A stretch of 64,000 nucleotides of DNA, taken from Styela clava. Its lineage: Eukaryota > Chordata > Ascidiacea > Stolidobranchia > Styelidae. The position numbers were made by a program, and so were the translations under genes. Location: assembly GCF_964204865.1 (NCBI RefSeq), contig NC_135259.1, positions 8,938,974 to 9,002,973 of the forward strand. The letters are read 5' to 3'. Shown here one piece after another: positions 1-64,000 of the stretch. Positions within the stretch are counted from its first letter, which is position 1. Every line of letters begins with the position of its first letter. The notes beneath the pieces are model-generated. The model searched no databases and was not told the origin of the DNA. It worked only from the letters and a program-made list of their open reading frames with translations.

Positions 1-672
1 AAATTTAATTGGGACCAGTAAATTTGTGTATTACAGAACGGTTTTGTTATCAATATAGGATCTCAAGAGTGAAATCGCGTACGTGATGCTACGACACTAT
101 CTGAACAGTCTTACTTGCAACTTTGCATTCCTGGTTTCTGATATATTGGGGATGTATCAACTGACCAGAAATAATGTATTTTTGTTGTTTGAGACACCTG
201 AATTCTATCACATTTTTGGTCTTGTATGTTGTACCAGGATGTACCAAAGGATATTGTTAATCTTTCCGTGTGCGTTCAGTCATTAAATTTGCCGGAAATC
301 TGTGACCAATGCGGCGGATAAGCGTATAGGATAATGGTATAACATCATTTTTATTTGGAAGATTTATTGAAATATCCCAGTAATGTCGCCTTTGTAGAAA
401 ATATAGCATCTTAAATATTATTCGCATTGATATGCGGAGTGCAAAGATACCATATCAGCCGAGACGAAGCTAGGTTGACTTAACTCTCGTACGTTATATG
501 ATTAGGTAATTCGTCCAAGTTACTTGATGTGTTGATTTCGACATCTGATTCATCCAATGTGCGAACATCCATGCGGAATGTATGATGTAACATAAACACG
601 AAATTTGCTTTATATAGAGCCGTTCTGAAATATGTGGAGAATAATTCTTTCGAAAACCTTTCCCGTAACAAA
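1..672. other. Upstream region, no gene recognised
   Basis: AT-rich sequence with only short open frames on both strands and no splice-compatible exon chain that I could build. The last part probably holds the promoter and 5' UTR of the small secreted peptide gene that starts at 673. No convincing TATA box was picked out. Confidence 0.4.
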
Positions 673-1073
673 ATGTCTTCCACAACGTTGGCAATTGCTG
701 TTGCAATCGTGTGTTGCATAGTCACCAAAATCTATGCTGCTCCTGTAAGGACTGAAGCAGAGCTCGATGGGTTTCACATAGGTGGTGTAGAAGATGGAAG
801 ATTACCCTACGTGCAATTGGTTGCAATGGTCCCTCTTGCGTACGACACCCTGGAATCTGATGGTTAGTGTTTTTCTCTTTTATGTCTTTTTGTGACGTTT
901 TTCCAAGCAAGATTCTACAATCAATAACTATAATTAGTGTGTGTCTGGAGACAATTTAAAAATTAAACTTTCTGAATTGATGTGATATAATTTTTGCTTT
1001 AGGTGAACCTGATCATGATAAGCACCCGCTTTTATTGAGACATCTCAGAAAATACTTGGCTCAAGCAATATAA
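673..1073 (+). CDS. Small secreted peptide precursor, two exons, unrecognised family
   Basis: Exons 673-862 and 1003-1073 join in phase 1 (donor G|gttagt, acceptor tttgctttag|GT) and give 86 aa. The ATG at 673 was chosen because it directly precedes a classic signal peptide: a short polar start, then a hydrophobic run at residues 5-20 ending IYA-APVR, with likely cleavage near residue 21. The mature part of about 65 aa has no cysteine and no clear dibasic processing site. It has an acidic stretch at the exon junction (LESDGEPDHDKH) and an amphipathic, basic C-terminal helix (LLLRHLRKYLAQAI). A polyadenylation signal AATAAA lies at 1155-1160, about 80 bases after the stop, which supports a real 3' end. 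It could be a peptide hormone, an antimicrobial peptide or another secreted factor; I do not recognise the family. Confidence 0.6.
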
Positions 1074-1160
1074 TGAAGAAATTTGAAAAGCTTGTTCTAC
1101 GTGGTCATAAAAGTCAATATTTCATGTATTTTGTTATGGATTCTACTGGAAAAAAATAAA

Positions 1161-3421
1161 ATCTGTTTTCAACCAAATGTTTATTTATTGCAATAAGCAA
1201 TTTTGTGAGGTTAGATTGTCAACAATTTCAATCAGCATTCATTCGAAGCCATCCGCTGTATAATATCTTAAGAACTCACTATTATATTCTTTTCTCGAAA
1301 TCGCGGTAGGTGCATAGGGTAGGCAATAAGTATACAATAATATTAGACAAAATATATGATCTCTTAGCATTTTGCAGCAGAAACAGTAAAGAATAGAGAT
1401 GGGAAGGGAAAATTTTAAACATCGGATCATGGATACGACGCATTCGCAATTCGAATTCTCTATTCGATCAGAATTCTCTATTCTTTTTCTCGCTACAAGC
1501 AAATCAAAGAGTATGGGAACACCGTTCTAAAGCACAATAAACTTGTCCATCGGGACAAGATTGTAGAAATTGTAAAGCATAAACCTTTGTCAATTACACT
1601 GGGATCTATATCAATTTTAGTAGTATAATCTTCCTACAATAAAAACTAAGAAAACAAGACCATCGTTAAGTAATGATTAACTTTTCGACTTTGGAAAAAC
1701 TGTTATCCCAGTACTTCCAAAACAAGAAAAATATAATGATATCAAGATATGTTCCTATAGTCTGTACCATTGTAGTTTGTTGTGTAGTAAGAACAATTTG
1801 GGAGCATTGATGTAATAGCAAGAAGATGGTTGGCAAGTAACATATAAGAATAACTATTATTCATCTTCTGAAACATCGGAATAGAACACATGCAACCAAA
1901 CATTGTTAAAATTACGAAGATTGTGTAGCAACATCTCTTGTTGTTTTCTTTGCAAGAAATATTAACTCAACAAGAGACTAAATCATCAATACCAATTCAA
2001 CATAGATGCCTTTTGTTGAAAAAAAAATATTTTCACCCAAACTGGGGCCACACGCACAGAGCAATTGTCTTTTCAGACAATCGAGGTTAGTTATCGTCGC
2101 TCGGATTTAGCGAGATAAAAACTGGTGGTATGGTTGCCAGGAGGAGGACCCGGCTATTTAGAAGATTGATAATAAACTATATATATAGAATGAAACAAGT
2201 AAATTATAAAATTAATCAAAAGTTTTTTATTGGGAACGTCATATCGCGCCTCCTTGGATATCCTACAACGCAATTGAAAGGTTCGCTCAGGTTTTGCTAC
2301 TTCCAGAAAAATCTTTAGCTCATCACGGAGCAGAATACTCTTGCTACCAAATTGCCTCTTGACAACCATCGCGCTTCTGTGTAGTAGAGAAAATATTTAG
2401 GATCGGAGTTTAGGTATTCACTCAACTTCTGGAACATGCGGGAATTAAAAGCACTGCCTTTGATGTAATTCATGCTTTTAACAAATAAGTCAAAAGCACA
2501 TTTACAATTGTGACTCGGATCACTTGGTATTTAAATTTAGACCAGGAGAATCATCATCACAGAACTGGGACAGTCAAGGTATTGCTATAGATATGTAAAG
2601 TTATTCATACTCGCGGTGTAAAGGTTACGTAGTATCAAATAGCGATGTCGTTTTTTTTTCTCGGCGTGCTCTTTCTCACGACATAATTGTAACGCCAGTT
2701 TGGAATGTTATAACCATCGCATGAAAATTTGCTATATACTTTTTTTAATTCAGCAACATGACTATTTAAGATTTGAAAAGCGTTACACGTGTTTTCTATA
2801 AATAGGCCTGAATTGTTAAACGAATACTTCGTAAACAACGCGCTACCCAGAAATTGCAAACAATATAAATTCATCTGCAATAAATGTCGAGTATGGCAAT
2901 CGCATTGTTTACGCCTGATTTTACGTCCTCTATCTCACTTTATCATCTTTACTTTCAGTTGAGATATGAGCCGATAAAAAATCCCTGAAATGTTGTGTGC
3001 AAAATTGCCAAAAATTATTGTCATGGACGAAGTTTCAATACATTTTTCTTACCTGATAGCTTTTCCCACCTTCCCTTCATTGTGTCACGTGGTTACATAT
3101 ATACATAAAAGTTACGATATGTGCTGTTAGGGCGAAGATGTCTTGAATAAATATAATTTATAGTTTATTGCCGAAATAAATTCGTCTTTAAGTGAGCGTT
3201 GTGGCGATCGAAAAGAAATCTTACCTACATATTCGCAAACAAAGGGTGCGTACGGCATTTTGACGACCTCAGTGCCCTGTGAAGCACACAATACAAGACG
3301 GTACTTAATGAGTGAAGATTAACGCAAATCAGATAGATCGAATAAAAGCCTGAAGAAAAGATTTGCATTAAATATAAAGTTCACCGAAAAGAAGCGAATC
3401 TGCCTCATTAGAAAAATAAAT
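1161..3421. other. Intergenic, no gene recognised
   Basis: About 2.2 kb of AT-rich sequence with only short unconnected open frames. The last part (about 3300-3421) is purine-rich and probably contains the 5' UTR of the coiled-coil gene starting at 3422. Confidence 0.4.
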
Positions 3422-6400
3422 ATGCAGGTGAGTCTAAATTTGCGCTATATGATTTACAGCAGTAATCTTGTTTTGTGGTAGCTAATATAGTGGTAACAGA
3501 ATATCGAAAAAGGGGAGAATTCTGAACACTGTGGTTCAAGGTCAATGATGGTTTCAATTGTTTTCAGTTCAGCGTCAAAAATGTTATTTGTTATTAACAA
3601 TTTATGATTCAAAGCGTACCCAAATTATAGGAATATTGTATTAGATTTATTGTTGTAACAAACCGCAATGACGACATTTGTATGTCTTGTCACCGACATG
3701 ATAAACAAAAATGAATAAGCAAAAATTTGTCACGGTGACAAACCTTATTCAGTTGTGAAATATGTAAAAGTGATCGAAATGGCGATGCAAAAATATTCTA
3801 CTGATATATTCAGTATTTTCTACTTCAATATAGATTTGAGACTTTGATGTGTAATTATGGCTATAATTTTATTATCACATAAAATCTGCAGAAGAATTGT
3901 TTGGCTATAGTGTTTTATTTTATGCCCAGATCATATTTTGATACCAAACTGCAGGCGATTCCATCACGTTGGACACTAATTAGTCCTATGAATTTTTGTG
4001 TTGAATCGTTGTTGTTTTTAATGTTGGTATTCTTGTTAATGTTACTGTTGCTAGAAAAAATTGATTTACTAGCAATTTATGGCGCAAGCAATATAAAGTA
4101 ATTTGTTAGAAGCCTATTACTTTATTTTATTTTTTTTAATTTCTGAAGGACCCAATATTTCACCCAAAATTTGGGTGAAAGAGAACACTTTTGTTCCGTA
4201 TTTTTGACCGCTTTTTTTTTTTCGCAATTCGAATATATTCATTAGTCAAAATTTTGAAAAAAAAGCATTTGTTGTATTCCGACATTTGTTAGTTGAACGT
4301 TTGTACATCGAAACCTTATATAATATATATGATTAAACAACAATAACTCGTTATTTAGATTAATTACTGACTTTGGGTTGTTTAATCATTTGTGTAAATC
4401 AAATCTTGAAATGTATATCTAATTCCACGCTGGGTTAGGATAAAACGTTCTGAATGTGGCGAACGAATTCTAAAAATTTAAGCTTACGCTTGAATTTTGA
4501 AAATATATTTGAATGTCACACAAGAATTTAAAATACCCATATCTTTTAAAATCTTCATTTACGGGAGACTGTTGCAGTCAAAGCGGTAATATTCGCGCTA
4601 ACACTCGAAGGGGTACCTTCTGCGAGTTCATTGCGACGAAAATGGTTATCCCGAATGATTTTGACCATGTACGAATCTTTTAACGTACATTTTCTTCTTC
4701 GATTTGCTTTCGCAGAATGGTGATGACAACTCTTCGGATGAGTTAGAGGATGAAGCTAGAGACGCAGTTTGGTCATTGAAATCTAAAGGAATCACAAGGA
4801 CGAGATCAATGAGTCCGAATCAGTTTTCTAGGTAAGATTCTGCTTCTATTAGAGATTTCTGTTGGATCCTTAATTTATTTCCTCATTGCTATACCAAAGC
4901 GTCAGTACGCGTGCTTAAAATAACAATAAAAATTGAATAAAACGTGAAAATGTAACATATGAGATAAAAGTCTGTTATACACTTGACAAAAAACGGTTCT
5001 ATTAAGTAAACGTAAATGTCAGTGATTGGCAATAGTATTTAATGGTGAGGATTAATTTTTTTAGTCGCAGACGAAGAATGTTACTGGAAAAGAAAAGAAA
5101 AAAATCTTCTCTTGCTGAAGAAAATGAAGAAGATGATGATGTTGCTGTGAGATTCATTGAATTTACACCATTGTTTGATCAGCCTGATACATTTTTCGTG
5201 ATTACTTTCATTTTCAAACGGTTCTATGCCATGATTCTAGTTATGTTTTAAAAATAATTTCCGAAATTCCAGACAAAATTACTGTCTCACATAAGTGCAC
5301 AGACTGAATGCGGTGGAGAAAGATGATAGTCTAGAATAAGTTTGACGTCAGGTTTCAAATATCCAACAAGCTGATATGCGTTATTTTTCAGGATAATGGC
5401 CCGCGTCATTTGGAGGATTTACCACAACTAGAGTTAGAAGGTGCCCCGGCAGGATGGCACGCATCCCGTGCGGGCCGGTCTCGTGAACAAGCTCCTCCAG
5501 TGGCAGCAATGAATAAAGGAAGGCGAAGTAGTGCCTTCCCAATTTCAGGCATGACATCATTAGACGTTAGAAGACCTTCTGTAGGTGGGCAAAGGAGGGC
5601 GAGCCAGATGACATTTGACGAATGGGTACACCTGAAGAAGTTTCAAGAGATGCAAGAAGCTGCCAACACCGCTCGGCGTAACTCGAAAGACGTAATAAAA
5701 AACCACAAGACAAACATGAAACATAATATTAGTTACGAGGAATGGAGTAAACAGACTGAGGTAAGTTATTTTTTCCAAGCAAGCAAACAGTGGAAAATTT
5801 TCTACAGATTCCGAGATATTGATCGTTTTTAGCGGCATCACACATATAACATGTATTCAGAGTATCTTTGTTATTTTGAGTCCTGTCAATAGTATTATGA
5901 CGTCATATTTAAGCCAAATTGTGAACAATTTCTATTAATAGCTATAATAATGACGTCAAGAGAGGATGCTAAGGAATAAAATTAGAGAGCAACCTAAACT
6001 TTACCAATTTGTACCAAGTTATAAAAAATATCCGAAAATAGAGGAAAACTTCATTTGGAATTCACTTTAAATTGATTTTACTAAAAAGAAGCAACGACTT
6101 CAGGATACGATTTTGTACTGTTTTTGTTTCGCATTCGAACAAAAGAAACTTGCTTCATGTCAAAGTACAATAATTTGCTGACAACGCATTCGTTGAAACA
6201 AAACCAGAGTTATTACATAAAGATCGCTTTGTAGACGTGCTAAAGCGTGATATTTAACGAGTTTTTCTTCGTGGGAGAGGAAGATTGTGTACATTGCCGT
6301 AAAATTTAAATCGGTTCGTGTATTGTTGGAAGTTCACAATTAGCGTTCACTTTGGCGCTGGTGGTTTTGGGAGAGTTTTCATCCGCATATATCTCCTTAT

Positions 6401-8084
6401 TAATGCAGGGCCGGGCATGAATCATCAATGAGAGATGTTAATTACCTATCCCTGACTCCCTATGGTTACGCTTATCACAGATATCATTAGTCAGAACTTA
6501 GCAATGTGACTGACTATTAATCCTTACACGATATAACGAGTTGTTTTTCGCCCTTTTTCATCAATTCTCAGCATATCGATTCTTTTACTTTTCAGTTTTA
6601 TATGTACTTTTTTACAAGTTTTTCGCGTCTATTGCCCCGTGTAAGAGCTTTGTAATTTTATTTTATTACAATATAAACCAAACACCCACGTATTGTTTTG
6701 ATTGTTCAATATTATGTAAACTCAAGCAGTAATAAAAATCATAGGGCTCGTTGAACCATCAATCAACTTAAAATTTAACCTACAAGGCAGGATGCGCGTT
6801 GTATAGTTACAAATATTTGTCTTTCCAACCCGTTGTCTGACCAGAATCAGGCTTTCTGCCAAAAACATGTATAATTATGACTGTAATATGTTGACATGGG
6901 GGAAGCAAAATCGGTTTTGACCAAATAATAGTTTTCCAATTATTTCAAAATAATAAAAAACGAAACCATCAGTACGGTTAAATAAATATTATGCTTGGTT
7001 GTGCTGATTGCGTCCCTTGATTGTGATGAAACAATTCGCATTTCAGTATATCACATATGGTGGGTGTCAAGGAGGCTCGGTCGCTTGTTTGTACATAAAT
7101 TGACAAACACGTAACAATTTAGCTTGATTTAGATGTAACTCTGTCTTCCAAATAATATTGGTCAAACGACACTGGATTGTCGAAAATCTTCGTATTCATC
7201 CAATGCCCAAGTATATGGAGCAGCACAGAAAAATCTAAAATGAATACGGAAAATGTTAATAAAGCAACAATAGATAAAAAGGACATTGAAATTGTCACTT
7301 TTTAAACATTGAGTGATGACTAACGAGCCGCCATCCAATACACATATTTAGGATGACTAGTACTTTTTGTTGGTCGCAATACCATTAAAAAAAATTGATA
7401 TACTGTGGTGTTATGGATCTCTTTTGTCAGTCTACTGTAAAACAATATATTCCACCGCAACTTAGACACTTTGCGTCAGATTGGTCGTTTTTCATTTACT
7501 TATTCAACTTATTTGTACGCATGATGTCTGTGCTGCGTATACAGAGCCTCGTTCAGAACGGATAGAAAGAATATCTTACAAAATATAAATTAAAAATTCT
7601 GCGTCATTGAATTCACATAATTAACTGAACAAATTTTATGTTTTATATATAATTTACAACTACCTTTCATTGTCAGGAACGTAAAAAACGCGATCTCGAA
7701 GAACATGAGAAGCTTAGAATGCAATTTCTAGAAGAAAGAGAGGCTGCTGAGAAAGCAAAATATAAAAAGAAAATGAGTTTTGATCAATGGAAAAAGATCA
7801 AAGAGGCTGCGAAGGATGGAAAACTGAAGCAAGAAAATGGAGAACATACTCTTGAAGGTGGAACAGAGGAAGAACGTAAAAAGAAATCCGAAGAAGCTCA
7901 TAGGAAATGGATGATTAAAAAAGAACTTGAAGAAATTAAAAGGGACCGTGATATGCTACTTAGAATGCAGAATGCTAATTTAACCATAAATGCACCAAAT
8001 GTTCCCACAGGATCTTCGGGAAATCGACGCACAAGTTGGATTGACGCAAATGCTGCATTAAAAGTTGCAGCAAACAGAGGATAG
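3422..8084 (+). CDS. Coiled-coil protein with three FxxW motifs and R-R-x-S sites (paralogue A)
   Basis: Five exons join in frame: 3422-3427, 4716-4831, 5065-5146 (or from 5071), 5392-5760 and 7677-8084. They give about 326 aa. The first coding exon is only ATG CAG before gtgagt, so the start is less certain than the rest. The protein is Lys/Glu/Arg-rich. Three related motifs, MTFDEW (141-146), ISYEEW (181-186) and MSFDQW (224-229), each begin a charged helical segment. HRKWMIKKELEEIK (from 266) forms a C-terminal coiled coil. Five R-R-x-S sequences (Ser 115, 131, 139, 166, 311) match the basophilic (PKA-type) kinase consensus. The layout recalls cilium/microtubule-associated coiled-coil proteins of the CCDC181/MAP9 type, but that is only a resemblance. 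A paralogue lies downstream on the same strand. The exon 3 acceptor is an in-frame tandem pair, AG-TCGCAG, so two residues may be optional. Confidence 0.7.
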
Positions 8085-11000
8085 TCATATTACAATCCCT
8101 CTAATCCCTATTCAGTGTTAATAGAGTTTTCTCATTTTACATTTTTATTTTAGAGAGTAGTCTGACAATAGCGCAATATGCACTGAAGACCAACCCCTAA
8201 AAGCCTAATATTTGTGAAGCTACCGTATCGTATATACTGCATAAAAAATTTATGTTCTCATTAACAAATTTTAAAGCAGGCAGTGCAACATTTTTTTTCG
8301 GTGAGTCATAACCAACTTCAGACATCTAGCTGAGTCACACACAAAAATTTCACGTACACAACGAATTCAAAAAATTATCACAATGTAAGATTTATTGTAG
8401 CGACAAGAGTAAAAAACCTTCCTAGACATAAACTGCTGTCGGATTAAAATTTTAGGTTTGATGGTACAAAAGCTGAGTGTTGACAAGGGCCATATTAAAT
8501 AGACTTGTGGGCCGGGTTGTCGCCCGTGGACCGCCTGTTGCACACCCCTTTTTCGAAATATGAAGGCGTGAAAATTGCATGCAAATTACAGGGTTTCTTG
8601 ACGCGACTTTTAATATACTTATATGAAAAATGGTATTATTGATTAAAAATGTTGTATGAAATCTTAGTTTTAGATTTTCTATTTTTTGTCGCAGTTTAAC
8701 ATTGTTATTGTTATAGTAGAAATATAAAATAAATTTAAATTTTACAGTGATTTGGTCCTTTTTATTTGTGGTCATTGGACTCCAGAAAGTGATATAATAA
8801 GCTAAAGCTGTCCTGAAATTTCAGGAATGTTAAGAATAAATATCACACGTATTTCATGCCAAAATTGTTTCTTATAAGAGAGCTACTGAAAATATTTGAA
8901 TGGTACTTCAGCGTACACCTAAAATAAATAGCGCATACCTGAAAAGGCCCAGACTTCAAACCTCACCAGTGGAAAATAGGCAGTAAAAGGCCAGTTTCGA
9001 AAACGTTTGATTCAATTAAAGTAATTTCCGATGGTATATATATTGTCACCTTATAAACAATTCGAATTCAATTAATTTCCCGGCCTGTAGTCGGTGATGC
9101 ATATGTAGAAAATGATTAACATTCATCAATGAAGATTTTTTTTTCAAATTGGAGATGAGGTGAAGGACTGGAACTTGCTGTCCAACCATTTAAACTTTAC
9201 AATTCAAAATATAAAGTATGTACAGTAGAAATTACTGCAAAAAAAAGTAAGTATTGAATATGATTGTAGATATAACATTTATGACAAAGGTATCTGATTC
9301 CAATTTTTTAGAACGTCGTCATTTTTTAACTTTGATGATTTTTTCAGTGCGGTGTAAATCTGTCATTGACCGAAAATTGACCCCTTGTATCGCTCGACAC
9401 GCCCAGTTATAATGATTAGGCGTTTCTTCGTCAAAAGTGCCAAGGCCAACTCTTAAATCATTGAGTGGTTTGTTATAATTTGACGGCCTCTTCAAGACTT
9501 TCATTAAAAAAGCAAAATTGTGAAATTTCTACGAGAGAAGCACTTTTGACTCATCACAAAAACGCACAACGATATCTTGGAATAGAAATAAAAAATTATT
9601 TGAAGAAAATTCAACTTATAGATTGCTCGTCTGTAACTTACGGGAGTGAACTCTCACAGACGAATATTTGGCCACTATAAGACTGCTAGTTGTGAGATTA
9701 AAATTTGATTTATAGATAAAATTAAATTCTATTTACAATATTTTCGACAGTGCTGCCAAATAATTGTAATAATTTTCTCATACATTCCGGCGAGATCAAA
9801 GGAAAGAATTTAAATGAAAACAACGATATATTCGGCAATTTAAACAACGATCGTACTGGTTTATACTGTCAAAATCAAATAAATATTCCTAACGTTATTC
9901 CTTTTGTTATTCATATATTATTTCTTACTAGAGCATGCCTATTTACACACGGAGGGCGCAATATTGGCACGTGTGTCTCGCATGGTCAGTGTAAACAAAC
10001 CATAAATATCAGAGCAAAATATTACTTTTGTGCCTGTCGTGAAAATACTTTTATGACCCTACTGTTTTTGCATACTTCATTGCATATTGATACGTGACTC
10101 ACGTTGACTAATGGAACTTTGCTACTTGTTCATAAAATAAATATTATTTGTAATGAAACTATTTTTAAAATTAATAATGAATAATAAGTAAAACTATTTT
10201 GTTTATCGGAAATATATATTTGTTGAATAACTCATTTAAGAAACTTCATTGGTGTATTTTGAAATTGCTTCCGTATTTATTATTGGGCAGCGTGTGTACT
10301 ACACAGTATTCCAAAACCATTTTGTTTTCCTTCACGGGACTGGCTAAATTTGTAAATGCATATTCTACAAACACTGCCAATTAATAATATGGAAACAATT
10401 TGAAAATACACCTATGGAGTAACTTAAAAAGGTTTACCAATAAATGTTACTCAATTAATATTGCATAGTCTTGGGCGACAGGATAAAATGGCTCGTCATT
10501 TACGATTTGTACCCGTTCAACTCGAACCGTGCTTCAAAGTATTTATGAAACATGTACAGTGTGCTGAGTTTTGTAAAGTAAACAGATAAGTCATCTGTTT
10601 AGAGTGAGAAATACGATCATACAAGGGTTATTGAAGTTACATACTATATACATTTTCAAGTATCCTTCATAGTGGATAATTTTATTAGACTAATCTAAGT
10701 ATATTAATCGTATTATATTTGTTGCGATATATTTATATATGAACTTGGTATCACCAATCTTATTATTTTCGACTCATCTGTGACTATACAGCCTTAGTGG
10801 GTTATAGTTCGTCCAAAAATTTAATTATTTTCAAATTTCAGAAAATAACAAGCACTTTCATTTCCTTTAAGTTTTAATATTAGCGAAATGAGTAAATCTC
10901 ATAAAGAGTGACTATTTATAGATCGAGTGTTATATGCTTATTCGAAGCAGTTTTCGTCTAGGCTTTATTTGCTAAAACACAGCCAATGACGCAGTATTTG

Positions 11001-11778
11001 CGTTCTCCGACTATAAGTGATATTACGCCATGTGATTTAAATGAATTTTATAGCAATTAATAAATTGCGTTTTACATATTGTTCACTTGGAACGTCTGCT
11101 ATTTTTTTTATTTGGAGCGAGAACTCTACCAGACAAAACTTGTAAAAGTAAATGCATTTATTATGTGATCAAGGAATGCCGTGAACATTTATGGAACGAA
11201 CAAGTTTAAGTTATGTTTCGATCAGATAGCAGTAAAAAAGGAAATTTTCAATGTCTGAAGCAGCTGAAGGTATTATTGAATCGTACTCTACTTGAATTCG
11301 TATAAAAATTTCAAAGTTGACTGATAGAACAATTCAAATTTATTTCGAAATTAAAATACGGATGAGATATCTCAAGTCATGTCTTTGGTGGACGTTTTTT
11401 TAATTCTTTCATATTTATAAAGTAAAACGGAGTGACTGCAAAATGCCAGAAAATTCAATTGTTTTAGTAGGTTTTAAATGTTGTGGGGACGCCGACAATT
11501 GCCCCTAAAGTTTAGTCAAACATGTTTTACGACAGGATCGAAGACACAACCTCAAAAGTAATATTTACCGACCGCAAAATATGATAAAATATGTGTGTTG
11601 CGTCGTAACGATTCCCGTGGATGACACATGTTTGCTATCCTTGTGGTTTAATTGTGTACATCGTTCCACGTAAAACCTTTTTCGTGATTGCTCGGGTATT
11701 CTGTTTAAAAGGAAGCAAACATCTGTTCACAAATCCATATAGCTATAATTGCCAGTGCTTCTAGAGCTTTTTTAAAAA
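8085..11778. other. Spacer between the two coiled-coil paralogues
   Basis: Includes the 3' UTR of the upstream gene and the promoter/5' UTR of the downstream one. Open frames at about 9465-9680 and 9750-10097 are AT-rich, lack recognisable domains and could not be linked to coding exons. No RNA gene or mobile element was recognised. Confidence 0.35.
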
Positions 11779-13607
11779 ATGGCTGAGAACCCAAAAAACG
11801 ATGTTGGAATGTTACGAAGAAGAAGAAGATCAGAACCCGCAGTTCTCATGCAGCATAATTTAAATCGTTTAAAATTTCACCGTTCATCAATTAATTATCC
11901 ATCTAAAATTCAAGAAGAAGATGAAGTATCTAAAAACGCAGTACAAACATCATACATCAATCTTCAAAATGGAAAACGAGTAGAATATTCTGGTGATGTG
12001 AAATATACACCTCCACGTACAAGACGACTTTCACTAGATTCACGTTTCAGTGAACCTGGCAAGAAGAAGCTGACGTTTGAACAATGGTGTAAAATGGTGC
12101 ACGAAAGATCAAAACGTGAAAAAATGAAACAGGAATCGGATGTAAGTAATGCAATGGTGAAATATTCAAAACATAGTTTGTTATTTTCTTCGTCTTAAAA
12201 ACATTAAACTTTTTTGATAAAGATCAACACTCTTCATTTTTCCTAGTATTCCGATTATTCATATCACACATGCTGATTTAGTTTACTCGGACAGTAAATT
12301 GCTCCTAATCTACTTGCGACCCTTCATTTATTTCTATACTGCATAAAATTATTCACCTTTTTAATTTAATTAACGATAGAACTTGAAACAACCGGAGAGT
12401 TATATTTCATTTTATATTAATATTGACGGAAAATGGAACTTCACATTTTCCATATTTATCAACTTCATTATTCATTCTCTAGTGAAATTTTTTTTGATGC
12501 TTATAGGAACAGAGAAAGTTTCTTGAGTTAACAACGAGAAGAAATAGTATTACTTTTGAAGAGTGGAATAAAAATGTTGAAATGCGGAAAAAGATCGAAG
12601 AATTGAAAATCGCGGAAAAAGAGAAGGAAGATTTAGAAACCAAAGAAGCAGAAAGATTGAACAACATGAAACGAAGAATTTCTTTTACCGAATGGTTAGG
12701 ACAAAAAACGGAAAGACAGTCGGTGAGTTTTTTGTTCAACTATTCGAGTCATATCAAAATCGCGCTTAAAAATGATAACGTACAGGATATCAAGTACTAA
12801 TCTTTGTTTAAATATTTGAATACAAATAAACTTAATCGTGTATATTTTTCTGAATCCCTATTTATTATGCAATATCAGTAATCAGGAATCAAATATTAGG
12901 TTGTCCGTCCAGTATGAATGTTTCCACCGAGTCAATGAAAAAATATTAGATGATTTCATATTATGTGGTCATGAAAAGCATTTAAAAATATTATATATTC
13001 TGAAATTCGGAACTAAAACTAAATTTTGAGCTTCTGTTGTAACTTTGTAAGGTTATCCAGACTAAAATTATGTGAAAATGATATTCTATGCTATTCAAGA
13101 GTCCAAATGCACAATAACACAAATGTTTTTCCGTAACGTTCGTCCGACCAAAATCGATTATTTTTATTAGGATTTTTTTTTGTTTTGGAGGGGCGAGCAT
13201 TTATAGCTAAAATTAAAAGACAATTTATATTTTAGTTGGCACATCATTATAACATATTGCATGGGAATTTCTTCTTATAACAGATAAATTATGACAACGC
13301 CAATAAAGAATCAACGTCGGAGATAAGAGTGCGTCGATCCGGCCTTGACAGCATAAATATTTTTGATGGTTCTAACATTACTCGTCAAATGCGTCGAAAT
13401 TCAGAAACACCTTTACCAGTATCAGTATCCGTCGATGAGAAAGAAATCAACAAATTGCAAAAATCGAATGATGCCTTCCAGAAATGGATGGTTAAAAAGG
13501 AACTTGAGGCTATTAAAAAAGAACGTGAAGAATTACTAAAATCTCGTCAACTTTTTTCAGAATATTTGAAGCAAAATTCTTCAGTCTGCTTTCCTTCACT
13601 GGTATAA
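11779..13607 (+). CDS. Coiled-coil protein with three FxxW motifs and R-R-x-S sites (paralogue B)
   Basis: Three exons, 11779-12141, 12507-12722 and 13284-13607, all join in phase 0 and give 300 aa. The ATG at 11779 follows an A-rich leader and begins MAENPKND. The protein is a clear relative of the gene at 3422-8084. It has LTFEQW (98-103), ITFEEW (136-141) and ISFTEW (179-184), then a C-terminal helix FQKWMVKKELEAIKKERE (from 258) that nearly matches paralogue A. Five R-R-x-S sites (Ser 18, 85, 135, 180, 233) are present, two of them at the start of an FxxW motif. The N-terminus (five arginines then SEP) and middle are unlike paralogue A, while the intron after the first FxxW block is conserved in phase. 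Tandem duplication followed by divergence is the simplest history. The function is inferred only: a scaffold or cytoskeletal protein under phosphorylation control. Confidence 0.75.
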
Positions 13608-14753
13608 GAATGTGCTTATTTGGGATCATAGTTGTCAAACATTACTGTTTCAAGTGAATTTTGTTTTGTTCCATTTCGAATGTCAATGTAACGTGCAATT
13701 TGTCGTGAATCCCAAGTTATGTTGGAATGTAGATAGTTAATTTTCATCACCTTCACCTCCAAAACTTTTAAATTATATAGTCTATAAAAATCGCGACCTC
13801 TCAATATAAAAAAATGAGTGAAACTTATGAAATATTTAATGATTTTTTTGCTTTAGGTTTGAATCAGATCAATGTGTAATGGAAATATTTATACTGACAA
13901 ATCATTCACGCATTCGTCTGTAATAACATTTCAGAAAAGTAGTTCAGACATCGTTTTCCAAAAAAATTTTATTACACAAAGTATTGTAGTTACAAACTAT
14001 AAAAGTTTAATACATAAACAATGAAGAATGTTTTTAAAGGTATATAAAAGATTCGTTATCAATAATGCATAAATGAAGATTTTTTTTCAATAATATTGAG
14101 AGTAAGATATGTTATCTTATATCTCGCCCTTATACCCAGTGTATGTGAGTATGTTATCTCATGTATCTCAAATGTTTAATGCTCAAAAGTCTCAAATGGT
14201 TTGAAACAAATTCAGTTGGTTGGAGAGACGAAATTTTGGTTGGAATATAGCAATTGGTTTGAATTGTTGAGAGGCTCTTTCCGATTGTGAACTTCATTAT
14301 ACGATGATGATGATGATCTAAAACAATTTAACAAATCATTTTTAATTTTTTAAATTCTAAGTGACCTGAATATTGTCTTCGAATCGCTACTAATAATATA
14401 TATGTATCGCAATCGAATATTTGCAGTTGCCGTTCATGCTACAATTCTCATCTTGATTTTCTTCAATTATACTGTTTAAAAATCCCAACCATATAGTGCA
14501 TCTGTGGTCATTTTGCGCTTTCCAGTGATCCTTATTTCAATAGCTTAATAAGTTGATTGTTCTATTTTTGACTAAATGTTTATTTTGTTACTATTTTTTC
14601 ATTTGTAACCCTTGTGAAGTTGATGTATGCAAAACAAAATTGTTTGATCGTCTTAAAGATTTGGTTCATAAAAAATTAGGTTTAAATTTAAAATTGTTAT
14701 GTAGAGTATTATATAGAATATATCGCTTATCCAAAAAAAATTTCTTCTCAAAC
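13608..14753. other. Convergent intergenic region
   Basis: This lies between the plus-strand coiled-coil gene and the 3' end of the minus-strand gene, so both 3' UTRs fall here. It holds a short trinucleotide run (ATG/GAT repeats at about 14302-14316) and AT-rich sequence. No coding exon was recognised. Confidence 0.4.
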
Positions 14754-17700
14754 TTACACAAGAAATGTTGGTTCAATATCAGGACAGATTCCTCCATCGA
14801 CAGAAAAATAACCTGGAGGAAGGTTTGAATCTCCGTGAGGAATTGCACATAATTCAGCGCCTTGTCCAGTTATATTAAAACTAGTATCACTAAGGCTAAT
14901 CCAGCTTGACGCAGTTTTGTCTGGACTTGCGGTTTCGCTTGATGTTGCAGATGTATCATGAGCAGACATATCGCCTTCCTAAATGTTAATAAATAAATTT
15001 TGAATATTGGTAAATCCTGACTTTCATACAAACAATGCAGTGCGTACCAGCACGACATGACCTTAGCGTGGTAGAAGCTTGGTGAAAAGATCTGCGGATG
15101 CGAACAAACATGACGGAATAATATTCTTATTCAGAATAAAACAGTGAGATTTTGAAATAGTAATGACTTTGAAAATTTAAAATACGTTCGATATAAGACT
15201 GAAAAAGTGATATCCCACTAGCGATCACAATAATCTTCAAGACCGGTCAATTAGTTGGATTTTACAAAACGATCCATGGGTCACTCCTTGTCCAACAATA
15301 GACAACAGTTACAATTACAAACAATTCAACCAGCAATGTATGTTTGTTTTAACTCAGTTGAGATTGAAATATCTGTTTGATTTTATTTATCTGTTGGTTT
15401 TATATGTATATATTTGAAATCAGAAATGAGGTAATAATAAATCGTTTTATTCTCCCAATGATAATTGTTGACATGAGGTCTGAATGAAAAAAACAACAAC
15501 TTTACTTCACGATTTCTCGCTCTCAATGTTCTCTGTGGGGTGCTGCAAAGTACTTTAATAAGTCTTTCAGTTTGTCGCTCTTCTCGTAGTTGTTTAACAA
15601 CTTTGTTTCCTAGGACATGTCTCTGATGACAGAAATAAATTATATTCAAGTTATTATAAAATGGAATTAAATATAGTATGCCTATATTGTGATGTAATAT
15701 TTAAATCGAAGTGTAATTGAATAAGTTTGTTTGATATGTACACGAAGATCCAATAAATAACAGCAGTGCCCGTAGCCTACGAGCCTCACACTGTGTCTGA
15801 GCATCGAGTTTGCCAAATCAGAACGGAGGACCATCGCCCTTGACGGAATGAAATAGATGTTTTCATAAAAAAAAAAAATAAAGCGGCCAATTTGGATGAA
15901 ATGTCAGATATCATGGGATTCATAGGAAATTTAGTAACAAATGAAAGTAATAGCCTTCTAGCGACAACAACAGTATATAACCACTGAAAATTGGTCTAGT
16001 AGTTGAAGAGAAAGCGATTTTTCGACAACGACAACAAGTAATAGAATTTCAACACAACAACAAATTTTTGACAAAACTTAGGTCCACTTCGTGACAGCAG
16101 CTTTTCATAATACTGCTTTTTGTTGGCGAATGATAGTATAATTTTTATGAAATACCAACTTCACTTTTCGACATCTAGTATATATTTTAACATACGATTT
16201 AAAGGTTAATCAGAAAGAATTCCCTTTAACTGAAATAGTAGCGTTGTGGTATCAAATTTACAAGGTTATAGTATAAATTTCAGATTGTAGAAATCCGGTA
16301 TAGTTATATTTTATGTTTTTTATGTAAATCGTTCTCATTGAATTTATCCCATTGCACACAATGAAGCGTAACACATTGAGCCAACGAAACAATGATGAAA
16401 AAATTAACTATTTAACTATAGATACCTGTAATAATTGCCATTTGTTTGAGCATTTCCCTCCTACTTTACAATTGAAAGTGTCGGTTGAAGGTGGAACGGC
16501 TGAACTTCCAAAATCGTTGTCTAGTATAGATTTTCTACTCCGCATTGCCCTCCAGCGGCAATTTAGTATGTTCTTTCTTGGTGTAATACCGCTCGATTGC
16601 TGTCTTTTATTCTCCGATTTTTCTTCTTTAGTCCTTCCACCTAAATAAATAAACATAACTAGTTAAGTATAAGTAGGTATAAGTATAAGTTCTAGATCAC
16701 ATATTTATTTTACAGCAAAACGATAACAGTACATGTCACGTGCCCTTAAATATGAACTTGCTTTGACACATTTAGGTATTAGAAGCTAGTATAATATGAG
16801 ACCAAAGAATGATGAATTGTTGTTATAAAAATAATACCTTTTTAAAAATCTATTTATGTAAATTTCTTTGAATAGAATTGTTATTATTTTTAAATATTTA
16901 TGAGGATATTTATCAGGGTATAAGCTTATAGTCTATCTTTAGAGAAAATTGTTAGATTTTCGATATATATTTGATAGCATAGGCTAGGCCAACGACTTAA
17001 TATCATTTATAAATATTTGATTTGTTACGACGCTTGTAAGTAACCTTTTCCGGTATACAAAATGTTCAATTGCTGTCGAGCCCATCGGTTACAATGCTGT
17101 CCTGTTCTTACGAAGATTCTTTCACCTATTTCATTGATGATGCCAGGTTGGCAATAAAATGTTCTATGTTTCACAAGTAGTGTTGGTACAATCAAATCAT
17201 TGTTAGCTAATTAAAAATGTAGTAGAATTGATATGTTTTACCTTTCTTGTCTCCGCAGGATTTTTTCTTTGAATTAACATTTTCATATCGACTCTTTTTG
17301 TCAGAGTTTAATGAAAGTTCTTTAATGAGATCATTAAAAGCGTTTACGTCATCTTCGCTCAGTCCATCCTCTGCTTTATAAAATCAGTTTATTCATTTTT
17401 AAACTTTATTGAATTCAGTTTCCAATTTTATATTTTAAAGATATGTAGCTATGTATTTAAAAAATATTTAATAATACCAATATGTTCGTTTTATACTACA
17501 AAGCAGTACATATCACATGATTCTGGGAGAAAACAACTTATAGATTCTGCGAATTAATGTGAAAAGAGTCAAAGGTTTGTATTATTAATCAATAATTAAA
17601 TAATCAAATTGAACAACGAGAGCGAAGTGTACAGTTTGGATATACTGCCACTACAACATCCTGTCCGGGGTGACTGCCCCTATGGCCCTCTCCTAGACTT

Positions 17701-19276
17701 GCCCCTGTCTAAACTAATTGCTTCGGAAGTTTTATTTCTGAATACACTTACCTTGGGGTAGTTCATCTGTAGACCAAGCCATATTCTCTAGTTCTTCGAT
17801 AAAAATGTCATCTAACTCCGGAGATTTAGAACTATTTTTTTCTGGAGGAAGTAGAAGTTTTACCAAACTCTCTGTGAGTTGAACAATATCAGTAATAGGC
17901 TTCTCTTTTACTTTTCTTCGCACGTACTTTCTTTTCACTCTCGTCAATCCAGGTATTTCTTTGGCGGTGGATACTCTTGCTTTGCCAGGCTTTCTTCCGC
18001 GTTTTTTGCCTGTTTTCGTTATTGGTATGGCAGAGTTCAAATTATCTAACATAATGTCCGAAGGTTGCTGTCAATAAAATGTTAAAAATTGTGAATTATT
18101 GTCGCACAAATGATAAAAAAAAAATCAGTGTAAGTTTTAATAACCTGATATTCTTTTGTAGTAGTTTTGTCAATGGATCTCTTCGTATTGTATTTTACCC
18201 GCGATACTCCTCGACCTGTATGAAAAGGAAGCATGAAGCTCACAAGCGATTCATAATTATATATATATACTAACAATCAATATAATATATTATAATATAA
18301 ACTTACTGACGATAACTTAGTGATACAATAAAGTGAATTTTTTTTAGTTGATCTTCCCCAGAATCAAATTAAAAATCTGAATATGTTCATAGGTGGTTAT
18401 TGTGTTATGCTAACGATGTGTTTTTTAAATATTGCTGAGAACAAATTGGGACAAATAACGTAAGTTCGCTTGATTAAATGTTACTTATATATTCTGCTCC
18501 ACCTTGTAATTAGAATTTAAAATAAATTTCCGTTGACATAATATTTGAAGTCAAACATAAATATAATTTGATATTTCAATGTCTATACTCTTTGTAGGGA
18601 TCAAATTAGAAGAATGAAAATACAAGTTGACGTTAAATTAATTTTCTAATCAAAAGAAGTTACGCTTACGTTCAATTTTGCTCTAAAATAAAATGAAAAA
18701 AAAATACGGTTAATCAATTACTCTAATTTGCACAATTTTTTTTTTAACTTTAATATTTTTATTTGAATAAGATATAAAAACTTGAATTCCCAAAATAAAA
18801 AAATATAAACGGAGAATCATTTTTAGAGGTTCAGTAAATGGTTAATAAAATCCAATTTTGAAGTATTAAGTCTGCGATGTCATTCAATTGTGAACACGTT
18901 AAAAAAACATTAATCCGATCCTTATTGTCGTTGTTATTTACTCACTTTTTGTACGACCGCCTCGACGTTTTACGTTTGTAGTTCGTACTGGAGAAGGATA
19001 TGCAATATGAGTATAATATCTGTAGGGTGTCTGATATGAGGAGAAGTAAGCGTTTGCCGGTATTTTATCATCCAATTGTCCTTGATAAAACAACCTGTTT
19101 CCACCTTCATTTTCCCCGTATAATCCACCATTTATCAGAGCGTATGGATACGGCTGAGGATAAGCCATATCGGGCATGGGTGGCACCGGACAAACAGTTT
19201 GTAAGTTTGGTCCAGATAAACTATCGAAATCCAAAGGAACCTGCGGTTTCACGCGTTGTTCATCGCTGTCTGTCAT
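14754..19276 (-). CDS. Basic, probably nuclear protein with AT-hook-like motif, seven exons, unrecognised family
   Basis: Coding exons in transcript order on the minus strand: 19276-18946, 18215-18145, 18067-17752, 17370-17242, 16640-16426, 15622-15506, 14978-14754. All phases agree (1,0,1,1,0,0) and total 1404 nt, 467 aa. The start is the ATG at 19276, 18 bases downstream of the end of a possible untranslated intron. Residues 1-110 are Pro/Tyr/Gly-rich. Residues 100-190 are very basic and include KRGRKPGK (156-163), close to an AT-hook, and a second basic cluster TRVKRKYVRRKVKEKP. An acidic helical stretch follows (SPELDDIFIEELENMAW). Residues 355-393 form a charged helix with a conserved look (RHVLGNKVVKQLREERQ). 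The end is Ser/Thr-rich, then Pro/Gly/Cys-containing and terminates ...DIEPTFLV. This composition suggests a DNA- or chromatin-associated factor; I cannot name the family. The donor after the second exon (GTTATT) is weak. Confidence 0.6.
15926..15968 (+). repeat. Dispersed repeat fragment, second copy near 63.8 kb
   Basis: A 25-base core (15944-15968) is identical to 63820-63844, and the bases just upstream are also similar. The fragment lies in an intron of the minus-strand gene. The source element was not recognised. Confidence 0.6.
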
Positions 19277-20562
19277 CTTTTCTCCCTGATGCAACGAAGG
19301 TAATTGTGAAATGAATTTTATGTATTTGTGCTTTTTTGTTTATAGCAACTAAAAATATGGATTGTTTCGTCATAATCATTCAATTATGATGTAATAATTG
19401 ATTTATGAAAAGAAAGTTAATAGTGTTTTTCGAAGTAATCTCTCGTGATATGTAGCGGACCCAATTTAACCACAAAGTTCCCTCCCTCACACCAAGTTAC
19501 AAAAGCTTACAGTTATCTTGGTGTGTGCGAGTGATCGTAATTCGCAATAAAATCCTCAGAATTTTTTTTAATTTTGAACAAATTTACGTTGACTTATATG
19601 ATAAAAATACAGCAATTGAAGTAATTTTCAATTAATTGTATTCGTTAGATTGGAGTTTTTATTATATGTCTCCTGTTTTAAAGGTTGTACACATACGGCG
19701 AATCAACCATGTTGATGTCATTCATTTTTATTTCCTATCCGTTAGATGATACACGAGAGGCAATTCATGTTTGATGATTAAACAAGATTATATTTTGCCG
19801 TCGTTCTTAAACCTTCTTATTTGATAACTTTCAAATTGTAACTTGTAGTTACACTTATTTGTTTAAAATGAATTGGGTTGAGTTTACTACTGCATTTATT
19901 CACTTTTGAATTTCATGCAATGAATAATTGAATTTTAAAGTGAGATTGAGATAACATACATGTAACAAGCGGGGCAAAATAGACTGAAAATGGTTTAAAT
20001 CCACGATTACATAAGCTATTTTGAGAAAATTTATAGGCCAAAGTAAAAATGAGTCGTCAATTAATGATATGACGTTAGAATCGATTTAATTTTATAAGAT
20101 CGGCATTTGTAGTGTATATGGGCTTAATACAATATCTGGGTATTAATGTGATTGTGAAATATTTGGCTTCCAAAATTTTCCACACTCTACAGAGGTGGTT
20201 TTCGACCCGAATTCCGCAGCACTCTGAAGGTTCATCCGTTACAGTTCAGGTGTACCGTAAGTTTACATCTTAATATCAAAATTTTTTACGGGTTTATTGT
20301 TTAAAAATATTCAAATAACTATTAGGTTTGCAAATATTATTACACTTTTACATTTTTCGTATCATTTTGTTTGGCCAGTTTTAGGTTTGATTGTATACAT
20401 ATATATTTATAGTTTATACAATATCTTTACAGCCTTGTAAAAATTTGTAAAATACCGTATTGCAAACTATTGTATTGTGGTTCCCCAAGCCTCTGAAATA
20501 TTCCATTAAAGTACCACTCTACCAAAAAGGTTGAAAATCCCCCGTCTATTGATTACATTTAC

Positions 20563-20802
20563 CATCGTTTCTCAAACTTTTCGTCGCAGAACACCTACGC
20601 TTTTTACCTCGCCCGGCGGAACACCAAAAAATAGGAAGGTAAAATGGATAATGAAAGAATTGTGTAACGGATTTACCTTGTGCGTCAACTTGCACAACCA
20701 GCTCACCACGATATCTTTTGAGGTTTTCAGTTCAAGCCAACAATCCATTGAAAAGGATGGACAGTGGGTGTGTTCCGGGGAACACAGTTTAAGAAACGCA
20801 GG
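20563..20802. mobile_element. hAT-like inverted-repeat element, short version (unit 1)
   Basis: The ends CATCGTTTCTCAAAC and GTTTAAGAAACGCAGG are imperfect inverted repeats of the hAT type. This copy is about 240 bp and lacks roughly 290 bp of inner sequence present in units 2-7. No clear target-site duplication was found. Confidence 0.45.
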
Positions 20803-21751
20803 ATTAGAGCATTGTCACAATTAGACTTTTTCTCAGCAAAAGTAAACACCAACATCGAGTGGTTATTGCTGTAAATTATTTTATAATTGACCGGGTCATA
20901 AATGAGCGAAACATTGACATTAATTTTTTAAAATGAATTCACGAACGAACGAACAAAATTGATTAATGATCTGTATTATATACGTATTCATAGATATAAT
21001 ATTTTCCAGTCCGATATTTTTATTCTGAATACCCCACGTGATCTAACATTGGTATAAGTTTTAATCTTTATTTATCATAGGCCAACGTGCTTGTCAATGT
21101 TAAAGTACATTCCGTATTCGAATATTTCGTTATATACAATAGCAAATTAGAAATGATGTTATTTTTAAATTTGGAACTAATTAAATTGTATTTTTCTACT
21201 TCGTCCGATAACGTTAGATTTCATCAGAAGCGGTGTATTTGGATTCTTACTTAGATTTTGGAATGTTGTGGCTATCGTGAAAGGGCTTTACCCCTTCGGT
21301 AACTTCTTAAATTTCGAAATATTTCGTGGGCGTGATTCTGTAATGTTTGCGAAGACCAATCAAATGGCCTTCACCAATAATATCCGCAAACATATATAAT
21401 CATATAAAAATTTCATGATATATTTGTGATCCGTAACTAATAGACCTTACAGATTTTAAAATATTATATTGTACTTTAGCACAGCGAAGAAGAAAATGAA
21501 CTTTGTGTATCTCACGTGGCGGTAAGAATGGTTACATCTTCGCCACCGTGGAAACACTTTATTAACTCACGCTTGAGTTACGCTCTCGTTCTCTCGTTTG
21601 TCACGGGGAATAACCTTTACGGAAAAGCTGTATTTATTTATTCGTCAAATTATCGCTGCTTCAAAATCAATATATCTATTCTACATTGCTAACCAAATAG
21701 TGCGATTCGACTGAAAACCCCACTTTAGATTATGTATTATCCGCTAAACTA

Positions 21752-21761
21752 AATATATAAA
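21752..21761 (+). promoter_or_regulatory. TATA-like box of IL-17-like copy 1
   Basis: The sequence AATATATAAA lies 128-137 bases before the ATG of copy 1. The same position reads ATATATAAAC in copy 7 but ATATATGAAC in copies 2, 3, 5 and 6, and AAATAAATGAAC in copy 4, so core promoter strength may differ between copies. Confidence 0.4.
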
Positions 21762-21888
21762 CGACAAGACAGAATGTTCATCAAAGCTGTTAAACGAGAT
21801 ATTGTACGTAGAACGGTATCAGACTACAAGTTTATAATATCGAGATTACTACTCATATTTTTGAAGAAAAAAAGTTTATCAAACCGCT

Positions 21889-23733
21889 ATGGCAAGCTTG
21901 AAGCTTTACATCAAGGTAATCTAAGGAAATAATATAAGACCATAAGAAACATGAATTACGTGCATTATAGTAATTGACGGTTTCATACGGGAATGATCGT
22001 ATTCTAAAGAATTACTTTTTGTAAACTTACTATATTTGTGACCGATATTCATCCGTAGGCTTAATATGACGACGAAACAATATGCTTATAACAGACTTTA
22101 GTAAATGACCAGATGATATATTATGTAAATTTTCGTATAATATGGTTGTATTGATAGATGATATATTTTTGTGTCCCATCATATTTTTAAGTAATGAGTA
22201 TATGTAGGTTTAAATATAAAAGTCTAACGAGGTTTTTGTTTTTTTAGATTGTTGCATTATGCTCTGTCTGTCTTATCAGCGTATCTTCATTTGACCCTGA
22301 GTAAGTGTTTAGTGATGTTCGCCAATTTTTTGTAATATATTTATCGGCGTTTTGAGATAGATTGGATTATTAAACTAATATCTAGTATTAATGTATTATT
22401 TAAATGTCATACATTGTATAATTTAGGGTAGAATTAATTCTGACTAGTGCGGTGCTAAAGGATTTAAAAAAAAAATTATTTATTTTGTTAAAAAATAACC
22501 TTCATACAGAATTTTAGAATGGTGTATTTGCTTATTTATTCGTATAAATATTACTCTTTAACAAAATCGTATGACTCATTAACAAAAATTATCTTTTCTT
22601 ACAGCTCAGACTTTATAAGAACTCACAACTGCAAAGTCAATAAAACAGAAACAGTAGATGATGGATTTGCTTCTTATTACTTGCATGGGTGAGTATCGAG
22701 TACATATTTTCAACTTTACGAGAGAGTATAAAAAATGAGTCTGAATTTCCTACGTGCTTTGAATCATTTATCTGCTTTATTACAAAGCTATAGTGATATT
22801 CTTATTTCTGCCGAGTAATACCACTCGGCCAATTAATATAATTTTAGGTGGACACAGATACCACATGTTGTCGCAAAGAGCAATACATACTTATATTTTG
22901 CTTGGAGAATAAAATAGCTAATTTATACTTCCCTCCAGTTGTGAAACCTTACACAATTTTACAATTCATCCATTCACGGTATTCGTATTTTCAGGATTGA
23001 TTGTCTAAACTTGAAGCCAAGTTCTTTCCCAAGCGCCATATGTTCATCCACAAGATGTCGCGAACCTATAAATGGAACACCTTTGTCTGGCAAAAGATAC
23101 GAACCAAAAGAAGTATTGTTTAAACTACACTTTGACAGTCGTCTAAATGGCAAATTTACAAAATCACTAACAGTTGCATGCAGGTATGTTTTTTTATCAT
23201 ATTTTATTGCAATATTTAAATTACAATGGCCCTTTTCAACATAATTAGTATAAATTTGAAATCTCTAAAATACTAAAAATGCTGACTAACATAAGAAATT
23301 GCTGTAATATTTAACCTCTCAATAAAACAAAAGTTGGGCAGCTATATATTGGTAAACACAAGACTGAAAAGTAAACCATTATTTTTTTCGACAAAGATCG
23401 TTCTGAATATGATTTCGTTTATTTTTTCTATTTTCAGTCAACTAATCAAAGTTAATTTAGATTTCAAAAGGGTATGTTATATTAAAGGTGTATGATAATT
23501 CCTCTTCGCCTTGTTAATTAGAAATAGATCATACAATACCTTTTATGGCATTATAAATAATGAAATTTTAAACTAGAAAAGTGATCCAACATTTAAGATT
23601 TTACTTTAGATGTGTCAAAGTCGAAAAATTGACTAAACGGCGAAAAGGAAGACGGGGCCGAAAAGGAGGAAAAGGCAAAGACAAGAAATCTCGTCGAGGA
23701 AAAAAAGCGAGAAAAGCTCACACAGACTCATAA
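21889..23733 (+). CDS. IL-17-like secreted cystine-knot protein with basic tail, copy 1
   Basis: Exons 21889-21915, 22248-22300, 22605-22688, 22995-23183 and 23610-23733 join with phases 0,2,2,2 and give 158 aa. Residues 1-23 form a signal peptide (MASLKLYIK then a hydrophobic run). Mature cysteines are at 36, 58, 71, 76, 117 and 119. C71 and C76 are four residues apart, and C117-R-C119 closes the domain 40 residues later; this closely matches the knot cysteines of IL-17 (C-x4-C, then about 44 residues, then C-x-C). A conserved-looking strand, YEPKEVLFKL, lies between them, like the IL-17 segment before its arginine pair. Residues 120-158 form a tail with 20 Lys/Arg in positions 121-153, which is not usual for IL-17. 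N-glycosylation sequons are N39KT and N81GT, the second unique to this copy. The likely role is an extracellular cytokine held on glycosaminoglycans (inference). PDGF/VEGF was considered, but the Cys pattern fits less well. Confidence 0.75.
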
Positions 23734-24279
23734 TGCTTCATTGCCGAACTGTTCAGACGTGATTGAAATTGAAAATGTTTTGTTACCTATTATTTATATA
23801 TTAGTAATCTATTTTTTCATGATTTCGTTTAAAAGGTAAAAATATTTGAAGCTGACTTTTGTTTTCATTATATTCATACATATTTATGAAATGCAATATT
23901 ATTTTGGGGAATCCAAGTTTGCTTCAGTGTTAAATCGTATAAAATATTTTCAAAAGTAATTATATTTATTATATTTTAATGTATTTATTTATCTATTCTA
24001 TTTATTATTTCCACTGAAAATTGTTATTTCTTTTAAATATTTTTATAATGTTAATCGACCAAATTTATAGTTTTCTATTAATTATTATTTCAACTAGTTT
24101 TATTGAAGTCATGGTGCAAAAATTTACATATTTATATATATTTGCTATTTTGGTGCTTCTAATTATTTTAAATAAATTACTTTCTGCATAACATGAGCAT
24201 CTATGATATAGGTGTAGATATGAAAAAGTTGAGTGGATAAGTTTATAACCGTTTTTTGAGGGATTTTGCTTTTGAGTGA

Positions 24280-25104
24280 AGTGTGAGCGCGAGTGGAACA
24301 TTTACCCACATCGGTAAGACCGATTACATCATCGTCACCACGATAATACTTATTATCTCATGCTTGAGCTGCGCTTTCTTTATATTGTTCTCTCACCTGT
24401 CACGGAGAATAACCTCATGCTTATTACAGACTTTAGTGCAGGAGTCGAAAACCTTTTGTCGCTCGCGTGCCAAAATTAAGGGGTGCGAGTCATTGGCGGG
24501 CCTCCCATATTTTTAGAAAGTTGAAAACCGAACGGATGATACGTTTTATAAAAAAAATCAAGCAGTGATACATCTCTCGGATCGAATATTGATTTATTTC
24601 CTCATTGCATCTCAAAAAAGTCCCTTTGAATATTTTCGGCGCCATTGAACCCTTTGGACTTAGCATCAACTTTTCTGCGTTTAGTTGCCATTAATTAAAC
24701 GAGTTCAATAAACGAGTAATTGTGAATTTTAATATAATATAGGGTACACGTGTCTCACAATAAATTCTGTTGCGTAACATTCTGTATGTCAAAACAGCTG
24801 TTTTGCTACTATAAGTGAAGTGTCGCGGGCCGGGTTATATTACTCCGCGGGCCGGATCCGGCGTAGGGCCGTAGGATGCCGACCCCTGCTTTATTGAATG
24901 TCCATATGATATAAGATGTAAACTTAGATGGTAGTAAATATTTTGTATGATATGGTTGTAATGATACGTGATATATTTTCGTGTCCCATCATATTTTAGG
25001 TAATAAGTAAATGTGAGTGCTAATATAAAACTTTAACATTTTTGTTTTTAGACTGTCGCATTATGTTGCATCTGTATTATCAGCGTATCTTCATTTGATC
25101 CTGA
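24280..25104 (+). pseudogene. Remnant second gene copy with orphan signal-peptide exon (unit 1)
   Basis: 24280-24430 resembles the promoter region of the intact genes (compare 21520-21620). The segment that should hold the TATA box and exon 1 is missing. Sequence like intron 1 follows, split by a hAT element, and then an exon 2 homologue at 25052-25104 with intact splice sites that reads TVALCCICIISVSSFDP. Exons 3-5 are absent. It was disabled before the array spread, since every complete unit has the same structure. Confidence 0.7.
24439..24888. mobile_element. Non-autonomous hAT element (unit 1)
   Basis: 450 bp. Left end CAGGAGTCGAAAACC; the right end, read in reverse complement, is CAGGGGTCGGCATCC. 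Flanking 8-bp duplications are CTTTAGTG (24431-24438) and CTTTATTG (24889-24896, one change). No transposase frame is present. The GC-rich right end contains GCGGGCCGGATCCGGCG. Confidence 0.8.
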
Positions 25105-26340
25105 GTAAGAGTTGAGTAATTTCACAGTTATCTTGACGTGTTCTAGTTATCGTAATTTGCAATGAATTAACCAGAGGTTCTTTAAATGTGCGTTTCATTG
25201 TCGCACTTTATTAGATTACTTTTTTTATTTTATATTTTAAACAGATTCACAGTGATTTGTATCATAATATTACAGCATCTGGAGTAATTTTTTATAAATG
25301 ATATTCGTTTGATTGCTATTTTATTGTAGTATGTTTTTATGTGACTCCTGTTTTAAACAAAAGGTTGTACGTATACGACGAATCTTACATGCTAATGTCT
25401 TTCGTATTTATGTTCTATCCGCTAGGGAGTACACGAGAGGCAATTTATAATTGTTGATAAAATGACATTACATTTTCCCACCGTTCTCTGGCCCTCTATT
25501 TGATAACTTTCAAATTGGAACGTCTATGTACACCTAATTGTTTTAAATGAATTTGGTGGGTGTATTTATTCACTTTTGAATTTCATGCAATGTATTTTTG
25601 AATTTTAAAGTGAGATTGAGATAAATTCACGTAACAATCAGTAAAAATAGACAGATAATGTTTCAGATCCACGATAACAAAAGCTACTTTAAAAAATTTT
25701 ATAGACCAAAGTAAAATGAGCCGTCAATTAATGGTATGACGTGAAATAAAATTTTTTTTTTATAAAACCGGCGTTTGTAGTGTATATGTTCATAATATAA
25801 TATCTCGGTATTAATGTGATAACAAAAATTTGTTCGTAGTTTTCCAAATGCATTAGAGTGGCTTTGTGATACTTTGCGTCACATCAATTCAAGATATTTA
25901 AATTGTCCAGCGCAATACACATAAATGAGAGCAAAAAGATGAAATAATTGGCTTCCAACATTTCCAACACTCTACTGGGGGGGGGGGTTCGACGGAGTTC
26001 CGCAGTTACATTTCAGGATTACCGCAAGTTTACATCTTGAAGTATAATTTTTCACGGGTATATTGTTTAAACATATTCAAATAACTCTTAGATTTGCAAA
26101 TATTATTGAACTTGTATCATTTTGTTTTGACAGTTTCACATTATTAGAGATTGATTGTATAAATGTGTAATATATACTTATAGTTTATACAAATTTATAT
26201 TTTATATTAGATTATATATAGTGTGTAAAATAACGTATTGCAAACTATTGTATTGGGGTTCCCCAAACCTCCAGAATATTCCATAGAAGTTCCACTCCAC
26301 CGGAAAGGTTGAAAATGACCCGTCTATTGATTTCATTCAA

Positions 26341-26872
26341 CATCGTTTTCCAAACCTATTTTCCCGGAACACCTACGCTTTTATCTCGCCTCGCGGAACA
26401 CCAAAAAATAAAAAGGTAATATTGATAATGAAAGAATCGTGTAATGGATTTACCTTGTACCCCAACTTGCACAACTGGTTTATCGCGACATCTTTTGAGG
26501 TTTACAGTTTTAATCCAACAATTCATTGAAAAGGGTGCTCTCCAACAAATTTAGCCTATATAATAAAATTAAAAAGTTTGCTTCAACCTTAGCAATTGAA
26601 AAACTAGACCGATAGTTAACGATATTCAACGGTTCACAAAAGTGTCATGCTTTGCATACTGTTACGAGACCTGTCTACCTGCTTAGATAGCAAGGCCTGT
26701 CTGCCTTATGTCGCCAGTTGAAAGACAAATTTACGACCCAGAGGCGTCGAAGTACAGCCAAGATCGCCATGGCGGTCAATTTAGTTGCAATTTCGATTAC
26801 TGTTCCGCGGAACACTCCAAAGTAGCTCTCAGAACAGTAGTGTTCCAAGGAACACAGTTTGAGAAACGCTGG
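26341..26872. mobile_element. hAT-like inverted-repeat element (unit 2)
   Basis: The ends CATCGTTTTCCAAAC and GTTTGAGAAACGCTGG form imperfect inverted repeats, with GGAACACC-type subterminal repeats inside. Open frames of about 77 codons on both strands near 26700 are part of this element and are not host genes. No target-site duplication was identified. Confidence 0.5.
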
Positions 26873-27922
26873 ACTACAGCTTTTCACAATGAGACTTATT
26901 CTCAGCACAATAAAACACCAGGATCGAGTATTAATTAATGTAAATCATTTTTTGCAGACGAGGACTGGTCATGAATAAGCGAAATCATTGACACTGATTT
27001 TGAAAAATGAACTTTAGTAACAGAATATCCGTTAAATGGCGTGTCCTATGTTTTTATTCATAAATATAATATTGTCCAATGCTTTATTTTAATCCTAAAT
27101 ACTCCATGTGATCTGACGTTGGTACAAGTCTTAACTTTATTTTTCACAGGTCAACAAGTTTGTCAGTGGTAAAGTACGTTCCATATTCAAAAATTTCGTC
27201 ATATACAATAGCAAATTAGAAATGATGTTATTTTCAAATTCGGAAATAATTAAATTGTATTTTTCTACTTCGTCCGATAACGTTAGATTTCATCAGAAGC
27301 GGTGTATTTGGATTCTTACTTAGATTTTGGAATGTTGTGGCTATCGTGAAAGGGCTTTACCCCGTCGGTAACTCTGTAATGTTTGCGAAGACCAATCAAA
27401 TGGTCTTCATCAATAATATCCGCAAACATACATAATCATATAAAAATTTCATGATATATTTGTGATCCGTAACTAATAAACCTTACAGATTTTGAAATAT
27501 TATATTGTACTTTAGCACAGCGAAGAAGAAAATGAACTTTGTGTATCTTTCATGGCGGTAAGAATGGTTACATCATCGTCACCGCAGAAACATTTTACTA
27601 TCTCACGATTGCGTTACGCTCTCGTTCTCTCGTTTGTCACGGGGAATCACCTTTACGGTAAAGCCGTATTTATTTATTCGTCAAATTATCGCTGCTTCAA
27701 AATCAATATCTATTCTACATTGCTAACCAAATAGTGCGATTGGATTGAAATCCCCACTTTAGATTATGTATTATCCGCTAAACTAAATATATGAACGACA
27801 AGACAGAATGTTCATCAAAGCAGTTAAACAAGATATTGTACGTAGAACGGTATCAGACTACAAGTTTATAATATCGAGATTACTACTCATATTTTTGAAG
27901 AAAAAAAGTTTATCAAACCGCT

Positions 27923-29765
27923 ATGGCAAGCTTGAAGCTTTACATCAAGGTAAGCTAAGGAAATAGTATAAGACCATAAGAAACATGAGTTACGTGCATT
28001 ATAGTAATTGACGGTTTCATACGGGAATGATCGTATTCTAAAGAATTACTTTTCGTAAACTTACCTATATTTGTGTCTGATCTTCATCCGTGGGCTTAAT
28101 ATGACGACGGAACAATATGCTTATAACAGACTTTAGTAAATGGCCAGATGATATATTATGTAAATTTTTGTATAATATGGTTCTATTGATAGATGATATA
28201 TTTTTGTGTCCCATCATATTTTTAAGTAATGAGTATATGTAGGTTTAAATATAAAAGTCTAACGAGGTTTTTGTTTTTTTAGATTGTTGCATTATGCTCT
28301 GTCTGTCTTATCAGCGTAACTTCATTTGACCCTGAGTAAGTGTTAAGTGATGTTCGCTAATTTTTCGTAATATATTTATCGGCGTTTTAAGATAGATTTG
28401 ATTATTAAACTAATATCTAGTATTAATGTATTAATTAAATGGCATACATTGTATAATTTAGGGTAGGATTAATTCTGACTAGTGCGTTGCTAAACGTATT
28501 GAAAAAAAAAAATGTTTATTTTGTTAAAAAATAACCTTCATACAGAATTTTAGAATGGTATATTTGCTTATTTATTCGTATAAATATTACTCTTTAACAA
28601 AATCGTATGACTCATTAACAAATAATATCTTTTCTTATAGCTCAGAGTTTATAAGAACTCACAACTGCAAAGTCAATAAAACAGAAACAGTAGATGATGG
28701 ATTTGCTTCTTATTACTTGCATGAGTGAGTATCGAGTATATATTTCAACTTTACGAGAGAGTATAAAAATGAGTCTGAATTTCCTACGTGCTTTATTTAT
28801 TGATCTGTTTTATTACAAAGCTATAGTGATATTCTTATTTCTGCTGAGTAATACCACTCAGCATATTAATATAATTTTAGCTAGACACAGATTCCACATT
28901 TTTGTCGCAAAGAGCAATACTTATTTATATTTTGATTGGAGAATAAACCAGCTAATTTATACTTCCCTCCCGTTATAAAACCTTGCAAAATTTTACGATT
29001 CATTCATCTACGATATCCGTATTTTCAGGGTCAATTGTATAAACTTAGAGCCAAGTTCTTTCCCAAGCGCCATATGTTCATCCACAAGATGTCGCGAACC
29101 AATAAATGGAAAACCTTTGTCTGGCAAAAGATACGAACCAAAAGAAGTATTGTTTAAACTACACTTTGACAGTCGTCTAAATGGCAAATTCACAAAATCA
29201 CTAACAATTGCATGCAGGTATGTTTTTTTATCATATTTTATTTCAATATTTAAATTACAATGGCCCTTTTCAACATAATTAGTATAAATTTGAAATCCCT
29301 AAAATACTAAAAATGCTGACTTACATAAGAAATTGCTGTAATATTTAACCTCCCAATAAAACAAAAGTTGGGCAGCTGTATATTGATAAACACAAGACTG
29401 AAAAGTAAACCATAATTTTTTTTCGACAAAGATCATTCTGAATATGATTTCGTTTATTTTTTGTATTTTCAGTCAACTAATCAAAGTTAATTTAGATTTC
29501 AAAAGGGTATGTTATATTGAAGGTGTATGATTCCTCTTCGCCTTGTTAATTAGAAATAGATCATACAATACCACTTATGGCATTATAAATAATGAAATTT
29601 TAAACTAGAAAAGTGATCCAACATTTAATATTTTACTTTAGATGTGTCAAAGTCGAAAAATTGACTAAACGGCGAAAAGGAAGACGGGGCCGAAAAGGAG
29701 GAAAAGGCAAAGACAAGAAATCTCGTCGAGGAAAAAAAGCAAGAAAAGCTCATAGAGATTCATAA
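27923..29765 (+). CDS. IL-17-like secreted cystine-knot protein with basic tail, copy 2
   Basis: Exons 27923-27949, 28283-28335, 28641-28724, 29029-29217 and 29642-29765 (phases 0,2,2,2) give 158 aa. It has the same six mature cysteines and basic tail as copy 1. Differences from copy 1 include SVTSF in the signal peptide, LHEVNCINLEP around the exon 3/4 junction (LHGIDCLNLKP in copy 1), NGKPL instead of NGTPL (loss of one glycosylation sequon), TIAC instead of TVAC, and an end HRDS instead of HTDS. The coding exons look identical to copy 3. Confidence 0.75.
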
Positions 29766-30295
29766 TGATTCATTGCCGAACTGTTCAGACGTGATTGAAT
29801 TTGAAAATGTTTTGTTAGCTATTATTTATATATTATTTATCTATTTTTTCATGACTTCGTTTAAGGTAAAAATATTTAAAGCTGAATTTTGTTCTCACTA
29901 TATTCATACATATATATGAAATGCAATATTATTTTGGGGAATCCAAGTTTGCTTCAGTGTTAAATTGTATAAAATATTTTCAAAAATAATTATATTTTCA
30001 TGTATTTATTTATCAACTCTATTTATTATTTCCACTGAAAATTGTTCATTCTTTTAAATATTTTTATAATGTTAATCGACCAAATTTATAGTTTTCTATT
30101 AGCTATTATTTCAACTGGTTTTATTGAAGTCATGGTGCTGGACTTTACATAATTTAATATATTTGTTATTTTGGTGCTTCTAATAATTTTAAATAAATTA
30201 CTTTCTGCGTAACATGGGCATCTATGATATAGTTGTAGATATGAAAAAGTTGAGTGGATAAGTTTATAACCGTTTTTTGAGGGATTTGAGTGAAG

Positions 30296-31142
30296 TGTGA
30301 GCGCGAGTGGAATATTTACCTACGGCGATAAGAACGATTACATCATCGTCACCACGATAATACTTATTATCTCATGCTTGAGCTGCGCTATCGTTATATT
30401 GTTCTTTCACCTGTCACGGAGAATAACCTAATGCTTATTACAGACTTTAGTGCAGGAGTCGGAAACCTTTTGTCGCTCGCGTGCCAAAATTAAGGGGTGC
30501 GAGTCATTGGCGGGCCGCACATATTTTTAGAAAGTTGAAAACCGAACGGATGATACGTTTTATAATAAAAATCAAGCAGTGATACATCTCTCGAATCGAA
30601 TATTGATTTATTTCCTCATTGCATCTCAAAAAATTGCATAGCATCTCAAAAAAGTCCCTTTGAATGTTTTCGGCGCCATTGAACCCTTTGCACTCAGCAT
30701 CAAATTTTCTGCGTTTAGTTGCCATTAATTAAACGAGTTCAATAAACGAGTATTTGTGAATTTTATTATAATTCAGGGTACACGTGTCTCACAATAAATT
30801 CTGTTACGTAACATTCTGTTGGTCAAAACAGCTGTTTTGCTGCTATAATTCAGTGAAGTGTCGCGGGCCGGATTATATTACTCCGCGGGCCGGATCCGGC
30901 GCAGGGCCGTAGGTTGCCGACCCCTGCTTTAGTGAATGTCCATATGATATAAGATGTAAACTTGGATGGTAGTAAATATTTGGTATGATATGGTTGTATT
31001 GATACGTGATATATTTTCGTGTCCCATTATATTTTGAGTAATAAGTAAATGTGAGTGCTAATATAAAACTTTAACGTTTTTGTTTTTAGATTGTCGCATT
31101 ATGTTGCATCTGTCTTATCAGTGTATCTTCATTTGATTCTGA
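30296..31142 (+). pseudogene. Remnant second gene copy with orphan exon 2 (unit 2)
   Basis: Same structure as in unit 1: promoter-like block, hAT insertion, intron 1 fragment and orphan signal-peptide exon 31090-31142 reading IVALCCICLISVSSFDS, with acceptor tttttag and donor gtaaga intact. Confidence 0.7.
30453..30926. mobile_element. Non-autonomous hAT element (unit 2)
   Basis: 474 bp with ends CAGGAGTCGGAAACC and GGTTGCCGACCCCTG (inverted repeats), flanked by perfect 8-bp duplications CTTTAGTG at 30445-30452 and 30927-30934. It has 24 more bases than the unit 1 copy: an inner segment tandemly repeats part of gcatctcaaaaaa. Confidence 0.85.
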
Positions 31143-32374
31143 GTAAGAGTTGAGTAATTTCACAGTTATCTTGACGTGTTCTAGTTATCGTAATTTGCAA
31201 TAAATTCCCCAGAAGTCCTTTAAATGTGCGTTTCATTGTCGCACTTTATTAGATTACTTTTTTATTTTATATTTTAAACAGATTCACATTGATTTGTATC
31301 ATAATATTACAGCATCTGGAGTAATTTTTTATAAATGGTATTCGTTTGATTGCTATTTTATTGTAGTATGTTTTTATGTGACTCCTGTTTTAAACAAGAG
31401 GTTGTACGTATAGAACGAATCTTACATGCTTAGGTCTTTCGTATTTATGTTCTATCCGCTAGGGAGTACACGAGAGGCAATTTATAATTGTTGATAAAAT
31501 GACATTACATTTTCCCACCGTTCTCTGGCCCTCTATTTGATAACTTTCAAATTGGAACGTCTATGTACACCTAATTGTTTTAAATGAATTTGGTGGGTGT
31601 ATTTATTCACTTTTGAATTTCATGCAATGTATTTTTGAATTTTAAAGTGAGATTGAGATAAATTCACGTAACAATCAGTAAAAATATACAGATAATGTTT
31701 CAAATCCACGATAACAAAAGCTACTTTAAAAAATTTTATATACCAAAGTAAAATGAGCCGTCAATTAATGGTATGACGTGAAATTAGATTTTTTTTTTAT
31801 AAAACCGGCGTTTGTAGTGTATATGTTCATAATGTAATATCTCGGTATTAATGTGATAACAAAAATTTGTTCGTAGTTTTCCAAATGCATTTGAGTGGCT
31901 TTGTGATACTTTGCGTCACATCAATTCAAGATATTTAAATTGTCCAGCGCAATACTCATAAAGGAGAGCAAAAAGATGAAATAATTGGCTTCCAACATTT
32001 CCAACACTCTACAGGTGGGTTTTCGACGGAGTTCCGCAGTTACATTTCAGGATTACCGCAAGTTTACATCTTGAAGTATAATTTTTCACGGGTATATTGT
32101 TTAAACATATTCAAATAACTATTAGATTTGCAAATATTATTGATATTGTATCATTTTGTTTTGACAGTTTCACATTATTAGAGATTGATTGTATAAATGT
32201 GTAATATATACTTATAGTTTATACAAATTTATATTTTATATTAGATTATATATAGTGTGTAAAATAACGTATTGCAAACTATTGTATTGGGGTTCCCCAA
32301 ACCTCCAGAATATTCCATAGAAGTTCCACTCCACCGGAAAGGTTGAAAATGACCCGTCTATTGATTTCATTCAA

Positions 32375-32906
32375 CATCGTTTTCCAAACCTATTTTCCCG
32401 GAACACCTACGCTTTTATCTCGCCTCGCGGAACACCAAAAAATAAAAAGGTAATATTGATAATGAAAGAATCGTGTAATGGATTTACCTTGTACCCCAAC
32501 TTGCACAACTGGTTTATCGCGACATCTTTTGAGGTTTACAGTTTTAATCCAACAATTCATTGAAAAGGGTGCTCTCCAACAAATTTAGCCTATATAATAA
32601 AATTAAAAAGTTTGCTTCAACCTTAGCAATTGAAAAACTAGACCGATAGTTAACGATATTCAACGGTTCACAAAAGTGTCATGCTTTGCATACTGTTACG
32701 AGACCTGTCTACCTGCTTAGATAGCAAGGCCTGTCTGCCTTATGTCGCCAGTTGAAAGACAAATTTACGACCCAGAGGCGTCGAAGTACAGCCAAGATCG
32801 CCATGGCGGTCAATTTAGTTGCAATTTCGATTACTGTTCCGCGGAACACTCCAAAGTAGCTCTCAGAACAGTAGTGTTCCAAGGAACACAGTTTGAGAAA
32901 CGCTGG
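32375..32906. mobile_element. hAT-like inverted-repeat element (unit 3)
   Basis: Apparently identical to the element at 26341-26872, shifted by 6034 bases, with the same imperfect terminal inverted repeats. Confidence 0.5.
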
Positions 32907-33956
32907 ACTACAGCTTTTCACAATGAGACTTATTCTCAGCACAATAAAACACCAGGATCGAGTATTAATTAATGTAAATCATTTTTTGCAGACGAGGACT
33001 GGTCATGAATAAGCGAAATCATTGACACTGATTTTGAAAAATGAACTTTAGTAACAGAATATCCGTTAAATGGCGTGTCCTATGTTTTTATTCATAAATA
33101 TAATATTGTCCAATGCTTTATTTTAATCCTAAATACTCCATGTGATCTGACGTTGGTACAAGTCTTAACTTTATTTTTCACAGGTCAACAAGTTTGTCAG
33201 TGGTAAAGTACGTTCCATATTCAAAAATTTCGTCATATACAATAGCAAATTAGAAATGATGTTATTTTCAAATTCGGAAATAATTAAATTGTATTTTTCT
33301 ACTTCGTCCGATAACGTTAGATTTCATCAGAAGCGGTGTATTTGGATTCTTACTTAGATTTTGGAATGTTGTGGCTATCGTGAAAGGGCTTTACCCCGTC
33401 GGTAACTCTGTAATGTTTGCGAAGACCAATCAAATGGCCTTCATCAATAATATCCGCAAACATACATAATCATATAAAAATTTCATGATATATTTGTGAT
33501 CCGTAACTAATAAACCTTACAGATTTTGAAATATTATATTGTACTTTAGCACAGCGAAGAAGAAAATGAACTTTGTGTATCTTTCATGGCGGTAAGAATG
33601 GTTACATCATCGTCACCGCAGAAACATTTTACTATCTCACGATTGCGTTACGCTCTCGTTCTCTCGTTTGTCACGGGGAATCACCTTTACGGTAAAGCCG
33701 TATTTATTTATTCGTCAAATTATCGCTGCTTCAAAATCAATATCTATTCTACATTGCTAACCAAATAGTGCGATTGGATTGAAAACCCCACTTTAGATTA
33801 TGTATTATCCGCTAAACTAAATATATGAACGACAAGACAGAATGTTCATCAAAGCAGTTAAACAAGATATTGTACGTAGAACGGTATCAGACTACAAGTT
33901 TATAATATCGAGATTACTACTCATATTTTTGAAGAAAAAAAGTTTATCAAACCGCT

Positions 33957-35799
33957 ATGGCAAGCTTGAAGCTTTACATCAAGGTAAGCTAAGGAAATAG
34001 TATAAGACCATAAGAAACATGAGTTACGTGCATTATAGTAATTGACGGTTTCATACGGGAATGATCGTATTCTAAAGAATTACTTTTCGTAAACTTACCT
34101 ATATTTGTGTCTGATCTTCATCCGTGGGCTTAATATGACGACGGAACAATATGCTTATAACAGACTTTAGTAAATGGCCAGATGATATATTATGTAAATT
34201 TTTGTATAATATGGTTCTATTGATAGATGATATATTTTTGTGTCCCATCATATTTTTAAGTAATGAGTATATGTAGGTTTAAATATAAAAGTCTAACGAG
34301 GTTTTTGTTTTTTTAGATTGTTGCATTATGCTCTGTCTGTCTTATCAGCGTAACTTCATTTGACCCTGAGTAAGTGTTAAGTGATGTTCGCTAATTTTTC
34401 GTAATATATTTATCGGCGTTTTAAGATAGATTTGATTATTAAACTAATATCTAGTATTAATGTATTAATTAAATGGCATACATTGTATAATTTAGGGTAG
34501 GATTAATTCTGACTAGTGCGTTGCTAAACGTATTGAAAAAAAAAAATGTTTATTTTGTTAAAAAATAACCTTCATACAGAATTTTAGAATGGTATATTTG
34601 CTTATTTATTCGTATAAATATTACTCTTTAACAAAATCGTATGACTCATTAACAAATAATATCTTTTCTTATAGCTCAGAGTTTATAAGAACTCACAACT
34701 GCAAAGTCAATAAAACAGAAACAGTAGATGATGGATTTGCTTCTTATTACTTGCATGAGTGAGTATCGAGTATATATTTCAACTTTACGAGAGAGTATAA
34801 AAATGAGTCTGAATTTCCTACGTGCTTTATTTATTGATCTGTTTTATTACAAAGCTATAGTGATATTCTTATTTCTGCTGAGTAATACCACTCAGCATAT
34901 TAATATAATTTTAGCTAGACACAGATTCCACATTTTTGTCGCAAAGAGCAATACTTATTTATATTTTGATTGGAGAATAAACCAGCTAATTTATACTTCC
35001 CTCCCGTTATAAAACCTTGCAAAATTTTACGATTCATTCATCTACGATATCCGTATTTTCAGGGTCAATTGTATAAACTTAGAGCCAAGTTCTTTCCCAA
35101 GCGCCATATGTTCATCCACAAGATGTCGCGAACCAATAAATGGAAAACCTTTGTCTGGCAAAAGATACGAACCAAAAGAAGTATTGTTTAAACTACACTT
35201 TGACAGTCGTCTAAATGGCAAATTCACAAAATCACTAACAATTGCATGCAGGTATGTTTTTTTATCATATTTTATTTCAATATTTAAATTACAATGGCCC
35301 TTTTCAACATAATTAGTATAAATTTGAAATCCCTAAAATACTAAAAATGCTGACTTACATAAGAAATTGCTGTAATATTTAACCTCCCAATAAAACAAAA
35401 GTTGGGCAGCTGTATATTGATAAACACAAGACTGAAAAGTAAACCATAATTTTTTTTCGACAAAGATCATTCTGAATATGATTTCGTTTATTTTTTGTAT
35501 TTTCAGTCAACTAATCAAAGTTAATTTAGATTTCAAAAGGGTATGTTATATTGAAGGTGTATGATTCCTCTTCGCCTTGTTAATTAGAAATAGATCATAC
35601 AATACCACTTATGGCATTATAAATAATGAAATTTTAAACTAGAAAAGTGATCCAACATTTAATATTTTACTTTAGATGTGTCAAAGTCGAAAAATTGACT
35701 AAACGGCGAAAAGGAAGACGGGGCCGAAAAGGAGGAAAAGGCAAAGACAAGAAATCTCGTCGAGGAAAAAAAGCAAGAAAAGCTCATAGAGATTCATAA
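33957..35799 (+). CDS. IL-17-like secreted cystine-knot protein with basic tail, copy 3
   Basis: Exons 33957-33983, 34317-34369, 34675-34758, 35063-35251 and 35676-35799 give 158 aa. Every exon sits exactly 6034 bases from its counterpart in copy 2, and the introns match as well. This is either a very recent duplicate or an assembly duplication. Signal peptide, six mature cysteines and basic tail are as in copy 2. Confidence 0.75.
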
Positions 35800-36329
35800 T
35801 GATTCATTGCCGAACTGTTCAGACGTGATTGAATTTGAAAATGTTTTGTTAGCTATTATTTATATATTATTTATCTATTTTTTCATGACTTCGTTTAAGG
35901 TAAAAATATTTAAAGCTGAATTTTGTTCTCACTATATTCATACATATATATGAAATGCAATATTATTTTGGGGAATCCAAGTTTGCTTCAGTGTTAAATT
36001 GTATAAAATATTTTCAAAAATAATTATATTTTCATGTATTTATTTATCAACTCTATTTATTATTTCCACTGAAAATTGTTCATTCTTTTAAATATTTTTA
36101 TAATGTTAATCGACCAAATTTATAGTTTTCTATTAGCTATTATTTCAACTGGTTTTATTGAAGTCATGGTGCTGGACTTTACATAATTTAATATATTTGT
36201 TATTTTGGTGCTTCTAATAATTTTAAATAAATTACTTTCTGCGTAACATGGGCATCTATGATATAGTTGTAGATATGAAAAAGTTGAGTGGATAAGTTTA
36301 TAACCGTTTTTTGAGGGATTTGAGTGAAG

Positions 36330-37176
36330 TGTGAGCGCGAGTGGAATATTTACCTACGGCGATAAGAACGATTACATCATCGTCACCACGATAATACTTA
36401 TTATCTCATGCTTGAGCTGCGCTATCGTTATATTGTTCTTTCACCTGTCACGGAGAATAACCTAATGCTTATTACAGACTTTAGTGCAGGAGTCGGAAAC
36501 CTTTTGTCGCTCGCGTGCCAAAATTAAGGGGTGCGAGTCATTGGCGGGCCGCACATATTTTTAGAAAGTTGAAAACCGAACGGATGATACGTTTTATAAT
36601 AAAAATCAAGCAGTGATACATCTCTCGAATCGAATATTGATTTATTTCCTCATTGCATCTCAAAAAATTGCATAGCATCTCAAAAAAGTCCCTTTGAATG
36701 TTTTCGGCGCCATTGAACCCTTTGCACTCAGCATCAAATTTTCTGCGTTTAGTTGCCATTAATTAAACGAGTTCAATAAACGAGTATTTGTGAATTTTAT
36801 TATAATTCAGGGTACACGTGTCTCACAATAAATTCTGTTACGTAACATTCTGTTGGTCAAAACAGCTGTTTTGCTGCTATAATTCAGTGAAGTGTCGCGG
36901 GCCGGATTATATTACTCCGCGGGCCGGATCCGGCGCAGGGCCGTAGGTTGCCGACCCCTGCTTTAGTGAATGTCCATATGATATAAGATGTAAACTTGGA
37001 TGGTAGTAAATATTTGGTATGATATGGTTGTATTGATACGTGATATATTTTCGTGTCCCATTATATTTTGAGTAATAAGTAAATGTGAGTGCTAATATAA
37101 AACTTTAACGTTTTTGTTTTTAGATTGTCGCATTATGTTGCATCTGTCTTATCAGTGTATCTTCATTTGATTCTGA
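36330..37176 (+). pseudogene. Remnant second gene copy with orphan exon 2 (unit 3)
   Basis: Equivalent to 30296-31142, with the orphan signal-peptide exon at 37124-37176. Open and with intact splice sites; no exon 1 or exons 3-5. Confidence 0.7.
36487..36960. mobile_element. Non-autonomous hAT element (unit 3)
   Basis: 474 bp, the same ends and perfect CTTTAGTG duplications as in unit 2. It was copied with the unit rather than inserted independently. Confidence 0.85.
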
Positions 37177-38421
37177 GTAAGAGTTGAGTAATTTCACAGT
37201 TATCTTGACGTGTTCTAGTTATCGTAATTTGCAATAAATTCCCCAGAAGTCCTTTAAATGTGCGTTTCATTGTCGCACTTTATTAGATTACTTTTTTATT
37301 TTATATTTTAAACAGATTCACATTGATTTGTATCATAATATTACAGCATCTGGAGTAATTTTTTATAAATGGTATTCGTTTGATTGCTATTTTATTGTAG
37401 TATGTTTTTATGTGACTCCTGTTTTAAACAAGAGGTTGTACGTATAGAACGAATCTTACATGCTTAGGTCTTTCGTATTTATGTTCTATCCGCTAGGGAG
37501 TACACGAGAGGCAATTTATAATTGTTGATAAAATGACATTACATTTTCCCACCGTTCTCTGGCCCTCTATTTGATAACTTTCAAATTGGAACGTCTATGT
37601 ACACCTAATTGTTTTAAATGAATTTGGTGGGTGTATTTATTCACTTTTGAATTTCATGCAATGTATTTTTGAATTTTAAAGTGAGATTGAGATAAATTCA
37701 CGTAACAATCAGTAAAAATATACAGATAATGTTTCAAATCCACGATAACAAAAGCTACTTTAAAAAATTTTATATACCAAAGTAAAATGAGCCGTCAATT
37801 AATGGTATGACGTGAAATTAGATTTTTTTTTTATAAAACCGGCGTTTGTAGTGTATATGTTCATAATGTAATATCTCGGTATTAATGTGATAACAAAAAT
37901 TTGTTCGTAGTTTTCCAAATGCATTTGAGTGGCTTTGTGATACTTTGCGTCACATCAATTCAAGATATTTAAATTGTCCAGCGCAATACTCATAAAGGAG
38001 AGCAAAAAGATGAAATAATTGGCTTCCAACATTTCCAACACTCTACAGGTGGGTTTTCGACGGAGTTCCGCAGTTACATTTCAGGATTACCGCAAGTTTA
38101 CATCTTGAAGTATAATTTTTCACGGGTATATTGTTTAAACATATTCAAATAACTATTAGATTTGCAAATATTATTGAACTTGTATCATTTTGTTTTGACA
38201 GTTTCACATTATTAGAGATTGATTGTATAAATGTGTAATATGTATTTATATTTTATACAAATTTATATAGCCCTGCAGCCTTACAAGTATACTGTAGATA
38301 GGTGTATAAAATAACGTATTGCAAACTATTGTATTGGGGTTCCCCAAACCTCCAGAATATTCCATAGAAGTTACACTCCGTCTAAAAGGTTGAAAATGAC
38401 CCGTCTATTGATTACATTCAA

Positions 38422-38953
38422 CATCGTTTCCCAAACCTATTTTCCCGGAACACCTACGCTTTTATCTCGCCTCGCGGAACACCAAAAAATAAGAAGGTAT
38501 TATTGATAATGAAAGAATTGTGTAATGGATTTACCTTGTGCCTCAACTTGCACAACTGGTTTATCGCGACATCTTTTGAGGTTTTCAGTTTTAATCCATC
38601 AATTCATTGAAAAGGGTTCTCTCCAAAAAATTTAGCCTATATGGTAAAATTAAAAAGTTTACTTGAACCATAGCATTTGAAAAACTAGGCCGATAGTTAA
38701 CGATATTCAACGGTTCACAAAAATGTCACGCTTTGCATACTGGCACGAGACCTGTCTACCTGCTTAGATAGCAAGGCATGTCTGCCTTATGTCGCCAGTT
38801 GAAAGACAAATTTACGACCCAGAGGCGTCGAAGTACGGCCAAGATCGCCATGGCGGTCAATTTAGTTGCAATTTCGATTGCTGTTCCGCGGAACACTCCA
38901 AAGTAGCTCTCAGAACAGTAGTGTTCCAGGGAACACAGTTTGAGAAACGCTGG
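38422..38953. mobile_element. hAT-like inverted-repeat element (unit 4)
   Basis: The ends CATCGTTTCCCAAAC and GTTTGAGAAACGCTGG match the other units. It carries scattered substitutions relative to units 2 and 3. Confidence 0.5.
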
Positions 38954-39995
38954 ACTACAGCTTTTCACAATGAGACTTATTCTCAGCACAATAAAACACC
39001 AGGATCGAATATTCATTAATGTAAATCATTTTTTGCGGACGAGGACTGGTCATGAATAAGCGAAATCATTGACACTGATTTTGAAAAATGAACTTTAGGA
39101 ACAGAATATTCGTTAAACGACGTGTCCTATGTTTGTATTCATAAATACCATATTGTCCAATGCTTTATTTTAATCCTAAATACCCCACGTGATCTGACGT
39201 TGGTACAAGTCTTAACTTTATTTTTCACAGGTCAACAAGTTTGTCAGTGGTAAAGTACGTTCCATATTCAAATATTTCGTCATATACAATAGCAAATTAG
39301 AAATGATGTTATTTTCAAATTCGGAAATAATTAAATTGTATTTTTCTACTTCGTCCGATAACGTTAGATTTCATCAGAAGCGGTGTATTTGGATTCTTAC
39401 CTAGATTTTGGAATGTTGTGGCTATCGTGAAAGGGCTTCACCCCATCGGTAACTCTATAATGTTTGCGAAGACCAATCAAATGACCTTCATCAATAATAT
39501 CCGCAAACATATATAATCATATAAAAATTTCATGATATATTTGTGATCCGTAACTAATGAACCTTACAGATTTTGAAATATTATATTGTACTTTAGCACA
39601 GCGAAGAAGAAAATGAACTTTGTGTATCTCACATGGCGGTAAGAATGGTTACATCAACGTCACCGCAGAAACATTTTACTATCTCACGATTGAGTTACGC
39701 TCTCGTTTGTCACGGGGAATAACCTTTACGGAAAAGCCGTCTTTATTTATTCGTCAAATTATCGCTGCTTCAAAATCAATATCTATTCTACATTGCTAAC
39801 CAAATAGTGCGATTGGACTGAAAACCCCACTTTAGATTATGTATTATCCGCTAAACTAAATAAATGAACGATAAGATAGAATGTTCATCAAAGCAGTTAA
39901 ACGAGATATTGTACGCAGAAAGGTATCAGACTACAAGTTTATAATATCGAGATTACTACTCTTATTTTTGAAGATAAAAAGTTTATCAAACCGCT

Positions 39996-41841
39996 ATGGC
40001 AAGCTTGGAGCTTTACATCAAGGTAAGCTAAGGAAATAGTATAAGACCATAAGAAACATGAATTACGTACATTATAGTAATTGACGGTTTCATACGGGAA
40101 TGATCGTATTCTAAAGAATTACTTTTTGTAAACTTACCTATACTTGTGACCGATATTCATCCGTAGGCTTAATATGACGACGAAACAATATGCTTATAAC
40201 AGACTTTAGTAAATGGCCAGATGATATATTATGTAAATTTTCGTATAATATGGTTGTATTGATACATGATATATTTTTGTGTCCCATCATATTTTTAAGT
40301 AATGAGTATATGTAGGTTTAAATATAAAAGTCTAACGAGGTTTTTGTTTTTTTAGATTGTTGCATTATGCTCTGTCTGTCTTATCAGCGTATCTTCATTT
40401 GACCCTGGGTAAGTGTTTAGTGATGTTCGCCAATTTTTCGTAATATAGTTATCGGCGTTTTAGGATAGATTGGATTATTAAACTATTATCTAGTATTAAT
40501 GTATTTATTAAATATCATACATTGTATAATTTAGGGTAGAATTAATTCTGACTAGTGCGGTGCTGAAGGATTTAAAAAAAAAATATTTATTTTGTTAAAA
40601 AATAACTTTCATACAGAATTTTAGAATGGTATATTTGCTTATTTATTTGTATAAAATATACTCTTCAACAAAATCGTACGGTTCTTTAATAAATAATATC
40701 TTTATCTTATAGCTCCGAGTTTATAAGAACTCACAGTTGCAAAGTCAATAAAACAGAAACAGTAGATGATGGATTTGCTTCTTATTACTTGCATGAGTGA
40801 GTATCGAGTACATATTTTCAACTTTACGAGAGAGTATAAAAAATGAGTCTGAATGTCCTAAGTGCTTTGATTTATTTATTTGCTTTATTACAAAGCTATA
40901 GTAATATTATTATTTCTGCTGAGTAATACCACTCAGCAGATTAATATAATTTTAGCTAGACACAGATTCCACATGTTTGTCGCAAAGAGCAATACTTATT
41001 TATATTTTGCTTGGAGAATAAACTAGCTAATTTATACTTCCCTCCCTTTATAAAACCTTGCAAAATTTTACGATTCATTCATCTACGATATCCGTATTTT
41101 CAGGGTTAATTGTATAAACTTAGAGCCAAGTTCTTTCCCAAGCGCCATATGTTCATCCACAAGATGTCGCGAACCTATAAATGGAAAACCTTTGTCTGGC
41201 AAAAGATACGAACCAAAAGAAGTATTGTTTAAACTACACTTTGACAGTCGTCTAAATGGCAAATTCACAAAATCAATAGCAATTGCATGCAGGTATGTTT
41301 TTTTATCATATTTTATTGCAATATTTAAATTACAATGGCCCTTTTCAACATAATTAGTATAAATTTGAAATCCCTAAAATACTAAAAATGCTGACTAACA
41401 TAAGAAATTGGTGTAATATTTAACGTCTCAATAAAACAAAAGTTGGGCAGCTATATATTGATAAACACAAGACTGAAAAGTAAACCATAATTTTCATTCT
41501 TAAGATCATTCTTAATATGATTTCGTTTATTTTTTCTATTTTCAGTCAACTAATCAAAGTTAATTTAGATTTCAAAAGAGTATGTTATATTAAAGATGTA
41601 TGATAATTCCTCTTCGCCTTATTAATTAGAAATAGATCATACAATACCTTTTATGGCATTATAAATAATGAAATTTCAAACTAGAAAAGTGATCCAACAT
41701 TTAATATTTTACTTTAGATGTGTCAAAATCGAAATATTGACTAAACGGCGAAAAGGAGGACGGGGCCGAAAAAGAGGAAAAGGCAAAAACAAGAAATCTC
41801 GTCGAGGAAAAAATGCGAGAAAAGCTCACACAGACTCATAA
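39996..41841 (+). CDS. IL-17-like secreted cystine-knot protein with basic tail, copy 4
   Basis: Exons 39996-40022, 40356-40408, 40713-40796, 41104-41292 and 41718-41841 give 158 aa. It begins MASLELYIK. The exon 2/3 junction codon is Gly instead of Asp (donor shifted to GG|gtaagt by one substitution). Other changes are THSCK for THNCK and KSIAIACR for KSLTVACR. The tail starts CVKIEILTKRRKGGRG and has KNKK and KNARK, so it is slightly less basic. All six mature cysteines are kept. The upstream TATA-like box is degraded to AAATAAATGAAC. Confidence 0.75.
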
Positions 41842-42387
41842 TGCTTCATTGCCGAACTGTTTTGACGTGATTGAAATTGAAAATGTTTTGTTAGCTATTA
41901 TTTATATATTATTTATCTAGTTTTTCATGATTTCGTTTAAAAGGTAAAAATATTTGAAGCTGACTTTTGTTTTCTTTATATTCATACATATATATGAAAT
42001 GCAATATTATTTGGGGAATCCAAGTTTGCTTCAGTGTTAAATTGTATAAAATATTTTCAAAAGTAAAAATATTTATTATATTTTCATGTATTTATTTATC
42101 AATTCTATTTATTATTTCCACTGAAAATTGTTCCTTCTTTTAAATATTTTTATAATGTTAATCGACCAAATTTATAGTTTTCTATTAATTATTATTTCAA
42201 CTAGTTTTATTGAAGTCATGGTGCTAAAATTTACATATTTTAATATATTTGCTATTTTGGTGCTTCTAATAATTTTAAATAAATTACTTTCTGCATAACA
42301 TGGGCATCTATGATATAGGTGTAGATATGAAAAAGTTGAGTGGATAAGTTTATAAACGTTTTTTGAGGGATTTTGCCTATGAGTGAA

Positions 42388-43233
42388 GTGTGAGCGCGAG
42401 TGGAATATTTACCCACATCGATAAGACCAATTACATCATGGTCACCACGATAATACTTATTATCTCATGCTTGAGCTGCACTTTCGTTATTTTGTTCTCT
42501 CACCTGTCACGGAGAATAACCTCATGCTTATTACAGACTTCAGTGCAGGAGTCGGAAATCTTTTGTCGCTCGCGTGCCAAAATTAAGGGGTGCGAGTCAT
42601 TGGCGGGCCGCACATATTTTTAGAAAGTTGAAAACCGAACGGATGATACGTTTTATAAAAAAAATCAAGCAGTGATACATCTCTCGAATCAAATATTGAT
42701 TTGTTTCCTCATTGCATCTCAAAAAATTGCATAGCATCTCAAAAAAGTCGCTTTGAATATTTTCGGCGCCATTGAACCCTTTGGACTTATCATCAACTTT
42801 TCTGCGTTTAGTTGCCATTAATTAAACGAGTTCAATAAACGAGTAATTGTGAATTTTAATATAATTTAGGGTACACGTGTCTCACAAAAAATTCTGTTAC
42901 GTAACATTCTGTTGGTCAAAACAGCTGTTTTGCTACTATAATTCAGTGAAGTGTCGCGGGCCGGGTTATATTACTCCGCGGGCCGGATCCGGCGTAGGGC
43001 CGTAGGTTGCCGACCCCTGCTTTAGTGAATGTCCATATGATATAAGATGTAAACTTAGATGGTAGTAAATATTTTGTATGATATGGTTGTAATGATACGT
43101 GATATATTTTCGTGTCCCATCATATTTTAGGTAATAAGTAAATGTGAGTGCTAATAGAAAACTTGTTTGTTTGTTTTTAGACTGTCGCATTATGTTGCAT
43201 CTGTCTTATCAGCGTATCTTCATTTGATCCTGA
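42388..43233 (+). pseudogene. Remnant second gene copy with orphan exon 2 (unit 4)
   Basis: Promoter-like block, hAT element and orphan signal-peptide exon 43181-43233 (TVALCCICLISVSSFDP), with splice sites intact. Confidence 0.7.
42546..43019. mobile_element. Non-autonomous hAT element (unit 4)
   Basis: 474 bp with ends CAGGAGTCGGAAATC and GGTTGCCGACCCCTG. The flanks are CTTCAGTG on the left and CTTTAGTG on the right, i.e. the shared 8-bp duplication with one later change. Confidence 0.85.
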
Positions 43234-44327
43234 GTAAGAGTTGAGTAATTTCACAGTTATCTTGACGTGTTCTAGTTATCGTAATTTGCTATAAATTCCC
43301 CAGAGGTCCTTTAAATGTGCGTTTCATTGTCGCACTTCATTAGAGTACCTTTTTTTTAATTATTAACAGATTCACATTGATTTGTTTTTATCATAATATT
43401 ACAGCATCTGAAGTAATTTTTCATAAATGGTATTCGTTAGATTGCTATTTTATTGTAGTATGTTTTCATGTGACTCCTGCTTTAAACAAAAGGTTGTACG
43501 TATACGACAAATCTTACATGCTAATGTCTTTCGTGTTTATGTTCTATCCGCTAGGGAGTCCACGAGAGGCAATTTATGTTTGTTGATAAAATGACATTAC
43601 ATTTTCCCACCGTTCTTTGGCCCTCTATTTGATAACTTTCAAATTGGAACGTCTAGGTACCCTTAATGGCTTTAAATGAATTTGGTGGGTGTATTCATTC
43701 ACTTTTGAATTTTATGCAATGTATTTTTGAATTTTAAAGTGAAATTGAGATAAAATCACCTTACAGGCAGTAAAAATAGACAGAAAATGGTTCAAATCCA
43801 CGATAACAAAAGCTACTAAAAAATTTTTATAGACCAAAGTAAAATTAGCCGTCATTTAATGGTATGACGTGAAATTAGATTTTTTTTTTATAAAACCGGT
43901 GTTTGTAGTGTATATGTTCATAATATAATATCTCGGTATTAATGTGATAACAAAAATTTGTTCGTAGTTTTCCAAATGCATTTGAGTGGGTTCGACGACG
44001 GAGTTCTGCAGTTACATTTCAGGATTACCGCAAGTTTACATCTTGAAGTATAATTTTTCACGGGTATAGCAAATGTTATTAAACTTGTATCATTGTGTTT
44101 TGACAGTTTCACATTATTAGAGATTGATTGTATAAATGTGTAATATATATTTATAGTTTATACAAATTTATATAGCCCTACAGCCTTACAAGTATACTGT
44201 AGATAGGTGTGTAAAATAACGTATTGCAAACTATTGTGTTGGGGTTCCCCAAACGTCCAGAATATTCCATAGAAGTTCCACTCCATCGAAAAGGTAAAAA
44301 ATGAACCGTCTGTTGATTACATTCAAC

Positions 44328-44858
44328 ATCGTTACCCAAACTTATTTTTCCGGAACACCTACGCTTATATCTCGCCTCGCGGAACACCAAAACATAAGAA
44401 GGTAATATTGATAATGAAAAAATTGTGTAATGGATTAACCTTGTGCCTCAACTTGCACAACTGGCTTATCGTGACATCTTTTGAGGTTTACAGTTTTAAT
44501 CCAACAATTCATTGAAAAGGGTGCTCTCCAACAAATTTAGCCTATATAATAAAATTAAAAAGTTTACTTCAGCCTTAGCAATTGAAAAACTAGGCCGATA
44601 GTTAACGATATTCAACGGTTCACAAAAATGTCATGCTTTGCATACTGGCACGAGACCTGTCTACCTGCTTAGATAGCAAGGCCTGTCTGCCTTATGTCGC
44701 CAGTTGAAAGACAAATTTACGACCCAGAGGCGCCGCAGTACGGCCAAGATCGCCATAGCGGTCAATTTAGTTGCAATTTCGATTACTGTTCCGCGGAACA
44801 CTCCAAAGTAGCTCTCAGAGCAGTAGTGTTCCAAGGAACACAGTTTGAGAAACGCTGG
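44328..44858. mobile_element. hAT-like inverted-repeat element (unit 5)
   Basis: The ends CATCGTTACCCAAAC and GTTTGAGAAACGCTGG are imperfect inverted repeats as in other units. Confidence 0.5.
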
Positions 44859-45908
44859 ACTACAGCTTTTCACAATGAGACTTATTCTCAGCACAATGAA
44901 ACACCAGGATCGAGTATTAATTAATGTAAATCATTTTTTGCAGACGAGGACTGGTCATGAATAAGCGAAATCATTGACACTGATTTTGAAAAATGAACTT
45001 TAAGAACAGAATATCCGTTAAATGGCGTGTCCTATGTTTTTATTCATAAATACAATATTGTCCAATGCTTTATTTTAATCCTAAATACCCCACGTGATCT
45101 GACGTTGGTACAAGTCTTAACTTTATTTTTCACAGGTCAACAAGTTTGTCAGTGGTAAAGTACGTTCCATATTCAAATATTTCGTCATATACAATAGCAA
45201 ATTAGAAATGATGTTATTTTCAAATTCGGAAATAATTAAATTGTATTTTTCTACTTCGTCCGATAACGTTAGATTTCATCAGAAGCGGTGTATTTGGATT
45301 CTTACTTAGATTTTGGAATGTTGTGGCTATCGTGAAAGGGCTTTACCCCGTCGGTAACTCTGTAATGTTTGCGAAGACCAATCAAATGGCCTTCATCAAT
45401 AATATCCGCAAACATATATAATCATATAAAAATTTCATGATATATTTGTGATCCGTAACTAATAAACCTTACAGATTTTGAAATATTATATTGTACTTTA
45501 GCACAGCGAAGAAGAAAATGAACTTTGTGTATCTCACATGGCGGTAAGAATGGTTACATCATCGTCACCGCAGAAACATTTTACTATCTCCCGATTGCGT
45601 TACGCTCTCGTTCTCTCGTTTGTCACGGGGAATCACCTTTACGGTAAAGCCGTATTTATTTATTCGTCAAATTATCGCTGCTTCAAAATCAATATCTATT
45701 CTACATTGCTAACCAAATAGTGCGATTGGACTGAAAACCCCACTTTAGATTATGTATTATCCGCTAAACTAAATATATGAACGACAAGACAGAATGTTCA
45801 TCAAAGCAGTTAAACAAGATATTGTACGTAGAACGGTATCAGACTACAAGTTTATAATATCGAGATTACTACTCATATTTTTGAAGAAAAAAAGTTTATC
45901 AAACCGCT

Positions 45909-47752
45909 ATGGCAAGCTTGAAGCTTTACATCAAGGTAAGCTAAGGAAATAATATAAGACCATAAGAAACATGAGTTACGTGCATTATAGTAATTGACGG
46001 TTTCATACGGGAATGATCGTATTCTAAAGAATTACTTTTCGTAAACTTACCTATATTTGTGTCTGATCTTCATCCGTGGGCTTAATATGACGACGGAACA
46101 ATATGCTTATAACAGACTTTAGTAAATGGCCAGATGATATATTATGTAAATTTTTGTATAATATGGTTCTATTGATAGATGATATATTTTTGTGTCCCAT
46201 CATATTTTTAAGTAATGAGTATATGTAGGTTTAAATATAAAAGTCTAACGAGGCTTTTGTTTTTTTAGATTGTTGCATTATGCTCTGTCTGTCTTATCAG
46301 CGTAACTTCATTTGACCCTGAGTAAGTGTTAAGTGATGTTCGCTAATTTTTCGTAATATATTTATCGGCGTTTTAAGATAGATTTGATTATTAAACTAAT
46401 ATCTAGTATTAATGTATTAATTAAATGGCATACATTGTATAATTTAGGGTAGGATTAATTCTGACTAGTGCGTTGCTAAACGTATTGAAAATAAAAATGT
46501 TTATTTTGTTAAAAAATAACCTTCATACAGAATTTTAGAATGGTATATTTGCTTATTTATTCGTATAAATATTACTCTTTAACAAAATCGTATGACTCAT
46601 TAACAAATAATATCTTTTCTTATAGCTCAGAGTTTATAAGAACTCACAACTGCAAAGTCAATAAAACAGAAACAGTAGATGATGGATTTGCTTCTTATTA
46701 CTTGCATGAGTGAGTATCGAGTATATATTTCAACTTTACGAGAGAGTATAAAAATGAGTCTGAATTTCCTACGTGCTTTATTTATTGATCTGTTTTATTA
46801 CAAAGCTATAGTGATATTCTTATTTCTGCTGAGTAATACCACTCAGCATATTAATATAATTTTAGCTAGACACAGATTCCACATTTTTGTCGCAAAGAGC
46901 AATACTTATTTATATTTTGATTGGAGAATAAACCAGCTAATTTATACTTCCCTCCCGTTATAAAACCTTGCAAAATTTTACGATTCATTCATCTACGATA
47001 TCCGTATTTTCAGGGTCAATTGTATAAACTTAGAGCCAAGTTCTTTCCCAAGCGCCATATGTTCATCCACAAGATGTCGCGAACCAATAAATGGAAAACC
47101 TTTGTCTGGCAAAAGATACGAACCAAAAGAAGTATTGTTTAAACTACACTTTGACAGTCGTCTAAATGGCAAATTCACAAAATCACTAACAATTGCATGC
47201 AGGTATGTTTTTTTTTATCATATTTTATTGCAATATTTAAATTACAATGGCCCTTTTCAACATAATTAGTATAAATTTGAAATCCCTAAAATACTAAAAA
47301 TGCTGACTAACATAAGAAATTGGTGTAATATTTAACCTCTCAATAAAACAAAAGTTGGGCAGCTGTATATTGATAAACAGAAGACTGAAAAGTAAACCAT
47401 AATTTTTTTTCGACAAAGATCATTCTGAATATGATTTCGTTTATTTTTTGTATTTTCAGTCAACTAATCAAAGGTAATTTAGATTTCAAAAGGGTATATT
47501 ATATTGAAGGTGTATGATTCCTCTTCGCCTTGTTAATTAGAAATAGATCATACAATACCTCTTATGGCATTATAAATAATGAAATTTCAAACTAGAAAAG
47601 TGATCCAACATTTAATATTTTACTTTAGATGTGTCAAAGTCGAAAAATTGACTAAACGGCGAAAAGGAAGACGGGGCCGAAAAGGAGGAAAAGGCAAAGA
47701 CAAGAAATCTCGTCGAGGAAAAAAAGCAAGAAAAGCTCATAGAGACTCATAA
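45909..47752 (+). CDS. IL-17-like secreted cystine-knot protein with basic tail, copy 5
   Basis: Exons 45909-45935, 46269-46321, 46626-46709, 47014-47202 and 47629-47752 give 158 aa. It shares with copies 2 and 3 variants that neighbours 4 and 6 lack: SVTSF in the signal peptide, an HRDS end, and intron 1 sequence tgtctgatcttcatccgtgg. The predicted protein appears identical to copies 2 and 3 in the exons I read. Gene conversion or duplication order is the likely cause. Confidence 0.75.
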
Positions 47753-48287
47753 TGCTTCATTGTCGAACTGTTCAGACGTGATTGAATTTGAAAATGTTTT
47801 GTTAGCTATTATTTATATATTATTTATCTATTTTTTCATGATTTCGTTTAAGGTAAAAATATTTAAAGCTGACTTTTATTCTCACTATATTCATACATAT
47901 ATATGAAATGCAATATTATTTTGGGGAATCCAAGTTTGCTTCAGTGTTAAATTGTATAAAATATTTTCAAAAATAATTATATTTTTATGTATTTATTTAT
48001 CTATTCTATTTATTATTTCCACTGAAAATTGTTATTTCTTTTAAATATTTTTATAATGTTAATCGACCAAATTTATAGTTTTCTATTAATTATTATTTCA
48101 ACTAGTTTTATTGAAGTCATGGTGCAAAAATTTACATATTTATATATATTTGCTATTTTGGTGCTTCTAATTATTTTAAATAAATTACTTTCTGCATAAC
48201 ATGGGCATCTATGATATAGGTGTAGATATGAAAAAGTTGAGTGGATAAGTTTATAACCGTTTTTTGAGGGATTTTCCTTTTGAGTGA

Positions 48288-49094
48288 AGTGTGAGCGCGA
48301 GTGGAACATTTACCCACATCGGTAAGACCGATTACATCATCGTCACCACGATAATACTTATTATCTCATGCTTGAGCTGCGCTTTCTTTATATTGTTCTC
48401 TCACCTGTCACGGAGAATAACCTCATGCTTATTACATACTTTAGTGCAGGAGTCGAAAACCTTTTGTCGCTCGCGTGCCGAAATTGGGGGGTGCGAGTCA
48501 TTGGCGGGCCTCCCATATTTTTAGAAAGTTGAAAACCGAACGGATGATACGTTTTATAAAAAAAATCAAGCAGTGATACATCTATCGAATCGAATATTGA
48601 TTTATTTCCTCATTGCATCTCAAAAAAGTCCCTTTGAATATTTTCGGCGCCATTGAACCCCTTGGACTTAGCATCAACTTTACTGCGTTTAGTTGCCATT
48701 AATTAAACGAGTTCAATAAACGAGTAATTGTGAATTTTAATATAATTTAGGGTACACGTGTCTCACAATAAATTCTGTTGCGTAACATTCTGTTTGTCAA
48801 AACAGCTGTTTTGCTACTATAAGTGAAGTGTCGCGGGCCGGGTTATATTACTCCGCGGGCCGGATCCGGCGTAGGGCCGTAGGTTGCCGACCCCTGCTTT
48901 ATTGAATGTCCATATGATATAAGATGTAAACTTAGATGGTAGTAAATATTTTGTATGATATGGTTGTAATGATACGTGATATATTTTAGGTAATAAGTAA
49001 ATGTGAGTGCTAATATAAAACTTAAACGTTTTTGCTTTTAGACTGTCGCATTATGTTGCATCTGTCTTATCAGCGTATCTTCATTTGATCCTGA
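48288..49094 (+). pseudogene. Remnant second gene copy with orphan exon 2 (unit 5)
   Basis: Promoter-like block, hAT element and orphan signal-peptide exon 49042-49094. The intron-like segment before the exon has lost the block gtgtcccatcatat (gatatattttaggtaataag at 48979-48998). The exon is still open. Confidence 0.7.
48447..48896. mobile_element. Non-autonomous hAT element (unit 5)
   Basis: 450 bp, the short form like unit 1, with CTTTAGTG on the left and CTTTATTG on the right. It shares this right-hand change with unit 1, so units 1 and 5 have a common version here, although the unit 5 gene body resembles units 2 and 3. Confidence 0.85.
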
Positions 49095-50302
49095 GTAAGT
49101 GTTGAGTAATTTCACAGTCATCTTGACGTGTTCTAGGTAACGTAATTTGCAATAAATTCTCCAGAGGTCCTTTAAATGTGCGTTTCATTGTCGCACCTTA
49201 TTAGATTATTATTTTTTTAATTTTAAATTTTAAACAGATTCTCATTGATTTGTATCATAATATTACAGCATCTGAAGTAATTTTTCATAAATGGTATTTG
49301 TTAGATTGCTGTTTTTATTGTAGTATGTTTTTATGTGACTCCTGTTTTAAATAACAGGTTGTACGTATACGACGAATCTTACATGCTAATGTCTTTCGTG
49401 TTTATGTTCTATCCGCTAGGGAGTACACGAGAGGCAATTTATAATTGTTGATAAAATGACATTACATTTTCTCACCGTTCTCTGGCCCTCTATTTGATAA
49501 CTTTCAAATTGGAACGTCTTGGTCCCCTAATTGTTTTAAATGAATTTGGTGGGTGTATTCATTCACTTTTGAATTTGATGCAATGTAATTTTGAATTTTA
49601 AAGTGAGATTGAGATAAATTCACGTAACAAGCAGTAAAAATAGACAGAAAATGATTCAAATCTACAATAACAAAAGCTATTTAATAGACCAAAGTAAAAT
49701 GAGCCGTCAATTAATGGTATGACGTAAAATTAGATTTTTTTTTATAAAACCGGCGTTTGTAGTGTATATGTTAATAATATAATATCTCGGTATTAATGTG
49801 ATAACAAAAATTTGTTCGTAGTTTTCCAAATGCATTTGAGTGGCTTTGTGAAACTTGGCGTCACATCAATTCAAGATATTTAAATTGTCCAGCGCAATAC
49901 TCATAAAGGAGAGCAAAAAGATAAAATAATTGACATCCAACATTTCCAACACTCTACAGGGGGGTTTTCGACGGAGTTCCGCAGTTACATTTCAGGATTA
50001 CCGCAAGTTTACATCTCGAAGTATAATTTTTCACGGGTATAGCAAATGTTATTAAACTTGTATCATTGTGTTTTGACAGTTTCACATTATTTGAGATTGA
50101 TTGTATAAATGTGTAATATATATTTATATTTTATACAAATTTATATAGCCCTGCAGCCTTACAAGAAGTATACTGTAGATAGGTGTGTAAAATAACGTAT
50201 TGCAAACTATTGTATTGGGGTTCCCCAAACCTCCAGAATATTCCGTCGAAGTTTCACTCCACCGAAAAGGTTAAAAATGACCCGTCTATTGAGTACATTC
50301 AA

Positions 50303-50836
50303 CATCGTTTCCCAAACTTATTTTTTTCCGGAACACCTACGCTTTTATCTCGCCTCGCGGAACACCAAAACATAAGAAGGTAATATTGATAATGAAAGAA
50401 TTGTGTAATGAATTTACCTTGTGCCTCAACTTGCACAACTGGCATATCGCGACATCTTTTGAGGTTTTCAGTTTTAATCAAACAATTCATTGAAAAGGGT
50501 GCTCTCCAAAAAATTTAGCCTATATGGTAAAATTAAAAAGTTTACTTCAACCTTAGCAATTGAAAAACTAGGCCGATAGTTAACGATATTCAAAGGTTTA
50601 CAAAAATGTCATGCTTTGCATACTGGCACGAGACCTGTCTACCTGCTTAGATAGCAAGGCCTGTCTGCCTTATGTCGCCAGTTGAAAGACAATTTTACGA
50701 CCCAGATGCGTCGAAGTACGGCCAAGATCGCCATAGCGGTCAATTTAGTTGCAATTTCGATTACTGTTCCGCGGAACACTCCAAAGTAGCTCTCAGAACA
50801 GTAGTGTTCCAAGGAACACAATTTGAGAAACGCTGG
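50303..50836. mobile_element. hAT-like inverted-repeat element (unit 6)
   Basis: The ends CATCGTTTCCCAAAC and TTTGAGAAACGCTGG match the other units. Open frames near 50640-50900 belong to this element. Confidence 0.5.
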
Positions 50837-51888
50837 ACTACAGCTTTTCACAATGAGACTTATTCTCAGCACAATAAAGCACCAGAATCGAGTATTAATT
50901 AATGTAAATCATTTATTGCAGACGAGGACTGGTCATGAATAAGCGAAATCATTGACACTGATTTTGAAAAATGAACTTTAAGAACAGAATATCCGTTAAA
51001 TGGCGTGTCCTATGTTTTTATTCATAAATACAATATTGTCCAATGCTTTATTTTAATCCTAAATACTCCACGTGATCTGACGTTGGTACAAGTCTTAATT
51101 TTATTTTTCACAGGTCAACAAGTTTGTCAGTGGTAAAGTACGTTCCATATTCAAATATTTCGTCATATACAATAGCAAATTAGAAATGATGTTATTTTCA
51201 AATTCGGAAATAATTAAATTGTATTTTTCTACTTCGTCCGATAACGTTAGATTTCATCAGAAGCGGTGTATTTGGATTCTTACTTAGATTTTGGAATGTT
51301 GTGGCTATCGTGAAAGGGCTTTACCCTATCAGTAACTCTGTAATGTTTGCGAAAACCAATCAAATGGCCTTCATCAATAATATCCGCAAACATATATAAT
51401 CATATAAAAATTTCATGATATATTTGTGATCCGTAACTAATAAACCTTACAGATTTTGAAATATGATATTGTACTTTAGCACAGCGAAGAAGAAAATGAA
51501 CTTTGTGTATCTCACTTGGCGGTAAGAATGGTTACATCATCGTCACCGCAGAAACATTTTACTATCTCACGATTGAGTTACGCTCTCGTTCTCTCGTTTG
51601 TCACGGGGAATCACCTTTACGGTAAAGCCGTATTTATTTATTCGTCAAATTATCGCTGCTTCAAAATCAATATATCTATTCTACATTGCTAACCAAATAG
51701 TGCGATTGGACTGAAAACCCCACTTTAGATTATGTATTATCCGCTAAACTAAATATATGAACGACAAGACAGAATGTTCATCAAAGCAGTTAAACGAGAT
51801 ATTGTACGTAGAAAGGTATCAGACTACAAGTTTATAATATCGAGATTACTACTCATATTTTTGAAGAAAAAAAGTTTATCAAACCGCT

Positions 51889-53689
51889 ATGGCAAGCTTG
51901 GAGCTTTACATCAAGGTAATCTAAGGAAATAATATAAGACCATAAGAAACATGAATTACGTGCATTATAGTAATTGACGGTTTCATACGGGAATGATCGT
52001 ATTCTAAAGAATTACTTTTTGTAAACTTACCTATATTTGTGACCGATATTCATCCGTAGGCTCAATATGACGACGGAACAATAAGCTTATAACAGACTTT
52101 AGTAAATGGCCAGATGATATATTATGTAAATTTTCGTATAATATGGTTCTATTGATAGATGATATATTTTTGTGTCCCATCATATTTTTAAGTAATGAGT
52201 ATATGTAGGTTTAAATATAAAAGTCTAACGAGGTTTTTGTTTTTTTAGATTGTTGCATTATGCTCCGTCTGTCTTATCAGCGTATCTTCATTTGACCCTG
52301 AGTAAGTGTTTAGTTATGTTCGCCAATTTTTCGTAATATATTTATCGGCGTTTTAAGATAGATTGAATTATTAAACTAATATCTAGTATTAATGTATTAA
52401 TTAAATGTCATACATTGCATAATTTAGGGTAAAATTAATTCTGACTAGTGCGGTGCTAAAGAATTTAAAAAAAATTATTTATTTTGTTAAAAAATAACAT
52501 TCATACAGAATTTTGGAATGGTATATATGTCTATTTATTCGTATAAATAATACTCTTCATTAAAATCGTACGGTTCTTTAACAAATATTATCTTTTTCCT
52601 ATAGCTCAGAGTTTATAAGAACTCACAACTGCAAAGTCAATAAAACAGAAACAGTAGATGATGGATTTGCTTCTTATTACTTGCATGAGTGAGTACCGAA
52701 TACATATTTCAACTTTCTAAGACAGTGTAAAAATGAGTCTGAATTTCCTACGTGCTTTGATTTATTTATCTGTTTTATTACAAAGCTAGTGATATTCTTA
52801 TTCCGGCTGAGTAATACCACTCGGCATTAATATAATTTTAGCTAGACACAGATTCCACATGTTTGTCGCAAAGAGCAATACTTTTTTATATTTTGCTTGG
52901 AGAATAAACTAGCTAATTTATACTTCCCTCCCTTTATAAAACCTTGCAAAATTTTACGATTCATTCATCTACGATATCCGTATTTTCAGGGTTAATTGTA
53001 TAAACTTAGAGCCAAGTTCTTTCCCAAGCGCCATATGTTCATCCACAAGATGTCGCGAACCTATAAATGGAAAACCCTTGTCTGGCAAAAGATACGAACC
53101 AAAAGAAGTATTGTTTAAACTACACTTTGACAGTCGTCTAAATGGCAAATTCACAAAATCACTAACAGTTGCATGCAGGTATGTTTTTTATTTCATATTT
53201 TATTGCAATATTTAAATTACCCAATATACTAAAAATGCTAACTAGCATAAGAAATTGGTGTAATATTTAACCTCTCAATAAAACAAAAGTTGGGCAGCTA
53301 TATATTGATAAACACAAGATTGAAAAGTAAACTATAATATGTTTTTCAACAAAGATCATTCTGAAAATGATTTTGTTTTGTTTTTTCTATTTTCAGTCAA
53401 CTATCAAAAGTTAATTTAGATTTCAAAAGAGTATCTTATATTAAAGGTGTATGATTCCTCTTCGCCTTATTAATTAGAAATAGATCATACAATACTTCTT
53501 ATGGCATCATAAATAATGAAATTTCAAACAATAAAAGTGAACCAACATTTAATATTTTACTTTAGATGTGTCAAAGTCGAAAAATTGACTAAACGGCGAA
53601 AAGGAGGACGGGGCCGAAAGGGAGGAAAAGGCAAAGACAAGAAATCTCGTCGAGGAAAAAAAGCGAGAAAAGCTCACACAGACTCATAG
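51889..53689 (+). CDS. IL-17-like secreted cystine-knot protein with basic tail, copy 6
   Basis: Exons 51889-51915, 52249-52301, 52605-52688, 52990-53178 and 53566-53689 give 158 aa. It begins MASLELYIK like copy 4 and ends HTDS with stop TAG instead of TAA. The tail reads RRKGGRGRKGGKG. All six mature cysteines and the C-x4-C / C-x-C spacing are kept. Intron 4 has lost about 55 bases (near 53220) compared with other copies. Confidence 0.75.
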
Positions 53690-54235
53690 TGCTTCATTGC
53701 CGAACTATTCAGACGTGATTGAAATTGAAAATGTTTTGTTATCTATTATTTATATATTATTTATCTATTTTTTCATGATTTCGTTTAAGGTAAAAATATT
53801 TAAAGCTGACTTTTGTTTTCACTATATTCATACATATATATGAAATGCAATATTTTTTTGGGGAATCCAAGTTTGCTTCAGTGTTAAATCGTATAAAATA
53901 TTTTCAAAAGTAATTATATTTATTATATTTTCATGTATTTATTTATCAATTCTATTTATTATTTCCACTGAAAATTGTTCCTTCTTTTAAATATTTTTAT
54001 AATTTTAATCGACCAAATTTATAGTTTTCTATTAGCTATTATTTCAACTGGTTTTATCGAAGTCATGGTGCTAAACTTTACATAATTTAATATATTTGTT
54101 ATATTTGTGCTTCTAATAATTTTAAATGAATTACTTTCTGCATAACATGGGCATCTATGATATAGTTGTAGATATGAAAAAGTTGAGTGGATAAGTTAAT
54201 AACCGTTTTTTGAGGGATTTTGCTTATGAGTGAAG

Positions 54236-54800
54236 TGTGAGTGCGAGTGGAATATTTACCTACGGCGGTAAGAACGATTACATTATCGTCACCACGATAA
54301 TACTTATTATCTCATGCTTGAGCTGCGCTCTCGTTATATTGTTCTCTCACCTGTCACGGAGAATAACCTCATGCTTATTACAGACTTTAGTGCAGGAGTC
54401 GGAAACCTTTTGTCGCTCGCGTGCCAAAATTAAGGGGTGCGAGTCATTGACGGGCCGCACATATTTTTAGAAAGTTGAAAACCGAACGGATGATACGTTT
54501 TATAATAAAAATGAAGCAGTGATACATCTCTCGAATAGAATATTGATTTATTTTCTCAATGCATCTCAAAAAATTGCATAGCATCTCAAAAAATTTCATT
54601 TGAATATTTTCGGCGCCATTGTACCCTTTGTATTTAGCATCACCTCTTCTGCGTTTAGTTGCCATTAATTAAACGAGTTCAATAAACGAGGAATTATGAA
54701 TTTTAATATAATTCAGGGTACACGTGTCTCACAATAAATTCTGTTACGTATCATTCTGTTGGTCAAAACAGCTGTTGTGCTACTATAATTCAGTGAAGTG
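54236..54800 (+). pseudogene. Truncated remnant copy (unit 6), orphan exon deleted
   Basis: The promoter-like block (54236-54392) is followed by a hAT element cut off at about 54800. There the sequence jumps to intergenic sequence that corresponds to about 49275 of the previous unit. The hAT right end and the orphan exon 2 are gone, a deletion of roughly 450 bp, which helps explain the short 5585-base spacing to copy 7. Confidence 0.65.
54393..54800. mobile_element. Non-autonomous hAT element, right end deleted (unit 6)
   Basis: The left end CAGGAGTCGGAAACC with preceding CTTTAGTG (54385-54392) is intact. The right terminal repeat and right duplication are missing. Confidence 0.75.
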
Positions 54801-55847
54801 AATGAATTAATATTTTATAAATGGAATTCGTTAGATTGCTGATTTATTGTAGTATGTTTTTATGTGACTCCTGTTTTAAACAAAAGGTTGTACGTATACG
54901 ACGAATCTTACATGCTAATGTCTTTCGTGTTTATGTTCTATCCGCTAGGGGGTACACGAGAGGCAATTTATAATTGTTGATAAAATGACATTACATTTTC
55001 TCACCGTTCTCTGGCCCTCTATTTGATAACTTTCAAATTGGAACGTCTATGTACCATTAATGGTTTTAAATGAATATGGTGGGTGTATTCATTCACTTTT
55101 GAATTTGATGCAATGTATTTTTGAATTTTAAAGTGAGATTGAGATAAATTCACGTTATAAGCAGTAAAAATAGACAGAAAATGGTTCAAATCCACGATAA
55201 CAAAAGCTACTTTAAAATTTTTTATAGACCAAAGTAAAATGAGCCGTCAATTAATGGTATGACGTAAAATTAGATTTTTTTTTCATAAAACCGGCGTTTG
55301 TAGTGTATATGTGTATAATATATATAATATCTCCGTATTAATGTGATAACAAAAATTTGTTCGTAGTTTTCCAAATGCATTTGAGTGGCTTCGTGATACT
55401 TGGCGTCACATCAATTCAAGATATTTAAATTGTCCAGCGCAATACTCATAAATGAGAGAAAAAAGATGAATAATTGGCTTCCAACATTTCCCACACTCTA
55501 CAGGGGGGGTTTTCGACGACGGAGTTCCGCAGTTACATTTCAGGATTAAGTTTACATTATTAAGTATAATTTTTCACGGGTATAGCAAATGTTATTAAAC
55601 TTGTATCATTGTGTTTTGACAGTTTCACATTATTAGAGAATGATTGTATAAATGTGTAATATATATTTATTTATATTTTATACAAATTTATATAGCCCTG
55701 CAGCCTTACAAGTATACTGTAGATAGGTGTGTAAAATAACGTATTGTAAACTATTGTATTGGGGTTCCCCAAACCTCCAGAATATTCCATAGAAGTTCCA
55801 CTCCGTCTAAAAGGTTGAAAATGACCCGTTTATTGATTACATTCAAC

Positions 55848-56374
55848 ATCGTTTCCCAAACCTATTTTCCCGGAACACCTACGCTTTTATCTCGCCACGC
55901 GGAACACCAAAAAATAAGAAGGTAATATTGATAATGAAAGAATTGTGTAATGGATTTACCTTGTGCTCAACTTGCACAACTGGCTTATCGCGACATCTTT
56001 TGAGGTTTTCAGCTTTATTCAAACAATTCATTGAAAAGGGTGCTCTCCAAAAATTTAGTCTATTGTAAAATAAAAAAGTTTACTTCAACCTTACCAATTG
56101 AAAAACTAGGCCGATAGTTAACGATATTCAACGGTTCACAAAAATACCATGCTTTGCATACTGGCACGAGACCTGTTTACCTGCTTAGATAGCAAGGCCT
56201 GTCTGCCTTTATTCGCCAGTTGAAAGACAAATTTACGACCCAGAGGCGTCGAAGTACGACCAAGATCGCCATGGCGGCCAATTTAATTGCAATTTCGATT
56301 ACTGTTCCGCGGAACACTCCAAAGTAGCTCGCAAAACAGTAGTGTTCCGGGGAACACATTTTGAGAAACGCTGG
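55848..56374. mobile_element. hAT-like inverted-repeat element (unit 7)
   Basis: The ends CATCGTTTCCCAAAC and TTTGAGAAACGCTGG match the other units. This unit is diverged but still carries the element, so it predates the amplification. Confidence 0.5.
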
Positions 56375-57473
56375 ACTACAGCTTTCCACAATGAGACTTA
56401 TTCTCAGCACAATAAAACACCAGGATCGAGTATTTATTAATGTAAATCATTTTTTTGCATACGGGGGACTGGTCATGAATAAGCGAAATCATTGACACTG
56501 GTTTTGAAAAATGAACTTTAAGAACAGAATATTCGTTAATTGGCGTGGATTATGTTTTTATTCATAAATACAATATTGTCCAATGCTTTATTTTAATCCT
56601 AAATACTCCACGTGATCTGACGTTGGTACAAGTTTTTTCACAGGTCAACAAGTTTGTCAGTGGTAAAGTACGTTCCATATTCAAATATTTCGTCATATAC
56701 AATAGCAAATTAGAAATGATGTTATTTTCAAATTTGGAAATAGTTGTCGCTTAATAACGTTCGATTTCATCAGAGTCGGTCTATTTGGTTTCTCACTTAG
56801 ATTTTGGAATGTTGTGGCTATCGTAAAAGGGCTTTACCCCATCGGTAACTTTTCATATTTCGAAATATTTCGTGGGCGTGACTGTATTGTTTGCGAAGAC
56901 CAATCAAATGGTAGTTATCAAGAATATTCCCAGCTATGTAGAATCATATAATCATTTTTGACATTCATTGCATGATATATTTGTGATCTGTACCCAATAA
57001 AGCTTACCGATTTTAAAATATTAGTTGAACTGTAGCACAGCGGTAAAGAAAGTAAACTTTGTGTATCTCACGTGGGATATTAGCGCGGAATACTTACCGA
57101 CATCGTTAAAAATGGTTACATCATCGTCACCACAAAAACACTTATTATCTCACGCTTGAGTTACGCTGTCGTTATATCGTTCTCTCGTCTGTCGTGGGGA
57201 ATAACCTTCACGGAAAAGCCGTATTTGTTCGTCAAATTATCGCCGCTTTAAATCGATAACTATACTATACTGCTAACCAAAAAGTGAGATTCGGCTGAAA
57301 CCCCCTATTTAGATTATGTATTATCCGCTAAACTAGATATATAAACGACAAGACAGAATGTTCATCAAAGCAGTTAAACGAGATATCGTACATAGAAAGG
57401 TATCAGACTACGAGTTTATAATATCGAGAATTCTACTCACTATTTATAACATAGAAAAGCATATTCAACCGCA

Positions 57474-59172
57474 ATGTCAAGCTTAAAGCTTTACGTCAAG
57501 GTAAGCCGTAGAAATAATATCATACCATAAGAAACATGAATTATGTGCATTAGTGATTGACGGTTTTATATGGGACTGATCGTATTCTAATAAAATAACT
57601 GTTCGTAAATGTACATGTAGCCTATTTGTGACCGATATTGATCTGTAGGCTGAATATGACGACGGAGTAGTATGATTATAACAGGCTCTAGTACATGTCC
57701 AGATGATATAATATGTAATTTTTTAAGAGAAGATGGTACTAAATATTTTGTAAAATATGGTTGTATTGATAATGATATATATTCATGTGCCATCATATTT
57801 TTGAATAATAAGTACATGTGAGTGCTAATATAAAATTTTAACGTGGGTTTTATTTTTAGATTGCTGCATTATGCTCCATCTATCTTATCAGCGTATCTTC
57901 ATTTGACCCTGAGTAAGTGTTTAGTTATGTTCACTAATTTTTCGTATTATCGGCGTTTTAAAATAGATTAAATAAATATCCAGTATTAAAGTATTAATGA
58001 AACGGCATATTTTGTAGATATTGGCAAATAATTCAAATGCTCTTCAACAATATCGTATGGCTTATTAACAAATTCTATTTTTTTATAGTTCAGAGTTTAT
58101 AAGAGCTCACAGTTGCGAAGTTGTCGAATCAGAAAAAGTAGATGATGGATTTGCTTCCTATTACGTGCATGGGTGAGTACCCAGTGCATATTTCAAATTT
58201 ACAAGAGGGGGTTAAAATGAGCCTGAATTTTCCTCGTGTTTGATTTATGTATCTGGTTTATTATAAAGCTAGTGATTCCTTATTCCGGTTGAGTAACAAC
58301 ACTCGGCATATTAATATACTTTTAGATGGACACAGTGTCAACAGGTTTGTCACAAAGGGCAATACATATTTAGTTTTTGCTTCAAAAAAAGGACAGCCCT
58401 TATGCAAATAAATGTATTCCTCCCTACCATTAAAAAACTCAATATAATTTTACAATTTATTCATTTACGGTATTCGTATTTTCAGGATTGAATGTAAAAA
58501 CTTATCGCCAAGTTTCTTCCGCAACGCAACATGTTCATCCACAAGATGTCGCGAACCTATAAAAGGAAAACATTTGTCTGACAAAAGATACGAACCAGAA
58601 GAAGTATTGTATATTCAAAACTTTGACAGTCGACTCAGTGGAAAACTTTCACAATCACTAACAGTTGCATGCAGGTATGTTCCCTTTTTATATCATATTT
58701 TTAAATCACTAAAATACCAAAAGTATTAACTAAAATCAGACGATTGATGTAATATTCAACGTCTCAATAAAAGTTGAGCAACTATATATCGACAAACACA
58801 ATATTGAAAAGTAAACCATAATATTTGTTCAACAAAGATCATTCCGAATAAGACTTTGTTAATTTTATTTTTTCCAGTCAACTATTAAAAATTGATTAAA
58901 CATTTGAAGGTATGCTAAATAAAACATGCATGATAATTCCTCCTTGAGTGCTTAACTTACACATAGAGAATACAATACCATTTGTAGTATTATATGCAAT
59001 GAAATTTCAAACTAGAAAAGTAATCCGGAATTTAATTTTTTTTATCTTCAGATGTGTCAAAGTCGAAAAATTGACTAGACGGCGAAAAGGAAGAAAGGGC
59101 CGAAAACGAGGAAAAGGCAAAGACAAGAAATCTCGTCGAGGAAAAAAAGAAAGAAAAGCTCACAGAGAATAA
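57474..59172 (+). CDS. IL-17-like secreted cystine-knot protein with basic tail, copy 7 (most diverged)
   Basis: Exons 57474-57500, 57860-57912, 58089-58172, 58486-58674 and 59052-59172 (phases 0,2,2,2) give 157 aa. It begins MSSLKLYVK; the signal run is IAALCSIYLISVSSF. The six mature cysteines are conserved. Exon 3 is SEFIRAHSCEVVESEKVDD, so the N-K-T sequon is lost. Exon 4 contains a new sequon (RNATCSS) directly at the C-x4-C motif, and KRYEPEEVLYIQNFDSRL. The tail is as basic as in other copies, RRRKGRKGRKRGKGKDKK, and ends AHRE. Many changes are replacements while the cysteines and tail character stay, which suggests a functional gene. The TATA-like ATATATAAAC lies upstream near 57337. 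Confidence 0.75.
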
Positions 59173-59729
59173 TAATGCTCTATTGCCAAATTGTTCAGAC
59201 GATGTTGAATTTGAAATTGTTTAGTTACTTATTATCTGTTAATATATTTTTGTATTATTTATCTATTTTTTCATGCCTAATTCAAAAGTTAAAATTATTT
59301 GAAACTGACATTTTGTTTCTATTGTATTCATACATATATATATGGAATACAATATTATTTTGCGGAATCCAAGTTTGCGTCAGTGTTGAATCATATAAAA
59401 TATTTAAAAAACTTATTTATTATATTTTCGTATATTTATTATTTATCTATTTATTATTTCCACTGACAATTGTTCACGTTTTTAAATATTTTTATATTGT
59501 TGAGCGACCAAAATTTTATTGGCTATTATTTCAACTAATTTTATTGAATTCATGGTACAAAAATTTATATGTTCGGAATATTTGCTATTTTGGTGCTGCC
59601 ACTCATTTTGAATAAATTATTTTTTGCATAACAAAAGATCGGCTTTATCAAAGTGAACTATGATATAGGCTCAGATAAGAAGGCCGAGTTTATAAACATG
59701 TCTTTGAGGGCTTTGGTTTTTGAGTGAAT

Positions 59730-61783
59730 CAATTGTTTTGTTTAAATGCATTGATTCTAAAACATGATACATTATAATATTGTATGCAAGTATGTATTCT
59801 CACAGAAACTATACAGACCTAAGGGAGAGAGAGAGAGAGCCGAAGTAAATTGTGTATAAAACTTAATCCAAATTTAATATTTATACAGTCTTGTTATAAC
59901 AAATTTACGTTATATTCACTTAAATTAATCGTAAAATTTCATCTAATATATAAATAAAAATAAAGTATTACATATTTATAAATCGTTTAAATGCTTCAAA
60001 CAAAGCTCAAATATAAATGACGAAATGCCGTCAAATTTAATTATGACTATTTAATTGATTGGCTGTTTTGATCAGGTTTTGCTTCAAGTAATTCAATGTC
60101 GTCATTTCAATTCTTGTCATTGGGTTGCGATTGCAGATTAAAATGAAGTTAAATTACAATTCTAAAAATATATAGAGACAAGTAAAATTACAGGTGGTTC
60201 GTATTGAGTATTAGAATGGCGACCCCTACTTAGATGTTGATTTGAAAATATTGTCTAAATATCAATAAATTTTACCTTGTAGTTGGATTAACCCCAACGT
60301 TTAAAGTCGATGATTCTTGCCTAATTTTCCCAGGTCAGAATTGCGCTCGAGGCTGTGCATTTACATTATTTGGCAATCGATAGTTTTAGAAGGTATTTAA
60401 ATAAATTAGCACCAATTTTAAGCAAATGAGTACAAAATCATTATTATGTAGGCATTTGGAGTTTTGTTAATTCAAAAAATATATTAGGAAAAAAAAAGTA
60501 TTTTAGTTTCAGCAAATAAATTTCTTCAAAAGTAAACGTATATTTGCGCAAAATTTAGGCAAGTATACTTACTATTTTAAGAGTATTATTTCTGATACTA
60601 ATTCCATCGCATTACTCTAAAAATAGAACCTAATGCCTGCGCATAGGGATATTAAGAATATTATTTCAAGACCTTAGTATATAACAATGTCATACCAATA
60701 ACTGAACTTTGTCTATATCATTTTGCACATAATCTGGTTTTATTTTTTACATTCGAATTCCATCAAATATATATACTATATACGCACTGTTTAGTTATTT
60801 AAAACGCAGTATTCTTCTTGACGTCATATACCAAAAAATAGTTAATTTGAAAAACATTGTCGTGAGATAATCTTTTATTTGCGCGAGGAATTACTACGAC
60901 AACAAATTTGTCACGTATTGGAAATGTACTAGTACAGAAGTGTAAACTTTTGTGAAATACCGGTCTGTATATACCTATCAATTTGAAATAGTTTATAGAA
61001 ACATCTATGTTTAGATACTTTTATAAATTGTTGACTAATAATTTTACCCTGGCGGAACAATACCTAGGGTATTGTAATAAAAAACCTTTCAAATATTACT
61101 TGGGCATTGTAATATGGAAGCACCAGTGTGACAATAAAATGGAATTTACGTCTACATCTTTGAAAACATATGCTATAGCTAATTAATCAAATCGTCTTTA
61201 TGGTGATCATGGACCTGAGAGACAATATGTTTCACAAATTCGTGCACAATTTCTAACGGTAATGTTCTATTCCTAGAAGAATAACGAAAGGCGGAAATTG
61301 GCTGGCATGCACAGACAGTCTTGATTACGTATTCGGCATATTCTCTGAAATTGAAATGTGTGCAGTTAATAATAATATATTATATTGGTATGATATCAAT
61401 GAGTGCGTCAAGATCGTTACGTGAAAAATCGTGACAGTGAAATTCGAGAGAATATTACTCCTATTACGTAAATATTCTCTCGTTCTTACACACGTGTTAA
61501 AGGAAAGCCCCAATATTGTCGACTGCTGTGACTGCAACATTCGAAATAAAATAGCGCCCTAAAATAGACCGGAAAAGAATCAGAGTTCCAGTATTAAAGC
61601 CAGATTTTTTTTTAAAAATATTCCTAGATACGAAAAAAAAGGAAAGTAATTTCGCAATGTATCGATCAAAGCTTTATAAAGCTCGCATGTCGGTCGAATT
61701 ATCATTAAAATCATTAAACAGATGAAACTAACAAAACAAGAAAAAGCGAGAAGAAATAATTTATGAATTCCTGCACTAATAAC
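59730..61783. other. Spacer between the array and the eighth gene
   Basis: Homology to the array ends near 59729. The region holds a short GA microsatellite (about 59825-59839) and AT-rich sequence. No exon or RNA gene was recognised. Confidence 0.4.
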
Positions 61784-62956
61784 ATGGTAATGGATTTTTT
61801 TTTTAAATCGGCATACAGTATGTGATTAAAGTTATATTAATGTTGTATATTTTTGTTCTCACAGACAACTTCTGCGACTTTATTGGCTTTTCTTACTATG
61901 TTTGCATGGAGTACGACAATGGCCCTTTCAGGGTAAGTAGATCGAATTTGTGTGGTTATTTCGTAACGTGGGTGAAGCATTATAAATGCATATTTAGTTT
62001 AGTCGGCTCACAAGTCAAGCTCGTTATGTATCCAAGGTACAATCTGTATTGTTTGTTACCCGGACGTGTATTATCAAGTCGCCCGTAATTTCTCTGCGCT
62101 ATATATTAGCACTATATCATCTAACTAAATCATACCATCATATTTAAACCTAATTCAAATTTGATAGAATTTTTTTTTGAAAAAATACAATTGCTGTATG
62201 AATATAATTCAAAAGTATTACCTAACGTTCTATAATATTTCAATTCCAGGGCGGAATTTTCAAAAAATCATCGTTGTCAAGAATTTCTGGATGTTGAACT
62301 AAATGATAGATATGCACCGCATACCATGAGATGGTAAGAAATAACTGAGATTGATTTGTGCCTGCTCTTGATAGAAATATTATATTAAAAATTATTAATT
62401 CATCGAACATTTTTCCGCAGTTTGTATAATTTGAAGTTGATTGTTGAGGTAAAATATCAATTTTATCTCAACTCCAACATATCATCATTCATGGGAAAAA
62501 TAATAATGTGCTTATACCGTATATACACTAACATGATCCTTGTGATTTTGTAAAGGTTCGAATGTACGAACATGGTTCCCTCAACATACTCAAATACGAC
62601 TTGTCCACTAAGATGTAGAGATCCTGAAACAAATCAGTTTCTACCTCTTTCAAGTTTCCGACAGCTGCCTGTATTTGCATGTGAAAGTTTTGAGGTCAGG
62701 AGAAATGGAAAAATTTTCAAAGAATCTGTTGCAATTGTAAAAGGGTGCAGGTGAATTAGTTTTTACTCAACATTTTTTTGGTTGAAGTATTTTAACATTG
62801 TAAAAAGTAAATAGGGATTTCTTAAAAAACAAGTCCACTACATTTCAATTAACACTACAGGATAAGCTATCAATTTTAATTTATTATTTTTTCATTTTAT
62901 CTAGTTGTGTGGAAGCTGCAACTGCAACTAGTAATACATATAGCGTCATGTGTTGA
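61784..62956 (+). CDS. IL-17-like secreted cystine-knot protein without basic tail (eighth, diverged member)
   Basis: Exons 61865-61932, 62250-62333, 62556-62750 and 62905-62956 join in phases 2,2,2. The first of these needs an upstream phase-0 start; ATG|gtaatg at 61784-61786 is my best candidate but is uncertain. It would give 133 aa. Residues 2-22 form a signal peptide. Exon 3 is exactly 84 nt as in the array genes and aligns with it (AEFSKNHRCQ vs SDFIRTHNCK). Exon 4 has C-PLR-C-RDP against C-SSTR-C-REP in the array, LPVFACESFEVRRNG, and ends VAIVKGC. Exon 5 supplies S-C-V, giving the closing C-x-C-V motif typical of IL-17, then a short neutral tail ending in Cys. Two extra cysteines (94 and 133) could pair with each other or mediate dimers. 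The sequon is N65TT. Confidence 0.65.
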
Positions 62957-64000
62957 TAACAAAGAAATGATATTACAACGAACACATGCAACGTAGCTCT
63001 GGATAACTATGACGAACGCACAAATATTTTCCATTTTTATGTTAAAGATTTTTATTTAAAAATTTATATTTTTATATTAATATTTCATTTATTTATTTAT
63101 CATTATGCAATTTTATTCACATTATATTTATTTTTTATTGACGAATACTGCATACACGATGGGTTGCAATATTTCTACGGGAAAATTGTGCAATATATGC
63201 AATAGTATTCGAAAATTGCTAATTTATTTACAAAGAAATGTACTCTTTTAGTCTATACAAGTATTTTATTTATTTAATCAATCTTTTGCACTCAAAAATA
63301 TTTTAAAAATGTTATATTTTTTAGTATCTTCATAATAAAAAGTTTTATTAATATTTATTTAACAGTTTACTTCCATTGTAATAAACATTTATATATTGAG
63401 CAGAAATATCATTTGTATTGTAATTAACTGCAGTGAAATCAGGAGGATTTATCGTAAAAAATAAACTGAGGGCACGTGTTAGAACTTATACTATTAATAT
63501 CTTATTCACTAGTGCTACTATATATTAAACATAATAGCTTGTGAAATAGAACAACTGCATCCGCAAGCAGAAAGTTCCATAATCGAATATCGGTTAGAAT
63601 GGTTTAAATAACAAGATATTAGTGCTCAAATATACGGTCACGTAGGCCACAACAAAGTAGTACGGGTATCAATTCGGTACTCATAGTCTTCAAGACTTCG
63701 ACTGACCACCAGAACGCGAAAACCTCCACACGCTGTGTAATTTTTAATTTTTATGACGGGATCACACATGCATTAAATACCGTATACCACACAGGCCGCA
63801 GGTATTTTTGAAACAAATAAAAGTAATAGCCTTCTAGCGACAACGAAAATACATTAGTTGGTACAGTCGTTCTGAAGTAGATCGTTTTGAAACCTTTACA
63901 AAGATCTCAAATTGCGTGTTCCTCGTCATTACTTTGCAAATCACGAAAGAAGCGTCTAATGACATCATTTATTATTACTTTAACAAGAAACTCTTCTCCT
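62957..64000. other. 3' flank, AT-rich, with dispersed repeat
   Basis: Contains the probable 3' UTR of the eighth IL-17-like gene, then AT-rich sequence to the window end. No further coding exon was recognised. Part of a dispersed repeat lies at 63800-63844. Confidence 0.4.
63800..63844 (+). repeat. Dispersed repeat fragment, second copy near 15.9 kb
   Basis: 63820-63844 is identical over 25 bases to 15944-15968, with weaker similarity upstream. The family was not recognised. Confidence 0.6.

Follow-up and report, generated by a model that had tools for sequence, protein, structure and literature searches.

A tandem array of genes for probable, strongly diverged IL-17-family cytokines in Styela clava

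Here we describe in the ascidian Styela clava a gene array that very probably arose when a gene encoding a secreted and strongly diverged cytokine of the IL-17 family expanded in tandem. This cytokine would be exported, fold as an IL-17, signal through SEFIR receptors and be retained by its tail. Membership of the array proteins in the IL-17 family, as a strongly diverged branch, is largely supported by the sequence comparisons presented below.

The array and its products

In the whole stretch of 64,000 nucleotides that was analysed (the window), seven intact five-exon genes were rebuilt on the + strand between positions 21889 and 59172, all their introns being GT-AG. These models bear out a sequence-only reading that had proposed seven five-exon copies with phases 0,2,2,2 and an 84-nt third exon: the exons measure 27, 53, 84, 189 and 124 nt (the last one 121 nt in copy 7), and the products have 158 residues (157 in copy 7). 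The copies occupy 21889-23733 (copy 1; exons 21889-21915, 22248-22300, 22605-22688, 22995-23183, 23610-23733), 27923-29765 (copy 2; 27923-27949, 28283-28335, 28641-28724, 29029-29217, 29642-29765), 33957-35799 (copy 3; 33957-33983, 34317-34369, 34675-34758, 35063-35251, 35676-35799), 39996-41841 (copy 4; 39996-40022, 40356-40408, 40713-40796, 41104-41292, 41718-41841), 45909-47752 (copy 5; 45909-45935, 46269-46321, 46626-46709, 47014-47202, 47629-47752), 51889-53689 (copy 6; 51889-51915, 52249-52301, 52605-52688, 52990-53178, 53566-53689) and 57474-59172 (copy 7, the most diverged; 57474-57500, 57860-57912, 58089-58172, 58486-58674, 59052-59172). Copies 2, 3 and 5 encode the same protein. The tandem unit is about 6 kb long, and every copy has TATAA at -56 or -57. 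The reading had also placed the array in 40 kb starting at 19507; the copies stand, but their extent does not, since 37.3 kb separate the first ATG (21889) from the last stop (59172), the first exon begins 2.4 kb later than proposed, and none of the tblastn matches listed for the array copies falls in 19507-21888. Neither an Rfam nor a tRNA scan of the window produced a match. A GH6 exon indicates a tunicate; a search for COX1, as a guide to the mitochondrial code, had no match.

The mature part of all seven array proteins carries cysteines 36, 58, 71, 76, 117 and 119, in agreement with the six conserved cysteines noticed earlier, that is, C-x4-C followed after 40 residues by C-x-C. Four of them are the knot cysteines in IL-17 order, present in every copy; the array has no counterpart of the middle cysteine in the canonical C-x-C-x2-C. 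The N-termini are hydrophobic by eye, and the proteins are putatively secreted. The C-termini are basic tails: in 7/7 copies the tail is 37-38 residues long and includes 18-22 K+R and 2-4 D+E (net charge +16 to +18); such tails also occur in two canonical IL-17s on C5 and in two genes on C6 that belong to the array's clan. AlphaFold was applied to the exon-4 fragment only, with a poor result (pLDDT 44.6).

These features suggest how the proteins might work. A signal peptide would export them, and by analogy with IL-17 two crossed disulphides (C71-C117 and C76-C119) would hold the fold, with C36-C58 as a putative extra pair. Signalling would then pass through the genome's small set of SEFIR receptors (seven SEFIR matches were found) and may drive epithelial or haemocyte defence. 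By its tail the cytokine could be held back on matrix or acidic glycans, and would therefore act close to its source; the many copies would raise the dose and allow divergence between them. A different reading of the same tail, found in all seven copies and recurring on C5 and C6, is that the IL-17 scaffold was kept while receptor signalling was lost, the tail being the active part of a cationic host-defence protein. We consider this unlikely, if the best of the alternatives, as the knot domain has been kept alongside the tail.

Relationship to the IL-17 family

The reading had suggested a PF06083 match of the joined proteins as its check, and this match did not materialise: none of the six distinct proteins scanned (copies 1, 2, 4, 6, 7 and the eighth gene described below; copies 3 and 5 equal copy 2) reached the cut-off of 24 bits, which is a detection threshold and not a biochemical feature. 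Two touched the profile (11.8 and 12.5 bits, E 0.33 and 0.2) and four had no match. Against a profile of the genome's own canonical IL-17s, single sequences likewise failed to clear their shuffles: copy 7 scored 9.1 bits (shuffles up to 10.3; 484 of 500 scored), copy 2 5.1 bits (6.7; 477 scored) and the eighth protein 5.8 bits (7.0; 477 scored). The only sequence to do so was a gene on C1, with 15.3 bits versus 7.9 (490 scored). An NCBIfam scan of copy 2 gave no match, its single phmmer match in the PDB (E 2.4) is a chance one, and so, in our judgement, is INTS7_C_plants over residues 15-42 of copy 4 (E 0.023).

Three lines of evidence do connect the array with IL-17, and uphold the family proposed for it: (i) Two genes on C1, another chromosome, form a bridge, in that they combine the IL-17 SPW motif with the extra cysteine of the clan; one of them passes PF06083, and its match to copy 7, in a search of eight subjects, stands at 8.6e-9. 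(ii) Compared by hhalign with the genome's own IL-17s, the clan reached a probability of 95.1 with all rows, 91.2 without the bridges and 77.6 with the window rows only, while the maxima over 100 shuffles per test were 1.4, 2.4 and 3.4, respectively. (iii) Searched against all PDB chains, a clan profile of 13 rows, including the two bridges, found IL-17F first (E 4.3e-4) and IL-17A next (0.035-0.22), IL-17 making up the 24 best of 29 matches; without the bridge rows, IL-17F still provided the top 3 of 6 matches (E 0.035-0.039). As a control, the canonical profile (16 rows) recovered IL-17A, IL-17F and IL-25 at 4.4e-12 to 9.4e-7, and the yardstick is therefore sound. IL-17 was found in the PDB by the longer clan profiles only, those spanning the FAPY/SPW stretch; the short domain-exon profile A4 (18 rows, 1 bridge) found no IL-17, its two matches both being BCL10 (E 0.72 and 0.75). 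Pfam recognised IL17 in 2 of 14 rows (13 clan, 1 bridge; best E 3.5e-5); single matches to three further families (E 0.0059 to 0.086) were judged to be due to chance.

Cysteine-rich secreted proteins converge easily, and another family of cystine-knot growth factors (of the Spaetzle, neurotrophin or PDGF type) might have arrived at C-x4-C and C-x-C by itself. The PF06083 and shuffle results fit this idea, as does the loss of SPW from the array. However, SPW and the extra cysteine occur together in the bridge genes, and the PDB profile searches yielded IL-17. Neither these searches nor the Pfam scans of window and clan rows brought up any other cystine-knot family, the outcome that the reading had named as speaking against it. 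Convergence of this kind thus appears improbable, and we retain a diverged IL-17 branch as the preferred reading.

The rows behind these comparisons were selected. The canonical set holds 24 rows from 32 PF06083 places in the genome; the C1 bridge was set aside, as were four near-duplicates, a truncated place and two unfetched places (one with stops); profiles A5 (n=16) and A8 (n=11) derive from hand-picked canonical genes. The clan and bridge places number ~46; from these, 21 rows entered one homology comparison, 18 profile A4, 13 A7, 11 A9 and 28 the tree, near-duplicates, damaged and unfetched ones being omitted. In this tree a 100/98 branch splits the 24 canonical rows from the 28 clan and bridge rows.

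The array shares with vertebrate IL-17A and IL-17F (PF06083) a C-terminal C-x-C-V and, relative to the SPW tryptophan, a proline at +12 and cysteines at +20 and +25, but has FASY in place of SPW, an additional pair of cysteines (36, 58), a C-x-C interrupted by an intron and a long basic tail. The interchain cysteine of IL-17F appears to be missing in the array. With the W of SPW, or the residue corresponding to it, taken as zero, the proline lies at +12/+13 and the first knot cysteine at +20/+21 in 13/13 hand-picked rows, IL-17F included. Not every clan member keeps this spacing: the proline is missing from L044 and L065, and three residues are inserted in L071. According to PMC8353272, a CPW/SPW motif recurs, with variations, before the IL-17 domain; it is absent from the array proteins and from the eighth protein (YAPH), several clan genes have FAPY or FAPF, and within the clan and bridge set only the two bridges have SPW. 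With the canonical IL-17s of its own genome (on C3, C5, C2, C8 and C10) the clan shares tandem clusters, the G-C-x-C end and, by eye, a phase-2 intron that precedes the domain exon wherever an SPW exon could be located. Unlike the array, these genes are recognised by PF06083, contain SPW as well as C-x-C-x2-C, and encode C-x-C within a single exon. An identical intron position is not claimed; phase 2 is shared, and by eye the position lies within about one codon of that in the C8/C2/C10 group.

Copy divergence and the wider cluster

In the eight of 21 array pairs that were tabulated, exons show no indels (477 sites), whereas introns show 22-27 in the three pairs with copy 7 and 6-11 in the other five; this contrast is more than chance and reflects coding constraint. 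Over the first 462 nt, dN/dS ranges from 0.19 to 1.39; of the 18 pairs with differences, 17 have a ratio below 1. Between copies 2 and 3, identity reaches 99.92% (5,901 sites), as might result from uncollapsed haplotypes or repeated joining in the assembly. It is, however, improbable that such artefacts inflate part of the copy number, the other 20 pairs being only 75.0-96.8% identical and diverged members continuing the cluster.

The window in fact covers one end of a cluster that spans 269 kb and contains 34 domain exons, so that the lineage-specific expansion proposed earlier holds and is larger than the window reveals. That the array is decaying or non-expressed is very improbable: relics of exon 2 do lie on the + strand behind five copies (25054-25109 after copy 1, a partial duplicate that also includes stretches of the 5' flank and of intron 1, then 31090-31147, 37124-37181, 43183-43238 and 49044-49100 after copies 2 to 5), 4/34 cluster exons have stops or have lost a knot cysteine and dN/dS is loose, but all seven genes have open reading frames and undamaged splice sites, and their exons are free of indels in the tabulated pairs.

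The eighth gene (61657-62956, + strand; exons 61657-61692, tentative and with a weak donor, 61865-61932, 62250-62333, 62556-62750 and 62905-62956) had been read as a diverged copy. Its phases 0,2,2,2, 84-nt exon and end at 62956 stand, but it has C-x3-C, and the tree groups it with other genes of the 269-kb cluster, apart from the array; judging from sequence, it is another subfamily of the array's clan.

IL-17 repertoires in chordates

A further 31 places in the genome match Pfam IL17, and IL-17-type domain exons number ~77, some damaged. Tentatively, one may picture a second IL-17 branch of ~46 domain exons (the two bridges included, at least four damaged), nearly all invisible to Pfam, beside ~31 canonical ones; its recent array might supply cytokines that are anchored to the matrix or bind microbes through the polybasic tail, perhaps as fast-turnover barrier signals feeding few receptors. 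If such a branch lies below Pfam's reach, many IL-17s of some chordates could escape domain-based counts. The tandem copies, near-identical and basic-tailed, would also offer, in a close relative of vertebrates, a means to test matrix retention, gene conversion and the dose of a cytokine.

According to PMC8353272, bivalves, octopus and sea urchin similarly have dozens of tandem, lineage-specific IL-17 genes, but those were identified via the domain, whereas most of this clan lies below Pfam's reach. The same paper gives 7 IL-17s for Ciona and 5 to 18 sequences for the chordates of Table 5. In PMC5465252, Ciona has three IL-17s, raised in haemocytes after LPS: likewise a tunicate family, but of three genes, compared with the ~77 domain exons counted here.

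The tandem array and its growth

The window spans C13:8938974–9002973. From about 20.4 kb onward it contains tandem units of about 6 kb, and rebuilding the genes they carry returned the seven five-exon copies previously described from the sequence alone (21889–59172, forward strand), all with open frames and GT-AG introns. Their exons measure 27, 53, 84, 189 and 124 nt, except that the last is 121 nt long in copy 7, agreeing with the phases 0,2,2,2 and the 84-nt third exon of that reading; the proteins have 157–158 residues, and in each copy the ATG has a TATAA 56 or 57 bases upstream.

Unit identity is 91.9–99.9% within copies 1–6 and 75.0–78.2% against copy 7. Copies 2, 3 and 5 encode the same protein, with zero coding differences over the 462 nt compared, and across 5,901 sites copies 2 and 3 (27923–35799) share 99.92% identity, a likeness that reflects either very recent duplication, conversion or an assembly duplicate. 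Since a relic exon 2, accompanied by fragments of both the 5' flank and intron 1, follows each of copies 1 to 5 (at 25054–25109, 31090–31147, 37124–37181, 43183–43238 and 49044–49100, respectively), the multiplied unit probably already contained a partial older duplicate.

The coding sequences of the array are under constraint, but a loose one: dN/dS ranges from 0.19 to 1.39 in the 18 pairs with differences and is below 1 in 17 of them. In the 8 of 21 copy pairs tabulated, exons always diverge less than introns and show no indels in 477 sites; introns show 22–27 indels in the three pairs with copy 7 and 6–11 in the other five. When 10% neutral substitution was simulated in a simple way, 8.2% of 5,000 reading frames remained stop-free.

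Two other groups of open frames lie in the window. At 5335–13604 (forward strand) W-containing, charged, coiled-coil-like stretches are repeated, perhaps as exons of one gene, with weak, sub-threshold Pfam matches to CCDC34 (E 0.0039 and 0.044). At 17735–19339 (reverse strand) there are two frames, one lysine/arginine-rich and AT-hook-like by eye, for which Pfam gave no convincing family.

The wider cluster and the eighth gene

Searches covered 376.6 Mb in 379 contigs: copy 7 as query gave 57 matches at E ≤1, and further searches for related genes sharing the domain exon, here called the clan, gave 39, 33 and 5. By hand count over the union of searches, 34 domain exons fall within 269 kb (C13:8.962–9.231 Mb, on the contig carrying the window), of which four are damaged, two by stops and two by loss of knot cysteines. 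The window is one end only of this cluster: 26 further domain exons, including the four damaged ones, lie in the next ~228 kb (C13:9002974–9231446). Twelve more, counting the two C1 genes discussed below, occur outside the cluster, elsewhere on C13 and on contigs C6 and C1.

The gene at 61657–62956 (forward strand), whose end is at 62956 and whose first exon is tentative, had been taken for a diverged eighth copy. It does share the phases and the 84-nt third exon, but a domain tree puts it in another subfamily. In this tree of 52 rows and 76 columns (few columns for so many rows, according to the tool), four array rows (copies 1, 2, 4 and 7) form a clade with support 97/85, while the nearest partner of the eighth gene is one at C13:2.69 Mb (98/93), and three other cluster genes join these two next (99/96). 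The eighth gene is a neighbour of a different subfamily rather than a decayed array copy.

Relationship to IL-17

As to the proposed IL-17 identity, 32 places in the genome match PF06083, with no match on C13; among six window proteins, two matched under the cut-off and four did not match. Against a profile of the genome's own IL-17s, single window sequences did not exceed their shuffles, and only a C1 bridge gene did.

Against these outcomes, four results support IL-17 homology: (i) Two bridge genes on C1 (L028, C1:22.958–22.962 Mb), related to each other (1.8e-17), have SPW as well as the additional cysteine of the clan; one of them is above the PF06083 cut-off (E 3.5e-5) and also matches copy 7 (8.6e-9, among eight subjects). 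(ii) In profile-profile comparison with the canonical IL-17s of the genome, the window alignment scored 82.2 (100 shuffles, ≤6.8) and 21 clan rows 94.9 (200 shuffles, ≤20.4; reversed, 0.2); extended sets scored 95.1 with the C1 bridges, 91.2 without them and 77.6 with window rows alone (100 shuffles each, all ≤3.4). (iii) Among 177,635 PDB sequences, the extended clan profile found IL-17F first (4.3e-4), then IL-17A (0.035–0.22), the best 24 of 29 matches all being IL-17. Without the bridges IL-17F was still top, with three of six matches (0.035–0.039), and a shorter clan profile gave no IL-17 match in PDB; as a control, the canonical profile recovered IL-17A, IL-17F and IL-25 at 4.4e-12 to 9.4e-7. 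(iv) Spacing agrees as well: with the W of SPW, or the residue in its place, as origin, all 13 rows that we selected, IL-17F among them, have a proline at +12 or +13, and their first knot cysteine falls at +20 or +21; outside this list, three clan genes are exceptions, two without the proline (L044, L065) and one with an insertion (L071).

The array nevertheless differs from known IL-17s: it reads FASY where SPW is expected, has two extra cysteines (36 and 58), separates both C-x-C cysteines by an intron, and ends in a tail of 37–38 residues with a net charge of +16 to +18. Long, arginine-rich basic tails are also carried by two canonical IL-17s (L013 and L014, C5:15.02–15.03 Mb), and basic tails by two single-exon clan genes on C6. 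For Ciona, published counts are three (PMC5465252) or seven (PMC8353272) IL-17s; our literature search, run mostly outside the subscription journals, found no report of a large IL-17 expansion in tunicates among its best-ranking matches.

Proposed action, and a GH6 locus

The array product would be a secreted cytokine folded as an IL-17-type knot, its basic tail keeping it where it is released. The AlphaFold model of the 62-residue exon-4 fragment, built from 6 sequences, had a pLDDT of 44.6, too low to speak for or against such a fold. Alternatively, the tail may turn the protein into a direct antimicrobial. If the products act as cytokines, many ligands would be served by few SEFIR receptors; the genome has seven SEFIR matches.

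A separate observation concerns GH6, a domain not known from animals other than tunicates. According to two papers, cellulose synthase is present in every tunicate genome and in none of the other animal genomes examined (PMC6523144), and a GH6 domain forms the end of the tunicate enzyme (PMC7464555). One GH6 exon (E 1.5e-6) was found at locus L069 on a large contig (C9:16.18 Mb), surrounded by open frames that by eye contain membrane-spanning stretches and more GH6-like exons, an arrangement that fits the one expected of tunicate cellulose synthase and suggests that the genome is a tunicate's.
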